The notes under the pieces were generated by a model. The model was given only the letters and a program-made list of their open reading frames with translations, was not told where the DNA came from and did not search any database. Below are positions 1-60,366 of a DNA stretch of 60,366 nucleotides, in pieces; position 1 is the first letter of the stretch, and each line of letters opens with the position of its first letter. The translations under genes were made by a program, and so were the position numbers. Source of the DNA: Clostridia bacterium (GTDB lineage Bacteria; Bacillota; Clostridia; TANB77; UBA1234); assembly GCA_017462965.1 (NCBI GenBank), contig JAFTQC010000052.1, positions 1-60,366 on the forward strand, written 5' to 3'.

Positions 1-129
1 AAGTATGTATCTATATATGGAAGAAACGTTACAAAAGTTTCAATGCGCGAGCAAATACCAATAATGATGCTTAATGTTTTGGCAGAAGATATTTGCAAAA
101 AGATATGTGAAAAATATGGTTTTAAATAA
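1..129 (+). CDS. C-terminal end of an unrecognised protein
   Basis: The window opens inside a reading frame that runs to TAA at 127-129 and encodes the last 42 residues of a protein. The visible part is lysine-rich with a short helical end (…EDICKKICEKYGFK). I recognise no family from it. It ends 12 bases before the next start codon and is in the same orientation, so it is probably the upstream partner of the Ro-like gene in one operon. Confidence 0.6.
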   Translation, partial: KYVSIYGRNVTKVSMREQIPIMMLNVLAEDICKKICEKYGFK

Positions 130-141
130 GGAGGATTAATT

Positions 142-1701
142 ATGGCATTTTTAGATAAAATGAGAGAAGTTTTAGAAGAAAATTACAATGTAAGTGTGAC
201 AGAAAATGGTGCTGTAGGATATAGAACAACAGGAAAAGAAATGTTAGATTTCAATTTTAAAATAGCAAGCTACAGAAGTAAGTCTGATGGAGAAATTATA
301 AAAGATTTCACAAAAGTATTTTTAGAGGATAAAGTTCTAGCAATGCAATTTTTGTTCTTTATTAGAGATAGAGAAGAGGGACTAGGTGAGAGAAGATTGT
401 TTAGAGTTATATTAAAACATCTTGCTAATACAGAGCCAGAATATATTAAGCCTTTAATACCAGAAATTGCAGAGTATGGAAGATATGATGATTTATTAGA
501 ATTGTTTGATACAAAACTAGAACGCGATATGTTATCAATAATTGCAATGCAATTAACAGTTGATTTGGCTGATATGAAACAAAATAAACCAATTTCATTG
601 CTTGCTAAATGGCTTCCAAGTATTCAAGCTAAAGACAAGAAAAAAAGAAAATTAGCATTAAGATTGGTAGATGTATATTGTGAAAAGAATAAAAATGATG
701 GCAAGAAAATATATAGAAAAATGCTTAGTGATTTAAGAAAACACATTGATGTTGTTGAGAAAAAGATGTCGGCAAAAGAATGGGAAAATATCAAGTACGA
801 AAATGTGCCATCAAGAGCAAATTTAATCTACAACGATGCTTTCTTAAGACATGACCATGCAAGAAGAAGCGAGTACCTAGAAAAAGTTTCTAAAGGTGAA
901 GCAAAAATAAATTCTAGCAAACTATTTCCACATGACATAGTACACAAATACACAGGTGGTAGCCGATATTGGGGTATGAGAACCAAAGATGATACTTTAG
1001 AAGCTTTATGGAATGCACTACCTAAAAAAGAAATCGCTAATACTATGGTTGTTGCAGATGGTAGCGGAAGTATGACATGCAATGTAGGTAAATCTGAAGT
1101 TACTGCACTTGATGTAGCAAACGCGTTAGCAATTTATTTTGCAGAACATAACAAAGGTGAGTTTAACAACCAATACATAACATTTAGTGAAAGACCACAA
1201 CTTGTTTCTTTTAAAGGCTTAACATCATTGCATGATAAAATAAAAAAGGCAATATCGTATAGTGAAGTTGCTAACACAAATATAGAAGCAGTTTTTGATT
1301 TGATTTTAGATACAGCAACAAAGTATAAACTATCTCAAGAAGAAATGCCAGCAAATATTCTTATCATTTCAGATATGGAGTTTGACTCGTGTGCAGTAAG
1401 CAACAGTTCGGGATATGGCAGAATAGAACCTAAATTATTTAATGTTATCGGAAAAAGACATGAAAATGCAGGATATAAATTACCAAAGTTAGTTTTCTGG
1501 AATGTTAACAGCAGAACAGGTGCAATTCCTATAAAGGAAAATGATTTGGGTGTAGCATTAGTTAGTGGGTTCAGTACAAACATTGCTGAAATGGTAATGT
1601 CGTCTAAATTAGATCCATTTGAAACATTACTTGAAAAGCTAAATACAGAAAGATATTTAAAAATAAAAGAAATTTTGGAAAAAGATTTACAACAAAAATA
1701 A
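142..1701 (+). CDS. Ro60/TROVE-like protein with C-terminal vWA domain (DUF2828 family)
   Basis: A 519-residue protein with ATG after GGAGG at 130-134. The N-terminal two thirds is a helical repeat region with a segment characteristic of DUF2828 (EYGRYDDLLEL near residues 113-123). The C-terminal third is a von Willebrand A domain with an intact MIDAS motif (DGSGSM near residue 308). This two-part layout is that of Ro60/Rsr, the ring protein that binds Y RNAs and misfolded RNAs. DUF2828 proteins are Ro-like but uncharacterised, so RNA binding is inferred. The three stem-closed RNAs directly downstream, one with a permuted tRNA mimic, strengthen that inference. It could belong to the host or to the left arm of the phage. 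Codon use and the ATG start resemble the host. Confidence 0.8.
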   Translation: MAFLDKMREVLEENYNVSVTENGAVGYRTTGKEMLDFNFKIASYRSKSDGEIIKDFTKVFLEDKVLAMQFLFFIRDREEGLGERRLFRVILKHLANTEPEYIKPLIPEIAEYGRYDDLLELFDTKLERDMLSIIAMQLTVDLADMKQNKPISLLAKWLPSIQAKDKKKRKLALRLVDVYCEKNKNDGKKIYRKMLSDLRKHIDVVEKKMSAKEWENIKYENVPSRANLIYNDAFLRHDHARRSEYLEKVSKGEAKINSSKLFPHDIVHKYTGGSRYWGMRTKDDTLEALWNALPKKEIANTMVVADGSGSMTCNVGKSEVTALDVANALAIYFAEHNKGEFNNQYITFSERPQLVSFKGLTSLHDKIKKAISYSEVANTNIEAVFDLILDTATKYKLSQEEMPANILIISDMEFDSCAVSNSSGYGRIEPKLFNVIGKRHENAGYKLPKLVFWNVNSRTGAIPIKENDLGVALVSGFSTNIAEMVMSSKLDPFETLLEKLNTERYLKIKEILEKDLQQK

Positions 1702-1724
1702 TATTTGATATACTAGTTTCAGTA

Positions 1725-1853
1725 AAGACACACACAGCAATTTTAAATTACAATTTGCGCTGGTAACGCCGTGGTCGTCGGTTCGAGTCCGACACTCTGT
1801 CTGGCAAGACGGAGTTAGCTCAGTTGGATAGAGCACGTATTTTCTTGTGTCTT
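1725..1853 (+). ncRNA. Y RNA-like RNA with permuted tRNA mimic (YrlA type), element A
   Basis: The ends AAGACACA (1725-1732) and TGTGTCTT (1846-1853) pair perfectly. Inside the stem lies ACAGCAATTTT (1734-1744), shared with elements B and C. A complete tRNA-like module follows in circularly permuted order: T arm (GTCGG, loop TTCGAGT, CCGAC; 1777-1793), 3' acceptor strand (1794-1801), loop TGGCAA, 5' acceptor strand (1808-1815, 8 bp with one G-U), then a canonical D arm (1816-1835). In YrlA RNAs the mimic hangs on the Y RNA body where the anticodon arm would be and its acceptor end is closed by a loop. That is what is seen here. It lies 23 bases behind a Ro-like gene. It is not a normal tRNA because the halves are in the wrong order. 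Confidence 0.75.
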
Positions 1854-1904
1854 GTTTATTTAATAAGTGTTTTCATGAAAAACATCTCCTTTCAATACAA
1901 AGTA

Positions 1905-1994
1905 AAAGCTCACACAGCAATTTTTAAGATGGTAAAAAGATTTTGATTCAAAAAATGTTGAGTTGGTTCGATTCCAACAAATTTTATGAGCTTT
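1905..1994 (+). ncRNA. Y RNA-like RNA, element B
   Basis: A 90-nt element closed by AAAGCTCA (1905-1912) and TGAGCTTT (1987-1994), with the shared ACAGCAATTTT box at 1914-1924. It contains a T-arm-like hairpin (GTTGG, loop TTCGATT, CCAAC; 1962-1978) but no clear D arm or acceptor stem, so it looks like a reduced version of element A. The same leader (AGTAAAAG) precedes the stem as in element C. Function is inferred from similarity to element A and closeness to the Ro-like gene. Confidence 0.6.
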
Positions 1995-2016
1995 GTTAAA
2001 TTAAAGAGTAAAAGTA

Positions 2017-2081
2017 AAAGCCCTAACAGCAATTTTAAAAAACATAGAACGCCAAATTCTTTTCTTAGTTTTAAGGGCTTT
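2017..2081 (+). ncRNA. Y RNA-like RNA, element C (minimal)
   Basis: A 65-nt element closed by AAAGCCCT (2017-2024) and AGGGCTTT (2074-2081), with the shared ACAGCAATTTT box at 2026-2036. It has no tRNA-like arms. Three elements in tandem with a common 5' box and unrelated but always self-complementary terminal stems point to a family of small RNAs whose ends are held by base pairing. Confidence 0.55.
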
Positions 2082-2209
2082 GTAATAATATATAAATCAT
2101 GTTGTTCTAATAAGGTGTGAGACATTTCGTTTCACATCTTTTTTATATTCTCTGAGAGACGAGAAGAGGTTTTAATATGTTTTTATAATGAAGCAGTATA
2201 ACTTTATGC

Positions 2210-2360
2210 CTTTGGAAAAAGATTTGTTAAAATCGATACTGGAAAAAGATTTCACTCGGAAAAAGATTGGAAAAAGATTCGAGGCGGAAAAAGATTTGAG
2301 GGTATACGAGGGTATTTCAAGGTATACCTGGGGTGTACTCAAGGTGTGCCTGAGGGGGGA
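2210..2360 (+). repeat. Direct-repeat cluster in a non-coding stretch
   Basis: About 500 bases (2082-2580) have no convincing gene. Inside, GGAAAAAGATT recurs four times and, with one base missing, a fifth time between 2215 and 2297. It is followed by tandem units of about 21 bp beginning GGGTATTTCAAGG (from 2310) and GGGTGTACTCAAGG (from 2331). Spaced repeats at the edge of a replicon or prophage are typical of iterons, replication origins or integrase arm sites. Which applies here cannot be told from sequence alone. Confidence 0.5.
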
Positions 2361-2518
2361 CGTGCTTGCAAATATGCTATTTTCCAACGTTTACGAGATA
2401 ATGACGACGCGTGAGGTTGCTTAATTTTCGACTTTTTGAAGTGGGGTAATATAGGAATACATGCAAAAATAACACCCGTTATAAACGAATTTCAAGCGTT
2501 ACATCGCAAGTTGATATT

Positions 2519-2548
2519 TTGACATTGCCGACGTCGGGAGAGTATAAA
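2519..2548 (+). promoter_or_regulatory. Possible promoter over a perfect 10-bp palindrome
   Basis: TTGACA (2519-2524), 18 bases, then TATAAA (2543-2548). The spacer holds the perfect palindrome CCGACGTCGG (2528-2537). It would fire rightward into the terminator of the leftward operon, giving an antisense or short transcript. The spacing is slightly long, so this is a modest call. Confidence 0.35.
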
Positions 2549-2555
2549 AATGCAA

Positions 2556-2584
2556 TAAAAAAAGTAGTCGATTTTGACTACTTT
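2556..2584 (-). terminator. Intrinsic terminator of the leftward early operon
   Basis: Hairpin AAAGTAGTC / GACTACTTT (2561-2569 with 2576-2584). On the minus strand it is followed by a run of T (plus-strand A at 2556-2563). It overlaps the stop codon of the last leftward gene. Confidence 0.75.
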
Positions 2585-3396
2585 CAAAATTTATTATTGT
2601 TTTTACTTTTTCCAACGGCTGTCAAGAAACAAAACAACAAACCAAGAGGCAAACAGAATATAAGTAACAAAATGTTAACAACCCAATTCAATACATATAA
2701 TGTTGTGCGAAAATTTTCAAGCTTTTTTTGTCGTTTTTCTTGTTCTGCTAGTTTTCGGAAATGTTCATTTGTTGGTTTTACAACTTTTTCATAATGTTCC
2801 TTGTAGCGCTCCGCCATTTCTAACTCGTAAGGTGTGGCAAGTTCAAGGGGGACGCGAATTTTTTCACCGCAAAAAAAGAAATAGATGTCATCCTCGCGCG
2901 GTTCGCTGTTTTTTATTTTTTCTTGTCGCTCAGCTTCTTTCTTTTGTTCTTCTTTGTATAATTTTTGCGCTCTTTTTTCTTCTTCCAATTCGGCAAAAGC
3001 TTCTTTGGCTTCTTCGCTTTGTCTATATTCTTTGTAAATTTTTTCAATCGTTTTATAATAAATTTTATACGCATATTCACGTTTTAAGTATGTTTTAAAA
3101 AGCTGATTGATTGTACTGTCTCTGTTTTCAATTATCAAAAATGTGTCGTTAATTTGCGATGTGGTGTATGTGTCTATGTTTTTGTCATAGAATTTTTCAA
3201 TAGCAGATGAAAGGCGCTCCTGCACCTCTTTTTGCATTAACAACATTTCTTCTTTTTCTTGTTGCTTTGCTTCTTTTTCAAGTTGTTTTTGTTTTTTATA
3301 TGTTAATTGCTCGCGTTGTATCGCGTTATTTTTTTGAACTTGGTCGATAAATGCGCCCATTTTTTCCACTTCCTTCTTATTTTCTTTATTTTCCAC
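2584..3396 (-). CDS. Charged coiled-coil protein with C-terminal membrane hairpin
   Basis: A 270-residue protein starting with GTG behind GGGGGTGATC. It is extremely rich in Lys, Glu and Gln, with long predicted coiled coils over roughly residues 20-170. It ends in a hydrophobic segment (about residues 233-262, WVVNILLLIFCLPLGLLFCF) and a basic tail, so it is probably anchored in the membrane with the coiled coil inside. It is the last gene of the leftward early operon. I recognise no family. A role in membrane attachment or exclusion would be a guess. Confidence 0.7.
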   Translation of the reverse strand: MENKENKKEVEKMGAFIDQVQKNNAIQREQLTYKKQKQLEKEAKQQEKEEMLLMQKEVQERLSSAIEKFYDKNIDTYTTSQINDTFLIIENRDSTINQLFKTYLKREYAYKIYYKTIEKIYKEYRQSEEAKEAFAELEEEKRAQKLYKEEQKKEAERQEKIKNSEPREDDIYFFFCGEKIRVPLELATPYELEMAERYKEHYEKVVKPTNEHFRKLAEQEKRQKKLENFRTTLYVLNWVVNILLLIFCLPLGLLFCFLTAVGKSKNNNKF

Positions 3397-3453
3397 ACGA
3401 TCACCCCCGCATTTTTTATGCCATTATATCATAAGAGGGCGGGGAAGTGTGAT

Positions 3454-3675
3454 TTATTTTTCTTTTATAAAATTTAAAAAATTATTGAGATGTTGTGTCA
3501 TAGCTTGCTCGAACGCTTGCGCGTCTTCGATTGTGTCGTCGTATACGATATCATACCAACAACCCGTCACGTATGTTTGAATATCTTCTATGGTTGGCTC
3601 GTGCATGCCTTCCTCGTCAAGCCATGAAATAAAATCGCGTATGATTAATAATTTATCGATGTTTGAAAGTTCCAT
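3454..3675 (-). CDS. Small hypothetical phage protein
   Basis: A 73-residue acidic protein (MELSNIDKLLIIRDF…). Start chosen at the ATG preceded by GGAGGGAT, which removes 12 residues from the longest frame. It is mostly helical with a conserved-looking WLDEEGMHEP segment. It is separated from the next leftward gene by 4 bases, so they are cotranscribed. Function unknown. Confidence 0.6.
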   Translation of the reverse strand: MELSNIDKLLIIRDFISWLDEEGMHEPTIEDIQTYVTGCWYDIVYDDTIEDAQAFEQAMTQHLNNFLNFIKEK

Positions 3676-3679
3676 TTTT

Positions 3680-3919
3680 TTATCCCTCCATTTCGATTCC
3701 TTCATATTCACACAAAAATTTTTGTATAAAACTTTTGAGCTCTTCCGTGTTTTTCGCGTTTAGTTCTTTTTTTAAGTTTTCGATGTTTTTCAAATTACTT
3801 TGAGTGGGTAATAGTAGCCAACCCAAAAAACTTACAATATAATTTTCCGCCCTAGATATGCCATTTTCATTCATGTAATTTATAACGTGCTTGTCGTATA
3901 ATTTCATTAATTCGTCCAT
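3680..3919 (-). CDS. Small hypothetical phage protein
   Basis: A 79-residue helical protein starting with ATG behind a G-rich site (AAAAAGGGGGGAG). It ends 4 bases before the start of the next gene downstream. No family recognised. Confidence 0.55.
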   Translation of the reverse strand: MDELMKLYDKHVINYMNENGISRAENYIVSFLGWLLLPTQSNLKNIENLKKELNAKNTEELKSFIQKFLCEYEGIEMEG

Positions 3920-4055
3920 GCAAAACTCCCCCCTTTTTAAAATAAAAATACTGCAAGCGTTTTCCCTAAAGTTGCCACGTGTTGTTCATAACGTTTCAAA
4001 AACTTGTTCCCGCGATATGTTCGTGACACTTTTAAATTAAAAATACATTCAAATT

Positions 4056-4265
4056 CTAAAAAGTGTTGCTTAGCAATGTGAAAACTAATACATGTGGGGT
4101 TATTTCACCGTCAACCCACGTCTTAACTCTAAAATGTGAGTCGCCACTTTCCAAAAAATCGTATGTAATGCCGTCACATTCAAAAATAAAATTTTTTCCA
4201 CTTGGTGATTTTGAAATCTTGCGAACTTCTAAAGGCTTGACACCCTCAAGACTGATATATTTCAT
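4056..4265 (-). CDS. Small hypothetical phage protein
   Basis: A 69-residue protein with ATG behind GAGGTGCTAGT. The alternating pattern (FIFECDGITYDFLES) suggests a small beta-rich fold. It sits 12 bases after the upstream leftward gene. Function unknown. Confidence 0.55.
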   Translation of the reverse strand: MKYISLEGVKPLEVRKISKSPSGKNFIFECDGITYDFLESGDSHFRVKTWVDGEITPHVLVFTLLSNTF

Positions 4266-4277
4266 ACTAGCACCTCC

Positions 4278-4586
4278 TCAATTCTCAATAATATACTTAG
4301 CGCCACTCGTTCTATATGTACAATTAGCACCCTTGAAAAATCTATAAACAACAACGCCGTTGTCTTTTGCGCTTGATAGATAAACATCAAACAAGGCTTC
4401 TAAATGTTTGAAATTATACGTTGCAATCACAAAACTATATATATTTTTTGGTGTAACTTCTTTTTCTTCGCCTTTGTGTTCTTCCAAAAATTTTTTTATT
4501 GTTTGCGCGCGTTCACGTTCTGATAACTCTTTTGTATTTTCCCATATGTATATAAATTCGTCTTTTTTGATTGTTGGCAGTTTCAT
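4278..4586 (-). CDS. Small hypothetical phage protein
   Basis: A 102-residue protein, ATG behind GGGGGTTATGCA, lying in a tightly packed run of leftward small genes. It is rich in Lys and Glu in its first half and ends with YRTSGAKYIIEN. No recognised motif. Confidence 0.55.
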   Translation of the reverse strand: MKLPTIKKDEFIYIWENTKELSERERAQTIKKFLEEHKGEEKEVTPKNIYSFVIATYNFKHLEALFDVYLSSAKDNGVVVYRFFKGANCTYRTSGAKYIIEN

Positions 4587-4597
4587 TGCATAACCCC

Positions 4598-4873
4598 CTA
4601 AAATTCATATATATATATGATTGTTTGTTCTTTTTTATCTTTTCCATATAACGTGATTTTCCCATGTGTATAATTTGTGAGTGCGGTTGTTATGTCCAAA
4701 ACAATATTTTTTTCGATTTGTTCGTATTCCTTTGCCAAAACGTCTGTTGTGTAACGTCCTAAGCGTTCAATTGGATTTTCTTTTGATATGTCAATTGTGT
4801 TACAAATTTTTTCTATTTTATAGCCATTTGAAAAAGCCAACCTTTCAAACAGCATTACAAGATTAATGTTCAT
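4598..4873 (-). CDS. Small hypothetical phage protein
   Basis: A 91-residue protein with ATG behind AGGAGGGGTTATACC, a strong ribosome-binding site. Mixed helix and strand. No recognised family. Part of the leftward early operon. Confidence 0.6.
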   Translation of the reverse strand: MNINLVMLFERLAFSNGYKIEKICNTIDISKENPIERLGRYTTDVLAKEYEQIEKNIVLDITTALTNYTHGKITLYGKDKKEQTIIYIYEF

Positions 4874-4892
4874 GGTATAACCCCTCCTTTTT

Positions 4893-5060
4893 TTATCTTG
4901 CTATAAAATCAACGTATATGTCGTCAAGCGTCCATTTTATAGAGTGATACAAACTACATTTTTCTTGCACTCTGTAAAAGTGCCACGCTTTTTTTATATA
5001 GTCAATTAATATTTTTCTTTTCATTCTTCTTAAAATGTAATCAAAATTATATTTTTTCAT
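4893..5060 (-). CDS. Very small basic phage protein
   Basis: A 55-residue basic, aromatic-rich protein (MKKYNFDYILRRMKRK…). Start set at the ATG behind AGGAGGGTTAAAC. A longer frame upstream exists but overlaps the small Cys-rich gene at 5063-5230 and lacks a ribosome-binding site. Function unknown. Confidence 0.5.
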   Translation of the reverse strand: MKKYNFDYILRRMKRKILIDYIKKAWHFYRVQEKCSLYHSIKWTLDDIYVDFIAR

Positions 5061-5062
5061 GT

Positions 5063-5230
5063 TTAACCCTCCTTGGGATAATATTTGCACTTTTTGCACT
5101 CGTCCGCGCGTGTCATTTTGTTGAACTGTTGGCAGTAGAAAACGCCGTTTTTAATTTGTGAAATAAGCTGTAAATCTAGCCCGTTAGTGCATGAATTATT
5201 TATATCTTTTTTGGTTGTTGTTTCCTTCAT
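5063..5230 (-). CDS. Small Cys-rich protein, possible zinc knuckle
   Basis: A 55-residue frame with ATG behind AGGAGGCGGAAGAAA, an excellent site. It overlaps the end of the 5196-5897 gene and stops two bases before the start of the next gene. Cysteines at FYCQQF and ECKKCKYYP (CxxC) suggest a small zinc-binding fold. The position filling the gap in a tight operon and the ribosome-binding site support a real gene. Confidence 0.6.
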   Translation of the reverse strand: MKETTTKKDINNSCTNGLDLQLISQIKNGVFYCQQFNKMTRADECKKCKYYPKEG

Positions 5231-5897
5231 TTTCTTCCGCCTCCTTTTGCTTTGTAAAATTGTAGCTGTCGCTTGACTTGCCGTGTATTTCTATACAAGA
5301 AAACCCCGCACTTTTTAAAATTCTTATGAAACAACTTACGCCAACGCCTCCCTCAAAATAAGGCAGTGCACCATATCCCGCACCATATCCGCACGCGTCG
5401 TGGCTTGTTATGTTTTCATTGTCTTTTAGTGCTTTTTCTTTCATTTTAAAAATAATTCTTAAAATAGAATTGTTTTTGTTGAAAGCTTCGGCAATTGCTG
5501 AGGACTCTTTATCATAACCGCAACCGCTAGCCGTGCCCGTTGTTTGTCCTGTGTAGGCTGTGAAAACGTACGCCGTCGGATTGTGCCCCCAAGTACGATT
5601 GCGCACCCACTCAACAGAAATAGAAATATTTTGTATTTCTTCAGCCTGTTCAATGCTTTCAATTTTTTCAAGTTTTGTTTGCAAGCGTTTTTTATATTCT
5701 TTTTCGATTTTTTTGGTTGCTATTTCAACGGCTTGCTCTCTTGTGATTTTGTTGTTTGCTAATTGTTTTACACGTAAATCTGTCAAATAGTGTTGCAACA
5801 TATATGTGTTTTCTTCTTGTATTTCTTTTAGGTCTCTAATTCTATAAGCTTCGTTTTCTTCAACCGCTTTTTTTCTTAATAGTTCAAATTTTTCCAT
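5196..5897 (-). CDS. Conserved-looking phage protein of unknown function
   Basis: A 233-residue protein starting at the ATG behind GAGGGGTTTTAATT. The N-terminal half is a charged coiled coil. The C-terminal half is glycine-rich with SGCGYDKESSAIAEAFN and ACGYGAGYGALPYFEGGVG, which look like conserved turn motifs of a compact domain known to me only as a recurrent hypothetical in Firmicute phages. It is the largest recognisable product of the leftward operon. No catalytic motif identified. Confidence 0.65.
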   Translation of the reverse strand: MEKFELLRKKAVEENEAYRIRDLKEIQEENTYMLQHYLTDLRVKQLANNKITREQAVEIATKKIEKEYKKRLQTKLEKIESIEQAEEIQNISISVEWVRNRTWGHNPTAYVFTAYTGQTTGTASGCGYDKESSAIAEAFNKNNSILRIIFKMKEKALKDNENITSHDACGYGAGYGALPYFEGGVGVSCFIRILKSAGFSCIEIHGKSSDSYNFTKQKEAEENEGNNNQKRYK

Positions 5898-5978
5898 AAT
5901 TAAAACCCCTCTCAATTTTTAAATTCTAAAGAGATAAGAAAAGCCCACCTTGACAATTTTATTTTTTTGGTTTAATAT

Positions 5979-6212
5979 TTAAATATCTTGAAATAACACA
6001 ATGCCGCTCGCTAGATAATTATTTTCGTAATATGTCCACGCGTCTGCGTCGTTGTTTGTTAAATCTTGATGCAATTGATGGCGAAGAGTAGTTGAGCATT
6101 TTTCGGGATATTTCAAAAGGTGGATAAGTCCTTGAAATATCAATATAATTACAAAAATTTTCAAAATAAAGATTGTTAGTGCTCTAATTTTCTTTTTTGT
6201 TAATTTTTTCAT
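5979..6212 (-). CDS. Small single-span membrane protein
   Basis: A 77-residue protein, ATG behind GAAAGGAGCCTAAACAA. A basic N-terminus (MKKLTKKKIR) precedes one hydrophobic helix (about residues 12-33), followed by a soluble tail. It is the first gene behind the promoter/operator at 6318-6346. Function unknown. Confidence 0.6.
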   Translation of the reverse strand: MKKLTKKKIRALTIFILKIFVIILIFQGLIHLLKYPEKCSTTLRHQLHQDLTNNDADAWTYYENNYLASGIVLFQDI

Positions 6213-6317
6213 TTGTTTAGGCTCCTTTCGTTGTCGATTGTGTGGGGCTTGTTTGTGATATTGTCCGCCAAGACTTTGCTATCACTTACAAGCTTTTTCT
6301 TTTCTTATCTTAATCAT

Positions 6318-6346
6318 ATTATACCACCATCGGTCTACCGTGTCAA
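6318..6346 (-). promoter_or_regulatory. Early promoter with embedded operator (copy 1)
   Basis: On the minus strand: TTGACA, 17-base spacer, TATAAT. The spacer carries CGGTAGACCG next to the -35 box. This half-palindromic block (CGGT..ACCG) is repeated exactly in the same place at 6578-6606. A bound repressor would cover the -35 to -10 space and shut off the leftward genes. Confidence 0.85.
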
Positions 6347-6364
6347 CATATTTTGCAATATTTT

Positions 6365-6547
6365 TTATGTTTTTTTTAGATATTTTTCAATTGCTTCTCT
6401 GAGTACTTGCGTATATGTTTTATTTTCTTTTTTTAGTTTTTCGTCAAACGCTTCCGCCATATATAACGGTACTTTGACAGTGTATCTCTTAATTATTTTC
6501 TTTTCGTTTTCTAGTTCTTTTTTGTAGTCTCTTCTTTGTTCGCCCAT
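6365..6547 (-). CDS. Ribbon-helix-helix (CopG/Arc-type) repressor, probable
   Basis: A 60-residue protein, ATG behind AGGTGGTGAGAAT. The C-terminal half fits a ribbon-helix-helix: a strand (KRYTVKVPLYM), helix 1 (AEAFDEKLKKEN), a turn, helix 2 (TYTQVLREAIEKYLKK). It lies between two promoters that share the operator CGGTAGACCG, so autoregulation and control of the early operon are likely. The operator assignment is inference from position. Confidence 0.7.
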   Translation of the reverse strand: MGEQRRDYKKELENEKKIIKRYTVKVPLYMAEAFDEKLKKENKTYTQVLREAIEKYLKKT

Positions 6548-6577
6548 ATTCTCACCACCTTTTCATTTCTTATTTAC

Positions 6578-6606
6578 ATTATACCATTAGCGGTCTACCG
6601 AGTCAA
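6578..6606 (-). promoter_or_regulatory. Early promoter with embedded operator (copy 2)
   Basis: On the minus strand: TTGACT, 17-base spacer, TATAAT, with CGGTAGACCG in the same position as in copy 1 at 6318-6346. It drives the ribbon-helix-helix gene. Confidence 0.85.
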
Positions 6607-6756
6607 TACATTTTTAATATATTTTTCAACAATATTTTAATGCAAAAATCGCTATATACTCACATAGTGCCACACCTGGCGCGGTGTTTATATGTGAGTG
6701 TTTTTATAATATAGATACACACGCGGGGACACACACAACATATAATAATTAATATA

Positions 6757-6784
6757 TTGACGTTGTAGTGCGACGCGATACAAT
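6757..6784 (+). promoter_or_regulatory. Rightward promoter of the phage arm
   Basis: TTGACG (6757-6762), 16 bases, TACAAT (6779-6784). It points towards the RepL-like gene and the tRNA array. Transcription from about 6791 gives a leader of roughly 550 bases that holds the structured block at 6832-7019. Confidence 0.65.
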
Positions 6785-6831
6785 GACAATATATGTATAT
6801 ACTAATTGAATATAATAATAAATATATGTAA

Positions 6832-7019
6832 CCTCGAGTGTTTGGCGTTTTTCTACCTAAATATAATATATAATGCATTAAAAACGCATTACTTTCGAGA
6901 GGTTATGACGTGGACACATTGCCATAACTGTACTTGCGGGCGTTCGGTTCTGACCTGCTTAGTCAAAAGACGCCCCCGCCCCTATATTTGAAGAGACCCC
7001 AGGGGGTGCAGTTACCTCA
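6832..7019 (+). ncRNA. Structured leader RNA, class unknown
   Basis: Several nested hairpins sit in a short space: CCTCGA with TCGAGAGG (6832-6902) around GCGTTTTT / AAAAACGC; GTTATG / CATAAC (6903-6929); and GCGGGCGT with ACGCCCCCGC (6937-6980). GAGGT near 6899 can also pair with ACCTC at 7014-7018, closing the whole block. The GC content is far above the flanks. It lies in the 5' leader of the rightward transcript. Long RNAs such as ROOL and GOLLD occur near phage tRNA arrays, but I cannot match this one to them. Gap 7020-7343 shows only AT-rich sequence and no gene. Confidence 0.5.
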
Positions 7020-7343
7020 TAAAAAATTTCTATTTCGCAAAAAGACTCTCTTTTCCAGTTTTTGCAAGGGATAGAGTTGAAAATATGGTAAAAACTTGCA
7101 AAAAGAATAAATAATATATATAATATTTATAGAATAAATCCTTTTACACTAAACTGATTGAGACGAAGAAGGGATAGTGAAGTGCAAAAGTCTTTATTTA
7201 ATATATATAATAACTTTCTCACTAAAATGGGTATAAAAAATCTTGGTAATATAGACGTATAAGGCGTTAGCGAGGAAAAGTATATATGCAATTTAGGAGC
7301 AAAAAAGTGCAATAAAAATGCAAGTTTATGAAGGGGTAAGAAG

Positions 7344-7859
7344 AGGAATCCAAAGAGTCCAGAGTTAGTCAGAATTATTAATTTAGAAACGGGAGAAGTA
7401 AAGAAAGAGAAGTATAGAGAAACAGACAATCCGTTTTCGACGAAGGGATATATACCAAAGATGAATGGAAGCTTTGTGAAGATTCATTACTTTAAAGAAA
7501 TGCCAAAGGAATGTAGTGTACTTGATTGCGGGAGATTTTATAAGTTGTTAGAATATATAATAGGAGATAACCAATTATTAGGAGTACGATCTAGTAGAGG
7601 TTATAGACCTATGGGCATCAAGAAGATGGCAGAGATATTTGAATGTAGCGAAAGAAGTGTTAAAAGCTTTTTAAAGAAGTTTGAGACACTAGGAATAATA
7701 AAGAAGGCAAATATGGGAGAAGAGATGTGGTATGGAGTGAATCCATTATATGCATTGAAGGGAAAATATTTGTCGCAAGTAGCATTTATGATATTTCAAG
7801 ATGAGCTAGTGGGAGAAATCCCAGACTGGGCGATTAAGGAATACATGGGTGCTATATAA
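7344..7859 (+). CDS. RepL-like winged-helix replication initiator, AGG start
   Basis: The frame is open from an in-frame TGA at 7329. The only start at ribosome-binding distance is AGG (7344-7346), 7 bases after AAGGGG. The first ATG lies 39 codons downstream with no site. The resulting 171-residue protein has a winged helix near residues 83-125 (AEIFECSERSVKSFLKKF…LGIIKK) followed by VNPLYALKG, the pattern of Firmicute RepL plasmid/phage initiators (NP-x-G). This supports replication initiation. The absence of an integrase fits plasmid-like maintenance. Alternatively it is a phage transcription factor. Confidence 0.65.
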   Translation, partial: RNPKSPELVRIINLETGEVKKEKYRETDNPFSTKGYIPKMNGSFVKIHYFKEMPKECSVLDCGRFYKLLEYIIGDNQLLGVRSSRGYRPMGIKKMAEIFECSERSVKSFLKKFETLGIIKKANMGEEMWYGVNPLYALKGKYLSQVAFMIFQDELVGEIPDWAIKEYMGAI

Positions 7860-7886
7860 GTGAATATAAACGGCTTATAAGGAGTC

Positions 7887-7937
7887 GATAATGTAAGTTT
7901 AGATGTAAAAGTCTGAGCTTGTATTATCGGCTTTTTT
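7887..7937 (+). terminator. Intrinsic terminator after the RepL-like gene
   Basis: A 15-bp stem, AGTCGATAATGTAAG pairing with CTTGTATTATCGGCT (some G-U), followed by eight T. Confidence 0.75.
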
Positions 7938-7960
7938 TATTTGTTTTGGAGGAATGGAAG

Positions 7961-8203
7961 ATGAAGAATTTTTTAGTTTCAGTTTTAAGTGCATTAATAA
8001 TTGGATTTATAGTGATTAGTTTGATAACAATACCAATCTTGCTATATGTAGCGACTTGTTCGATTATGTGGGGAATAATTGCGATGATTTTGTGGATTTT
8101 TGGTTTGCAACCAATAGCAATGGAACTAATCGGATTAATAGTACTGTTCATAATGGCGACGTTAGGTTTTAAGGTGTTTAAAAACGAAATAGTAGATAAG
8201 TAA
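7961..8203 (+). CDS. Small membrane protein
   Basis: An 80-residue protein with ATG behind GGAGGAATGGAAG. Two to three hydrophobic helices cover most of its length (VLSALIIGFIVISLITIPILL…). It is one of the few rightward phage genes with a normal ATG. It sits between the terminator and the tRNA array. Function unknown. Confidence 0.6.
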   Translation: MKNFLVSVLSALIIGFIVISLITIPILLYVATCSIMWGIIAMILWIFGLQPIAMELIGLIVLFIMATLGFKVFKNEIVDK

Positions 8204-8256
8204 TTTAGTGGCGCACTAATTGCTTTAAAAGCTTTTAAAGACGCCGTTAAATATAT

Positions 8257-8330
8257 CGCGGGATAGTGCAACGGTAGAACACTGGTCTCCTTAACCAAAG
8301 ATGCAAGTTCGATTCTTGCTCCCGCTACCA
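8257..8330 (+). tRNA. tRNA with CCU anticodon and initiator-type acceptor end
   Basis: 74 nt with encoded CCA. Acceptor 5' CGCGGGA and 3' TCCCGCT pair at 2-71 to 7-66, but C1 faces U72 and cannot pair. T8, A9, T arm (GCAAG, TTCGATT, CTTGC) and A73 are normal. The anticodon arm is CTGGT, loop CTCCTTA, ACCAA, giving anticodon CCU (reads AGG). Unpaired 1-72 with G2-C71, C3-G70 and G4-C69 is the signature read by formyltransferase in bacterial initiators, whose acceptor is also CGCGGG. G29-C41 and G30-C40 are kept; pair 31-39 is U-A. Against initiator identity, pair 11-24 is U-A as in elongators. It also lacks A37 (U37) and A20, expected of tRNA-Arg(CCU). It is first in the array. I infer an initiator for AGG start codons; which amino acid it carries is unknown. 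Confidence 0.8.
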
Positions 8331-8336
8331 AATTAT

Positions 8337-8411
8337 AGCCAGGTGGTCAAGTGGTGAAGACATCACGCTTTCAATGTGATAACACGAGTTCGATTCTCGT
8401 TCTGGCTACCA
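8337..8411 (+). tRNA. tRNA-Glu (TTC)
   Basis: Acceptor AGCCAGG / TCTGGCT with A1-U72, T arm ACGAG-TTCGATT-CTCGT, encoded CCA. Anticodon loop CTTTCAA gives TTC. The 1-72 pair is intact, in contrast to its neighbour at 8257. Confidence 0.85.
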
Positions 8412-8416
8412 AATAT

Positions 8417-8490
8417 TGCGGTTATGGTGTAACGGTAACACGCTGGATTCATGCTCCAGAGTAAAAGTTCGAATCTTTTGTCCGCAACCA
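8417..8490 (+). tRNA. tRNA with CAT anticodon (Met or Ile2)
   Basis: Acceptor TGCGGTT / GTCCGCA with U1-A72, anticodon stem CTGGA / TCCAG, loop TTCATGC, encoded CCA. A paired 1-72 end and no GGG/CCC stem argue against a normal initiator. Whether it is elongator Met or lysidine-modified Ile cannot be decided here. Confidence 0.8.
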
Positions 8491-8494
8491 ATAC

Positions 8495-8570
8495 TGGGAG
8501 TTAATTCAATTGGTAGAAGCCGTGCCTTGGACGCACGAGGTTGCCTGTTCGAGTCGGGCACTCCCAACCA
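8495..8570 (+). tRNA. tRNA-Pro (TGG)
   Basis: Acceptor TGGGAGT / ACTCCCA, anticodon stem CGTGC / GCACG with loop CTTGGAC, encoded CCA. Confidence 0.9.
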
Positions 8571-8572
8571 AA

Positions 8573-8650
8573 AGTGAATATTGTAAAATGCTCCTCGCTC
8601 GGCTTATATGAGTAACGCATATAGGTAGCGCAAGAAGGTCGATATTCACT
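8573..8650 (+). other. tRNA-sized stem-closed element, not a recognisable tRNA
   Basis: Nine perfect pairs (AGTGAATAT at 8573-8581 with ATATTCACT at 8642-8650) close 78 nt. The interior has CGCT / AGCG and CTTATATG / CATATAG forming one long imperfect hairpin. There is no T loop, no anticodon arm and no CCA. It occupies a tRNA slot in the array, so it may be a degenerate tRNA or a separate small RNA processed with the array. Confidence 0.45.
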
Positions 8651-8676
8651 CAATTTATACCTTATATTTTCATTAT

Positions 8677-8715
8677 CTGGAGGCTGAACCTTATTCCTTT
8701 CTTTCAGCTCTCCAG
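8677..8715 (+). other. Hairpin between array tRNAs
   Basis: TCTGGAGGCTGAA and TTTCAGCTCTCCAG form a 12-bp stem with one bulge and an 11-base loop. No T run follows, so it is not an intrinsic terminator. It may be a processing signal. Confidence 0.45.
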
Positions 8716-8721
8716 CTCCAT

Positions 8722-8797
8722 GCGGGTTTAGTTTAAATGGCAGAACGGCAGTCTCCAAAACTGCAAGATGGACGTTCAAATCGTTCAACCTGTGCCA
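8722..8797 (+). tRNA. tRNA-Trp (CCA)
   Basis: Acceptor GCGGGTT / AACCTGT with two G-U pairs, anticodon stem GCAGT / ACTGC with loop CTCCAAA, G73 discriminator as expected for Trp, encoded CCA. Confidence 0.85.
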
Positions 8798-8801
8798 ATA
8801 T

Positions 8802-8878
8802 TGCAGAATAAGCGAACTGGTAAAGCTACTTGGCTTTGAACCAAGAATGTGGTGGTTCGAGTCCACCTTCTGCATCCA
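8802..8878 (+). tRNA. tRNA-Gln (TTG)
   Basis: Acceptor TGCAGAA / TTCTGCA, anticodon stem CTTGG / CCAAG with loop CTTTGAA, T arm GGTGG-TTCGAGT-CCACC, encoded CCA. Confidence 0.9.
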
Positions 8879-8882
8879 AAAT

Positions 8883-8957
8883 GGTGGAAGTATTTCAATG
8901 GTAGAATGCTAGACTGTGACTCTAGAGATATGGGTTCAATTCCCATCTTTTACCCCA
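8883..8957 (+). tRNA. tRNA-His (GTG)
   Basis: Anticodon stem CTAGA / TCTAG with loop CTGTGAC. The extra G at -1 faces C73, the His identity feature. Encoded CCA. Confidence 0.9.
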
Positions 8958-8961
8958 AAAT

Positions 8962-9037
8962 GATAACGTAGCTCAGTAGGTAGAGCAACTGGCTGTTAAC
9001 CAGTAGGTCGTGGGTTCAAAACCTACCGTTATCGCCA
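8962..9037 (+). tRNA. tRNA-Asn (GTT)
   Basis: Acceptor GATAACG / CGTTATC, anticodon stem ACTGG / CCAGT with loop CTGTTAA, G73, encoded CCA. Confidence 0.9.
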
Positions 9038-9042
9038 TACAT

Positions 9043-9117
9043 TGGAATGTAGTTCAATGGTAGAGCACTCGGCTTATATCCGAGGAGTTGCTGGTTCAAG
9101 TCCAGCCATTCCAACCA
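9043..9117 (+). tRNA. tRNA-Ile (TAT)
   Basis: Acceptor TGGAATG / CATTCCA, anticodon stem CTCGG / CCGAG with loop CTTATAT, encoded CCA. It reads ATA, common in this AT-rich phage. Confidence 0.9.
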
Positions 9118-9119
9118 TT

Positions 9120-9194
9120 GCCTTTTTAGTTTAATTGGTAGAATATCTGTCTTCCAAACAGAAGGAGACGGTTCAAAACCGTCAAGAGGCTCCA
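9120..9194 (+). tRNA. tRNA-Gly (TCC)
   Basis: Acceptor GCCTTTT / AAGAGGC, anticodon stem TCTGT / ACAGA with loop CTTCCAA, U73, encoded CCA. Confidence 0.9.
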
Positions 9195-9199
9195 AAAAT

Positions 9200-9274
9200 G
9201 ATAGATTAGCCAAGAGGAAAAGGCAAGATTCTGCAAAAGTCTTATCAAAGGTTCGAGTCCTTTATCTATCTCCA
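9200..9274 (+). tRNA. tRNA-Cys (GCA)
   Basis: Acceptor GATAGAT / ATCTATC, anticodon loop CTGCAAA, U73 as expected for Cys, encoded CCA. Confidence 0.88.
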
Positions 9275-9279
9275 ATTAT

Positions 9280-9367
9280 GGCAAGTTAATCCAGAAAGTC
9301 TGGAGCTTCCCTGCTAAGGAATGCGTACACAGTTGTGTATGTAGTGCAAGTCTACAGCTTGTCGCCA
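9280..9367 (+). tRNA. tRNA-Ser (GCT)
   Basis: 88 nt with a long variable arm (GTACACAGTTGTGTAT region). Anticodon loop CTGCTAA, G73, encoded CCA. Confidence 0.88.
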
Positions 9368-9372
9368 TTTAT

Positions 9373-9459
9373 GGTATGGTAACTTAGACGGCTCTAAGCA
9401 CTGTCTTGAAAACAGTTGGTGTGTAAAAGCATGGGGCTCGACACCTCACCATATCGCCA
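9373..9459 (+). tRNA. tRNA-Ser (TGA)
   Basis: 87 nt, acceptor GGTATGG / CCATATC, anticodon stem ACTGT / ACAGT with loop CTTGAAA, long variable arm, G73, encoded CCA. Confidence 0.88.
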
Positions 9460-9462
9460 AAT

Positions 9463-9536
9463 GCTTCTCTAGTTCATCGGTAGAATAACGCTCTTGTAAA
9501 GCGTAGAGATTAGTTCAATTCTAATGAGAAGCTCCA
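9463..9536 (+). tRNA. tRNA-Thr (TGT)
   Basis: Acceptor GCTTCTC / GAGAAGC, anticodon stem ACGCT / AGCGT with loop CTTGTAA, encoded CCA. Confidence 0.9.
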
Positions 9537-9540
9537 AAAT

Positions 9541-9616
9541 GCTAAGATAGCTCAGACGGCAGAGCATCTGGTTGAAGCCCAGAGTGTCGCTAGTTCAATT
9601 CTAGCTCTTAGCACCA
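9541..9616 (+). tRNA. tRNA-Phe (GAA)
   Basis: Acceptor GCTAAGA / TCTTAGC, anticodon stem TCTGG / CCAGA with loop TTGAAGC, encoded CCA. Confidence 0.88.
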
Positions 9617-9618
9617 AT

Positions 9619-9695
9619 GCTCAAGTAGTCGAATTGGAATAGACACCAGTCTTAGAAGCTGGAATTTGCAAGTTCGAGTCTTGCCTTGAGTACCA
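9619..9695 (+). tRNA. tRNA-Leu (TAG) with a short variable loop
   Basis: Acceptor GCTCAAG / CTTGAGT (G1-U72), anticodon stem CCAGT / GCTGG with loop CTTAGAA, encoded CCA. The variable region is only five bases (AATTT), whereas bacterial tRNA-Leu normally has a long arm. The D loop is Leu-like. Anticodon TAG reads CUA; it is not a stop suppressor. Confidence 0.8.
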
Positions 9696-9699
9696 AAAT

Positions 9700-9776
9700 G
9701 CTCGAATAACCGAATTGGAATAGGTATTTGGTTTAAGCCCAAAGTTTTGTGGGTTCGACTCCCACTTCGAGTACCA
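9700..9776 (+). tRNA. tRNA-Leu (TAA) with a short variable loop
   Basis: Acceptor GCTCGAA / TTCGAGT, anticodon stem TTTGG / CCAAA with loop TTTAAGC, variable region GTTTT, encoded CCA. Like the preceding tRNA-Leu it has lost the long arm. The two share acceptor and D-arm sequence and are probably duplicates. Confidence 0.8.
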
Positions 9777-9790
9777 AAAGGAGAATGCAA

Positions 9791-10111
9791 ATGATAACAG
9801 CAAATGAGTATTTAAAAATAATAGTACAGAAGAAAAAACTGAAACAAGCAGAAATACTGCGAAAAATGAACAGCTTAGGCATGGGAAAAGATGGTGTGCC
9901 AATAAACAAGCAACATATTTCTAACATTTTAAATGGAATAAGACCGTTATCGCCTTATATGGCAAGAAAGTTTGAGATTGTTCTTGAGTTAGAAAAATAT
10001 AGTGTTGTAAAAATGGTTGGTTTTCCAAACGGTGAAAAGAGTATGCAGACGTTAAAAGATATTGATAAGTTTGAGGAGATTTTAAAAGGCAAGAACGAGA
10101 AAAAACAATAA
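9791..10111 (+). CDS. Helix-turn-helix DNA-binding protein (XRE-like)
   Basis: A 106-residue protein with ATG 7 bases after AGGAG; a second ATG at 9785 is too close to that site. Residues 1-58 fit an XRE-type helix-turn-helix (LKQAEILRKMN…INKQHISNILNG…LSPYMARKFEIVL). It follows the tRNA array by 14 bases and overlaps the terminase gene. It may be a regulator or, from its place before TerL, a small terminase-like DNA-binding protein. It keeps a normal ATG start. Its last codons are crossed by the AGG start of terL. Confidence 0.7.
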   Translation: MITANEYLKIIVQKKKLKQAEILRKMNSLGMGKDGVPINKQHISNILNGIRPLSPYMARKFEIVLELEKYSVVKMVGFPNGEKSMQTLKDIDKFEEILKGKNEKKQ

Positions 10112-11850
10112 AAGAAATAATAGGTCTTTTAAAGACAGGCAAAAAAATAGACGAATATTCTTTTTATGCTATGTGTGAAAATCTTCATGCGCTTCTTTTG
10201 GATTTATATGATTGTGAAAAAAACAATCCTAGGAATAAGGAAGAAGCAGAAAAAAGGGCTTGTAAATACGTTATAACAGTTTTAATACCAACACTAGAAA
10301 AACGAATGACAATATGTGAAATAGAGTATCAACACAAGTATTATTATTTGTGGGAAAAAGCGTATGCGTTAGCTGGTAGAAGGTCACTAGAACATTTTAT
10401 AGACTACATGGAAATGGATAAAGTAAACAAAGTTTTAAGTGGAAGAAGAGAAATATTGAAGCCATTTATATATTATCTAAACAAAATTACTTTTGATGAA
10501 ACCTTAAGGTATATCATTTGTTCTTATTATCCTTCGGCTGGCAAAAGCTTCGTTTCAACATTTTATAGTGCATGGCTTTATGGTCTTGATGTAAATAATT
10601 CAATAATACGAATGAGTTATTCAGAGGACTTAGTGTTAGGTTTTAGTAGAAGTACAAAAGAAATCATATCAAGCCCGAGATTTGCAGAAGTGTTTCCAGC
10701 ATTCAAGTCGTATAATGGTAATCCGTTTTCAACAAAGATTGTAGATAACTGGAAGCTAAGGGACGCAAGCGTTGTTTATTCATATATGGCTATTTCAAGA
10801 GACGGACAGGTAACAGGTAAAAGAGCAAATAGAGCCATGATATTTGATGATATGACTAAGGGTGCTGACGAAGCCACTAATAGTGCAATACATGCAAAAT
10901 ATTACGACCAATGGAAGACTGAATGGATAAACAGAACAGATGGTAAAAGAACAAAATTTATATTTGTTGGTACGATGTGGTCGCCAGAAGATATTTTAAA
11001 TAGAGTTACTCAAGATAGAGAGTCATTATCAGAGGTTGTCCCGAGTAAATTGTTTAAATATTGTTGGGAAACAACAGACGGCACAAGCGTATTTATAAGA
11101 GTTCCTTTATTAGATGAAAACGACGAAACAACTTGCGATATTATCATGTCGACAGAAGAGGCAAGACAGTTAAGAGATACAACAGATGAGTTTTTGTGGT
11201 CTTGTGTTTATCAACAATCACCAATTCCACCAACTGGATTGAATTTTGCAGATGAATTATTGAATCATTATGAAAGACTACCAGTAAATCCAGACGGCAG
11301 TCCTGCTTATAGCAACTATAGCCTGGCTGTTTTAGATACAACAAGAAAAGGAAAAGATAATGTTTCGATGCCGATTTTTAAAACAGATGGAGAAAGCTAT
11401 TATTTTATTGATTGCTTATTCAAAGCAAAGGCTATGACTGATATGTATGATGAAATTATTGCTAAGATAGAAGAACATAACATTACATGGTTAGTTGTAG
11501 AAAACAACACAGATACATCCTTAAAGACATTATTAGACCAAAAACTTAAAGAAAAAGGCATTGTTACATGTGTTATAACAGAAAAATACAATACAGTAAA
11601 AAAAGAAATGCGTATTATGCAAAATCAAGGATTAATAAGAAAGTTACTTTATTTTAAAGACAAAAGAAGTTATACAAAAACTAGCGATTACGGACGATTT
11701 ATGAGCAATCTGACTACATACAGCTTTGATTATCCTAATAAACATGATGATGCGCCAGATAGTTTGTCGTTATTTGTAACAGAAATAATTTTAGAAAAGG
11801 GGAAACCAAGCAAGCCACAACCAATTAATAGGTATATGCTTGGAGTGTAA
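10087..11850 (+). CDS. terL: Terminase large subunit, AGG start
   Basis: Packaging ATPase/nuclease of 587 residues. Walker A-like SYYPSAGKSF (about residues 141-150) and Walker B-like AMIFDDM are seen in the N-terminal half. The C-terminal half has the nuclease pattern LAVLDTTRKGKDN, VVENNTD and a final HDDAPDSLSLF. The frame runs uninterrupted to AGG at 10087-10089, 7 bases after GAGGAG, giving N-terminus QEREKTIKEIIGLL. The first ATG (10171) is 28 codons in, lacks a ribosome-binding site, and would delete the leading helix. Internal AGG codons (for example GRRSLEHFI) still fit arginine. Confidence 0.9.
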   Translation, partial: RQEREKTIKEIIGLLKTGKKIDEYSFYAMCENLHALLLDLYDCEKNNPRNKEEAEKRACKYVITVLIPTLEKRMTICEIEYQHKYYYLWEKAYALAGRRSLEHFIDYMEMDKVNKVLSGRREILKPFIYYLNKITFDETLRYIICSYYPSAGKSFVSTFYSAWLYGLDVNNSIIRMSYSEDLVLGFSRSTKEIISSPRFAEVFPAFKSYNGNPFSTKIVDNWKLRDASVVYSYMAISRDGQVTGKRANRAMIFDDMTKGADEATNSAIHAKYYDQWKTEWINRTDGKRTKFIFVGTMWSPEDILNRVTQDRESLSEVVPSKLFKYCWETTDGTSVFIRVPLLDENDETTCDIIMSTEEARQLRDTTDEFLWSCVYQQSPIPPTGLNFADELLNHYERLPVNPDGSPAYSNYSLAVLDTTRKGKDNVSMPIFKTDGESYYFIDCLFKAKAMTDMYDEIIAKIEEHNITWLVVENNTDTSLKTLLDQKLKEKGIVTCVITEKYNTVKKEMRIMQNQGLIRKLLYFKDKRSYTKTSDYGRFMSNLTTYSFDYPNKHDDAPDSLSLFVTEIILEKGKPSKPQPINRYMLGV

Positions 11851-11853
11851 AAA

Positions 11854-12168
11854 ATGAAAATGATGAATCAAAAGAAATTAAAAATTGGATATAAAGAATA
11901 TGAGATCGTAAGAAAAGATGAAGTAATAGATTTACCAAATGAGTGTTACGGCAAAATTGACTATGATAATGAGATTATAGAAATTTCTACAAAGTATAGC
12001 CAAAATCAAAGAAACGCGACTTTTCTTCATGAAATGTTTCATGGTATATTTGCAAAATTGGATAGAGATGACTTGAGAAATGATGAAGTTGTTGTTAATC
12101 AGTTAGCAACCGAACTATATATGATTATAAAAGAAAATCCACATATATTTTCTATGAAGGATATTTAG
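11854..12168 (+). CDS. ImmA/IrrE-like small metalloprotease
   Basis: A 104-residue protein with an HEMFH zinc motif (HExxH, near residue 62) in the setting FLHEMFHGIFAKLD, typical of short ImmA-like phage peptidases. ATG start (11854) behind GGAGTG. It sits between terL and a small Cys protein in the late region. Members of this family cleave phage repressors in conjugative elements; in this position the role is unknown. It may also be a structural neighbour without protease action. Confidence 0.7.
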   Translation: MKMMNQKKLKIGYKEYEIVRKDEVIDLPNECYGKIDYDNEIIEISTKYSQNQRNATFLHEMFHGIFAKLDRDDLRNDEVVVNQLATELYMIIKENPHIFSMKDI

Positions 12169-12178
12169 GAGGTACTAA

Positions 12179-12352
12179 AGGAATATATGTAGTGATTGTT
12201 TACACCAATTTCGTTGTATGACTGATAGATATGAGAATAGACAACGTGATTTCATGTTAGATGTTGAAAGAAAAGAAACATATGACGGTCAAATAATTAT
12301 CTATGTTAAAAAATGTAAAAAATATGTGCGTGGAAAAAGGTTTAAGTATTGA
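12179..12352 (+). CDS. Small Cys-containing protein, AGG start
   Basis: A 57-residue frame bounded directly by TAA (12176-12178) and then AGG (12179-12181), 8 bases after GGAGG. No ATG, GTG or TTG stands at its head; the first ATG is codon 14. The product begins NICSDCLHQFRCM, with a CxxC pair and a basic tail (KKYVRGKRFKY), so a small zinc-binding or nucleic-acid-binding role is possible. This gene can be seen only if AGG starts are accepted. Confidence 0.65.
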   Translation, partial: RNICSDCLHQFRCMTDRYENRQRDFMLDVERKETYDGQIIIYVKKCKKYVRGKRFKY

Positions 12353-12541
12353 CAAAAATTTTTTTTCTGCTAAGGTAAAGAATAGAGAGAGTACGCGATG
12401 AGTGTACGGGATAAAGATACTTAAAATAAGGTGGAGGGCAACGTATCTTACGGTTCATCTCCATTTAAAATACGCTTGAGACGGGCGATAAATATACAAT
12501 GTTATATTTGTCGTTCGTTCTTTTTTTATATGGAGGTTTAA
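12353..12541 (+). promoter_or_regulatory. Leader with possible promoter and attenuator before the portal gene
   Basis: TTGACA at 12349-12354 with a weak -10 (TAAGGT) 16 bases later. Beyond it lie an AAGATAC / GTATCTT hairpin (from 12414), a competing pair GGTGGAG / CTCCATT (from 12431), and a strong terminator (12481-12527). The mutually exclusive stems ahead of a terminator look like an attenuator or antitermination leader. GGTGGAGGGCAACG faintly recalls a T-box motif, but I do not claim one. Confidence 0.4.
12481..12527 (+). terminator. Terminator hairpin inside the late operon
   Basis: A 15-bp stem, ACGGGCGATAAATAT (12481-12495) with ATATTTGTCGTTCGT (12504-12518), followed by TCTTTTTTT. 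It stands directly before the ribosome-binding site of the portal gene, so structural gene transcription must be antiterminated or attenuated here. Confidence 0.75.
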
Positions 12542-14260
12542 AGGGCAGAAACAAATAATACAGAATTGAATAAAGCACAAGAGAACAGTTTAGCTGGGGT
12601 GTCATTTTTAAGTGATACACCGATTGTCACGCCAACAAATGAACCACAAAAAGTTTTCTTTGGGAGAAAAACAATTTATTCTTCATTAAAGAAAAACGAA
12701 CTAAGTTCTAAAAAAATAGTTCAGATATTGCCGAGGGTTTTAAGAATCCATGCGCAAAATGCAAGTGAAATAGAATATCTGTACAACTATTATAAAGGTC
12801 AACAACCAATTCTAAGTAAGCAAAAGAAGGTAAGACCAGACATAAACAATGTTACTTTAGAAAATCACGCTTACGAAGTTGTTGAGTTTAAGAAATCACA
12901 TGAGTTTGGAGAGCCTGTGCAATATGTACAAAAAGGTGAAAAGGATAGCGAGAAAGTTAATCCAGAATTATCTTTACTAAATAAATATATGGAGAGTGAA
13001 GACAAATCTAGTTTAGATAACTTGCTTGCTGAATGGCAAAACATCTGTGGCACTGCTTATCGTTGGATAGACCAAGATAAGAAAGATGACGAAGATGAAG
13101 CACCTTTTGAAATATCAATTCCAGACCCACGAAGAACATTCGTAGTGTATTCAAATGGAATTAAAGAAGAACCATTGTTTAGTGGATATATCAGCTATTT
13201 TACAGATGTTGATATTGTTACTCAAGAAGAAAGTCAGTATAGAGTTATTACAATTTATACTGATAGTTTCATGATGGAAGTTAAGGAACAAAATGGTGTA
13301 TTCACTGTTATAGAACAAGATTTAGGCGTAGATATAAAGCTTGGAGAAGACAAAGAACCTATAACGGAATATCCACTTGTTATAAAAGGTCAAAGAATAA
13401 TTGAATACCCACTTAATCATGCAAGACTAGGTTTAATTGAGGTTGTAATGACACAATTAAATGCAATAAACAAAATTAAATCGGACGATTTAGATGGAAT
13501 CGACCAATTCGTTCAAAGTTTATTAGTGTTCGTAAACCAAGATGTAACAGTAGAAGATGTAAAAGCTTTAGAAGAGGCTGGAGCATTAAAAGTGTATACA
13601 TCAGACCCTAGTAAACCAGCAGACGTTAAATTGCTTACACAACAAATGTTACATAGCGAAACGAAGATTGTGACAGATGACATTTATAATAACATTTTAA
13701 CAATTTTGGGTATACCAAAGCTAAATAACAAACCATCTGGTGGCGACACGGGACAAGCAAGATTGCTTGGTGAAGGTTGGACAATGGCTTATCAAAGAGC
13801 AAAACAAGATGATTTGAATTTTAAGAAAGCTGAAAGACAATTTTTAAAAGTGGCGTTAGAAATATGCAAGTTTTATGACAAGATAAAAAAATTAAAAATG
13901 TCAGACATAGACATAAAAATACCTCGTGATAAATCAGACAATTTATTAGTAAAAGCGCAATCATTAATTCAATTATTAGAAGCTGGAGTACATCCAGAAA
14001 TTGCATTTACAGTAGTAGGATTGTTTGGCGATCCGCACGATGTATATCTAAAGAGTTTGAACTATCAAGGCGAAGACTTTTGGAAAAAAGTTAAAGATGT
14101 AGCAGAAAATAAACTTGCTACAGGAGAAACAATCAAAGGTACTAGCAAAGATAGCTTAAATAAAAATAATCCAGCTGAGGGGGTTAATGCTCAGCCACAC
14201 AAAAACGAGGACGGCTCGGTAAAAAACGGTAGTGTGAGAAAAGAGGTAAAGAATGGATGA
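12542..14260 (+). CDS. Portal protein (SPP1/gp6 type), AGG start
   Basis: A 572-residue protein forming the ring through which DNA enters the head. Family features include the N-terminal YNYYKGQQPIL segment, the repeated hub region, and the C-terminal IPKLNNKPSGGDTGQARLLGEGW stretch. TAA (12539-12541) is followed at once by AGG (12542-12544), 5 bases after GGAGG, giving N-terminus AETNNTELNKAQEN. The next possible start is a TTG eight codons in, at 30 bases from the site. It overlaps the scaffold gene by 8 bases. Confidence 0.9.
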   Translation, partial: RAETNNTELNKAQENSLAGVSFLSDTPIVTPTNEPQKVFFGRKTIYSSLKKNELSSKKIVQILPRVLRIHAQNASEIEYLYNYYKGQQPILSKQKKVRPDINNVTLENHAYEVVEFKKSHEFGEPVQYVQKGEKDSEKVNPELSLLNKYMESEDKSSLDNLLAEWQNICGTAYRWIDQDKKDDEDEAPFEISIPDPRRTFVVYSNGIKEEPLFSGYISYFTDVDIVTQEESQYRVITIYTDSFMMEVKEQNGVFTVIEQDLGVDIKLGEDKEPITEYPLVIKGQRIIEYPLNHARLGLIEVVMTQLNAINKIKSDDLDGIDQFVQSLLVFVNQDVTVEDVKALEEAGALKVYTSDPSKPADVKLLTQQMLHSETKIVTDDIYNNILTILGIPKLNNKPSGGDTGQARLLGEGWTMAYQRAKQDDLNFKKAERQFLKVALEICKFYDKIKKLKMSDIDIKIPRDKSDNLLVKAQSLIQLLEAGVHPEIAFTVVGLFGDPHDVYLKSLNYQGEDFWKKVKDVAENKLATGETIKGTSKDSLNKNNPAEGVNAQPHKNEDGSVKNGSVRKEVKNG

Positions 14261-14855
14261 AGAACTAAACAAAATTCTAGGTGATGAAAGCTTAGATAAC
14301 GAAGCAAGAAAAGAAGCTATTAAAGCTTATGTAGGAACTGGATTTGTGCCTATGAGTAAACACTCAGAACAAGCACAAAAACTTTCAACATTGAAAACAG
14401 AGTTTGAAGAGTACAAGAAAACTAAAATGACGGACGAAGAAAAAAGAGAAGAAGAGGCTAAAATTGCTAAAGAAAAAGAGCAAACTACAAACCGCTTACT
14501 TGCTCAAATGTTTGCCGAAAATGTTTTTTCAAAAGCTGGATTCCAAGAAGATGATTACAAGGACATTATACCTAACATTTTGCAAAGCGATGCAGAAGCT
14601 ACAAAAAAAGTTGCAGAGAGCATTCGTGATTCAATGTTAGCTCAAAAGAAAGCAATCGAAGAAAGTGTTATGAAGAAGATTGCTGATGGTCAAAAAAAGC
14701 CAGATGGCGGAAATAGTGACAAAACAAACGAAAATGAAACAGATTTAAGCAAACTTCAAAAAGGATTAGTAGAAGCACAAAAAGCAAATGATTTTGCAAA
14801 AGTTGCTTACTTTACAAGAAGAATCCAAGAAGAACAATTTAAGAACAAAAAATAA
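14253..14855 (+). CDS. Scaffold-like protein
   Basis: A 200-residue, highly charged helical protein (coiled coil about residues 28-80) ending in a basic KNKK. Length, composition and position between portal and capsid are those of phage scaffolds (phage minor structural GP20 type). ATG start behind GAGG, overlapping the portal gene. One of the few structural genes with a normal start. Confidence 0.8.
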   Translation: MDEELNKILGDESLDNEARKEAIKAYVGTGFVPMSKHSEQAQKLSTLKTEFEEYKKTKMTDEEKREEEAKIAKEKEQTTNRLLAQMFAENVFSKAGFQEDDYKDIIPNILQSDAEATKKVAESIRDSMLAQKKAIEESVMKKIADGQKKPDGGNSDKTNENETDLSKLQKGLVEAQKANDFAKVAYFTRRIQEEQFKNKK

Positions 14856-14873
14856 TAAGAGGAGAGATTCTAA

Positions 14874-15872
14874 AGGGAACAAAATGGAACAATTACAAGT
14901 TTTGGTGTACTAAATTATTCTGGTATGCTATTTAACAAAGGAAATACAAGAACACCATTACTAAGTATGATAGGTGGAAAAACAAAATATACAAATCATG
15001 TAGAGTATGTATTATCACAAACATACGCTAGCGAAGATGGAGATATTCCAGATGTATCTGAAAATGGTTCATTAACAGCTCCAGAAGCAAGTTATATCAC
15101 AAGAGAACAAGCAACAAACGTAACTCAAATATTCCATGAGAGCGTTGCAATTTCTTACGCAAAACAATCTAACATGGGTACATTATCTGGTGCAAATGTT
15201 GCAGGACAAGAAGCAAATCCAATGAACGAGTTAGATTTCCAAGTAGCAAGAAAAATGAACAAAATTGGTAGAGCTATTGAAAAAACTTTCATTCAAGGTA
15301 CATACAACAAAGCTACTACTGATGCAGAAGTAAATAAAACAAGAGGTTTAGCTCAAGCTATAACAACAAACGTTATAGATGGTGCTGGTGCTCCATTAGA
15401 TATTTGGATGCTTAATGATTTAATGATTAAGATGAAAGATAACGGAGCAGATATTACAAATCTTGTTGCGTGGTTAGACACAACAACAATCAACCAATTA
15501 AATGGTAGCGCTGTTGAAAATGGTTTAACTGTTGTACCTGCTTCAAGAAATGAAAATGGTATCAATGTAAGAAGCATTGAATTACCTTCTGGAGTTATAA
15601 CAATCGCAAATGGTGAATTTATTCCAGCAGGAACAGCATTCTTACTAAACTTTGATGTAATTAGTCCAGTTGAACAACCTGTACCACAAAAAGGTAACTT
15701 CTTCTTAGAAGAACTTGCTAAAACAGGTGCTGGAGAAAAATATCAAATCTTCGGACAAATCGGTTTAGACTATGGTGCTGAGCACTTACATGGTAAGATT
15801 ACTGGATTATCTACAACATTCACAAAACCAGCTGGTAAGAAAGTTGTAGTAGTAGACCAAGTGTCTGCCTAA
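14874..15872 (+). CDS. Major capsid protein (SU10-like), AGG start
   Basis: A 332-residue shell protein with the SU10/DUF5309 pattern: an N-terminal YASEDGDIPDVSE loop, long helix VARKMNKIGRAIEKTFIQG, Asn-Asp-rich middle, and C-terminal GAGEKYQIFGQIGLDYG. TAA (14871-14873) abuts AGG (14874-14876) 9-10 bases after AGGAG. N-terminus EQNGTITSFGVLNYSG. The first ATG (14925) lies 17 codons in without a site and would remove the start of the N-arm. As the most abundant virion protein it is the best place to test AGG initiation by peptide sequencing. Confidence 0.9.
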   Translation, partial: REQNGTITSFGVLNYSGMLFNKGNTRTPLLSMIGGKTKYTNHVEYVLSQTYASEDGDIPDVSENGSLTAPEASYITREQATNVTQIFHESVAISYAKQSNMGTLSGANVAGQEANPMNELDFQVARKMNKIGRAIEKTFIQGTYNKATTDAEVNKTRGLAQAITTNVIDGAGAPLDIWMLNDLMIKMKDNGADITNLVAWLDTTTINQLNGSAVENGLTVVPASRNENGINVRSIELPSGVITIANGEFIPAGTAFLLNFDVISPVEQPVPQKGNFFLEELAKTGAGEKYQIFGQIGLDYGAEHLHGKITGLSTTFTKPAGKKVVVVDQVSA

Positions 15873-15945
15873 CCAATAAAAATAACGTTATGTTGTGCTG
15901 AGTATTCGGCACAGCATGACGATTATATATATGTGAGGTGAACTA

Positions 15946-16146
15946 AGGAAAATAGAAGTAGTTAGAGAGTATAACGACTTGAAATTAAAACGACTTGTTA
16001 AAGTAGGCGAAGAGTTAGAAGTAACAAAGGAAAGACTAGCTGAAATAGAAAAAGTTGAAAAAGAAAGAAAAATTAAACTTGTTAAGGTTGTAGAAGAAAA
16101 AGAAGAACCAAAGCAAGTCGAAAATAAAAAAGCTAAAAAGAAGTAG
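15946..16146 (+). CDS. Small charged protein, AGG start
   Basis: A 66-residue protein, AGG at 15946-15948 after GTGAGGTGAACTA. It begins KIEVVREYNDLKLKRLVKVG and continues as a Lys/Glu-rich helix. The first half resembles the short beta-hairpin proteins that follow capsid genes in Firmicute siphophages. No ATG occurs anywhere in it, and the only alternative start is a TTG at codon 12. It is recognised as a gene through the AGG start. Confidence 0.65.
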   Translation, partial: RKIEVVREYNDLKLKRLVKVGEELEVTKERLAEIEKVEKERKIKLVKVVEEKEEPKQVENKKAKKK

Positions 16147-16155
16147 GTGAGCTAA

Positions 16156-16500
16156 AGGTCATTAGAGGAAATGCTAAAAGTGATGCGCTTAAAAGCGTTA
16201 GATAATGCAGATGACACAAGCAAAGATGCTTATTTCAAAATGTATTTAGAGGATGCAAAAAACATACTTCTTGATAGAATATATCCATTTGAACACGAAA
16301 TTATTGAAGTGCCAAGTCGATATCAAAACTGGCAACTTCGAGCAGGAATAGAACTGTACAATCAATTAGGCGAAGAAGGCATTGTATCGTATGGTGAAAA
16401 CGGATTAAGTTATTCCAGAAAAACTGATTTATTGTCAGAAGGATTAATCTCAGAATTACCACCACCTCGTGCAAAGGTTATTGGCGGTGATGCTACATGA
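16156..16500 (+). CDS. Head-tail connector protein, AGG start
   Basis: A 114-residue protein in the gp6/gp15 connector slot directly after the capsid. It is helical with a YQNWQLRAGIELYNQLGEEG core typical of phage head-tail adaptors. TAA (16153-16155) is followed by AGG (16156-16158), 5 bases after GTGAGC; the product begins SLEEMLKVM. An ATG five codons in exists but is less well placed. It overlaps the next gene by 4 bases. Confidence 0.75.
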   Translation, partial: RSLEEMLKVMRLKALDNADDTSKDAYFKMYLEDAKNILLDRIYPFEHEIIEVPSRYQNWQLRAGIELYNQLGEEGIVSYGENGLSYSRKTDLLSEGLISELPPPRAKVIGGDAT

Positions 16501-16856
16501 AAAGAAGTTTCTTAAAGAAAATATACATTGCGAAGAGATTAGAAAGAACAATCGACGACAATGGACATTATATTGAAAGATACGATAAACCAGTTGAATA
16601 TATGATGAATGTACAACCTATGAATGCTGGGCTTGAAATGGAAGCATACGGTACAAAAGCAATGCAAATGCAGAAAGCTATTTGCAGATATGCAGATTTC
16701 AAGGATATGTTTACAGAAAACGATGTTGCATATTTAGACGGAGCTTCTCCAGAAGACGAAGAAGTAAATGGGATGAATGCTAATTATCGAATTGAAGCTG
16801 TACTTAACCAAAATAAATGTATAGCAATCTATTTTGAAAGAAGAGCTGGTAGATAA
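16497..16856 (+). CDS. Head closure / head-tail joining protein
   Basis: A 119-residue protein, ATG start overlapping the previous stop (ATGA). Beta-rich with the SPP1 gp16-like order (KIYIAKRLERTIDDNGHYIERY … VNGMNANYRIEAVLNQNKCIAIYF). It forms the stopper under the connector by position. Ends TAA overlapping the AGG of the next gene (TAAGG, where most phages have TAATG). Confidence 0.7.
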   Translation: MKRSFLKKIYIAKRLERTIDDNGHYIERYDKPVEYMMNVQPMNAGLEMEAYGTKAMQMQKAICRYADFKDMFTENDVAYLDGASPEDEEVNGMNANYRIEAVLNQNKCIAIYFERRAGR

Positions 16857-17374
16857 GGGCACAAACAACTAAAGTAAATCTTACTCAAAAAGCAATGGAA
16901 AAATTAATGGCTAAAGCTAAAGCAATCGAAGAAAAATTGCCAGAGGTTGCGGAAAGAACAGTAAATAGAGCTTGTGAAGAGGGCAAAGAAATTATCTTTG
17001 AAAAAGCTCAGAATATGCGATATGGACATGATTATTTAGAACAAGAAAAGAAGGCTTATCAAGAAAGCTTTGTAACAAAAGCAACAAGAAAAGGCAAACG
17101 AATAGTTGGATATATTCAAACAAACAATCCGCATGCTGTGTATGCAGAAAATGGAACAGGTGTAGTTGGAAGCCAAAATCCGAACACTGCAATAAAAGGT
17201 TGGGAGTATGATGTTAACCAACATGGTGAAAAAGGTTGGAACTATTTTGCTGATGGCAAGTTCCATCATACAAAAGGTCTGCCAGCATTCAAAATTTATT
17301 ATTCTACAGGGCAAGAGTTGAGAAAGAGAATCAAGGAAATATTTAAAGAAGAAATGAAGGGATATAAAGGCTAG
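16856..17374 (+). CDS. HK97 gp10-like tail-completion protein, AGG start
   Basis: A 172-residue protein with the HK97-gp10 pattern: helical N-terminus, then GYIQTNNPHAVYAENGTGVVG and a C-terminal helix. It completes the tail end that binds the head. AGG (16856-16858) shares its A with the stop TAA of the previous gene; N-terminus AQTTKVNLTQKAM. The first ATG is codon 14. Confidence 0.8.
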   Translation, partial: RAQTTKVNLTQKAMEKLMAKAKAIEEKLPEVAERTVNRACEEGKEIIFEKAQNMRYGHDYLEQEKKAYQESFVTKATRKGKRIVGYIQTNNPHAVYAENGTGVVGSQNPNTAIKGWEYDVNQHGEKGWNYFADGKFHHTKGLPAFKIYYSTGQELRKRIKEIFKEEMKGYKG

Positions 17375-17793
17375 CGAATATAGAAAACGAAGTATTTAAA
17401 TATGCAAAACAATATATAACTGAAAATTCGATGTATGCTCCTTTTGTATCACGAGAAACAATAATTCAACCAGAAATATTTCCGATAATCACGATTAAAG
17501 AAATTGAAGATAACTTAAGAGAAGAGACTCTTTCAAAATCTGAACAAAAGCTAAATTTGATTTATGAGATAGAAATATTCTCAATGGATCGTGTTACGAA
17601 TGGAGTTAAAGTTTCCAAAATGGAAATAACAAAAGAATTAATTAATTTGGTGAATGAAGTCTTTGAAAATTATTTTGGCTTCACTAGAGTATCAAAAAGA
17701 CCGATGCCAAATATTGATTTAGATGTAGATAGATTTTATTTAAGATACGAAGGTATTTATGATACAAATACAAAGAAAATTTTTAGGAGGTAA
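17368..17793 (+). CDS. Tail terminator / neck protein, AGG start
   Basis: A 141-residue protein in the tail-terminator slot. AGG (17368-17370) lies 7 bases after GAAGGGA and overlaps the previous gene's stop; the product begins LANIENEVFKYAKQ. The first ATG (17431) is 21 codons in. The fold looks alpha/beta with IYEIEIFSMDRV and FGFTRVSKRPMPN stretches, as in gpU/gp17-type proteins. Confidence 0.7.
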   Translation, partial: RLANIENEVFKYAKQYITENSMYAPFVSRETIIQPEIFPIITIKEIEDNLREETLSKSEQKLNLIYEIEIFSMDRVTNGVKVSKMEITKELINLVNEVFENYFGFTRVSKRPMPNIDLDVDRFYLRYEGIYDTNTKKIFRR

Positions 17794-17798
17794 TTAAA

Positions 17799-18233
17799 AG
17801 GAACGAGAATACAGCTTATAGCGATATTGGAACACTTTTATATGTAAAAGGTGAAACAGATTATAAGGTATTAGTACCAATTAAAAGCGTACCTGCATCT
17901 GGTAGTGAACCAGAAACAATCGAAGTAACAAGCATGAGTGACGCAAGAAAAGTTTATATCATGGGTAGACAAGATAGCCCTGCTCAATCATTTACATTTA
18001 ACAGAACTGCTACAAATTATGAAGCGGTAAAAGCTATATGTGATGGAACAGAAAAAGAGTTTATGGTTGTATTTAGTGATGGTACGGGTACATACATAAA
18101 AGGACAAGCAAGTGTATATAAAAACGAATTAGGCGTAAATGCGGTACAAGAAGCTACATTAACTATCACTGCTATTGACATTCAAGACAAAACAGCAAGT
18201 GAAGTTACAAGTTTAATACCAGCAAGCGTTTAA
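17799..18233 (+). CDS. Major tail tube protein, AGG start
   Basis: A 144-residue beta-rich protein before the G/GT chaperones, hence the tail tube subunit. Typical features are an N-terminal LLYVKGETDYKVLVPIKSVPAS and C-terminal EATLTITAIDIQD. AGG (17799-17801) stands 8 bases after GGAGG; N-terminus NENTAYSDIGT. The first ATG is 45 codons in and would remove a third of the protein. Confidence 0.8.
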   Translation, partial: RNENTAYSDIGTLLYVKGETDYKVLVPIKSVPASGSEPETIEVTSMSDARKVYIMGRQDSPAQSFTFNRTATNYEAVKAICDGTEKEFMVVFSDGTGTYIKGQASVYKNELGVNAVQEATLTITAIDIQDKTASEVTSLIPASV

Positions 18234-18261
18234 AAGAATAAATAAATGGAGGTAAACTACA

Positions 18262-18594
18262 ATGAAAGCAATTCAAATTGAAGTAGATGGAAAAGAATAT
18301 GTATTAGGCTTCTTTACAAGAAAAGACATAAAGGTTGCAGAGAAAAAAGGTTTGAAAATAAACAAAATAGAAGAAGAAATGTTTACGCAAACAGATAAAC
18401 TTTTTTATACAAGTTTACTTGCAAAACAACCTACAATTACAGAATCAGAAGCTGAAGAAATAATTGAAAAGTTCTTAGAAGAGGGTGGAGACTTAAAAGA
18501 AATCATAAGTTTCTTATCGGAACAAATGGCAAATTTTATGTCATCCCAAACTGGGAAGAACAAGAAAAAAATAGTCAAACAAATCGACTTATAG
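18262..18594 (+). CDS. Tail assembly chaperone G
   Basis: A 110-residue protein, ATG behind GGAGGTAAACTACA. It is the short product of the G/GT pair found between tail tube and tape measure in long-tailed phages. It ends in a Lys-rich stretch over the slippery run of seven A. A fraction of ribosomes is expected to shift -1 there to make the longer GT protein. Confidence 0.8.
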   Translation: MKAIQIEVDGKEYVLGFFTRKDIKVAEKKGLKINKIEEEMFTQTDKLFYTSLLAKQPTITESEAEEIIEKFLEEGGDLKEIISFLSEQMANFMSSQTGKNKKKIVKQIDL

Positions 18595-19022
18595 AAAGTG
18601 GAGAAGAACCTAAAAAATATACTTCTTTAATAGAGTTCTTTAATGACTATCTTTTACCATTAGCGATTACATTCGGTATGCCTATAGCAGAGTTTTGGGA
18701 AGAAGAGCCAGACCTTTTATGGACATACCGAAAATCATATATAGAGCAAAAAAAGATGGAAAGTGAAATGATGAATTATAATGCGTGGTTAAACGGATTG
18801 TATGTATATGATGCAATATCTGTTGTAGCACATAATTTATTCGCAAAGAAGGGTACAAGCCCTAAGAGCTATTTTGAAAAACCACTTGAATTAGGTAAGA
18901 ATATTTCAGAAGAAGAAAAAAGAAAAAAACTAGAAGATAGTATAAGAGAATCTCTAAAACAAAAACAAGAAATTTTGAAAAGAAAAGAAGTGAAAAAAGA
19001 AGGTCAAACGATAAAGAATTAG
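18262..19022 (+). CDS. Tail assembly chaperone GT (-1 programmed frameshift)
   Basis: The -1 frame is open through the end of G and continues to TAG at 19022, adding about 150 residues (…SLIEFFNDYLLPLAITFGMPIAEFWEE…). The added part has no ribosome-binding site of its own. The shift is expected at G AAA AAA A (18564-18571), where two Lys tRNAs can slip by one. Family logic: G and GT chaperone the tape measure. A second candidate is the CCCAAAC run just upstream, but it is in the wrong phase for a simple -1 slip. Confidence 0.7.
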
Positions 19023-22000
19023 ACGAAGAGCTAAAAATAGAGGTTGGTGTATCTGCGACAACAACAAGTGATTTCAAAGATGCTGAAAAAGGCTTAAAAC
19101 AGCTTGAAAAAACTACAGACAAAACTAACGAGAAAATGAAAGACACAGCCAAAAAGGTTAAGCTTATTTCAGATGAAATTAGAGCATTAGCACAAGAAGC
19201 AAAAAAAATAAACCAAGTTGCTATTGGCAAAAATTTGCAGATGTTAGCTGGAGAAGTTCGTAGAGTTGAGACGAAAGAAGCTAATAAAACAAAAATAAGA
19301 GATGTTGCGGGAAAGGTAAAACATTTTGATACTGCAAAGGGCACAAGTTTTTCAAAAGATTTTCAAGAGGCTTTTACGGGTATAAATGTTAATTCTTCAT
19401 TAAATGATTTGGTTACAAAGGCAAAAGAGCTTGGCAATACAGACATGGCAAAAGGTATAAGAGAATTTCAACAAGAACTTAACAAAGAAAAAGGAATGCA
19501 GGAACTAAATGAACAAGTAAAAGAAGTGAAAAGTTCTTTAGAAAAATTAGGATATGATTCAACAACAATAGATAAATTTGAACAAAAAATAAAAGATACA
19601 ACACAGGAAACAAACAAGCTTACAACTAGTCTAAGAAAAGTTTCAGAGGTGGCTCAAACAATAAATTCTATAATACCTAGATTTGTAAGAACAGCATTAT
19701 CAATACAAGGATTAAAAACAATATTTAATACTATTATTGGTGGATTCAATAAAATTATAGGTGTTACAGAACAAAGTAGTGCTTATATAGAAAATCTGCA
19801 TATGTTTGAAGTTTCAATGGGTAGAGATAAAACAAAAGATATGTTAGATGATGCGAACAAGTATTATAAAAGAGGTATTGAATTTCAAAATCAACTACAT
19901 GAAGCTTTTTCTACAAACATGTCAGACACATTAAAATATCAAGGTTTATTTAATCAAATGGCTAAGTCAATGAGCATACCAGCAGAGCAAGCGTACTTGT
20001 TATCAGAAAACTTTACTAAGTTAGGGTATGATCTAAGTTCATTGTTTAATCTTGATCCAGAAGACGCAATGCAAAAATTGAGGGCAGGTTTAGCAGGTCA
20101 AACAAAACCATTAAGAGATATAGGTTTAGATATAACACAACAAACACTTGCTCCAAAACTAAAAGAGCTAGGAATAGATAAAAGCGTAAAACAATTAACA
20201 CAAGCAGAAAAAATGGTTCTTAGATACATAGTTGTTTTAGAACAAGCGAAAGCTTCACATGGTGATTTTGCAGACACGATCGACCAACCAGCGAACCAAT
20301 TAAAAATTCTTAAAGAGCAAATAAAAGAATTAACACAAGCTTTTGGAAATATGTTTTTGCCAATACTTAAAAAAATATTGCCATACATAAATGGTTTTGT
20401 AATGGCTTTAAAAGAAGTAATTAATGTTTTAGCTGGGCTGTTCGGTTATACAAAAGACATGGGACAAGGAATGAGCTCTGTAAATGCAGAAGAAATTGAC
20501 TTGGGCTATGGTGAGGAATTAGAAGAAGCCAAAAAGTTAAAAAGCTATACATTAGGGTTTGATGAGTTAAATGTTTTAAAAGAAGATGATTCAGATTCTA
20601 ATAGTGCTGGACTTGGTGGAGCAGTTGATTCAAGATTGTTAGAAGCAATGGAAGAATACGATAATAGAATGGGCGAAGTTGCAAATAAAGCAAGAGAAAT
20701 AAGAGACCTTATTATGGAATGGCTAGGTTTTATCCAAACAGTAAATGAAGAGGGAGAAATAACATGGACATATCTTGATGAAGGATATACAGGTCTTGAA
20801 AAAATAAAAACCATTGCAATGGCTTTGCTAGGAATCAAATTAACGTTTGGCTTATTGAATACTTTAGCCAATCTAGGTGTAATGTTAGATGGTTTGGGCA
20901 AATTAAAAAATATTGTGATAGCGAATAAATCTGTATTTTTAACAATCGGAAAAGTTTTAGCTAAAATAGCTATTATTGTTTGGACAGTATTAGCTGTTTG
21001 GGCGACAATTAAAGGAATCTTAGACGGAACATTGACGCCTTTACAATTATTCTTTAGTTCAGTAGCTAGTATAATGGCTGTTGTTGCAACAATTTTAATT
21101 TTAACCAAAAGTATAGGTATAGCACTTGTTGGAGGAATTATAACTGCGCTTGCAATATTGATAGTTATTGTTGCAAAGTATTGGGATGAAGTAGTTTACA
21201 TGGTTAAGACTGGTTGGAGCAACCTTTCAAGCTGGATATGCAAGGCTTTTACAAGTGTTGGTGAAATAGTGCTTAAAGTGTTTGTAAAAATAGGTGGAGA
21301 AGCTAAAATCCTTGGTATGAAGTTTTATGATGCTATTTGTACAATATTTGAAGGTATTGGCGATTTAATCATGGACGCTATTGGTGGTGTATTAGTATGG
21401 GTTGCAGAAAAGGTTGATAACGTGTTGAATGCTTTTATTAAACCAATCAATGAAATTGTGCAATTCTTTGGTGGAGACGGTTTTGCCGAATCTGAACTTT
21501 CTGCAAAAGTACAAGCTTGGGTTGACGAAAAAGATGCAGAACGTGAGGCAAATATTGAAAATAAACGAGACAATAGAGATGCAAATATTGAAGCTGAAAG
21601 AATGGAATTAGAAAAAACATTAAAAGGTTTGTCTGCTCTTGGTGATGATATTAGAAGTGGTTATGATGCACTTGCAGAACAAAGAAATGATGTTTACTGG
21701 TCAGAATATATGACAAAATTTGCAGAGAAACAAGCTAAAGAAGCCGAAGAAGAAGCTAAGAAGGCAGAAGAAGCTACAAATGCAACAAAAGAAAATACAA
21801 ATGCAATAACTGATTTTACAAATACTATAGGCGAACAGGTTGGAGAGCTTACATCTAATATAACTGGTTCAGTCAATGTTGATACATTATTAAACGACAG
21901 CGGATTAGATGTTGCACTAGAAAAAAACGCGGACATCGAAAACGACGTTTTGGGAGAAACAGAACAAATTTCAGACGAGCTTAGCTTTTCAAACGATTTA

Positions 22001-22420
22001 ACAGATAAGACAAATACTACACTAGGTTCGATATATAACTTCCTTAAAACCGAATTAATGACAAAATTACAAGGCATTAAGGAAGCTTGTGAGAATATTA
22101 GAATAAACATTATTCATGAACATTATTATGGTGGCGAAGGATATGCAACTGGTGGTATGCCATCAAGCGCAAGTTTATTCTACGCACATGAAAACGGAAT
22201 GCCAGAGCTTGTAGGCAAGATGGGAAATAATACAGCAGTAATGAACAATGAACAAATTGTAAGTGCGGTTGCTATGGGCGTTGCGGAAGCTGTTGCAAGT
22301 GTAATGGGGGAAAGACAAACAATAGTACAAATAGACGGAAAAGAAATATTAAGCGCAACGGAAAAAGCTAAAAAAACAAGAGGATATGGAATTGTAGGAG
22401 GTGCGTTCGCTAAGGGCTAA
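19001..22420 (+). CDS. Tape measure protein, AGG start
   Basis: 1139 residues, setting tail length. Long coiled coils flank a TMP core (MAKSMSIPAEQAYLLSENF … KLRAGLAGQTKPLRDIGLD), several hydrophobic helices at about residues 600-730, and a C-terminal ATGGMPSSASLFYAHENG segment. AGG (19001-19003) lies inside the end of GT after GAAGTG; the product begins SNDKELDEELKIEVGVS. The first ATG is 45 codons in. In KLRAGL the internal AGG falls on the family's usual arginine, so AGG is not Met inside genes. Confidence 0.88.
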   Translation, partial: RSNDKELDEELKIEVGVSATTTSDFKDAEKGLKQLEKTTDKTNEKMKDTAKKVKLISDEIRALAQEAKKINQVAIGKNLQMLAGEVRRVETKEANKTKIRDVAGKVKHFDTAKGTSFSKDFQEAFTGINVNSSLNDLVTKAKELGNTDMAKGIREFQQELNKEKGMQELNEQVKEVKSSLEKLGYDSTTIDKFEQKIKDTTQETNKLTTSLRKVSEVAQTINSIIPRFVRTALSIQGLKTIFNTIIGGFNKIIGVTEQSSAYIENLHMFEVSMGRDKTKDMLDDANKYYKRGIEFQNQLHEAFSTNMSDTLKYQGLFNQMAKSMSIPAEQAYLLSENFTKLGYDLSSLFNLDPEDAMQKLRAGLAGQTKPLRDIGLDITQQTLAPKLKELGIDKSVKQLTQAEKMVLRYIVVLEQAKASHGDFADTIDQPANQLKILKEQIKELTQAFGNMFLPILKKILPYINGFVMALKEVINVLAGLFGYTKDMGQGMSSVNAEEIDLGYGEELEEAKKLKSYTLGFDELNVLKEDDSDSNSAGLGGAVDSRLLEAMEEYDNRMGEVANKAREIRDLIMEWLGFIQTVNEEGEITWTYLDEGYTGLEKIKTIAMALLGIKLTFGLLNTLANLGVMLDGLGKLKNIVIANKSVFLTIGKVLAKIAIIVWTVLAVWATIKGILDGTLTPLQLFFSSVASIMAVVATILILTKSIGIALVGGIITALAILIVIVAKYWDEVVYMVKTGWSNLSSWICKAFTSVGEIVLKVFVKIGGEAKILGMKFYDAICTIFEGIGDLIMDAIGGVLVWVAEKVDNVLNAFIKPINEIVQFFGGDGFAESELSAKVQAWVDEKDAEREANIENKRDNRDANIEAERMELEKTLKGLSALGDDIRSGYDALAEQRNDVYWSEYMTKFAEKQAKEAEEEAKKAEEATNATKENTNAITDFTNTIGEQVGELTSNITGSVNVDTLLNDSGLDVALEKNADIENDVLGETEQISDELSFSNDLTDKTNTTLGSIYNFLKTELMTKLQGIKEACENIRINIIHEHYYGGEGYATGGMPSSASLFYAHENGMPELVGKMGNNTAVMNNEQIVSAVAMGVAEAVASVMGERQTIVQIDGKEILSATEKAKKTRGYGIVGGAFAKG

Positions 22421-22838
22421 TTTTAATCCGAATCCAACAGGGAAAAACTTAGGTAAATATAATGAGGAATTTTTAGTAGTTAATGGCAAAACGTTTCCTA
22501 TGGTTAGAGCAGATAGTGGCAAACAAACTGTAGCAACTATGGTTTCTGATGCGAGAAATGCACAAGGTGTTTTCATAGGGCAAAAGATAGGACGCGACCA
22601 ATCAAAGGTTGAGTACGTTGCGTCCGCCTTAACGGCTCAAGAGTGGTCTGAAATATTAATGATATTTGAAAGAAGTTTTGTAAATGATGTTACATATTTT
22701 GATATGGTAACGGGTTCAAAAATTACAAGAAAAATGTACGTTAATGACAGAACAGCGTCTCCTTTAGCGGTAGATGAAGAGGGCAATGTAACTGTGTGGA
22801 AAGACTGTGCATTAAACTTAATTGATACTGGAATGTAA
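22413..22838 (+). CDS. Small tail protein (DUF6711-like), AGG start
   Basis: A 141-residue protein directly after the tape measure, beta-rich with EEFLVVNGKTFPMVRADSG and RNAQGVFIGQKIGRDQSKVEY, the pattern of short Firmicute tail-tip proteins. AGG (22413-22415) follows GGAGGTG and overlaps the tape measure's last codons; the product begins ANFNPNPTGKNLG. A GTG four codons earlier (22401) is an alternative but lies on the ribosome-binding site itself. Confidence 0.7.
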   Translation, partial: RANFNPNPTGKNLGKYNEEFLVVNGKTFPMVRADSGKQTVATMVSDARNAQGVFIGQKIGRDQSKVEYVASALTAQEWSEILMIFERSFVNDVTYFDMVTGSKITRKMYVNDRTASPLAVDEEGNVTVWKDCALNLIDTGM

Positions 22839-22852
22839 AGAGGTGAACAGCA

Positions 22853-24628
22853 AGGCAAAATGTAAGTGAAGAATACTTAATTCAAACCAAACAACAATTG
22901 AGAGGTGAATCTAAAGTTGTTGTTACGATTGGTGTTGAAGCATTAACTTTTAAAACAGCAAGTGAAGTTACTGATAATGGCAGAGTATATTACAGTGGGA
23001 ATGACTATTATGGAATAAATGGTAAGCCAAGCGTAGCATATTCTACATTAGAAGAAGATTATTGGCTATTAGATGGGAAAAAGAAACTTTTACCAGAAAC
23101 AAACTTTGCTGTTCAACCTTTAATAAGTGATGTAATGACAAACTCAAATTGTGAATTTGAAACAAAACCCAAAATAACAATAACTGCAAATACGACAGAT
23201 ATTGAATATAACTTAATCGGATTACAAATGACATTTGATGAACTTGATTATGACTTTTGTAGTGAATTTACAGTTAATGCATATATGAATGATGCTTTAG
23301 TAGATACAGATACTTATGCCAATAATATGGTTGAATGTAGATACGAAAGAGGTTTTGATAGTTTCAACAAAATTGAAATCATATTTAACAAAATGAATAA
23401 AGCGAATAGAAGATTGCGTTTAACCAAAATGTTTTTGGGGATAGGACAAACATATACACCGAATGAAATTATAGATACAAAACAGAAATGGACTATAGAT
23501 GTTTTGGCAAGAGAAATAAGCGACACGGACTTTCAGATGACCATAGATAATAGTAAAAATGAATATGATGCAGACAACCCAACAGGTATAGCTCAGTATT
23601 ATCAAGAAAAACAGCCTGTACAAGTAACTTATATGTATGAAAAAAATGATGGAACATTTGAACAAATTGATGGTGGGAAATTGTATTTAGTTGGTAGACC
23701 ATCAACCAAAGAGTATGAAGCAACATTTGAAATAAAAGGAATGCTATATTTCTTGACAGATACTTATAAAAAGGGCATATATGTTGCTAATGGTACAAGC
23801 TTTTACGATTTGCTAGTGAACTTGTTTAATGAAGTGGGATTTGAGGAATACAAAATAGATGAGAGCTTGAAAGAAAAGTACACAACAATACCACTTCAAA
23901 TGTTACCAACAAAAGAAAATATTCAATTGATATGCAATGCTACAAATATGATTTTCTTTGAAGATAGAACAGGGAAAATAAAAATCGTACCAAGAAATAC
24001 AGACATTCAATCGTATTATTTGGATTTGGCAAATCAAACCGAATTTCCTAAAGTTGAGTCAATACCTAAATTGAGGGATATCAAAGTGGCTGTATATAAA
24101 CCAACGGTTTCAACAGAAACTAGCAAAATATATGAAGGTAATTTTGCCGTAGCGGGTAATGAAGTTTTAAAAATTGATTATTCTTCTTCACCAGCCACAA
24201 ATGCAGTAGCAACTTTAACAAATGCAACTTTAAACTCTGCCAAGTATTATGCATATTATTGTGAATTAGATGTAACAGTAAGTAATACAAGCCAACCAGT
24301 TGGAGTTATTATAAACGGAAATGCTATAGAGTTAAATAAAAGTACATATACGCTTCATGTAAATGCAGAGGGTGAAGATTGCGAAATAGATAACCCTTTA
24401 ATAGATACAGAAAGTGAAGCAAGCGAAGTAGCGATGTTTTTTAGAGATTATTTAATATATAGAAATACTTATTCAACAGAAAATAGAGGAGAACCAGCGT
24501 GGGATGCTGGAGATACGATAGAGTTACAAACACAGTTTAGTGAAAAAATAAACGGAATAATAACAAGTAACGAAATTACATACAATGGAGCACTAAAAGG
24601 TAAAACGACATTAAAAGGATTAGTGTAG
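22853..24628 (+). CDS. Tail hub / baseplate protein, AGG start
   Basis: A 591-residue protein in the distal-tail/hub slot. Beta-rich N-terminal half, a middle with gp27-like character (GQTYTPNEIIDTKQKWTIDV … MLPTKENIQLICNATN), and a C-terminal domain ending KTTLKGLV. AGG (22853-22855) is 7 bases after AGAGGTG; the product begins QNVSEEYLIQTKQQLRGE. The first non-AGG start is a TTG 15 codons in. Function by position and length. Confidence 0.75.
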   Translation, partial: RQNVSEEYLIQTKQQLRGESKVVVTIGVEALTFKTASEVTDNGRVYYSGNDYYGINGKPSVAYSTLEEDYWLLDGKKKLLPETNFAVQPLISDVMTNSNCEFETKPKITITANTTDIEYNLIGLQMTFDELDYDFCSEFTVNAYMNDALVDTDTYANNMVECRYERGFDSFNKIEIIFNKMNKANRRLRLTKMFLGIGQTYTPNEIIDTKQKWTIDVLAREISDTDFQMTIDNSKNEYDADNPTGIAQYYQEKQPVQVTYMYEKNDGTFEQIDGGKLYLVGRPSTKEYEATFEIKGMLYFLTDTYKKGIYVANGTSFYDLLVNLFNEVGFEEYKIDESLKEKYTTIPLQMLPTKENIQLICNATNMIFFEDRTGKIKIVPRNTDIQSYYLDLANQTEFPKVESIPKLRDIKVAVYKPTVSTETSKIYEGNFAVAGNEVLKIDYSSSPATNAVATLTNATLNSAKYYAYYCELDVTVSNTSQPVGVIINGNAIELNKSTYTLHVNAEGEDCEIDNPLIDTESEASEVAMFFRDYLIYRNTYSTENRGEPAWDAGDTIELQTQFSEKINGIITSNEITYNGALKGKTTLKGLV

Positions 24629-24638
24629 AGGTGAGATT

Positions 24639-25187
24639 AGGGAAGAGTTAATTTATGATAGAACAATAGAAGATATAACATATAAAACTAAAAAAGGTTT
24701 TTATAACTATAGTGATTTGAATCGTATTGAAAATTGGTGTTTCTATCTTGCTTCTATTCTTGAAAAATGTTCATACTTAGATGCGTCTGAAATGATTATT
24801 AAAACAAACTGGACAGCGTTAGATTTTCCGACTGCCTTTGAAATGGAACGAATACGAAGTAATATAAAATTGTTAAAAGATTCCTATGTTGCTTATAAAG
24901 AAATTCCATCGAACTTAGATTACATGACAATTGAAAAAGCGAATGATATAGAACGAATTATACACGAGCTAGATTATATATTGATGTGGATGAAAAATAA
25001 CTATATTTATTCTGGTGTGGCTAATTGCGGACAGCCTCGAGTGTGGCAACAAAGATTCAGAAGGATGTACACATATTTTGTGCCACAGACATGGGCTGAA
25101 CTAAATTATGAATATTGGAATGAAATAGAAAATCTAACATTTGAAAGTAAAGGGGTTGGTTACAAGTCAAGAGACACAGAATTATAA
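24639..25187 (+). CDS. Tail-associated protein, AGG start
   Basis: A 182-residue, mostly helical and aromatic-rich protein often seen between hub and fibre genes in Clostridia phages; exact role unknown. AGG (24639-24641) lies 5 bases after GAGGTG; the product begins EELIYDRTIEDITYK. The next possible start (TTG, 24717) is 26 codons in. It overlaps the head of the next gene. Confidence 0.7.
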   Translation, partial: REELIYDRTIEDITYKTKKGFYNYSDLNRIENWCFYLASILEKCSYLDASEMIIKTNWTALDFPTAFEMERIRSNIKLLKDSYVAYKEIPSNLDYMTIEKANDIERIIHELDYILMWMKNNYIYSGVANCGQPRVWQQRFRRMYTYFVPQTWAELNYEYWNEIENLTFESKGVGYKSRDTEL

Positions 25188-25824
25188 ACTTAAAAAAATA
25201 GACAAAAACACAGATAAAATTTTAGATAGTATAGATTACTTGAATGAAAATTTTGCCGACATAGATGAAATTTTAAATGAAAAAATAGATGGAACAGCGG
25301 TGCCTGAGGAATTGTTTATAGCAACATTTGGTACAACAACTTTTGTAGAAATTCAGAATGCAGTAAATGAAGGAAAAATAATATTGTTGGATTATGGTGG
25401 CACGCACAGATTGCAACTCACATACATAAGTGCAGAACAATTCAATTTCGCTGGATTTGTTGATGCAAGCAATACTTTATTCAATGCAGTTTGTAAATCA
25501 ACAAACGAATGGCTTTTAGAGTCAAAAGAATTAGGTGCAGGCGGAGGAAATGGCAACATATTAACATTTGAAAATATAACAGTTCCAACAACTGCGTGGG
25601 TTGAAGATACAACATATGATGAGTTTGGTTACAAAGCTGATATTTCGTGTACTGGGGTAACAGATGAGTTCTTTTCTGATGTTGTTTTTGCGGTAGCAGA
25701 AGCAACTAGCGGTAATTATGCACCAATTAGCGTAACAGGTGCAAGAACGGTAACTATATATGCAGTAGATTTGCCTAGTGCCGATATTGTAATACCTACT
25801 ATTATATGTAGCAAGGGGGCTTGA
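25156..25824 (+). CDS. Tail fibre protein, start uncertain
   Basis: About 222 residues. An N-terminal coiled coil (YKLKKIDKNTDKILDSIDYLN) precedes beta-rich domains, so this is a fibre or adhesin. The frame opens after TAA at 25135 and contains no ATG, GTG or AGG at the right place. AAAGGGG at 25149-25155 is a good ribosome-binding site, but the codons at proper distance are GTT and ACA. TTG at 25141 and 25156 are the only conventional options. This is the one rightward phage gene whose start I cannot explain. Confidence 0.6.
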   Translation: MVTSQETQNYKLKKIDKNTDKILDSIDYLNENFADIDEILNEKIDGTAVPEELFIATFGTTTFVEIQNAVNEGKIILLDYGGTHRLQLTYISAEQFNFAGFVDASNTLFNAVCKSTNEWLLESKELGAGGGNGNILTFENITVPTTAWVEDTTYDEFGYKADISCTGVTDEFFSDVVFAVAEATSGNYAPISVTGARTVTIYAVDLPSADIVIPTIICSKGA

Positions 25825-25826
25825 TT

Positions 25827-26384
25827 ATGTTTGGAAAAACAAATGTTAAGGTTAGACCGAATGCGAAAAAGTCTCCAATATACTATGTTACTTACATAGA
25901 AAGCACAGGAACTCAGTGGATTGATACTGAGTATGCAATTAAGAATGGGGACACGGTAGAGATTTGTTTTCAGGCTACAAGCGTCCCAAGTTCAGGAGAG
26001 AGTTGGGTTTATGCTACTTGGGGAAGTGACCCAGCATATTTTCGTTGCGGTTTTTCAAATTCTGCATTTGATACCACTCGTGGTTTCACGTATTCTCAAA
26101 CAGCTGATAAAACAGCAAAAACAATAGGTATAGGAAAATCCACAGTTGATACTACATTAACAGCATATTTATTTTCACAACATGAATCAAGCGGTGCTGT
26201 TCATACAGCAAATTCAAAATATAAGTTATATTATTGCAAAATATATAATAGTGGTGGTTCTCTTGTTCACGATTTTAGACCATGTAGAGATGACAGTGGA
26301 GTTTATTGTTTATATGACGAAGTTTTAAAAGCGTATTTTTATAATGCAGGAAGCGGAAGCTTCACAGGAGGTGCTAGTATATGA
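25827..26384 (+). CDS. Tail fibre protein with lectin-like domain
   Basis: A 185-residue protein, ATG behind AAGGGGGC. It carries the pattern YIESTGTQWIDTEY … LYYCKIYNSGGSLVHDFRPCRDDSGVYCLYDEV … YFYNAGSGSF, a concanavalin-like fold common in fibres of gut Firmicute phages. It probably binds host surface sugars. Normal ATG start; overlaps its neighbour by ATGA. Confidence 0.75.
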   Translation: MFGKTNVKVRPNAKKSPIYYVTYIESTGTQWIDTEYAIKNGDTVEICFQATSVPSSGESWVYATWGSDPAYFRCGFSNSAFDTTRGFTYSQTADKTAKTIGIGKSTVDTTLTAYLFSQHESSGAVHTANSKYKLYYCKIYNSGGSLVHDFRPCRDDSGVYCLYDEVLKAYFYNAGSGSFTGGASI

Positions 26385-27169
26385 TGGGGCAAACAAATGC
26401 AATTGAAGAGATAGATAATAGCAGAATGTCATTAGTGAATTATACAATGCTGTATGATGCAGGTAATGAATGTTCTGATTTGACTGGCGGATATCAATTT
26501 TATTCATATCCAACCTATGGAACTGCAGTTTATGGAACTAAAAATACAGCCGATATTGAAATAGGTGGTTCAACTGGTGATAGCAATTGTCATAAAAATT
26601 GCTATACAAAAAACAAAATTAATTTGACTGGATATGTGGGGTTTGGAATAAATCAACAGACATTGAACAAGACACATTTAGTTGCAGGATTCATTACAAC
26701 ACAACCGAGTTATTCTACTAATATATGGGTTCCAAGCGGTACAATAGAAGGAGTAACTGTTGCTACTACTGGTACGATTGAGGGCGGAGATAAAAAGGAA
26801 GTTAATTGTTCTAATTTTACCTTAAATGATAGTTATTATTTTGCTTTTACAAATTATAACAAATTATCTACTAGAGCTAGTTTTTATTCTAAAATTTATT
26901 ACGCATTTCTTTATAAATCAGATGATTGGCAAACTCTTGCTAATTTAGCAGGAATAACAGCCAATTCGATTGATGACATATTAACAAATTCAGCAACATT
27001 ATTAGCGAATAAAGAAGCAGTAGAGTTTATGATTTACAACTGCACAGGTGAATTTATGGCAAAAGCTGTTACATCAAATACGTTCTTAACAGCACTAAAT
27101 AACAGCGAATATAAAACAAAAATATACGCCAATAAACATTGGACAAAATTTTTAAATATGGTTGCTTAG
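26381..27169 (+). CDS. Tail fibre / adhesin protein
   Basis: A 262-residue protein with ATG behind GGAGGTGCTAGTAT. Mostly beta-strands with Ser/Thr/Gly-rich turns and several Cys, followed by a helical C-terminus. It lies in the fibre cluster. No domain recognised with certainty; host binding is likely by position. The ATG start and composition resemble the previous gene, suggesting both belong to an exchangeable cassette. Confidence 0.65.
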   Translation: MMGQTNAIEEIDNSRMSLVNYTMLYDAGNECSDLTGGYQFYSYPTYGTAVYGTKNTADIEIGGSTGDSNCHKNCYTKNKINLTGYVGFGINQQTLNKTHLVAGFITTQPSYSTNIWVPSGTIEGVTVATTGTIEGGDKKEVNCSNFTLNDSYYFAFTNYNKLSTRASFYSKIYYAFLYKSDDWQTLANLAGITANSIDDILTNSATLLANKEAVEFMIYNCTGEFMAKAVTSNTFLTALNNSEYKTKIYANKHWTKFLNMVA

Positions 27170-27181
27170 GAGGAGAAGAAG

Positions 27182-27763
27182 AGGAGTTATTATCCAAAAT
27201 TGGAGTGGAATGATAAAGCAAGTTTAATTGAGAAAGTGAAAGCAATATATAATGTTCTTAATTGGAACTCACACGAGATGAGCTTAGGAAGAGTAAAAAC
27301 TAACAGAATAGAACTACAAAATAATATTGAAAGAGCAAAGGTGCCTATGTCAATCGCATTTGTAAAAATGGCGGAAAAAGGTGATATTGATGAAATAACA
27401 GCAAGCGAAAATATAGACTTGTTTTTAGAATGGACTACTAATGTAAAATATACAACTAACACTCTGCTACAATATGAAGGTTTATTATACAGAGTAATAC
27501 AAGAACACACGTCTCAAGCCGACTGGACACCAGATACTACGCCATCACTTTATAAAGTTCTAGGTATAGATGAGAATGGCATAGTATTTTGGTCGCAACC
27601 GATTTCACAACTGGATGCTTTTATGCTAAATGATGAGGTTATGCATAATGATTTAATATGGGTATCTGATTATGATAACAACGTATGGGAGCCTGGAGTA
27701 TTTGGATGGCATTTAAAAGATGAAGAAAATGAAAGTGGAGATGCTGAGGTGATAGAAGGATAG
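27182..27763 (+). CDS. Tail protein with chitin-binding-like module, AGG start
   Basis: A 193-residue protein. AGG (27182-27184) follows AGGAGGAGAAGA; the product begins SYYPKLEWNDKASL. Residues 95-125 (LLQYEGLLYRVIQEHTSQADWTPDTTPSLYK) match the CBM5/12-type carbohydrate-binding module of phage fibres and chitinases. The upstream region is helical. Its stop is displaced: if AGG at 27757 were ATG, this gene would end in TGA there, but it reads GGA and ends at TAG three bases on. Confidence 0.75.
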   Translation, partial: RSYYPKLEWNDKASLIEKVKAIYNVLNWNSHEMSLGRVKTNRIELQNNIERAKVPMSIAFVKMAEKGDIDEITASENIDLFLEWTTNVKYTTNTLLQYEGLLYRVIQEHTSQADWTPDTTPSLYKVLGIDENGIVFWSQPISQLDAFMLNDEVMHNDLIWVSDYDNNVWEPGVFGWHLKDEENESGDAEVIEG

Positions 27764-28389
27764 AAGTAAAAGATGAAATTTTGGCTGGTGAGGCAAAATA
27801 TAGAATAAGTGATAGTTTAGGAAATGTCCTACACGATGATGTGAAAATTGAAATGACAACATCAGTTCAACAAGAAGGCACACCGCTTAACAAAGCTTTA
27901 TTTGATAGTATAGAAACGGATTTGGCATCGACATATAGAAATATACCTAAAGGATTAATTTGCATGTGGAGTGGCTCAGAGGTTCCGATAGGTTGGCTTT
28001 TATGTAATGGTGAAAATAATACACCCGATTTAAGAGATAGATTTATTGTTGGAGCAGGCAATGAATATTCTATAGGAAATACTGGCGGAGAAAAAGAACA
28101 TGTTTTAACAACGGCAGAAATGCCAAAACATCAACATGCGGTTGGTGGTAATAATGAATCTTCGACTTCGTGGGATAGTGTTACGACAGGAAAAGGATAT
28201 GGAGGAATTGCATATAGACATAGTGGTGACGGTTCGTTTGAACTTGGCGCAGACAGATATAGTAGTTCTGGAGACGATACAACAATCAATTATAACGATT
28301 GGCTTGTTAATACAACATCTGCAGGTTCAAACTCAGCACACGAAAACAGACCACCATATTATGCACTTGCATTTATTATGAAAGCATAG
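27757..28389 (+). CDS. Phage tail collar-type fibre protein, AGG start
   Basis: A 210-residue protein with tail-collar features: KGLICMWSGSEVPIGWLLCNG, then PDLRDRFIVGAG, GGEKEHVLTTAEMPKHQHAVGG and C-terminal HENRPPYYALAFIMKA. These domains form fibre tips. AGG (27757-27759) follows GAGGTGATAGA; the product begins IEVKDEILAGEAKYRIS. The first TTG is eight codons in. Confidence 0.8.
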   Translation, partial: RIEVKDEILAGEAKYRISDSLGNVLHDDVKIEMTTSVQQEGTPLNKALFDSIETDLASTYRNIPKGLICMWSGSEVPIGWLLCNGENNTPDLRDRFIVGAGNEYSIGNTGGEKEHVLTTAEMPKHQHAVGGNNESSTSWDSVTTGKGYGGIAYRHSGDGSFELGADRYSSSGDDTTINYNDWLVNTTSAGSNSAHENRPPYYALAFIMKA

Positions 28390-28400
28390 GAGGCAACCAA

Positions 28401-28763
28401 AGGAATCTAATAATTAGTATTGCTGAACTTGTTGGAGCACTATCAACAATCATTGCAGTAATAATAGCAGTTGAAAAATGGACAAGAGGTAAATTGAGTG
28501 CGTGGTTATTAAAGCCTGTATTTGATAGGTTGGATGCTATAGATAAAAAAATTTACAACATGGATAAAGAACAATGCATGAATTTCTTGAATGAATTTAT
28601 TGCGGACGTGGGAAATGGAGTACATAAGAATCAATATCAGATCAAAAGAGCACATGATATATATAAGCATTATGAAGATGATTTAAATGGAAATAGTTAT
28701 ATAAAAGAGCAATGGGATACAATTGTTTTACATCATACTGGAGGTGAAAATAAGGAGCAATAA
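28401..28763 (+). CDS. Membrane-anchored phage protein next to holin, AGG start
   Basis: A 120-residue protein. AGG (28401-28403) is 7 bases after GGAGG. The recovered N-terminus is a transmembrane helix (NLIISIAELVGALSTIIAVII) that would be lost with any downstream start, which shows that the AGG start matters. The rest is soluble and helical. The position before the holin suggests a role in lysis or superinfection control. Confidence 0.7.
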   Translation, partial: RNLIISIAELVGALSTIIAVIIAVEKWTRGKLSAWLLKPVFDRLDAIDKKIYNMDKEQCMNFLNEFIADVGNGVHKNQYQIKRAHDIYKHYEDDLNGNSYIKEQWDTIVLHHTGGENKEQ

Positions 28764-28968
28764 AACATATGACATATTGAAATGGATAGCACAGATTTTA
28801 TTGCCAGCTGTAGGCACATTATATTTTGCGTTAGCAGGCATATGGAATTTGCCTTATGGCGAATCAATAGTAGGAACGATAACGGCGATAGATACATTTT
28901 TAGGTTGCATACTTGGTATAAGTTCTGTTAGTTACAAGAAAAAGGAGGCGGATGCTAAGGAAAACTAA
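28753..28968 (+). CDS. Holin, AGG start
   Basis: A 71-residue protein with two membrane helices (WIAQILLPAVGTLYFALAGIW and VGTITAIDTFLGCILGIS) and a charged end, the pattern of Dp-1/phiLC3-type Firmicute holins. AGG (28753-28755) is 8 bases after GGAGG; the product begins SNKTYDILKW. It forms pores to release endolysin. An AGG start would keep this lethal gene silent in the absence of the matching initiator tRNA. Confidence 0.8.
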   Translation, partial: RSNKTYDILKWIAQILLPAVGTLYFALAGIWNLPYGESIVGTITAIDTFLGCILGISSVSYKKKEADAKEN

Positions 28969-29692
28969 TTTAGGTTTGGTAGCATATTGTAAAGCACAAC
29001 TTGGCAAACCGTATTGGTATGGAACGCATGGGCATGAAGCATCAGAAGAGTTGTATCAAAGACTTGCTAACGGTCAATATACTAAAACGTCTATATTATG
29101 TTTTAGAAAAGATACGTATACAAAAGATTACGGGTTAAAAGTACATGATTGTAGTGGTCTTATAAAGGGATATTTATTTTGCGATACGAAAGAAGATTTT
29201 TATAATCCCCAAAATTATACAGCAGAGATAGACGGCGGAATAAGATATTCTAACTGCAAGAAAAAAGGACTAATTAAGTCAATGCCAGAAGTAAAAGGTT
29301 TGTTAGTTTTTAAGACTGGACATGTTGGCGTATATATCGGTAATGGAAAAGTTATAGAAGCTAAAGGTCATGCTTATGGAGTGGTAGAAACAGAACTTGC
29401 AAAAGGTTATTGGACAAGTTGGGGAGAATGTCCTTATATAAAATATGCAGAAAGCGAGGCAAACAAAATGATAGATGAACTAATTGATGAATACGGCGGA
29501 GATAAAGTTGAGAAAGCATTAAGAATTTTAATTGAATCAATATATGATGATGGAAAACCTTCTCCATGGGCTGTAGAAGAATTTGAAGAAGCAAAAAAAG
29601 TAGGAATTACAGATGGAACTGAACCAGAAAAGTTTGCTTCGAGAGAAGAAGTAGCAATTATGGTGTTGAGAGGAAACAAAATTAATGAATAA
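28958..29692 (+). CDS. Endolysin: NlpC/P60 peptidase with SLH-like end, AGG start likely
   Basis: A 244-residue lysin. Residues 1-155 form an NlpC/P60 cysteine peptidase: catalytic Cys in HDCSGLIKG, His in TGHVGVYIGNG. The C-terminus resembles an SLH-type cell-wall module (SPWAVEEFEEAKKVGITDGTE). AGG (28958-28960) is 8-11 bases after GGAGG. A conventional ATG two codons earlier (28952) lies 4 bases from the site and could also serve, so this is the weakest of the AGG assignments. Confidence 0.8.
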   Translation, partial: RKTNLGLVAYCKAQLGKPYWYGTHGHEASEELYQRLANGQYTKTSILCFRKDTYTKDYGLKVHDCSGLIKGYLFCDTKEDFYNPQNYTAEIDGGIRYSNCKKKGLIKSMPEVKGLLVFKTGHVGVYIGNGKVIEAKGHAYGVVETELAKGYWTSWGECPYIKYAESEANKMIDELIDEYGGDKVEKALRILIESIYDDGKPSPWAVEEFEEAKKVGITDGTEPEKFASREEVAIMVLRGNKINE

Positions 29693-29839
29693 TCACGAGA
29701 AAAGGTTTTAACGAAAAACACATCATATGTGATAAACTTCTTGGACAAAGTATAAAAACATCTTAAAACCGATTATAGAGTCATTAAATTTTCATTTAAT
29801 GAGAATTTTTATAAAAATATTATTTAGGAGGAATCGTCA

Positions 29840-30055
29840 AGGAACTACAAAGAGAAAAAAGAAGAAATAATGGTAAAACATGAAAGAGCAATCAGAGCTA
29901 TTGCGCATGCGAACAATGTTGATATGGGTGTTGCTTACGATATGTTAAAATGCAACATGACAAGAGGCGGAACATACCCATATGTAAACGTTAATGAGTT
30001 TATGGCTGATATTGATGAGCTTGAAAAGTTGGCAGGAGAAAATTTGAATAAATAG
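29840..30055 (+). CDS. Small phage protein, AGG start
   Basis: A 71-residue helical protein. AGG (29840-29842) follows GGAGGAATCGTCA; the product begins NYKEKKEEIMVKHERAIRAI. An ATG ten codons in (29870) lacks a site. The segment NNVDMGVAYDMLK and PYVNVNEFMADIDEL may form a small helical DNA-binding or packaging factor. Position between endolysin and HNH. Function unknown. Confidence 0.55.
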   Translation, partial: RNYKEKKEEIMVKHERAIRAIAHANNVDMGVAYDMLKCNMTRGGTYPYVNVNEFMADIDELEKLAGENLNK

Positions 30056-30086
30056 ACCTAACACTAATGTGGAAGGAGGTTCTCTT

Positions 30087-30347
30087 ATGCATCCAACTAA
30101 ATTGAAGCTTATTCAACGAAACGGATTGCGGTGCATGGCGTGTGGGAAGATTGTAGAGTACAAAAACATTCAATGGCATCACATCAAACCTAAGTACGTA
30201 TCGAAAGCAAATCATGAGCCAGTAGATGATAGTTACGAAAATGGTAGTTTACTTTGCAAACGCTGTCACATTGAAATACATAAGTATCTTTGGTGGGACG
30301 AAGAATATCAACTTCTTACAGATTTAATAGAGGACAACAAAAAATAA
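30087..30347 (+). CDS. HNH endonuclease
   Basis: An 86-residue HNH protein: CMACGK, WHHIKPKY and CKRCHIEIH give the zinc-bound beta-beta-alpha-metal site. Such genes sit at packaging ends and help terminase. ATG start behind GGAGG. It contains the only in-frame CGG (NGLRCMAC, 30129-30131) that I found in a recognised gene without an associated frameshift, so it may have come from a different codon background. Confidence 0.85.
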   Translation: MHPTKLKLIQRNGLRCMACGKIVEYKNIQWHHIKPKYVSKANHEPVDDSYENGSLLCKRCHIEIHKYLWWDEEYQLLTDLIEDNKK

Positions 30348-30374
30348 GCTCTACGATTGTAGGGCTTATTTATA
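30344..30374 (+). terminator. Intrinsic terminator at the right end of the phage genes
   Basis: AATAAGCTCTAC (30344-30355) pairs with GTAGGGCTTATT (30360-30371), loop GATT, then T-rich sequence. Confidence 0.75.
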
Positions 30375-30464
30375 TTATATAGGTAGGTTTTAATCAATTC
30401 TTTTCAAGCAAAAATGTATTATAAAAATGTGTTAAATGTGCTATATATAAAGGTTCGTAGACAT

Positions 30465-30508
30465 TAATTGCATTACTTTATAAAATACGGTAAAAAGTAA
30501 TGCAATTA
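30465..30508. repeat. Perfect 15-bp inverted repeat
   Basis: TAATTGCATTACTTT (30465-30479) and AAAGTAATGCAATTA (30494-30508) are exact complements around a 14-base centre. No T run follows. It lies in the gene-free 30375-30653 interval just outside the last phage gene and next to spaced direct repeats. Confidence 0.6.
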
Positions 30509-30516
30509 TAATGCAG

Positions 30517-30565
30517 TTTGAACTATTTTTTAGTATTTTGAACTACTTTTTGATACTTTGAACTA
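30517..30565 (+). repeat. Three direct repeats with 20-bp period
   Basis: TTTGAACTA occurs at 30517, 30537 and 30557, exactly 20 bp apart, i.e. roughly two helical turns. Regular phasing of this kind suggests binding sites for a replication, partition or recombination protein. Confidence 0.55.
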
Positions 30566-30579
30566 CGTTTAAAAAGTAT

Positions 30580-30626
30580 AGTAAAAGCCCTGGTACAACT
30601 GCATCTGCAATCATATCAAGGCTTTA
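30580..30626 (+). other. Stem-closed element; 12-bp match to element C (possible att site)
   Basis: AGTAAAAGCCCT (30580-30591) is identical to 2013-2024 at the 5' edge of RNA element C, 28.6 kb away across the phage. The copy here is closed by AAGGCTTT (30618-30625), again like elements B and C, but it lacks the ACAGCAATTTT box. It may be an attachment-site core or a relic of a fourth Y-like RNA. Confidence 0.4.
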
Positions 30627-30653
30627 ATGTTTTTTTGAAAAATTATGCATCTT

Positions 30654-30727
30654 TGGCAGGGGTGGAAGGAATCGAACCCTCCTCTGGAGTTTTGGAGACT
30701 CTTATTCTACCGATGAACTACACCCCT
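30654..30727 (-). tRNA. tRNA-Trp (CCA), host
   Basis: On the minus strand: acceptor AGGGGTG / CACCCCT, G73, encoded CCA, anticodon loop CTCCAAA (CCA). Differs clearly from the phage tRNA-Trp at 8722. It marks the beginning of host sequence. Confidence 0.9.
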
Positions 30728-30859
30728 GTATCCTCACGACTTTTTCAGTTTAGCATAAAAGAATTATTTTGGCAATAAAAAAATGAAAAAATAATATTGC
30801 AATATGGAAAATAATACTATAATATATTACTATATGTTGAGAGAAGGAGAAAAGGCGAT

Positions 30860-31297
30860 ATGAAAAAAGAAACTGGTGAACAAACTTATGAATTAAAATA
30901 CACAGGGCATTTGATGGGTGCAGAGAGCATGTATTTGCATTATGGATATGCAAATTGGTCAAATGTTTCTGAGAAAAAAATGAAAAAACTTAAATCTTGT
31001 TATAAGATTGAAATATCAGTTCCTGAAGGAAATGAGCTAAATTTCTGCTTTAGAGCAAATGAAAATGAGTGGGATAATAACTGGGGAAACAATTATTGGT
31101 TTACTCCTGGTTCTAGTAAAAGTTATGATTGGGTAGAGATTACAAGTAAAGAGCCTGCAACAGCAAAATCTACATCAACAACAAAAGCAAAAACAACAAC
31201 TACAAAGGCTGTTACAACAAAGGCTAAGTCTGCTACTTCAACAGGTACAACATCTGCAAAAAAGAGTGTATCTGCAAAAAAAACAACTAAAAAGTAA
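30860..31297 (+). CDS. Carbohydrate-binding module (CBM25/53-like) protein
   Basis: 145 residues: residues 1-97 form a beta-sandwich with LHYGYANWSN and WDNNWGNNYWFTPG, as in starch-binding modules 25/53. Residues 98-145 are a low-complexity Thr/Lys/Ala tail. There is no signal peptide, so it is probably cytoplasmic and may bind storage glycogen. ATG behind AGAAGGAGAAAAGGCGAT. Confidence 0.7.
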   Translation: MKKETGEQTYELKYTGHLMGAESMYLHYGYANWSNVSEKKMKKLKSCYKIEISVPEGNELNFCFRANENEWDNNWGNNYWFTPGSSKSYDWVEITSKEPATAKSTSTTKAKTTTTKAVTTKAKSATSTGTTSAKKSVSAKKTTKK

Positions 31298-31306
31298 GAT
31301 TTAATC

Positions 31307-31342
31307 ATCAGCCTTTGTTTTTAAACTAAGGCTGATTTTTTT
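31307..31342 (+). terminator. Intrinsic terminator
   Basis: ATCAGCCTT (31307-31315) with AAGGCTGAT (31328-31336), then TTTTTT. Confidence 0.8.
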
Positions 31343-31377
31343 CGTCCATTGGGGACGTCCATCAAATGGACGAAAAA
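31338..31377. repeat. GGGACG-type intergenic palindrome
   Basis: Arms TTTTTCGTCCATT and AATGGACGAAAAA (13 bp) flank a loop containing GGGGACGTCC. Member of the intergenic palindrome family seen at 32491, 39982, 49951, 58136 and 60298. Confidence 0.65.
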
Positions 31378-31409
31378 TTGTATTCAAATTATCAATGAAA
31401 GGAAAAGAA

Positions 31410-31958
31410 ATGAAGGAAAAAGAAAAGTTGCCGCTAGAAATAGAGAAAAAATTTTTAATAAGAATGCCAGATTTGAAATGGATTGAAGAAAATACAGATG
31501 TGAAAATTGCTAAGATTTCTCAAACGTATTTGGGACTTAAAAAGAATGGATTTGGTGAACGTGTTAGAAAGATGGTCATTGATGGAAAGGTTAAATACTA
31601 TCATACAGCTAAAAAAAGTTTATCAAATATGACTAGAATTGAAGTGGAAAAAGAGATTTCAAAAAAAGAGTATTATGAATACATGTCTCAAAAAAATAGA
31701 AGAGGAACATTACATAAAACTAGATATATAGTTAGTATGAATAATATAAAATATGAAATAGATATATACCCATTTTGGGAAGAAACGGCGATTTTGGAAA
31801 TTGAGTTGGAACATGAAAAACAAAAATTTGTAATTCCTGATTTTATTGAAGTTATAGGTGATGTTACAGGCAACAGGGATTACTCAAATAGCTCACTTAG
31901 TAATAAGTTTAAAGATGTTGCTATAAGAAAAAGAGGAGGAAATAAATATGGAAAATAA
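31410..31958 (+). CDS. CYTH domain protein
   Basis: 182 residues. The N-terminal LPLEIEKKFLI (ExExK signature) and successive charged strands (GERVRKM, RIEVEKEIS, YEIDIYP, AILEIELEHE) define the CYTH tunnel fold, which hydrolyses triphosphates or inorganic triphosphate with metal. Start set at the ATG eight bases behind AAAGG rather than the ATG at 31395. It overlaps the dCMP deaminase gene by 11 bases, so the two are translated together. Confidence 0.8.
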   Translation: MKEKEKLPLEIEKKFLIRMPDLKWIEENTDVKIAKISQTYLGLKKNGFGERVRKMVIDGKVKYYHTAKKSLSNMTRIEVEKEISKKEYYEYMSQKNRRGTLHKTRYIVSMNNIKYEIDIYPFWEETAILEIELEHEKQKFVIPDFIEVIGDVTGNRDYSNSSLSNKFKDVAIRKRGGNKYGK

Positions 31959-32466
31959 TGTTGTAAAAAAAAGAGAAGGCTATCTTTCATGGGATGAATA
32001 TTTTATGGCGATTGCTAAACTATCTAGCATGAGAAGTAAAGATCCATCAACTCAAGTTGGTGCTTGTATCGTTGATAAAGATAAAAGAATTTTATCTATT
32101 GGTTACAATGGTGCACCTAATGGTTTCGATGATGATGCTTTTCCTTGGGACAGAGTTGGTAATGCTGTAGATACAAAATATTTTTATGTGTGTCATGCGG
32201 AAATGAATGCAATTTTAAACTTTAAAGGTAGCAGAAGAGATTTAGAAGGTGCAACAATATATGTTGATTTATTTCCTTGCAATGAATGTGCGAAATTGAT
32301 AATTCAATCTGGAATAAAAGAAGTTGTGTATTTGTGCGATAAATATGCAAATACAGACGCTGTAATTGTATCAAAGAAATTGTTCGACACATGCGGAGTT
32401 AAGTATAGACTTTTAGAAAATATAGCAAATGATAAAATAAATATAGATTTGGAAATAAAAGGATAA
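31948..32466 (+). CDS. Deoxycytidylate (dCMP) deaminase family protein
   Basis: A 172-residue zinc deaminase: CHAEMNAILNF (His ligand and catalytic Glu) and FPCNECAKLI (PCxxC) are intact, and MRSKDPSTQVGACIVD is the usual N-terminal block. It converts dCMP to dUMP for thymidylate synthesis; ComEB relatives share the fold. ATG behind GAGGAAATAAAT. Followed by a strong terminator. Confidence 0.85.
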   Translation: MENNVVKKREGYLSWDEYFMAIAKLSSMRSKDPSTQVGACIVDKDKRILSIGYNGAPNGFDDDAFPWDRVGNAVDTKYFYVCHAEMNAILNFKGSRRDLEGATIYVDLFPCNECAKLIIQSGIKEVVYLCDKYANTDAVIVSKKLFDTCGVKYRLLENIANDKINIDLEIKG

Positions 32467-32490
32467 AAAGGAAATTATGTCCCAATTTCC

Positions 32491-32527
32491 AAAAAAGGAC
32501 AAAGGCCCCGTCCCTTTGTCCTTTTTT
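32491..32527 (+). terminator. Intrinsic terminator of GGGACG type
   Basis: AAAAAAGGACAAAGG (32491-32505) pairs fully with CCTTTGTCCTTTTTT (32513-32527); loop CCCCGTC. It combines the family's CCCCGTCC core with terminator function. Confidence 0.8.
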
Positions 32528-32528
32528 G

Positions 32529-32594
32529 TTGACATATTAGTACGCTTGTATTATAATTTGTACGGATGTACTAAAAATAATACGGAGGTACTAA
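32529..32594 (+). promoter_or_regulatory. TetR-family promoter with multiple GTAC operators
   Basis: TTGACA (32529-32534), 17 bases, TATAAT (32552-32557). TTAGTAC lies in the spacer, GTACGGATGTACTAA just after the -10, and GGTACTAAT over the ribosome-binding site. These half-sites (TTAGTAC / GTACTAA) cover the promoter of the TetR gene, implying autorepression. Confidence 0.75.
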
Positions 32595-32595
32595 T

Positions 32596-33153
32596 ATGAA
32601 ATTTCTTCGTTATAAGAAAACAACTGAAGAAAAAATCAAGGAGGCAACGTTTTATTTGCTTGCTGAGAAGGGATACAAAGATTTAACGATGCGTGATGTG
32701 GCTAAGAGAGCGGATGCGGCAGTTGGCCAACTTACGTATTATTATAGGACGAAAGAAAATTTGATTTTATCTGTAATAGAAGAATTGTTTAATGCATGTA
32801 CGGATCAATTAAGGAAAAATGTTAGCAGCAGTAATGATAAGTTAACTGCTATTTTTAGTTTTTATGAAGAGTTTTTTAAGGTGGAGCAAGAGGGCGCTAA
32901 AATTTTGGTTAATTTTATGACGGAGTCTTTGTGGGATGCTAAATTAAAATCTGTTTTCAATAATTTTGTTAATGAAACCAAACTGATTGTTGAAGATGCG
33001 TACAAGAGTCGTGGAGAAAGTGAAGAGAATGCAAGAATTAAATCTAACTTTTTTATTTCCTCTGTGCATGGAATAATTTCGCAAAATTTGTTGTCACCAA
33101 TTGAAAATGCAAATGTTCTTGGAGAATATAAGAAGTTTTTGCTTAGCATATAA
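32596..33153 (+). CDS. TetR-family transcriptional regulator
   Basis: 185 residues. Residues 10-55 are a TetR helix-turn-helix (IKEATFYLLAEKGYKDLTMRDVAKRADAAV…YYYRTKENL). The C-terminal helical ligand domain is variable. ATG behind GGAGGTACTAAT, in which the operator half-site overlaps the ribosome-binding site. It heads a run of acyltransferase and glycosyltransferase genes and probably controls them. Confidence 0.85.
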   Translation: MKFLRYKKTTEEKIKEATFYLLAEKGYKDLTMRDVAKRADAAVGQLTYYYRTKENLILSVIEELFNACTDQLRKNVSSSNDKLTAIFSFYEEFFKVEQEGAKILVNFMTESLWDAKLKSVFNNFVNETKLIVEDAYKSRGESEENARIKSNFFISSVHGIISQNLLSPIENANVLGEYKKFLLSI

Positions 33154-33169
33154 ATAACGAGGATAAACT

Positions 33170-33946
33170 ATGGATAAAAAAATAATTTATTACAATGATA
33201 TATCAGATGATTTTGAAGAGCATAAAAAAGAGCCGATTAAGATTGATTCTTCATACAAGTATTTGCATAAAAATCCTTTATGGAATCTTATTTCGTTCAT
33301 AGCTTACAGAATCATAGCAACACCGATTGCATATTTATTTATGAAGATAAGATTTAATTTTAAGGTTGAGAATAAAGAGGTGTTGAAGAAAACAAAAGGG
33401 CAAGGACATTTTATTTATTCGAATCATACTCAATTAATTGGTGATGCTTTTGCTCCAACGCTTATAAATTTTCCAAGGAAAACTTATGTGGTTGTTCATC
33501 CATATAATGTTTCGATGCCTTTTTGGGGGAAGATTATAAAGCTTTTGGGACCGCTTCCGATTCCTGATGATTTGGATGCTGGAAGAAACTTTTTTGATGC
33601 GATGAAAAAAATTATTGCGAGGAAACAAGCTATTGTTATATATCCTGAAGCGCATGTCTGGAGCTATTATACTAAAATCAGAGAGTTTGACGAATCGTCG
33701 TTTAAATATCCTGTGAAATTGAATGTACCAGTATATACTGCGACAACTACGTATAAGGAACGAAAAAATAGAGTTCCACAGATTATTACTTATATAGATG
33801 GTCCGTTTTATCCAACAGGAAATTCTACAAGTGAGAAGAAAATGTCATTAAAAAATATGGTGTTTGAAAAGATGGAAGAACGAGCAAAATATAGCAATAC
33901 AGAATATATAAAATATGTAAAAAATAAGGAGAATGTTGATGATTAA
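33170..33946 (+). CDS. PlsC-like acyltransferase
   Basis: 258 residues of the LPLAT family: SNHTQLIGDAF gives the NHxxxxD catalytic block and YPEAHVW the second motif. It likely acylates a lipid or glycolipid at the inner membrane face; the hydrophobic stretch near residues 38-60 may anchor it. It overlaps the following GT8 gene. With 33939, 34753 and 35768 it forms an acyltransferase/glycosyltransferase cluster, suggesting synthesis of a membrane glycolipid. Confidence 0.75.
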   Translation: MDKKIIYYNDISDDFEEHKKEPIKIDSSYKYLHKNPLWNLISFIAYRIIATPIAYLFMKIRFNFKVENKEVLKKTKGQGHFIYSNHTQLIGDAFAPTLINFPRKTYVVVHPYNVSMPFWGKIIKLLGPLPIPDDLDAGRNFFDAMKKIIARKQAIVIYPEAHVWSYYTKIREFDESSFKYPVKLNVPVYTATTTYKERKNRVPQIITYIDGPFYPTGNSTSEKKMSLKNMVFEKMEERAKYSNTEYIKYVKNKENVDD

Positions 33947-34763
33947 TCTATTGTTTTGTGGTAATGACAAGGTTTACGATGGTCTTTTGATATCTTTGCT
34001 TTCGATTACTAAACATACAAAAAATGCATTAAACGTAAATGTTCTAACAGTTGATTTACAAGATATTGATGAAAAGTATAAGCCTTTAAATGAAGAACAC
34101 AAAAGTGTTTTAGAAAAAATAGTGAAGGACGCAAATGCTGATAGTAAAGTTAATTTGATTGATATTTCAGATATCTTTAGAGACGAAATGATGGAAGGCA
34201 AAAATATGAAAACGCATTATACGCCATATATTTTTTTAAGGTTATTCGTAGATAGAATTCCAGAATTACCAGACAAGCTTTTATATATGGATGTGGATAT
34301 CGTGTGTTACAAAGATATTGCAGAATTGTATAACAAAAACATTGATGAATATGAGATTGCGGCTGCATCTGATTATTTTGGAAAATGGTTCATTGATTAT
34401 AAGTATTTAAATTCAGGTGTGCTATTAATGAACTTGAAAAAATTAAGAGCAAATGATTCTTTGAGAAAATGCAGAGAAATGTGCATAAGTAAAAAGATGT
34501 TGTTGCCGGATCAAACGGCTCTTAACAAATGTTGTGCTTTTAAAATGCAATTACCAAGAAAATATAATGAGCAAAAGGAAAGAAAAGATGATACGGTAAT
34601 TAGACATTTTAGTATGACTATGAAATTTGTACCTTATTTTAAAACAATCAATATCAAGCCATGGCATGTGGATCAAATCCATGATGTGTATGGGATTCAT
34701 GATTTTGACGATATTATAGAAAAATATGAAGAATTGAAGAGGAAGGAAATATATGTTAAATAA
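33939..34763 (+). CDS. GT8-family glycosyltransferase
   Basis: 274 residues. GT-A fold with metal-binding DxD in LLYMDVDIVCY, plus YLNSGVLLMNLKKLR, PDQTALN and KPWH near the end, all typical of GT8 (galactosyl- or glucosyltransferases of the LgtC type). Start chosen at the second ATG, 7 bases after AAGGAG. It overlaps both neighbours, so it is translationally coupled. Confidence 0.85.
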   Translation: MINLLFCGNDKVYDGLLISLLSITKHTKNALNVNVLTVDLQDIDEKYKPLNEEHKSVLEKIVKDANADSKVNLIDISDIFRDEMMEGKNMKTHYTPYIFLRLFVDRIPELPDKLLYMDVDIVCYKDIAELYNKNIDEYEIAAASDYFGKWFIDYKYLNSGVLLMNLKKLRANDSLRKCREMCISKKMLLPDQTALNKCCAFKMQLPRKYNEQKERKDDTVIRHFSMTMKFVPYFKTINIKPWHVDQIHDVYGIHDFDDIIEKYEELKRKEIYVK

Positions 34764-35709
34764 AGAGATACCAATATTTTTTTCAACGGATGATAATTAT
34801 ATACCGTTTGTAACTGTAGCGGTGCGTTCAATTATAGATAATTCATCAGATAACTACAATTATAGAGTGATTGTATTAAATACAGGTTTGAAACCTGAAA
34901 ATGAAATGAAAGTGAAAGCTTTGGAAAAAGAAAATTTTAAAGTGGATTTTGTAAACATAACAAGTAAGATTGAGAGAATTGCTGATAAGTTGTCTCTAAG
35001 ACTTAGAGATTATTATTCGAATTCAATTTATCTTAGACTTTTTATTCCATCGCTTTTTAAGAATTATGATAAGGTTTTATATTTAGATGCGGATATCGTT
35101 GTTGTTGATGATATTGCTAAATTGTATAATGAGGATATTGGAGAGAATCTACTTGGAGTTATAACAGATGATATTGTAAATGCTGATAAAACTCTTATGA
35201 AATATACAACTGATGTGTTTGATTTGAATCCAGGTGAATACTTTAATTCGGGAATTCTAGTAATGAATTTGAATGGACTTCGTAGAGAAAAAATTGAAGA
35301 AAAATTTGTGCATCTTCTTGAAGAATTTAATTTTGATACGGTTGCACCTGACCAAGATTATTTGAATTATTTGTGTAAAGGTAAAGTTAAGTTCCTACAT
35401 AAAGGTTGGGATAGAATGCCTGTACCAGATATCCATTTTAATGATGACGATTTACATTTAATCCATTATAATATGTTTCATAAGCCATGGCATTATGAGA
35501 ACGTGCTTTATGAAGAGTTTTTCTGGGAATATGCTAAAAAGACGGAGTTTTACGATTCGATGGTACAAATGCGTGAAAATTATTCTGAAGAAAAAAGAAA
35601 AAAAGATGAGCAAGCTGCAATGAAACTTTTGGAACATGCGACAAGAATAATTGACGAAAAGAATACATTTAGTAATGCTTTAAATGAAGATTATTTGAAA
35701 AGTTTTTAA
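34753..35709 (+). CDS. GT8-family glycosyltransferase (paralogue)
   Basis: 318 residues, same order of motifs as the preceding gene: VLYLDADIVVV (DxD), YFNSGILVMNL, PDQDYLNYL and HKPWH. A C-terminal charged helix follows. A tandem duplicate with diverged substrate is likely. ATG behind GGAAGGAAATAT. Confidence 0.85.
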   Translation: MLNKEIPIFFSTDDNYIPFVTVAVRSIIDNSSDNYNYRVIVLNTGLKPENEMKVKALEKENFKVDFVNITSKIERIADKLSLRLRDYYSNSIYLRLFIPSLFKNYDKVLYLDADIVVVDDIAKLYNEDIGENLLGVITDDIVNADKTLMKYTTDVFDLNPGEYFNSGILVMNLNGLRREKIEEKFVHLLEEFNFDTVAPDQDYLNYLCKGKVKFLHKGWDRMPVPDIHFNDDDLHLIHYNMFHKPWHYENVLYEEFFWEYAKKTEFYDSMVQMRENYSEEKRKKDEQAAMKLLEHATRIIDEKNTFSNALNEDYLKSF

Positions 35710-35767
35710 AAACTTCATCCAAAACCCATAGGGCAAGTTAAAAGATACTTGCAGAAAGAGAATTAAG

Positions 35768-36628
35768 ATGAAAATAATTGATGATAATAGACTGAAAATA
35801 ATAGAGAATATTAAAAAAGCGGTAGAGGAAAATGATTTAAATAGAAAAGTTGAAGAGGGTGACCCGATTGTTACAGAAGAACAAAGAAGAGAGGTTATTT
35901 TAGACTTTGATATTTTGAGGAAAAAAGTTAAGAATTTAAGTAAAGCTGAAATTGCTAGAAGTATCGCTGATAAAGTTACAAAGCAAATGCATGCTGAAAC
36001 AGAAATTGTTGGTTTGGAAAACATAGAAGGAATTGATTCTGCCATAATTACAGCAAATCATTTTAGCAAGGTTGATAGCACTGTAACAAGGCATTGCATG
36101 CAAAAACTAGGAAAAAGTAAAAATCTTTATATAATAGTTCAAGAATCTAATATGTTTATGCAAGGTGATGTTGGATTCTTGCTTAAAAATTGTTATACGG
36201 TTCCTATAAGTTCTAACTATGAATATACGATAAATAATATGATGCCAGCTTTGGAAGAGATATTTAAAAATAAAAATTATTTATTGATATATCCAGAAAA
36301 AGAAATGTGGTATAATTATAAAAAACCACGTCCAAATAAAATTGGTGCATATCATTATGCATGTAAGTTTAATGTGCCGGTAGTTCCATTTTTTATAGAA
36401 ATCATAGATTCTGATGAAATAAATGAAGAGGGATTCTACGAATCAAAATATAAACTTCATATTTTGAAGCCGATTTATCCAGATGAAAGTGTGCCTTTCA
36501 AAATAAGAAAAGAGAAAATGAGAAAGCAAGAATTCGAAATGCGTGTAAAAAAATATGAAGAGGTGTACGGCGTTAAATATGACAATACATTTGATGCAAA
36601 ACGTGATATTGCAGGATGGGTAGAGTAA
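35768..36628 (+). CDS. PlsC-like acyltransferase (second)
   Basis: 286 residues. After a helical N-terminal extension of about 75 residues, TANHFSKVDS supplies the NHxxxxD motif and IYPEKEMWY the second block. Same family as the 33170 product. It completes the lipid/glycan cluster. ATG behind AGAAAGAGAATTAAG. Confidence 0.75.
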   Translation: MKIIDDNRLKIIENIKKAVEENDLNRKVEEGDPIVTEEQRREVILDFDILRKKVKNLSKAEIARSIADKVTKQMHAETEIVGLENIEGIDSAIITANHFSKVDSTVTRHCMQKLGKSKNLYIIVQESNMFMQGDVGFLLKNCYTVPISSNYEYTINNMMPALEEIFKNKNYLLIYPEKEMWYNYKKPRPNKIGAYHYACKFNVPVVPFFIEIIDSDEINEEGFYESKYKLHILKPIYPDESVPFKIRKEKMRKQEFEMRVKKYEEVYGVKYDNTFDAKRDIAGWVE

Positions 36629-36648
36629 TAAACATGGAGATGAAATAA

Positions 36649-36879
36649 ATGAGACTTATGGAATTTAAAATGGAAAGAGCAGATTTAGTTAAAGAAGGAG
36701 ATATAGTTCAAGTTACAGAAGGTTCGCTTCCTTCAAGTTGGTATTATATGATAGAGCCAGCTGTGGCAATGTCTGCTAATATTCCATTGTTTGAACGTTT
36801 AAAATCAAAGGAAGGTAAAATTGTAAATGTAAGGCCGTCAGATACAGCATTTTATCTAACGGTAGAATTTGACGAATAA
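36649..36879 (+). CDS. Small conserved-looking protein of unknown function
   Basis: A 76-residue beta-rich protein (MEFKMERADLVKEGDIVQVTEG … GKIVNVRPSDTAFYLTVEFDE), ATG behind GGAGATGAAATAA. The GDIVQV and GKIVNV strands suggest an SH3-like barrel. It ends the cluster. No family recognised. Confidence 0.6.
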   Translation: MRLMEFKMERADLVKEGDIVQVTEGSLPSSWYYMIEPAVAMSANIPLFERLKSKEGKIVNVRPSDTAFYLTVEFDE

Positions 36880-36948
36880 AAATTGTAGTGATAAGAGGAC
36901 GAGTCCTTAAAGCCTTGTCCCCTTGTTAAAAAAACTAAGGAGAAAAAT

Positions 36949-38251
36949 ATGGAAGGTATTTTAACAAGTTTTGTGATAGTCCTTGGAGTAATTGTGGTAT
37001 CATCAATTGTTAATGAAAAAAAGTTACATATACAACATGATATTGCCATTGTACTATTTTCTTTTTTAATAAGTTTTGGAATTTTAATTTTTAATAAGTT
37101 TAATTTATTTGGAGTTGATGAAAGCATATTAGGATATATGAATTCTGCTTCTCTAGATGTTTTTCTTCTTGAATGTACATTATGTTTTATGCTTTTTGCG
37201 GGAGCAAGAAAAGTACATTTGAATAAAATTATAAAAAACATGATTCCAATAATTTCGCTATCTATTGTTACTACTATTGTTAGTTCTTTGTGTTATGGTG
37301 TTATTTTTTATTTGATTAATTTATTGTTTAAATTTAACATGAATTTTTGGATTTGTATGTTACTTGGTGTGCTTGTATCACCAACAGATCCAATTGCAGC
37401 TACTGGAATATTAAATAAACTTCGGTATTTCTAAAAGTTTAACATCAATTTTAGAAGGAGAGGCATTATTGAACGATGGGTTTGCGGTTGCTCTTTTTGT
37501 TTTTGTTAAAGGTGTAATTGTAAATGGAGTTGGTGGAAATATTCTTATAGTATTAATTAAAGAAATATTTGGTGCAATTATTGTTGGTCTCCTTGTTTCA
37601 TATGTCTTACATAAGTTGCTTAGAAAAACTAATAATCCAATATTACATATTTTGATAAGTTTGCTTGATGTTTCACTTTCATATGTTATTTGTGATGATT
37701 TTGGTTTTTCTGGTGTAATTTCATCAGTTGTTTGTGGTATGTATTTTTCATATCAAGATAAGAAGATAGAAAGATGGAAGGAAGTTGTAGATTCTAAAGA
37801 GTTGTATTCTGATTTTTGGAATATTATGGAAAATTTATTAAATAGTATGTTATTTGTTTTAGTAGGCTTTTCGATATTATCTATGAAAATGAGTTCTCTT
37901 ATATTAGTTTTTGTTCCAATTGCAATAATTTTAAATTTACTTTCTAGATATACAGGAGTAAGGGTTGCCACGTTGTTAATAGGAAACAAAAACATTCCAA
38001 GCAAATATGATGCAAATGAATTTTCTTTACTTCTTACGTGGAGTGGACTAAAAGGTGGTTTGTCTCTTGCACTTGCACTTACCACAAAAGCAATATTGCC
38101 AATTGAAAGCTATGAAATTATATTGAACATAATAATGATAACAATTCTTTTTACAACAATTGTTCAAGGATTGATAGTAGGAAAAATGTATAAGTATATA
38201 GAAAGTAAAAAAGAAAAAAGATATACAGAAAAAAGTTTGAAACTTATTTAG
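36949..38251 (+). CDS. CPA1-family Na+/H+ antiporter with in-frame CGG frameshift site
   Basis: About 433 residues if read through one +1 shift. Hydrophobic helices throughout; conserved GVLVSPTDPIAATGILNKL just before the break and LEGEALLNDGFAVALF just after it, both hallmark CPA1 segments. Zero frame runs CTT CGG TAT TTC TAA and stops. Skipping the C at 37423 gives Leu-Gly-Ile-Ser and restores the frame to 38251. Neither half has its own start for the second part. The same extra-C-before-GGN defect occurs in spoIIP and radA here. With TrkA next to it, it serves monovalent cation balance. Confidence 0.85.
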
Positions 38252-38287
38252 CACTATGTTACAAATGATGAAAGGATGAGGCAAGAG

Positions 38288-39655
38288 ATGAGAATTGTTG
38301 TCGTTGGGTTGGGTCAAACTGGACAAGAACTTGCGAAAGAACTTATTGATGGTGGACATGAAATTACGGTAATTGATACTAATAAAGAAATAGTTGAGGA
38401 CTTTACAAATCATATTGATGCAATAGGTATTGTTGGAAGTGGTGCTAGTAAAGAAGTTCAATTAAAGGCTAAAACGAATATTGCGGATGTCTTAATTGCT
38501 CTTTCTCCGACAGATGAAGTTAATCTTATGAGTTGCATAAGTGCCAAATTACTTGGTGCAAAGTATACAATTGCGAGAATTAGTGCAACTGAATATATTA
38601 AAGATGAGGAATATTTAACGAAAGATCTTGGAATTGATTTAATAATAAATGAGGAATATGAGACTGCAACGCAAATTGCAAGAATTGTCGGTTATCCGAG
38701 CAATGTACGAGCAGATGCATTTGCAAACGGAAAGGTAGATGTAATAGAGCTTAAAATAAAGGAAGATAGCATACTTGCAGGAGTGAAAATCACTAAAGTT
38801 AAAGAAGTTTTAAAGGAAAACCTTATAATTGCTGCTATTATAAGAAATGAAAAGTTAATAATACCAAGAGGAAATGCTGAAATTAAAGTTGATGACGAGG
38901 TATATTTGATTGCTAAAAATAGTGAAATGTATAAATTGTTAAAATCTTTGAAACTTATAGAGAAGCCAATAAAAAGCATTTTTTTGGTTGGTTGCGGAAA
39001 AATAGGAACATATCTTTTAAAAATTTTTGAACAAATGAAAATGAAGGTTAAGGTTGTTGAATTTGATAGAGAAAAATGTATAGAAACATCAAATCAATTT
39101 CCTGATATTACTGTTATACATGGTAACGGAATTGACTCAGATATGCTTATTGAAGAAGGTATAAAGGAATATGATTGCTGCATTGCTGTTACAGGAGAAG
39201 ATGAGATTAATCTTGTGGTTACGCTTTTTGCCTGGTCATATAAGGTTAGAAAATTGATAACAAAGGTAGTTTCAGTAAGTTATACAAAGATGTTGCATAA
39301 TGTTGAAATAAATAATACTTTATCTCCTCATTTGATAGTACTTTCATCGATTCATCGATTTATAAGGGGCATAACTGAAAAAGGAAAACGTGAAGAAAGT
39401 ATTAAGTCGCTATATCGATTTGCGGATAATGAAGCAGAAGCAATTGAGTTTGAAATAAATAAAAATTTTATAGGTATAGGTAATAAATTAAAAGAAATAA
39501 AGTTAAAAAAGGATATTGTTGTTGCATTTGTAATTAGAAATAACAAGGTAATAATGCCTAATGGAGAAACGACATTTGAGGTTAATGATAGAGTAATTGT
39601 AATTGTTTCGGCAGATAAAAATGTTGGCAACTTAGTAGAAATAATAGAAGAATAA
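38288..39655 (+). CDS. trkA: TrkA-type K+ channel/transporter regulatory subunit
   Basis: 455 residues with two RCK repeats. Each starts with a Rossmann NAD-binding motif (VVVGLGQTGQELAKEL near residue 5; IFLVGCGKIGTYLLKIF near residue 235) followed by a TrkA_C domain (VIELKIKEDSILAG; AIEFEINKNFIGIG). It gates potassium uptake in response to NAD(H) or ATP. No TrkH lies next to it; the antiporter upstream is its only neighbour. Start taken at the second ATG, five bases after GAGG. Confidence 0.88.
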   Translation: MRIVVVGLGQTGQELAKELIDGGHEITVIDTNKEIVEDFTNHIDAIGIVGSGASKEVQLKAKTNIADVLIALSPTDEVNLMSCISAKLLGAKYTIARISATEYIKDEEYLTKDLGIDLIINEEYETATQIARIVGYPSNVRADAFANGKVDVIELKIKEDSILAGVKITKVKEVLKENLIIAAIIRNEKLIIPRGNAEIKVDDEVYLIAKNSEMYKLLKSLKLIEKPIKSIFLVGCGKIGTYLLKIFEQMKMKVKVVEFDREKCIETSNQFPDITVIHGNGIDSDMLIEEGIKEYDCCIAVTGEDEINLVVTLFAWSYKVRKLITKVVSVSYTKMLHNVEINNTLSPHLIVLSSIHRFIRGITEKGKREESIKSLYRFADNEAEAIEFEINKNFIGIGNKLKEIKLKKDIVVAFVIRNNKVIMPNGETTFEVNDRVIVIVSADKNVGNLVEIIEE

Positions 39656-39656
39656 C

Positions 39657-39694
39657 AAAACCCCACTGCATCAATAGATGTGGTGGGGTTTTTG
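39657..39694 (+). terminator. Intrinsic terminator after trkA
   Basis: AAAACCCCAC (39657-39666) pairs with GTGGTGGGGTTTT (from 39680), then a T run. Confidence 0.8.
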
Positions 39695-39730
39695 CACTTT
39701 GAGGACGACCTTTAAAAGTGCAAATGCAGA

Positions 39731-39871
39731 TTAGAAAAGAAACGAAATCACGTATGCCAATGCGGCTGCAGGAATGACGAAGCAACACAGAATCAGGACT
39801 GGTCTCCAAACTCGTACAGAGCGTCTGCTGTTAAACTTCACGGTCACAAACTTCCGTCTCATGCCATTCAT
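39731..39871 (-). CDS. 46-residue GC-rich single-span protein
   Basis: ATG behind AAAGGATGA on the minus strand opens a 46-codon frame: basic N-terminus (MNGMRRKFVTVKFNSRR), then a hydrophobic helix (PVLILCCFVIPAAALAYVI). Its codons are far richer in G and C than those of its neighbours and include CGG, absent from the conserved host genes. It could be a recently acquired small membrane protein or part of a structured intergenic RNA. Confidence 0.4.
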   Translation of the reverse strand: MNGMRRKFVTVKFNSRRSVRVWRPVLILCCFVIPAAALAYVISFLF

Positions 39872-39981
39872 CCTTTCTTTTTATCAAGTAGAAAACACGT
39901 ACATTGTATCAAAAGGAAATTCCAGAATGTGTAAACACTATATAAAGGTAACATAATTTCAAGATAAAGTCAAGAAATTCT

Positions 39982-40040
39982 ATCAAGAGGGACGCCCCTT
40001 TTTGTGAAAATTTTTCACAAAAAGGGGCGTCCCTCTTGAT
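39982..40040. repeat. Perfect long palindrome, GGGACG family
   Basis: ATCAAGAGGGACGCCCCTTT… and its exact complement form 27-bp arms around a five-base centre. A partial copy (CCGTCCCTCTTGAT) follows at 40060-40073. Closely matches the palindrome at 60298-60366. Confidence 0.8.
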
Positions 40041-40083
40041 GACCTCTTGCTGAAAAAAACCGTCCCTCTTGATAAGAAAAATA

Positions 40084-40124
40084 TTTACATTTTTGCCATA
40101 AAATGATATAATTAGCGCGCTAAT
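40084..40124 (+). promoter_or_regulatory. Promoter of the SLH surface protein with 14-bp palindromic operator
   Basis: TTTACA (40084-40089), 17 bases, TATAAT (40107-40112). The perfect palindrome ATTAGCGCGCTAAT (40111-40124) overlaps the end of the -10 and the start site, suggesting direct repression. Confidence 0.75.
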
Positions 40125-40148
40125 TAATAAATTAAGGAGTGATGCATT

Positions 40149-43100
40149 TTGAAAAGGCAAAATAAGCTTAAATTATCGGTATTGGCAATAACAATAGTTA
40201 TGATGATAATATGTTTTGCAATGCCAGTTAATGCCAGCAAAGTGTTCTCGGATTTATACCCAGATCATTGGTGTTACAACAAGATAATCGATTTTGAAGA
40301 AAAAGGTTATGTATGTGGTTATGAAGACGGAACTTTTAGAGCTGATCAAACTATAACTAGAGCAGAATATGCAAAAATTGTTAATAATTTCGTTGAACAT
40401 GAAATGCCTAAAACTTGGACAGATTCTGTAGATGAAAAAAATAATACATCTTTTAAAGACGTTAGTGTGGATGATTGGTTTTATCCTTATGTAAAGGATG
40501 CTGCGCTAAGAGGATTTATGGAGGGGGATCAAGGAGATAATACCTTTAGACCACATGATTCAATTACAAGACAAGAAGCTACGGTTATTCTTGCTAGAGT
40601 ACTAGATATAGATGAAGAACCACATCCTGCAGATCATGAAGATGGACTTGCTCAATATCCTGATGGTGATGAGGTTGAAGATTGGGCTAGAGTTGCTATT
40701 CACAGTTACTCAGTTTATAACTTCATAAATGGATATGAAGATGGCTTCTTGAGAATTTTACAAGATGTTACAAGAGCAGAAACTGTAGAGTTATTACATA
40801 TTTTGGAACAAAATATTATAAGGCCTGATGATAATAATGATAAACCTAAGCCAAAGCCAGATCCTGATCCAAAACCAGGTGGATCGCACGGTGTAACAGC
40901 TCCAGCTATAACAGTATATGAAATGTCTGGAGATGGACGAAATGAAGAGATGGTAGTTGCTAGTGGTTGGGTTAATTATGATACAGCTTATGAAGATGTT
41001 TCAGCAAATAAATTAGGTGCTTTAGTAGAAATTACATGCTCAGCATCAAACTCAACTATTACTTATACATTAGATAATTGGGCAACAAGAAGTCAATATA
41101 CAGATAAGTTTGTATTAACTGATGGTATTTATACTATAAAAGCTTATGCTAGTAAAACAAATTATGCAGATAGTGATGTAGTTGCCGGTACAGCTAAAGT
41201 TGATACAGTTGCTCCAGAAGTTACAGGAGTGCAAGTTGGAAAAGAAGTTACATTGACAGTTACTGACAGTTTAAGTGGTGTTAGTGGAGAATCTTTAAAA
41301 TATGCTTGGTTCACATCTGGTGATAATGGAGATTATGTTAGAGAAACTCTTTGGAATACATTTATAAATGGCGAAACTGTAGTTGCTCCAGATTATCCAG
41401 GAGTATACTACCTTGGCGTAATGGGAAGCGATGTTGCTGAAAATAAGATTGGAACAGGTTTCTCTGCAAATGAGCCAAATGTAAATAATGATGATAATGT
41501 TGATTATCCAGGAACTCAAGGTAAAGATGATGACGAAAAGACTAATGAGCCTTTTGTAATCGTTACTGAAATTGAAAATGATGATCCAACTGGTGGAGAT
41601 CCAACATCAAGTGGAGATAAAGAAACAATAATTGAAATTGTTGTTAATTCTATGGTAACAGTTGTTCATGATTTTGATGATAATAGATCAGATCTTGATC
41701 CAAGTGGAGATATAACAACTTATCTTGAAGCAAAGCCAGGTGAAGAATTTACAGTTGATGCTTTGAATTCTGGTGATGCAGCATACGCTTTTGTAAAAAA
41801 TTATAAAGTTGTAGAAGCTCCAAAGACAATTAATGTAAGCAGAAATTCTGGAGATAACAATGCTACAATTGAATATAAAAGAATAAAAGTAACTGTTGAA
41901 TTTAATAAAAATGCAGATGATGCTATTGGAACAACGGACCCTATGGTAGATATTCCAGCTGGTACATCTGAAAATCTTCCAGCTAATGGATTTACAAGAG
42001 TAGGATATGAATTTGCAGGATGGTCTGGAGATAATGGAAAAATATATGATAATGAAGAAGAATTTACAGCTGATTCAGCAGATGAAGAAGTTACATTATA
42101 TGCTAAATGGAATGTTTTAAGTTATACAGTAACATTGATTTCTGGCGATAATGTAAGTGAAGTTACAGGTGCTGGAGAATATGAATATGGTTCAGAGGTT
42201 GCAATTAATGCAGTTATAGATTCAAGACTTGGATACTCATATGCATTTGTATGGAGTGGTGATTCTGAGGGTGTAACAGGTTTTAATAAAACATCTGCAA
42301 ATACAGAATTCACAATGCCAGCTAGAGATTTATTATTTGAAGCAATTGCTACTGAGAGTGTAAATACAGATACACAATATAAAGTAAAACACTGGAAAGA
42401 AAAAATTGAAGGTGGATATCCAGAGAGAGCAGCTGCTACTGATAATCTTTCTGGTACAACTGGTGAGATAGCTACATTCACACCTAGAACATATACTGGT
42501 TTTGAATATAGTGGAGATTTGACTACTCCAACTGATAAAACAATATTAGGTGATGGAAGCTTAGTAATTAATTTATTTTACACAAGAAATTCATACGATT
42601 TAGAAATTGCTGCTGGTAGCAACATCGATAGTGTTGAATTAAACGGAGATGCAAGTGTATTAGAAGGTACTTTTAAATACGGTGAAGAAATTGATATTAA
42701 TGCAATAGTTAAAGAACCTGATGGCGCTGACTATGTATTTGCTGGATGGTATGATTCAGATTCTACAATATTTACTGATTCTGGAGATACAACAATCGAA
42801 ATGCCAGCAGAGAATATAACATTAACAGCTAAAGCAAACAAGATTGATGTAACTTTATCAGAGATTACGATAGTTGATTTTACTGGAAGTGGAGAAAATG
42901 GTAAGACTGCACCAGAACCAGGAGATGAAGTAACATATAAATTTACAGTTACAAATACATCAGATATTGATGATGTAGAAATAGACCTTTTATTAGCGGT
43001 AAACAAAAGCGGAGATATAGATAATCCATCTGTTTCAGTTGATTTTGAAAATGTAAATAGTAAAGAAATAACATTTACAGCTAAGATTGATCCTAATTTC

Positions 43101-44522
43101 CCAGTTAATGAAAACTTTGGAGTTACAGTTACAGCAAAATCTGATTCTGAAACAGCTAACGGAACAACATTAGCTACTAAAACTAACAATGAAAAGACAG
43201 AAAAATTATCTGGAATTAACTTTAAACAAAAAACAAATAAAAATATTGTTATGTTGATTGACTTATCTGGAAGCATGGGATTTTGTACAACTTGTCCAGA
43301 GTGTGACGTAAATTCATATTATGGATATGCATTAATGTCTGGTGACGTTAATGATGGCACATATACTGGAGGATATGATTTAAAAGACAAAGATACAGGA
43401 AAAAAACATAGCTTTGACGAAACTATTGATTATTTATACTCAAGTGGAGAATTGATTATTGATTACAATAGAGCTGTTAAGGTTCCTTGGAGAAAACATT
43501 CAAAAACACTTACAAATTCTGGAGATACTTGTGGCGCTCCAGCAAGAATTGACGTTTTGATTGATGCTTTAACTTCAGACAATGGCTTTATTGATACAAT
43601 TTCTAGAGGTGCTATAATTAACTCAGGTGAACAAGTTACTATTACATTAGTTTCGTTTAGTGGATATAGCGAGAATAATAATAATGTTGCTGGTGAAGAA
43701 ATGGCTACTGTAATTGGTACTTTTGATATTGGTGAAGATAACTCAACTTTGAAAAAAGAAGTCGAAAAAATGAAGTTTGACATTCATCATGGAACATATA
43801 TTAATACTGGTCTTAATGAAGTATTAAAATTGGTTGATTCAGAAGCTGATAAAGAAAATGAATATGCGAATAATAGAAATAAATTATTATCAGATTCTAA
43901 TGTAGAAAATTACTTTATTTTCTTTGGTGATGGTATTGCTAGTGATTATGAAGATAATACTACTGCAACAAATTATGTTAGCGAAAGAAATAAAATTCTT
44001 GAAAAATTAATTACTGGAAGTTCAGCTTATTTTGATTATTCTTATGCGATTGGTTTTGGCGTAGACTTTACAGAAGGTTCTGATGGTGATAAATTATTAG
44101 ATAGTTTGTTAAAGGATGGCGAAGGATCTATAAAAGCTACAGATGCAGACTCTATAGTAGAAGCATTTGCAAATATTGCTAGAAAGATTTCTGCTACAGC
44201 TCAAACAGAAAATGGTATATTAACAATAGATGGTGAGTCTTTTGATGATGCTGTATACTATGACAGAGTATTTGATATTATAGTAATGAACGGTAGTGAT
44301 GAACTATTTGTTATTGAAGAAACAACAGCTCATGAAGTTGATGTTAATTGGGATAGTGACAAAGATGGAAATAATGATACTGTTACTCACGTTACATTCA
44401 ATTACACTTCAGGAACATCACCTAAATTAAAATCTATAGACATAGATTTAAGTGGAACAGCATTTTCTAACAAGAAACAATTAAATATCGCATTAGATTA
44501 CGAGAAGCCTAGTAATGACTAA
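40149..44522 (+). CDS. Large SLH-anchored surface protein with vWA domain
   Basis: 1457 residues, TTG start behind AAGGAGTGATGCATT. Signal peptide 1-30; three S-layer homology repeats (about residues 31-85, 98-150, 175-220; each with the ITRAE/ITRQE/VTRAE-type block); Pro/Asp-rich linker; Ig-like and InlB-type B repeats (FAGWSGDNGKIYDNEEEF; VFAGWYDSDS); and from about residue 1030 a vWA domain with MIDAS DLSGSMG. It is bound to the cell wall through SLH and probably acts as an adhesin. SGD/SGDN tripeptides recur through the linker regions. Confidence 0.9.
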   Translation: MKRQNKLKLSVLAITIVMMIICFAMPVNASKVFSDLYPDHWCYNKIIDFEEKGYVCGYEDGTFRADQTITRAEYAKIVNNFVEHEMPKTWTDSVDEKNNTSFKDVSVDDWFYPYVKDAALRGFMEGDQGDNTFRPHDSITRQEATVILARVLDIDEEPHPADHEDGLAQYPDGDEVEDWARVAIHSYSVYNFINGYEDGFLRILQDVTRAETVELLHILEQNIIRPDDNNDKPKPKPDPDPKPGGSHGVTAPAITVYEMSGDGRNEEMVVASGWVNYDTAYEDVSANKLGALVEITCSASNSTITYTLDNWATRSQYTDKFVLTDGIYTIKAYASKTNYADSDVVAGTAKVDTVAPEVTGVQVGKEVTLTVTDSLSGVSGESLKYAWFTSGDNGDYVRETLWNTFINGETVVAPDYPGVYYLGVMGSDVAENKIGTGFSANEPNVNNDDNVDYPGTQGKDDDEKTNEPFVIVTEIENDDPTGGDPTSSGDKETIIEIVVNSMVTVVHDFDDNRSDLDPSGDITTYLEAKPGEEFTVDALNSGDAAYAFVKNYKVVEAPKTINVSRNSGDNNATIEYKRIKVTVEFNKNADDAIGTTDPMVDIPAGTSENLPANGFTRVGYEFAGWSGDNGKIYDNEEEFTADSADEEVTLYAKWNVLSYTVTLISGDNVSEVTGAGEYEYGSEVAINAVIDSRLGYSYAFVWSGDSEGVTGFNKTSANTEFTMPARDLLFEAIATESVNTDTQYKVKHWKEKIEGGYPERAAATDNLSGTTGEIATFTPRTYTGFEYSGDLTTPTDKTILGDGSLVINLFYTRNSYDLEIAAGSNIDSVELNGDASVLEGTFKYGEEIDINAIVKEPDGADYVFAGWYDSDSTIFTDSGDTTIEMPAENITLTAKANKIDVTLSEITIVDFTGSGENGKTAPEPGDEVTYKFTVTNTSDIDDVEIDLLLAVNKSGDIDNPSVSVDFENVNSKEITFTAKIDPNFPVNENFGVTVTAKSDSETANGTTLATKTNNEKTEKLSGINFKQKTNKNIVMLIDLSGSMGFCTTCPECDVNSYYGYALMSGDVNDGTYTGGYDLKDKDTGKKHSFDETIDYLYSSGELIIDYNRAVKVPWRKHSKTLTNSGDTCGAPARIDVLIDALTSDNGFIDTISRGAIINSGEQVTITLVSFSGYSENNNNVAGEEMATVIGTFDIGEDNSTLKKEVEKMKFDIHHGTYINTGLNEVLKLVDSEADKENEYANNRNKLLSDSNVENYFIFFGDGIASDYEDNTTATNYVSERNKILEKLITGSSAYFDYSYAIGFGVDFTEGSDGDKLLDSLLKDGEGSIKATDADSIVEAFANIARKISATAQTENGILTIDGESFDDAVYYDRVFDIIVMNGSDELFVIEETTAHEVDVNWDSDKDGNNDTVTHVTFNYTSGTSPKLKSIDIDLSGTAFSNKKQLNIALDYEKPSND

Positions 44523-44537
44523 TAAAAATCAATAAAT

Positions 44538-44578
44538 AAAAAAGATGAAAGTAGAACAATCTGCTTTCATCTTTTTTT
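44538..44578. terminator. Bidirectional intrinsic terminator
   Basis: AAAAAAGATGAAAG with CTTTCATCTTTTTT; A run before and T run after. Confidence 0.8.
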
Positions 44579-44659
44579 AAATCTAGACTTTTAATGGACG
44601 TCCCCGAGTCTAATGTGATATCATGAAAAATAAGTAAAGATTTTTAAGGAGGAAGATTT

Positions 44660-45217
44660 ATGAGAAAGAATTTTGGTGCGAGACCATATTTATATCCACA
44701 ACCAGTATTAATTGTTGCTGCATATGGTGAAGATGGAATTCCTAATGCAATGAATGCGGCATGGGGGGGAATAATAGAAAGTGATAAAATAGCAATGTGT
44801 TTAGGACATAGACATAAAACAGTAAAGAATATTCTAGAAAAAGGTGCATTTACTGTTAGTATGGGAACTGTTTCTACTGTTGTTTCTTGTGACTATGTTG
44901 GAATTGTGTCTGGAAATGATGAACCAAACAAATTAGAAAAATCAGGTTTTACAGTTACTAAAAGTGAATTTGTAGATGCGCCTGTAATTAACGAATTACC
45001 AATGTGTCTTGAATGTAAACTTGTAAGTTATAACGAGGAAAATAGTCAATTAATTGGTGAAATAATAAACGTTAATGCCGATGAAGGTATTCTTACAGAT
45101 GGAGTAATTGATAGTCAAAAACTTCAGGCGATTTCTTATGATCCAGTAAATCATTATTATTTAAAAATCGGCGAAGCAGCTGGCCACGCGTTTGAAGAGG
45201 GGCAAAAAATAAAATAA
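44660..45217 (+). CDS. Flavin reductase-like (FMN-binding split barrel) protein
   Basis: 185 residues: YLYPQPVLIVAAYGEDGIPNAMNAAWGG is the usual N-terminal strand-turn, followed by HKTVKNILEKGAFTVS and SGNDEPNKLEKSGFT. These proteins bind FMN and reduce flavin or related substrates in the cytoplasm. ATG behind AAGGAGGAAGATTT. It faces spoVAD across a convergent terminator. Confidence 0.8.
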   Translation: MRKNFGARPYLYPQPVLIVAAYGEDGIPNAMNAAWGGIIESDKIAMCLGHRHKTVKNILEKGAFTVSMGTVSTVVSCDYVGIVSGNDEPNKLEKSGFTVTKSEFVDAPVINELPMCLECKLVSYNEENSQLIGEIINVNADEGILTDGVIDSQKLQAISYDPVNHYYLKIGEAAGHAFEEGQKIK

Positions 45218-45225
45218 CAATTTAA

Positions 45226-45252
45226 AAAGGCGAAGCATAAAGCTTCGCCTTT
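45226..45252. terminator. Convergent terminator
   Basis: AAAGGCGAAGC (45226-45236) with GCTTCGCCTTT (45242-45252) between genes that face each other. Confidence 0.75.
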
Positions 45253-45255
45253 ATC

Positions 45256-46266
45256 TTATACCTCAATACTCACCGCATGTGCAATTCCTAGTATACTTTC
45301 ATTTTGCTGGGCTGTAGTTGGGCTCATCAAAGCGCCAGTTGCGCAAAGCAAAACTTTTCTAAATGTTTTTTCTTGTAGTTGGTTAAAAATATAGCCACAA
45401 AATGTAGTTGCAACGCATCCACAACCACTTCCACCAGAATGGACGTCCTGAGTTTCTCTGTCGAAAATTAAACATCCACAATCATTATAATTGCTTTTTA
45501 AATCAAATCCTCTAGACATCATCAATTCCAGTGTTATTTGTTTTCCAATAAATCCGAGATCGCCAGTCAAAATCAAATCATAGTAATCAGGTGTACGACC
45601 TGTGTCAATAAAGTGTTGATATAAAGTGTCAACTGCGGCAGGGGCCATAGCGGCGCCCATGTTGTTAGCATCTTTAATTCCCATGTCGATGATTTTCCCA
45701 ATTGTAGCATGAGTTATTTTTGGACCAGTTCCACTAGATTTTAAAAGAGCAGTACCACTGCCAGTTACAGTCCACTGACTAGATGGAGGTCTTTGATTTC
45801 CAAGCTCCAAAGGAAATCTGAATTGCTTTTCTGCACTACAAAAATGACTAGAAGTAGATGCAACGATATTGTCAGCCATACCGCCATCAATTGTCATAGC
45901 GCCAAGTGCCATTCCTTCAACAAAAGTTGAGCATGCACCAAATAGTCCAAGGTATGGAATGTTTCTTTCTCTAATTCCAAATGAAGAAGAAACACATTGA
46001 TTTAACAAATCTCCAGAAAATAAAAAGTCTATATCATCATTACTTACTTTTTCGTTTCCTAAGCAACCTCCAATACATTCTTTAACAATTTTAGCTTCTG
46101 TTTTTTCCCAAGTTTTTTCGCCCCAAAACTCATCTTCTAAAATTAAATTAAAATATTTTGCTAGAGGACCTTCACCTTCTTTTGGACCAACTATACTGTA
46201 AGTAGAAGAGATAATAGGTGGATTGCTAAAAGCAACAGTCTGTTTACCTAATTTTTTTTGAGCCAT
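45256..46266 (-). CDS. spoVAD: Stage V sporulation protein AD
   Basis: 336 residues of thiolase-like fold, the usual length for SpoVAD. GLFGACSTFVEGMALGAM and SSHFCSAEKQFRFPLELGNQRPPSSQWTVTG are the family's characteristic blocks. It is part of the SpoVA channel that moves dipicolinic acid into the developing spore and out at germination. ATG behind GGAGGAAATGTT. It follows spoVAC by 14 bases; spoVAE is not seen here. Confidence 0.92.
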   Translation of the reverse strand: MAQKKLGKQTVAFSNPPIISSTYSIVGPKEGEGPLAKYFNLILEDEFWGEKTWEKTEAKIVKECIGGCLGNEKVSNDDIDFLFSGDLLNQCVSSSFGIRERNIPYLGLFGACSTFVEGMALGAMTIDGGMADNIVASTSSHFCSAEKQFRFPLELGNQRPPSSQWTVTGSGTALLKSSGTGPKITHATIGKIIDMGIKDANNMGAAMAPAAVDTLYQHFIDTGRTPDYYDLILTGDLGFIGKQITLELMMSRGFDLKSNYNDCGCLIFDRETQDVHSGGSGCGCVATTFCGYIFNQLQEKTFRKVLLCATGALMSPTTAQQNESILGIAHAVSIEV

Positions 46267-46280
46267 AACATTTCCTCCTT

Positions 46281-46733
46281 TTAATTACTTGCCGTAAATA
46301 AAAAATAAATAAGTCCAACAAGCATTGAAGTTGCCGTACCATAAACAAGCACAGGACCGGCAATTTGAAATAATTTAGCACCGACGCCAAGAATTAAACC
46401 TTCACTTTTAAATTCAATAGCAGGCGATGCAATAGAATTAGCAAAACCTGTAATAGGCACAATAGAACCAGCACCAGCAAATTTACCGATTTTGCTATAA
46501 ATATTAAGAGCAGTTAATAAAATGCCGATAAAGATTAGTGTAATACTTGTGGCAGAAGCTGCATCAGTTTGAGCAAGCCCTCTAGCTTCCCAAAAATCCA
46601 TAATAAACTGTCCACCTAAGCAGATAAGTCCTCCAACAATAAAAGCTTTTAAAATATTAAAAGCAGTTCGCGAATTAGGCGTAATTTTATCTACATAATC
46701 TTGATAATCTTTTTTAGTTTCAATCCTTTCCAT
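46281..46733 (-). CDS. spoVAC: Stage V sporulation protein AC
   Basis: 150 residues with four or five membrane helices and the family block GAGSIVPITGFANSIASPAIEFKSEG. Start placed at the ATG behind AAAGGATGGTTTT, dropping 26 unrelated residues of the longest frame. SpoVAC is the membrane core of the dipicolinate channel and acts with SpoVAD. Confidence 0.9.
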   Translation of the reverse strand: MERIETKKDYQDYVDKITPNSRTAFNILKAFIVGGLICLGGQFIMDFWEARGLAQTDAASATSITLIFIGILLTALNIYSKIGKFAGAGSIVPITGFANSIASPAIEFKSEGLILGVGAKLFQIAGPVLVYGTATSMLVGLIYFLFTASN

Positions 46734-46952
46734 AAAACCATCCTTTCTTTTTAGCAAGGGGCGTCCCTCTTGTGAAAACTCAAAACTAATTTCTAAAATT
46801 ATCCTTACCAAAAAAAGAAAAAATATTCTATGATTTATTGAAACAAAAATGTAAAAATCATTGTCGAATTAGATGATAATATGATATTATTTTATCTGAG
46901 ATAGTAGGTTCTAATTGAAGAAAGAAAAATACCAAAGAAGGAATGTGAATAA

Positions 46953-49481
46953 ATGAAAAAATATATATTATTTTCTGTACTGACGATATTGTTTTGCTTA
47001 ACATCAATTGTTTCGTATGCAGCTGATGATGAGAGTGTGAGTGCAATTATAAATAGAGAAATAAGCATCGTTTATAATAACGAATTAAAAGCGTTTTCAG
47101 ATGTTAAGGGTACTAAAGTGGATCCAATTTCATACAATTATACTACGTATTTGCCAATAAGAGCTATTTCGGCTTTGTTTAATACTCCTGTTGAGTGGGA
47201 TGGTGAAAACAATAAGGTTTTGATAGGTAAAGGTGATATTGTTACTTCGACTGTTAAGACTGTTGATTCTTTTGAAAAAGGGAAAAATGAAGAAGTTAAT
47301 TTAACTCTTAGTAAATCATTAGTTGTAGAATATCAGGATAAAGCGCAAACTTTTAAAGATGCAAATGAAGTTATAGTTTATCCGCTTTCATATGAAGGAA
47401 CAACATATCTTCCTGTTAGAGCTATTTCAAATATGTATGGTGCATCTGTTGATTGGAACGAAGAAAATCAAAGGATAACGTTGGCGTTAGAAAACAAAGT
47501 TGCAAAGATTACAGATGTAATAATCAAGGTTGTAGATGATACTTTGTGTACTGAAATAAAAACAGACGGACCGATAAAAGATTATACCGAATACTTGATG
47601 GCTGAAGGAGTTGTTACTGCAGAGCCATACTTAAACATGAGAGCAAATTCAAACACAAGTGCTGAAATAATTGAAACAATACCAAAGGACACAACGGTTT
47701 CAGTAAAAGAAGTTATAAATGCTGGCAGGAACAGCGTTTGGTACAAAGTGACATACGGTGAGAAAACGGGATATGTTTCATCAGACTATGTTAAAGTTGG
47801 AACAGCAAAGCTATTTATAGATTTAGAAAATTCACGTTTTGCTACTAGTACGGCTTCGAAAGATATTAATTATGATAATATAAAAATGATAAGATTTGGA
47901 GACCAAGGCAAAAATGTAAATAGAATAGTACTAGATTTAAATAATGTTACTGAATATTCAGTATTTCAAAGTGATGATAAGTTAACAACTTACATGGCTT
48001 TAGCTAAAAATTTTGAAATAAAGACAGATGAAGAATTGAAAGATTATGTATTGGTTGCATCAATAGGTAATCAAATATTCTTACCTGAAATAGATAAAGA
48101 TACGAATCTAGATTCAGATAAGGAACCAACTTTAACACCAGAAATACCAAGTGGAGAAGTTGTTGGCGAACCTAGTGGTGATGAAGTAATAGAAGAAAAT
48201 TCGGGCGACAATGTTACTTCAGGGGATTTAGTTGAAGATACAAAAAAAGATGATGAATTAACTGATGAACAAAAAGAAAAAATGGCTAAAATTACAGCGA
48301 TTCTTTATTCATCAAGTACAGATAAAACAAAAATAAATATTTCGGGAAATTACGATTATGAAAAATTTATGCTTGATAATCCAACGAGACTTGTAATAGA
48401 CATAAAAAATAGTTTGTTAGAGGTGGATGGACCAAAAGAAATAACACCAAAGAATAAGAACATTGAGGAAATTAGATTTTCACAAAATGAGAAAGATAAA
48501 GTAAGAGTTGTATTTCAACTTGTAAACGTTGCAGACTATGAAATTACAGAAAAGTCAAAAGGTTTAGAGATTGAAATTGCAGAGCCAAAATATAGAAATG
48601 TTGAGTATATAGCTTATGATGATTATGCAGAGTTAATTTTGAAAAATGTTAAGAAAAGAGTTTTTGATACTTCTGAAACGAGTAAGACAAATAAACTTAC
48701 GATTACATATAGCTCGTCGAAATTTGATAGTGGAAAATCTACTTTAGAAATAGATGATGATTTTGTTGAGAAAATAGATATAAGAACAAATAAAATAACA
48801 ATTACAGGAACAGGAAAGATGAAATATTCTTCGTTAGAACAAGACGGTTCAGATGTTGTTATTACGATTTCAAAAGATAACAAGAAAAACGATAAAGGAA
48901 ATAAAGATGGAAATTTTGTTGTTCTTGTAGATGCTGGCCATGGTGGATCTGATCCTGGTGCGTGCAATGGAAAACATTATGAAAAAGTATATAATTTAGC
49001 AATTGCTTTAAAATTACAAGAGTTACTTGAAGATACTGAAGGAATAACAGTATATATGTCTAGAGATGATGATACATATTTAGATAGAGAAGATAGAGTG
49101 AATTTTGCAAATTCACATGATGAAGCTGATTTGTTTGTTTCTGTGCATAACAATTCGATTGCTAATAAAAATTATTCGGGAACAATGGTGCTATACTACA
49201 ATAAAGAATGTGAAGCAGATTTTGGTATAACTAGTAAAGAAGTTGCTGAGTTAGTGCTTGATGAATTAATTGATGCATTAGGAACAAAAAATCTTGGAGT
49301 AGTTAGTAGACCGGATTTAGGTGTATTGTATGATACGGCATTACCTTCAATTCTATGTGAAGTAGCTTTCATGTCGAATGATGAGGAAGTGGAAAGAATT
49401 AAGACAGAAAAATTCCAAGATGCTGCTGCGATGGCAATATATGAGGGAATACTTGCTGCAAAAGAGCAAATGGGAAAATAA
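46953..49481 (+). CDS. N-acetylmuramoyl-L-alanine amidase with AMIN, SH3b and copper-amine-oxidase-like domains
   Basis: 842 residues. Signal peptide 1-24; two copper-amine-oxidase N-type domains (about 35-90 and 110-180; VDPISYNYTTYLPIRAISALF); SH3b (about 212-278, LNMRANSNTSAEIIETIPKD); AMIN modules (about 300-365 and 450-545); Amidase_3 from about 650 with zinc ligands in VDAGHGGSDPG, the Glu in HYEKVYNLA and SVHNNS. It cleaves the glycan-peptide bond of peptidoglycan outside the cell; neighbours (DivIVA-like, spoIIP) suggest division or sporulation. Confidence 0.9.
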   Translation: MKKYILFSVLTILFCLTSIVSYAADDESVSAIINREISIVYNNELKAFSDVKGTKVDPISYNYTTYLPIRAISALFNTPVEWDGENNKVLIGKGDIVTSTVKTVDSFEKGKNEEVNLTLSKSLVVEYQDKAQTFKDANEVIVYPLSYEGTTYLPVRAISNMYGASVDWNEENQRITLALENKVAKITDVIIKVVDDTLCTEIKTDGPIKDYTEYLMAEGVVTAEPYLNMRANSNTSAEIIETIPKDTTVSVKEVINAGRNSVWYKVTYGEKTGYVSSDYVKVGTAKLFIDLENSRFATSTASKDINYDNIKMIRFGDQGKNVNRIVLDLNNVTEYSVFQSDDKLTTYMALAKNFEIKTDEELKDYVLVASIGNQIFLPEIDKDTNLDSDKEPTLTPEIPSGEVVGEPSGDEVIEENSGDNVTSGDLVEDTKKDDELTDEQKEKMAKITAILYSSSTDKTKINISGNYDYEKFMLDNPTRLVIDIKNSLLEVDGPKEITPKNKNIEEIRFSQNEKDKVRVVFQLVNVADYEITEKSKGLEIEIAEPKYRNVEYIAYDDYAELILKNVKKRVFDTSETSKTNKLTITYSSSKFDSGKSTLEIDDDFVEKIDIRTNKITITGTGKMKYSSLEQDGSDVVITISKDNKKNDKGNKDGNFVVLVDAGHGGSDPGACNGKHYEKVYNLAIALKLQELLEDTEGITVYMSRDDDTYLDREDRVNFANSHDEADLFVSVHNNSIANKNYSGTMVLYYNKECEADFGITSKEVAELVLDELIDALGTKNLGVVSRPDLGVLYDTALPSILCEVAFMSNDEEVERIKTEKFQDAAAMAIYEGILAAKEQMGK

Positions 49482-49523
49482 AACACAAGTGATATGACAT
49501 AAATAAAGAAAGGAATGATAAAA

Positions 49524-49943
49524 ATGGAAGACAATATTTCAAAAGGGCTTTTCGGATTAAACCGAAAGGATGTAGAAAACTACATTGCAGATTTAAAAAA
49601 GGATTATGAAGATGAGCTTAGAAAACAAAATCAAGAGTTACTTGCAATGAAATCAGAGAATGCAAAATTAAACGAAAGATTAAATCAATTATTAAGTAGC
49701 CAAAGAGAACTTGATGATGCAAAAAGAAATATTTCTGACGTTTTGTTTAAAGCAGAACAACAAGCTAAACAAATTGTAGAAGATGCAAAAGCAAAGGCAA
49801 TAGAGGAACGACAAGAGATTGATACATTAATTGAATCTGAAAAAGAAAAACTAATAGATGCAAAGATAGAACTTGCAATGCTTAAGGACAAAGCAAAAGA
49901 TTTGATAACAAAATTTACAGATGATATTACAAATTTGCAATAA
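49524..49943 (+). CDS. DivIVA-domain protein
   Basis: 139 residues. N-terminal KGLFGLNRKDVENYIADLKKDYE fits the DivIVA membrane-binding head, followed by a coiled coil through residue 130. Such proteins mark curved membrane at poles and septa. Start taken at the ATG after AAAGGAATGATAAAA. Confidence 0.75.
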   Translation: MEDNISKGLFGLNRKDVENYIADLKKDYEDELRKQNQELLAMKSENAKLNERLNQLLSSQRELDDAKRNISDVLFKAEQQAKQIVEDAKAKAIEERQEIDTLIESEKEKLIDAKIELAMLKDKAKDLITKFTDDITNLQ

Positions 49944-49950
49944 TTTATGA

Positions 49951-50011
49951 ACTTTGGACGTTTTTTCGGGACAAAAGCCCCGTCCCCTTGTCCCGAAAAA
50001 TCGTCCAAAGT
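49951..50011. repeat. Nested GGGACG-type palindrome
   Basis: ACTTTGGACG / CGTCCAAAGT encloses TTTTTCGGGACAA / TTGTCCCGAAAAA with CCCCGTCCCC in the loop. It separates the DivIVA-like gene from spoIIP. Confidence 0.7.
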
Positions 50012-50058
50012 GCATAAATTTATAAATCGCCGAATATACATGTATTGGGTGATTTAAT

Positions 50059-51178
50059 ATGATAAGAATAAAAACATTTTCTTTTAGACAAGCAATTGAA
50101 AGAATGTTTTTTTACATAATGATTTTCTTTGTATTATTTTTAATAATAATTTTTTCAATACTAATAGCATACTTTTTGAAAGAAGAATTGAAAGCGAAAA
50201 TTTTTAGAAAAAGTACGTATTCAGAACAAGTTTTTTCAAAAAGTATGTTTATAAAAAGTATATTAGATGATGAATTATCGTTCTTATCGTTTGAAAATAA
50301 TAAAGAAAGTGAGAACGAAAATAATAATCTAATATATGATGATTTCGAATCGAACAACATAAACGACATATATGAAATACCTGATGATAATTCTTTAATA
50401 GTTGAACTAAAAGAACTTCCTAAAATTGAGTACAAAATACCAGAAAAATTTGAAACTGAAATTCTCGATAATGGTAAAATAAAAGTTGGTAATACTAAAA
50501 TTACAAATTACAGTAAATTAGAATTAGACTTGGATACTCTTTCAAAACCATCCCAAATTAAACTTGATTCCAATACAGATTTTTTAATTTTTCATACGCA
50601 TGCTACAGAAAGCTATACCGTTGATAGTGAAGATGTTGTTAATTATAGAACAACCAATCAAAACTATAATATGTTGTCAATTGGTGAGTGCTTAGTTGAT
50701 GAATTAGAAATGAGAGGTTTTAATACTTTGCATGACACTATTTTGCATGATTATCCTAGTTATAATGGTGCATATAAACATTCTCTCGAAACGGTATCAA
50801 AATATTTAAAGTCAAAAAATTTTGATTTTGTTGTGGATATACACAGGGATGCGATATCGAGTGATTTAACATATGGACCAGTTTGCAAAATTGGAGAAGA
50901 AAAGGCAGCAGAGCTTATGTTTGTAATTGGTACTGATGCTTCAGGCCTTGAACATAAAAATTGGATGGATAATTTGAAACTTGCAATTATGATTCAAAAC
51001 AGGGCTAATGAAATGTATCCACGGTTTATTTAGAGATATCAATTTGAGTAGATCGAGATATAATCAACATGTTTCAAATGGAGCTTTTATTATTGAAGTA
51101 GGAACGACTGGTAATACGCTAGGAGAGGCAAAGACATCTATGAAATATTTAGCTAATGTAATGGAGTCTTTTAAATAA
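50059..51178 (+). CDS. spoIIP: Stage II sporulation protein P with in-frame CGG frameshift site
   Basis: About 372 residues after one +1 shift. N-terminal membrane anchor (about 15-40), then the SpoIIP domain: DFLIFHTHATESYT (zinc His), VVDIHRDAI, and after the break NQHVSNGAFIIEVGTTGNTLGEA. Zero frame reads CCA CGG TTT ATT TAG and ends. Omitting C at 51022 gives Pro-Gly-Leu-Phe-Arg and continues to 51178. The lost tail carries the conserved Glu of the active site, so the zero-frame product would be inactive. SpoIIP is essential for engulfment, which argues against a dead gene in a sporulating cell. Confidence 0.88.
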
Positions 51179-51199
51179 AAACACAAAGGAGAATAGAAA

Positions 51200-52459
51200 A
51201 TGATAAAAATTAATTATGAAAAAGCATTTATAAATAAGGATGAAATCTATGCACATAAAGATGAAGTTTTGGAAGCTGAAAAGAAACTTCATGAAAAAAC
51301 GGGTGAAGGCTCAGATTTCTTGGGTTGGGTTGATTTAAAGCTAGATGAAGAAGAACTTACAAGAGTAAAAAATGCAGCTTTAAAGATAAGAGAAATTTCA
51401 GATGTGTTAGTAGTAATTGGTATAGGTGGATCATATTTAGGTGCGAGAGCTGTTATTGATGCTCTTTCTCACAATTTTAAACCTAAAAATGTAATCTTTG
51501 CTGGTAATAATTTGAGCAGTGATTACTTGAATGATTTACTTGAATATATAGATGACAAAAGAGTTTGTTTAAATGTTATTTCGAAATCAGGAACAACTAT
51601 TGAACCAGCTATATCATTTAAAATTCTTCGTGAATATATGGAGAAAAAATATGGCGAAGACGGTGCAAGAGAAAGAATATTTGTTACAACAGATGCTAAA
51701 AAAGGTGTTTTAAAAGAAATTGCAAATAATAAAGGATATGAAACATTTGTTGTACCTGATGATATAGGTGGAAGATATTCAGTATTCACACCAGTTGGAC
51801 TTCTTCCAATAGCTGCTGCGGGACTTGATATAGATAAATTACTACAAGGTGTTTTTGATGCAAAAGAGAATTTTAAAGGATTTAACGAGAATAATCCATG
51901 TTATGAATATGCTGCAGCTAGAACAATCTTGTATCGTCAAGGTAAGAAAATAGAACTTTTGGCTAATTACGAACCAAAGCTACATTATATAACAGAATGG
52001 TGGAAACAATTATTTGGTGAGAGTGAAGGAAAAGATGGAAAAGGTTTGTTCCCAGCAGGAGTTGATTATACAACAGATTTACATTCTATGGGACAATACG
52101 TTCAAGAAGGAGAAAGACATTTATTTGAAACTGTTTTAAATGTAAAAGAGCCATATAGAAACATTTTCTTTGAATGTGCAGAAAATTCTATGGACAAGCT
52201 TGAATATTTAAATGGAAAAAATATGAATGAAGCTAATCATAGTGCGATGGAAGGAACAATAATTGCACACACAAATGGAAATGTTCCAAATATAATTTTA
52301 GAAATAGAAAAAATAGATGAATATCACATTGGTGAACTTTTATATTTCTTTGAAAAGGCTTGTGGCATAAGTGGTTACATGCTTGGTGTTAATCCATTTA
52401 ATCAACCAGGAGTAGAAGCGTATAAAAAAGAAATGTTTAGATTATTAGGAAAAGCTTAA
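51200..52459 (+). CDS. pgi: Glucose-6-phosphate isomerase
   Basis: 419 residues, slightly shorter than the usual Firmicute enzyme of about 450. [32 protein letters not shown] and [19 protein letters not shown] are the sugar-phosphate isomerase blocks; [21 protein letters not shown] lies near the end. It interconverts glucose-6-P and fructose-6-P in glycolysis. ATG behind AAAGGAGAATAGAAA. Confidence 0.92.
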
Positions 52460-52486
52460 AATATAGTATAAGGTGGGCTGCAAAAG

Positions 52487-54241
52487 ATGTCGAAGTATTT
52501 TAATAAAGCGATAATCGGAAATTCGAAAATTTTAGGGTGTTTAAACGAAAATGGTGAATTGATTAGACTATATTATCCCAATATAGATTATTTCCAAAAT
52601 ATCGATTGTTTTAGAATGGGCTTTGCAAAAGATGGACAAATAAAATGGTTTGATGAGTCATATGAAAAGAAACAATATTACAATGGAAATATCGTGTATA
52701 CAGAAATGAAATTAGATGGATATGAGATATTGCAAAGAGACTATATTCTAATGAAGAAAAATATTGTTGTGCGTAAGCTTAGATTCAACAAAAAGGCTAA
52801 TTTATTTGTGTATTCGAAACTTAATTCGGATGTGAATAAAAAAGTTTCAAGTATGGTTGTTGATAATACTTTAATTCAGTATTGTCAAGAAATGTACATG
52901 GCTACTTTTTCGAATGACAAAATTGCCAAATATCAAATAAATAACTCGAAAAATACTTTGCATAATGGTGAGTTAAATCCAGAAGATTATATAGGTATGT
53001 CTGAAGATGCGGCCGTTTTATATAAAGATGTAAATGAAATAACTTTGTATATTGCTTTTGAAAATAATTTGAAGGAGGCATTGAAGACAGTTGAATGGTG
53101 TAAAAAGCAAGAAGAAAGTTTATTATATGATTCAACACAAAAATATTGGAATAATTATTTAGAAAAATTTCAAAAAAATATTGTTTATCAAGGAATTAAT
53201 AAAATAAAAGAAAAAGAAATAATTGATAGAACAATTTTAATGTTTGCATTAGTTTCAAATCCGGAAACTGGTGCTACACTTGCAAGTCCGGATGTTGATG
53301 AAAAATTTGAGTTTTGTGGACGATATGGATATTGTTGGCCACGCGATGCTCTTTTTATAAATAAGTCTTTAAATATATTAGGATTAAAAAAGCATACTGA
53401 GAAATTTTATAGTGTATGGGCTCCAAAAGCACAGCTTAAATCAGGCCTTTTTGAACAAAGGTATTATTCGTCTGGAGAACTTGCACCATCATGGGGAATT
53501 CAAATTGATGAAACTGCAGCAATGGTGCTTGGTGTATATGAAAATGGAAGCTATAAAGAGCACGATACGCTGATTGTAAAAGCAATCACAGGTCTTTTAA
53601 ATTTTGTGGACGGAGACTATTTATCTAAGGAATGTTTTGACCTTTGGGAAGAAAGAAAAGGTAAACATCTTTATTCCACAGCTAGTATTTATGCAGCTTT
53701 GGAAAAAGGAAAAATCATGTTAGAAAAAATAGACAAAGATAAAAATAAGCAGACGATTAGAGAAATTGAGCGTCTTTTGGTAAGAATGAAAGATGCAATT
53801 CTTCAAAATTTTGTTGAAAATAACTACTTGAAACGTAGCACAGATAACAATCAGACTGATATTTCAGTGCTTTCACTTGTTGTACCATTTGGAATATTAG
53901 CTCATGATGATTTGCTTATAAAAAATACTTTAGAAAAAATAGAAAAAGAACTTGGAATGCCAAATGGCGGATATATGCGTTATCAATGGGATAATTACAA
54001 AGGTGGAAACACTTGGATAATTTCTTCGCTTTGGTTTGCGCTATACCACATTGAAGCTGGTAATATAGAAAGAGCAAGAGCTTTATTTGACTGGGTAACT
54101 GCCCATGCAGATAACATGGGATTTTTGCCAGAACAAATTGCAAGAGAAGGACACAATTCAGAATGGGTTATCCAGCTTTCTTGGTCTCATGCAATGTACA
54201 TTATAGTAAGAGCGAAGCTGGCTAGTTTAGATGAAAAGTAA
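52487..54241 (+). CDS. Glycoside hydrolase family 15 protein (glucoamylase-like)
   Basis: 584 residues: beta-rich N-terminal domain, then an (alpha/alpha)6 barrel with GRYGYCWPRDALFINKSL, ELAPSWGIQIDETAAMVLG and GGYMRYQWDNYKGGNTWIISSLW. The catalytic acids are expected in the last part. No signal peptide, so it is intracellular, probably acting on glycogen or maltodextrins; this suits the CBM25-like protein elsewhere in the window. ATG behind AAGGTGGGCTGCAAAAG. Confidence 0.88.
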   Translation: MSKYFNKAIIGNSKILGCLNENGELIRLYYPNIDYFQNIDCFRMGFAKDGQIKWFDESYEKKQYYNGNIVYTEMKLDGYEILQRDYILMKKNIVVRKLRFNKKANLFVYSKLNSDVNKKVSSMVVDNTLIQYCQEMYMATFSNDKIAKYQINNSKNTLHNGELNPEDYIGMSEDAAVLYKDVNEITLYIAFENNLKEALKTVEWCKKQEESLLYDSTQKYWNNYLEKFQKNIVYQGINKIKEKEIIDRTILMFALVSNPETGATLASPDVDEKFEFCGRYGYCWPRDALFINKSLNILGLKKHTEKFYSVWAPKAQLKSGLFEQRYYSSGELAPSWGIQIDETAAMVLGVYENGSYKEHDTLIVKAITGLLNFVDGDYLSKECFDLWEERKGKHLYSTASIYAALEKGKIMLEKIDKDKNKQTIREIERLLVRMKDAILQNFVENNYLKRSTDNNQTDISVLSLVVPFGILAHDDLLIKNTLEKIEKELGMPNGGYMRYQWDNYKGGNTWIISSLWFALYHIEAGNIERARALFDWVTAHADNMGFLPEQIAREGHNSEWVIQLSWSHAMYIIVRAKLASLDEK

Positions 54242-54262
54242 TAGATATGAAAGGAATAAGCA

Positions 54263-55628
54263 ATGCCAAAAAATCAAACAATATTTGTATGTAGTTCATG
54301 TGGAAATGAATCTCCTAAATGGCTTGGTAAATGTCCAGCTTGTAACAGCTGGAATACATATTATGAGGAGAAAATAATAAAAGATAAGGTTTCAAACGAA
54401 AGAAAAAGTGTAAATGCTGAAGTCGTAAAATTAAAAGAAGTTGGTACTGCTGAGAAAATTCAAAGAGTAAAAACAGGGTTTTCTGAACTTGATAGAGTGC
54501 TTGGTGGAGGGTTAGTTCCAGGCTCATTAATACTACTTGGTGGTGAACCGGGAATTCGGAAAGTCTACATTAATTTTGCAAATATGTGATAATGTTAAAT
54601 TTGAGAATGAAACTATTTTATATGTTTCAGGAGAGGAATCTGGTCGTCAAATAAAGTTAAGAGCTGATCGTTTGAAAATGGATAATGAAAATATTTTGTT
54701 TTTAGGAGAAGCAAATATAGAAATTGTTCAAGAAGCGATTGATGATAAAAAGCCAAGTTTTATGATAATTGATTCAATTCAAACTATGTATAGTGGGGAC
54801 AATCCTTCAGCTCCTGGTAGTGTAAGCCAAGTTAGAGATATAACTGCTAAAATCATGCAAATGTGTAAACAAAAAGAAATAACTACGGTAATTATTGGAC
54901 ATGTTACTAAAGATGGAACAATTGCAGGTCCAAGGGTTTTAGAACATATGGTTGATACAGTTTTATATTTAGAGGGTGAAAGATATTTTTCATATAGAAT
55001 TCTTAGAAGTGTTAAAAATAGATTTGGTTCTACAAATGAGATTGGATTATTTGAAATGAAAGAAGAAGGAATGACTGAAGTTGCTAATCCGTCTGAACTT
55101 TTGATATCTGATAGAGATGGCAATCCTTCTGGTTCTGTGATTATTGCGGCTCTTGAAGGTACAAGAACGATGCTTATTGAAATTCAAGCTTTAACATCAA
55201 CAACTGCTTTTGGGCTTCCAAGAAGAACTGGAATAGGAATTGAATATAACAGACTTGTTTTGCTACTTGCTGTTCTTGAGAAAAAAGTTGGAATCAATTT
55301 GTCAAATCAAGATGTTTACGTGAATGTGGTTGGGGGAATGAAATTAGAAGAACCTTCTGCAGACCTTGGAATTGCACTTGCTGTCGTTTCAAGTAATAGA
55401 AATATTCCACTTCCAAAGGATTTAATAGCAATGGGAGAAATCGGCTTGACAGGTGAAGTTAGAGGAATTAGTTCAATAGAAAAACGTATAAAAGAAGCTG
55501 AAAAATTAGGTTTTAAAACATGTATTGTTCCGGAAGTTAGTAGGAAACAATTAAAATATAAAGGAAATATCAATATAATAGGAGTCACAAATGTTGCAGA
55601 AGCAATAAAGATATGCAACTTGAAATAG
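54263..55628 (+). CDS. radA: DNA repair protein RadA with in-frame CGG frameshift site
   Basis: About 454 residues if read through one +1 shift, the normal length. Zinc finger CSSCGNESPKWLGKCPACNSW; Walker A split at the shift (GGEPGI then GKSTLILQIC); Walker B FMIIDSIQT; the RadA KNRFGS motif; C-terminal Lon-like domain. Zero frame reads ATT CGG AAA … TGA after nine codons. Omitting C at 54557 restores GIGKST. Either half alone lacks ATPase function. The internal AGG in GPRVLEHM is at a conserved arginine, so AGG is Arg in the host. Confidence 0.9.
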
Positions 55629-55650
55629 TTTTTTGCAAGGGGGAAGTATT

Positions 55651-56730
55651 ATGAGAAATGAAAGCGGTAAAAATGCCGAATTAATACAAATGCTAAAAAT
55701 GGTTGCTCCAGGAACAGATTTAAGAGAAGGACTAGACAATATATTAAAAGCAAGAACAGGAGCACTTATTGTAATAGGGGATTCACCAGAAGTTATGAAA
55801 ATAACAGATGGAGGATTTAAAATAAATGAAGATTATTCTCCGGCTAAAATATATGAGCTTGCAAAGATGGATGGGGCAATTGTTTTAAATAGTGATGCAA
55901 AGAAAATTTTGTTTGCAAATACACAATTAGTGCCTGACCCAACGATATCAACAGTTGAAACAGGTACTAGACATAGAAGTGGAGAAAGAGTTGCAAAGCA
56001 AACAAATGAACTTGTTATAAGTATTTCTCAAAGAAGAAACATTATTACTCTTTTTAAAGGGAATACGAGGTATTTAATTAAAGAAAGTACTAAAGTTCTT
56101 GCTAGTGCAAACCAAGCTTTGCAAACACTTGAAAAATATAAAAATGCATTTGACGATATAATTTCTATAATAAATGAATTTGAGTTTGATGACATAGTTA
56201 CCCTTCAAAATGTAGTTACAGCAATACAAAGAGCTGAATTATGTATGAAAGTAGTTTCTGAAATTGAGAGTTATATAATAGAACTTGGAGACGAAGGGGT
56301 ACTAATAGATTTACAGCTTAAAGAACTTTCAAATCAAGTTGATGAGGAGGAGAAGCTGTTAATAAGAGACTATTTGGTTGATCCGCTTACTCCAGAAGCT
56401 GTCATAGAATCAATTTCAGGTCTTTCAAGAAAAGACTTAATGAATTCTAATTTGATTGCAGAAAAACTTGGGTATGATGTGGAAAAACCATTAGAAGACA
56501 TAGAGATTCCATCACGTGGTTTCAGACAGCTTACTAAAATACCGAAAATGCCAATCATGATAATTGAGAACATGAATAAAGCATTTGGGGATTTTCAGCA
56601 TATAATACGTGCTTCTATAGAAGAACTAGATGATGTAGAAGGAATCGGTGAAATAAGGGCTAAAAACATAAAACAGGGCATAAAAAGAATGCATGAACAG
56701 GTAATTTATGATTCAAAATTCTATAGGTAA
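55651..56730 (+). CDS. disA: DNA integrity scanning diadenylate cyclase
   Basis: 359 residues. DAC domain with MDGAIVLNSD (DGA motif) and GTRHRSGERVAKQ (RHR motif), linker, and C-terminal helix-hairpin-helix VEGIGEIRAKNIKQG. It makes cyclic di-AMP while scanning DNA. The Arg in GEIRA is encoded by AGG. Start chosen at the ATG behind AAGGGGGAAGTATT, dropping six upstream residues. Its position directly after radA is the usual Firmicute order. Confidence 0.93.
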   Translation: MRNESGKNAELIQMLKMVAPGTDLREGLDNILKARTGALIVIGDSPEVMKITDGGFKINEDYSPAKIYELAKMDGAIVLNSDAKKILFANTQLVPDPTISTVETGTRHRSGERVAKQTNELVISISQRRNIITLFKGNTRYLIKESTKVLASANQALQTLEKYKNAFDDIISIINEFEFDDIVTLQNVVTAIQRAELCMKVVSEIESYIIELGDEGVLIDLQLKELSNQVDEEEKLLIRDYLVDPLTPEAVIESISGLSRKDLMNSNLIAEKLGYDVEKPLEDIEIPSRGFRQLTKIPKMPIMIIENMNKAFGDFQHIIRASIEELDDVEGIGEIRAKNIKQGIKRMHEQVIYDSKFYR

Positions 56731-56846
56731 CAATAATGGGCTTTTTTGAAAAAAGTTTAGTCGATAAGTAAAGAAAAATGCTGGAAAGTGCCTAAATAAC
56801 AAGCTTTATCTACCTGACAAAAAAAGGAATTAGTTTACTAAATCCT

Positions 56847-56875
56847 TTGACTTTTGCACTTATGTATGGTATAAT
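56847..56875 (+). promoter_or_regulatory. carD promoter
   Basis: TTGACT (56847-56852), 17 bases, TATAAT (56870-56875). A small hairpin (AAAGGA…TCCTTT, 56824-56848) just upstream may end the disA transcript. Confidence 0.75.
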
Positions 56876-56951
56876 AGACACGTACTGTGAGAGAAAAATG
56901 GTAAAATTAATCTCTATTGTATATATTTGTTAAGGTTAGGAAGTGATATAA

Positions 56952-57464
56952 ATGTTTAAAGTAGGTGACAAAATCGTATATCCAATGCACGGAGCAGGAA
57001 CAATCGAATCTATCGAAGAAAAAGAAATTCTAGGTGAGAAACAAAAATATTACGTAATGAAAATGCCTGTGGGTGATATTAAAGTAATGGTGCCAACTAA
57101 AAACGCAGAATTAATAGGTGTAAGAGATGTGGTTGGTAATGATATCGCACAAAACGTTTTGGAAGTTCTTAGTGCAGGACCAACTGATATGTCGACTAAC
57201 TGGAACAAAAGATACAGAGACAATCAAGAAAAAATGAAAAGTGGAGATATCTGCGAAGTTGCTGATGTAGTTAGAAATCTTACATTTAGACAAAAATCTA
57301 AAGGTTTAGCTACAGGCGAAAAGAAAATGCTAAGCAATGCTAAACAAATTTTAATTAGCGAATTAGTACTTGCAGAATCAATGACAAAAGAACAAGTAGA
57401 GAGTCTAATAAATGATAAAATTGATATGGCTTATTCAAATTACAATGGAGTAGTTGTAGAATAG
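56952..57464 (+). CDS. carD: CarD-family transcriptional regulator
   Basis: 170 residues. N-terminal FKVGDKIVYPMHGAGTIESIEEKEILGEK is the CarD/TRCF RNA polymerase-binding fold; the C-terminal helical half binds promoter DNA. It stabilises open complexes, notably at ribosomal promoters. ATG behind TTAGGAAGTGATATAA, own promoter. Confidence 0.92.
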   Translation: MFKVGDKIVYPMHGAGTIESIEEKEILGEKQKYYVMKMPVGDIKVMVPTKNAELIGVRDVVGNDIAQNVLEVLSAGPTDMSTNWNKRYRDNQEKMKSGDICEVADVVRNLTFRQKSKGLATGEKKMLSNAKQILISELVLAESMTKEQVESLINDKIDMAYSNYNGVVVE

Positions 57465-57469
57465 GAATC

Positions 57470-57504
57470 AAAAAACCACCAAATTAAAATTGGTGGTTTT
57501 TTTT
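57470..57504. terminator. Intrinsic terminator after carD
   Basis: AAAAAACCACCAA (57470-57482) with TTGGTGGTTTTTT (57490-57502). A partial GGGACG-type sequence (GGAGCGTCCCTCTTG) follows. Confidence 0.8.
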
Positions 57505-57596
57505 GAGTGAAATTAGCAAAAAGGAGCGTCCCTCTTGCTAATTTAGCATATTTTTGTATATAATAAATATACATAGAGCATAGGAGGATGATGAAA

Positions 57597-58115
57597 ATGG
57601 CAAGTGAAGTTATTTATAGTGCAGATGGAAAATTAATAGATGGAATAATTGTTAAATATTATGAACCAGGCAAGGTTATGTCTGAAACACCTTACATTGA
57701 TGGAATGATAAACGGAACGGAAATAGAATACTTTTATAATGGGCAAATAAGTGCGAAGAATGAATATGTAAATGGTGTTTTAAATGGTACATCTTACGTA
57801 TATTATCAATCTGGTACTTTGATGGAGGAAAATCCTTATAAGGATGGTAAAATGCAAGGTACAAGAAAAAGATACTATGATAATGGTGTGTTAAAAGAAA
57901 CATCGGATTATCAAAATGATGTATTACATGGAAAAGTAGTTCGATATACTCCAAATGGAGAAATTGAAGAGGAACTAAATTATAGAAAAGGTATGAAAGT
58001 TGAAGATGAAGTTGCTGTAGTTTCTGCTACAGCGGAAGAAGAGGAAGCTCGTAAACGTGAGGAAGTAAAGAAAAAAGAAGGACTTTCAGAAGAAGAATTA
58101 AATAAAATATTATAA
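57597..58115 (+). CDS. MORN-repeat protein (YwqK-like)
   Basis: 172 residues with about five MORN-like repeats of 22 residues (DGMINGTEIEYFYNGQ, NGVLNGTSYVYYQSG, DGKMQGTRKRYYDNG, NDVLHGKVVRYTPNG) and a charged C-terminal helix. These repeats form an elongated beta structure; YwqK relatives are annotated as antitoxins without firm evidence. ATG nine bases after AGGAGG; ATG codons at 57588 and 57591 are closer to the site. Confidence 0.8.
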   Translation: MASEVIYSADGKLIDGIIVKYYEPGKVMSETPYIDGMINGTEIEYFYNGQISAKNEYVNGVLNGTSYVYYQSGTLMEENPYKDGKMQGTRKRYYDNGVLKETSDYQNDVLHGKVVRYTPNGEIEEELNYRKGMKVEDEVAVVSATAEEEEARKREEVKKKEGLSEEELNKIL

Positions 58116-58135
58116 AAATTTTGTGGCGGTAAAAA

Positions 58136-58238
58136 CTTGGAAATTGGGACGGTTCTCTTTTCCAAATTTGTAGCAGTTATATTTGAATCTATAACCTGTT
58201 TAATAAATTTGGAAAAGAGAACCGTCCCAATTTCCAAG
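58136..58238. repeat. 34-bp perfect inverted repeat, GGGACGG family
   Basis: Arms 58136-58169 and 58205-58238 are exact complements over 34 bp (start CTTGGAAATTGGGACGG), around a 35-base centre. It resembles a small inverted-repeat element. CTCCGTCCCCGTTGTCC follows at 58260-58276. Confidence 0.8.
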
Positions 58239-58344
58239 TGTCCAAAATGAGCAAAAATCTCCGTCCCCGTTGTCCACTTTTTTTAATAAAATGGAACAAA
58301 AGTGATGTACTAAAAGTCTATCTAGTAAAAGGATGGTGTTGTAT

Positions 58345-60276
58345 ATGGAAAAAATAATTAGTGGAATATTAGCCATAATAATGGGGGTTGAAACTGCAAT
58401 TTTAGGTGTTTTACCAGAAAAAGAAGTAAAATTCAAAAATGATGATTTAGTACAAATCAAATCTGAAGACGAATTAAAAGAATTATTATCAGAATATATA
58501 AATGATAATAACAGACATTATGTTACAGGGGGAATTATTTTTGATACAGTGGATGATATGGTTTTTAATGAATCTGCTATCATGAAAGGAGATGCTGCAG
58601 AAAGTGCTACTGCTGCTGGAGCTGATGGTTCAAATGATTTCTCGGAAACAAATGTGCAAGTCGAGGGCGTTGATGAGTCTGATATCGTGAAAACAAATGG
58701 AGAGTATATTTATTATTTGACTGATGGGAATCTTCAAGTAATAAAAGCTTTTCCTGCGGATAATATGGAAATCGTGAAAACAATAGAAATAAATGAAGAT
58801 TACTGGTTCGGAAATGAATTATATTTGGATGAAAATTATATAACTGTTGTGGGAACGACACAAAGAGAAATTGGTATAATTAAAGAGATTACGGATTCTA
58901 TTTTTAATAGGTCGTATTATAAACCAACTGAAAATGTAAGCACAATCAAGGTTTATGATGTTGATACATATGAATTAGTCAGAGAATTTAATATATCAGG
59001 AAATTATGTTTCATCGAGAAAAATTGGCGATGACATTTACATGATTTCAAATAAATATATTTATGATATGAACGAGATTCTTCCTGTATGTAGGGATACT
59101 GCTGAAAGTGTTGAATATAAAGAGATTCCAGCAAACGAAATTTGTTATTTTAAAGATTTTGAAACATGTAATTATATGATTGTTTCAAGCGTAAGTTTGG
59201 ATAAAATAAAGGAGGAAGCAAATGTTCAGACTTTTTTAGGTGCAGGTTCTGAAATATATGCTTCAAAAACAGCATTGTATGTTACAAGAGGAGAATATGA
59301 CTATGATGTTGTGGCAACTCCAAAAAAAGTTAGTTTTGATGTTGCTATCACGACTCCTGTGACATCAAGATATTCTACGAAAATTCATAAATTTGAAATA
59401 GATGATGGTGAAATAGAATATACAGCTACGGGAAGTGTTCCTGGAAGTTTGTTAAATCAATTTTCAATGGATGAATACGACGGATATTTTAGAATAACAA
59501 CTACAGATAACACAGATTGGGAAAATAGTACAAACAATTTATATGTTTTAGATAAAGATTTAGAAGTGGTTGGAAAGATTGAAGGATTAGCAAAAGGCGA
59601 AAGAATTTATTCTACAAGATTTATGGGAGATAAATGTTATGTTGTCACATATAAAACAGTAGATCCCTTATTTGTAATTGATTTATCAAATCCGAATGCG
59701 CCAGAGGTTTTAGGCGAATTGAAGATACCTGGATATAGCGATTATTTACATCCATTTGGAGAAAATTATTTAATTGGATTTGGTAAAGATTCTGTAGAAA
59801 AATCATATATGGATTGGAATGGTGAGATGCAAGTGACTGCATATGATACAGGCTTAAAGCTTGCAATATTTGATATTACAGAATTTTCAAATCCAAAAGA
59901 ATTACATTCTGTGAAAATTGGTGGACGTGGAAGTTGGTCTGAATTATCATCGAATCATAAATCATTATTATTTGATGAAGAGATGGGAATATTTGCGTTT
60001 CCTGCAACAGTGTGCGAAGAGACTAAATTCTATAAAGATGGAACACCAATGTATGGGGATGTGGAATTTGAAGGTGCTTTAATATTTGATTTAAGTGTTG
60101 AGGATGGAATAAAATTAAGAGGAAAAATATCGCACAAAAATGGAAATAAATATTCAGCAAATGTTGAGAGAATTTTGTATATTCAAGATGTATTGTATAC
60201 ATTGTCATCAGAAATGGTGAAAGCAAATGATATTAATACGGTGGAAGAAATTGGAAAAATAAGCATAGATAAATAA
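58345..60276 (+). CDS. Secreted/membrane beta-propeller domain protein
   Basis: 643 residues. Hydrophobic N-terminus (IISGILAIIMGVETAILGV) acts as signal or anchor. The block VQVEGVDESDIVKTNGEYIYYLTDGNLQVIKAF is the hallmark of the Beta_propel family, followed by repeated blades (STIKVYDVDTYELVREFNISG; KVYVVTYKTVDPLFVIDLSNP-type). Function unknown; extracytoplasmic. Start set at the ATG behind AAAGGATGGTGTTGT. Confidence 0.85.
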   Translation: MEKIISGILAIIMGVETAILGVLPEKEVKFKNDDLVQIKSEDELKELLSEYINDNNRHYVTGGIIFDTVDDMVFNESAIMKGDAAESATAAGADGSNDFSETNVQVEGVDESDIVKTNGEYIYYLTDGNLQVIKAFPADNMEIVKTIEINEDYWFGNELYLDENYITVVGTTQREIGIIKEITDSIFNRSYYKPTENVSTIKVYDVDTYELVREFNISGNYVSSRKIGDDIYMISNKYIYDMNEILPVCRDTAESVEYKEIPANEICYFKDFETCNYMIVSSVSLDKIKEEANVQTFLGAGSEIYASKTALYVTRGEYDYDVVATPKKVSFDVAITTPVTSRYSTKIHKFEIDDGEIEYTATGSVPGSLLNQFSMDEYDGYFRITTTDNTDWENSTNNLYVLDKDLEVVGKIEGLAKGERIYSTRFMGDKCYVVTYKTVDPLFVIDLSNPNAPEVLGELKIPGYSDYLHPFGENYLIGFGKDSVEKSYMDWNGEMQVTAYDTGLKLAIFDITEFSNPKELHSVKIGGRGSWSELSSNHKSLLFDEEMGIFAFPATVCEETKFYKDGTPMYGDVEFEGALIFDLSVEDGIKLRGKISHKNGNKYSANVERILYIQDVLYTLSSEMVKANDINTVEEIGKISIDK

Positions 60277-60297
60277 GTTAGCAAGAGGGACGCAGGA

Positions 60298-60366
60298 GTT
60301 TTCTCAAGAGGGACGCCCCTGTTTGTGAAACATTTTCACAAACAGGGGCGTCCCTCTTGAGAAAAC
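60298..60366. repeat. 33-bp perfect palindrome, GGGACG family
   Basis: Arms of 33 bp (starting GTTTTCTCAAGAGGGACGCC) with only CAT between them, running to the end of the window. A partial copy (GCAAGAGGGACGC) precedes it at 60281-60293. Its core is nearly identical to 39982-40040. Confidence 0.8.

Follow-up and report, generated by a model that had tools for sequence, protein, structure and literature searches.

The AGG-start locus

The DNA analyzed here, hereafter the window, is the whole of a 60,366-nucleotide stretch (positions 1-60,366, forward strand) of contig JAFTQC010000052.1, assigned to a Clostridia bacterium (GCA_017462965.1). It contains a series of phage genes in which AGG occupies the place of the start codon, together with an array of tRNA genes located immediately upstream of the late genes. 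The features considered are the following.

7344..7859, + strand: AGG-start DnaD-like/replication-initiation-like HTH protein; start codon shared by relatives (G001 at 40493, G004 at 33304)
8257..8330, + strand: CCU tRNA with initiator-type acceptor end, proposed AGG initiator (C1.U72, G2:C71, C3:G70, A73; G29:C41, G30:C40)
8257..9776, + strand: 15-gene tRNA array, CCU tRNA first, immediately 5' of the late genes
10087..11850, + strand: AGG-start large terminase; AGG start kept in 18 relatives
12179..12352, + strand: AGG-start small ORF
12542..14260, + strand: AGG-start portal protein
14874..15872, + strand: AGG-start major capsid protein; every homologue found in the AGG clade has AGG, more distant ones have ATG
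15946..16146, + strand: AGG-start small ORF
16156..16500, + strand: AGG-start head/tail block gene
16856..17374, + strand: AGG-start head/tail block gene
17368..17793, + strand: AGG-start head/tail block gene; most clade members share the AGG, three have ATG
17799..18233, + strand: AGG-start major tail (tube) protein; the AGG start is seen in 19 phages
19001..22420, + strand: AGG-start tape measure protein
22413..22838, + strand: AGG-start tail-block gene, less certain (GTG 4 codons upstream)
22853..24628, + strand: AGG-start tail-block gene
24639..25187, + strand: AGG-start gene
27182..27763, + strand: AGG-start gene
27757..28389, + strand: AGG-start tail fibre/collar protein
28401..28763, + strand: AGG-start gene with a hydrophobic helix at the N-terminus
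28753..28968, + strand: AGG-start small hydrophobic (holin-like) gene, less certain (TTG/GTG upstream)
28958..29692, + strand: AGG-start gene weakly matching tail lysin families, less certain (ATG 2 codons upstream)
29840..30055, + strand: AGG-start small gene

A preliminary description of this DNA had reported 20 such AGG sites, and all 20 were found where it placed them, at the head of open frames. Seventeen of these starts are unambiguous, while the three at 22413, 28753 and 28958 are less clean, a conventional start lying close upstream in the same frame (a GTG 4 codons before 22413, a TTG 10 and a GTG 3 codons before 28753, and an ATG 2 codons before 28958). In 16 of the 20 cases, the frame is closed by a stop codon within 1-6 codons upstream of the AGG. 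TAA directly adjoins the AGG at 12179, 12542, 14874 and 16156, as had been pointed out, and also at 17368. The GGAGG-like site described 5-11 nucleotides before the AGG is present at most sites and is weak at 7344 and 19001. Similarly, the view of AGG as the start codon of late genes applies to the majority of them, about one-fifth retaining ATG; within the late block of the window, ATG starts are found at 11854, 14253, 16497, 18262 and 26381. The preliminary description offered no mechanism, and the CCU tRNA at 8257-8330 had gone unnoticed.

Conservation of the AGG start sites

Both comparisons suggested in the preliminary description, with homologous proteins and with related phages, came out in its favour. 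When aligned with relatives starting with ATG, the AGG falls on the methionine column in terminase, portal, capsid and tail tube proteins and in three other families. For the capsid, about 60 more distant homologues carry ATG at the very position of the AGG of the window, while the nearest relatives (L003 and L004) carry AGG, and a table of orthologous starts shows AGG and ATG replacing each other at the same site among members of the AGG clade. The same AGG starts were retrieved in about 25 related phage contigs, which originate from independent metagenomes and from metagenome-assembled genomes (MAGs) of Clostridia.

The Shine-Dalgarno (SD) signal leads to the same picture. Within the first 30 codons of the ORFs of AGG phages, an SD word of 5 or more nucleotides precedes 156 of 311 AGGs, the highest proportion among codons, and 130 of 315 ATGs. 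Among relatives with ATG starts, SD-preceded AGG drops to 11/167 (Fisher P=1.7e-24 versus the AGG phages), and it amounts to 1/59 in host genes, which have no AGG starts; the host sample consists of nine stretches of the host genome and not of the whole genome. Judging from these alignments and statistics, AGG is the start codon of the conserved genes.

A CCU tRNA with initiator features

The first gene of the 15-tRNA array (8257-8330) encodes a tRNA with anticodon CCU, labelled as an arginine tRNA by ARAGORN. Its acceptor stem, CGCGGGA/UCCCGCU-A, combines a C1.U72 mismatch with G2:C71, C3:G70 and A73. In bacterial initiator tRNAs, the lack of a Watson-Crick pair at 1:72 is linked to formylation and keeps the tRNA out of elongation. 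These traits recur among the 18 distinct phage CCU tRNAs, of which 15 have a 1:72 mismatch and the other three the weak pair U1:A72; G2:C71 and C3:G70 are invariant (18/18), and A73 and G30:C40 are each found in 17. Among 130 tRNAs examined, the only other 1:72 mismatches were those of the host fMet tRNA and of one boundary artefact. The usual anticodon loop of the phage tRNAs, CUCCUAA, is one base apart from that of the host fMet tRNA, CUCAUAA. In addition, A20 is lacking in nearly all phage CCU tRNAs, which carry U20 (as in the window) or C20, with the exception of L139/L193. The host possesses its own tRNA-Arg(CCU), with A20 and a paired G1:C72, and the tRNA of the window fails on both counts.

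A covariance model (R1) was built from five phage CCU tRNAs. It gave the host tRNA-fMet(CAU) 81.5 bits versus 44.7 bits for the host tRNA-Arg(CCU), and at most 60 bits for the remaining host tRNAs, except for a prophage-edge tRNA-Trp (62.5 bits). Several features count against an initiator assignment: the tRNA of the window lacks R11:Y24 (it has U11:A24; A11:U24 is found in about half of the relatives, including L085, L087 and L141), it carries U37, and of the three anticodon-stem G:C pairs at 29-31:39-41 it has only two (G29:C41 and G30:C40, followed by U31:A39), while all three are present in L208. In overall sequence, the phage CCU tRNA is closer to initiator than to elongator tRNAs.

Further searches delimited this feature. 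Among the matches listed in a scan of viral contigs for the CCU anticodon arm, only this clade and chance matches were recovered; likewise, among the matches listed for initiator tRNAs on viral contigs, 108 of 120 had the CAU anticodon and none with another anticodon was convincing. Near the tRNA array, promoter consensus sequences were no commoner than in shuffled sequence.

Co-occurrence and phylogeny

In dereplicated loci with sufficient upstream DNA, the CCU tRNA is present in 16/16 AGG phages (17/17 with the window) versus 0/34 ATG phages, and in the former it lies 0.7-2.8 kb 5' of the terminase on the same strand. In a portal tree, the AGG phages fall into a single fully supported group which includes two ATG rows. 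One of these rows corresponds to phages with an initiator-like CAU tRNA at the same place, which fits a switch of anticodon in either direction. Among the named contigs, Clostridia MAGs are the main source for the AGG group and Bacilli MAGs for the ATG group. The AGG-start phages make up one lineage of Clostridia gut phages, in which AGG opens most of the virion and lysis genes. The host of the window encodes SpoVAD, a protein of spore-formers.

Distribution of AGG starts among phage genes

The distribution of AGG starts was determined by counting the SD-bearing genes of three near-complete relatives, the late block being delimited by structural genes. AGG starts account for 46/50 late genes versus 16/126 genes elsewhere (P=7e-24). 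They are overrepresented among structural and lysis genes and underrepresented among those of lysogeny, and the matching phage tRNA accompanies them in 17/17 phages. In G006, for instance, the integrase, the S24 repressor, an FtsK-like protein and a DnaB-like helicase start with ATG. In the same phage, the amidase lysin, RusA and an RNA ligase start with AGG, as does a PDDEXK nuclease in G007. A few non-late genes also carry AGG starts, which counts against a strict late gate.

As the tRNA gene closely precedes the late genes in the same orientation, and as integrase and repressor keep ATG, the analysis suggests that AGG and the CCU tRNA form a translational gate on lytic functions. By inference, AGG-start genes are probably translatable only when the phage supplies its CCU tRNA.

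Proposed mechanism and charging of the tRNA

The sequences directly show AGG at the starts, initiator traits in the tRNA, the perfect co-occurrence of the two and the bias toward late genes. From these, it is inferred, in our judgment very likely correctly, that a phage initiator tRNA(CCU) starts the late genes at AGG; its charging, its formylation, the initiation event itself and the gating are all deduced, and no biochemical, ribosome-profiling or proteomic data underlie this mechanism. The tRNA would derive from a bacterial tRNA-fMet by a change of the anticodon from CAU to CCU (A35 to C35). Host enzymes would charge it and, presumably, also formylate it; no methionyl-tRNA synthetase (MetRS) or Met-tRNA formyltransferase was found in seven phage records. 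Once charged, it would pair, at the P site of the ribosome, with an AGG that follows an ordinary SD sequence, serving virion and lysis genes and a few replication genes. Being of the initiator type, it would not read internal AGG codons, which would be left to the host tRNA-Arg(CCU) and translated as arginine. Synthesis of the late proteins would await that of the phage tRNA, and in the lysogen they would remain silent.

The amino acid carried by this tRNA is unresolved, methionine appearing somewhat likelier than arginine. The phage tRNA retains the methionine determinants with the exception of A35, the main MetRS determinant, and it possesses C35 and U36, which are determinants for ArgRS (PMC9976931). 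In a variant of the proposed mechanism, the same initiator tRNA would be charged with arginine by the host ArgRS and the proteins would begin with (formyl-)Arg. This variant is a real, if less probable, possibility. It is consistent with C35 and U36, and also with G2:C71 and C3:G70, which are common to the arginine and methionine lists (PMC9976931); moreover, E. coli initiator tRNAs with a changed anticodon have been shown to be aminoacylated by the enzyme that corresponds to their new anticodon (Gln, Val; PMC2268962). However, A20, the main bacterial arginine determinant, is missing in nearly all phage CCU tRNAs, and the rule by which A73 without A20 denotes methionine (PMC8629427) would class them as methionine tRNAs. 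The Ala or Ser residues which often follow the AGG, as they do after a removable methionine, point in the same direction but may only be inherited.

Alternative explanations

AGG is rare in both host and phage, and tRNAs matching rare codons are frequently encoded by phages. It might thus be envisioned that the CCU tRNA is a mere elongator for a rare arginine codon and that the host fMet-tRNA(CAU) mispairs with AGG, resulting in low expression. This explanation is improbable, since the initiator-type acceptor end is kept across diverged CCU tRNAs, the host already has a tRNA-Arg(CCU), and ATG-start relatives use internal AGG equally and do without a CCU tRNA. Furthermore, capsid and other highly expressed genes are poor candidates for leaky initiation.

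A second possibility is that the AGGs occur by chance and that translation starts at downstream ATG, GTG or TTG codons. Such codons do exist 5-45 codons 3' of every AGG site, as the preliminary description had indicated. However, starting there would delete regions matching the N-termini of homologues, and it would leave unexplained that SD sequences precede AGG as often as ATG, that AGG recurs at the same sites in about 25 phage contigs and that the CCU tRNA is present in 17/17. We regard this explanation as very improbable in general, and for the conserved genes it is excluded by the N-terminal alignments and the independent relatives.

The meaning of AGG within genes bears on another explanation, a genome-wide reassignment of the kind known from the UBA7642 Bacilli (Shulgina and Eddy 2021), by which AGG would encode methionine in both the organism and its phage. 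Such a code has a precedent (PMC8629427), and AGG does sit at the methionine position of starts. In 232 homologous columns, however, internal AGG corresponds to Arg (0.49) or Lys (0.16) and hardly ever to Met (0.01), and AGA gives the same result; the internal columns of the window taken alone likewise speak for Arg. Internal AGG is also rare: its frequency per 10,000 codons is 28 in five records of AGG phages and 31 in the host (28-31 across AGG phages, ATG phages and host), versus 209-235 in the UBA7642 code (PMC8629427). Host genes show no AGG starts, and the host owns an ordinary tRNA-Arg(CCU) with A20 and G1:C72. A host rpoB stretch contains no AGG and is therefore uninformative on host decoding. 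An avoidance of SD sequences before internal AGG, seen in five phages (0/115), was lost in a larger set, where it was not significant (8/302), a point against the proposed mechanism. As inferred from the aligned columns, AGG within genes is an arginine codon; a general reading of AGG as methionine is refuted by these columns, and the reassignment can be given hardly any credit. Homologue alignments, SD statistics, the identity of internal codons and about 25 related contigs thus agree with the claim of the preliminary description that AGG serves in initiation and keeps its arginine meaning internally.

Lastly, misreading of ATG as AGG through sequencing or assembly, conceivable as a systematic error in a single MAG contig, is virtually ruled out, because the same AGGs recur in about 25 independently assembled IMG/VR contigs and MAGs whose surrounding sequence has diverged, and ATG codons inside genes are intact.

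Significance and comparison with known systems

If initiation by the phage CCU tRNA is correct, a start signal can be recoded apart from the elongation code, which would represent a new kind of phage gene control and a natural orthogonal initiation system useful to synthetic biology. In practice, standard gene callers shorten the capsid, tail and terminase proteins of AGG phages, and the tRNA is mislabelled as arginine-specific.

To our knowledge, natural bacterial initiation always relies on a CAU initiator tRNA, acting at AUG or near-cognate codons, and a second pair of start codon and initiator tRNA has so far been obtained only by laboratory engineering. No description of AGG initiation in phages or bacteria was found in the literature, subscription journals being mostly uncovered, so that an earlier report is possible. 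AGG and the phage tRNA(CCU) likely constitute a natural second start pair, at work beside AUG/fMet within one cell, with a dual meaning of AGG, control of late genes and possibly non-methionine N-termini.

Several known systems share part of these features. In the UBA7642 Bacilli, a CCU tRNA without A20 also serves AGG, but there AGG is the dominant methionine codon throughout and the tRNA is chromosomal, while in the AGG phages internal AGG is read as arginine, the initiator-type tRNA is phage-borne and the host tRNA-Arg(CCU) is ordinary. Phages recoding stop codons, such as crAss-like and other gut phages, likewise need their own tRNA for structural and lysis genes, and a gate on lytic genes has been proposed for them (discussed in PMC10879173). 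In these phages, a stop codon is recoded in elongation, whereas in the AGG phages a sense codon is concerned, in initiation only, and retains its arginine meaning internally. Phage-encoded initiator tRNA-fMet (CAU) provides another parallel, as initiator-type anticodon arms are found on viral contigs as in the AGG phages; the altered CCU anticodon is confined to this clade among the matches listed.

A further parallel is provided by engineered E. coli tRNA-fMet mutants (UAG, GUC), which, like the phage pair, associate an initiator body bearing an altered anticodon with a matching non-AUG codon behind an SD sequence. Such anticodon-changed initiators undergo formylation and start translation at UAG or GUC according to their anticodon; for one reporter, de novo initiation at UAG reached about 100% (PMC2268962). 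Initiator tRNAs with changed anticodons also function in cell-free systems (PMC13232202). While these are laboratory constructs, the phage pair is natural, uses AGG, is fixed in a lineage and would serve most of its late genes.

Extent of the prophage

The prophage region of the window spans positions 1900-30500, or about 28 kb, while its relatives are larger (48-50 kb). Neither an integrase nor a replication module was recognised within these limits, and the prophage may be reduced or in part deleted. Its left edge adjoins a gene for a Ro60-like von Willebrand A protein (DUF2828/DUF7788, 142-1701), and its right edge is marked by a tRNA-Trp (30654-30727), whose score resembles that of the host tRNA-Trp of family members.

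Variation among tRNAs and possible tRNA repair

Four of the initiator-type tRNAs with anticodon CCU, proposed to serve AGG starts, possess unusual T loops (L084:8360-8433, L199:7280-7353, L208:8113-8186 and L193:7486-7560); some of these escaped ARAGORN and were detected only by the covariance model built from phage CCU tRNAs. At the site which the CCU tRNA occupies in the AGG phages, L152, an ATG-start relative, carries an initiator-like tRNA with anticodon CAU (5782-5857), though with A1:U72 and U73. Identical copies are present in the ATG-start relatives L007, L010, L011 and L180. This tRNA is possibly an ancestor or a revertant. An RNA ligase (PF09414) with an AGG start is encoded at L131:2439-3698 (42439-43698 of the near-complete record G006), and possibly functions in tRNA repair in a phage dependent on its own tRNAs.

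A split large terminase

In three diverged AGG phages, one extra C at the Walker A motif splits the large terminase (L084, ~10378; L086 and L087, ~10366), in the context CCN-C-GG preceding GYGKS. The gene is unbroken in the window, L003 and L083, and the CGG codon has no other use in the window's late genes. Judging from sequence alone, it is as though the split genes would require a programmed +1 frameshift at CCN-CGG.
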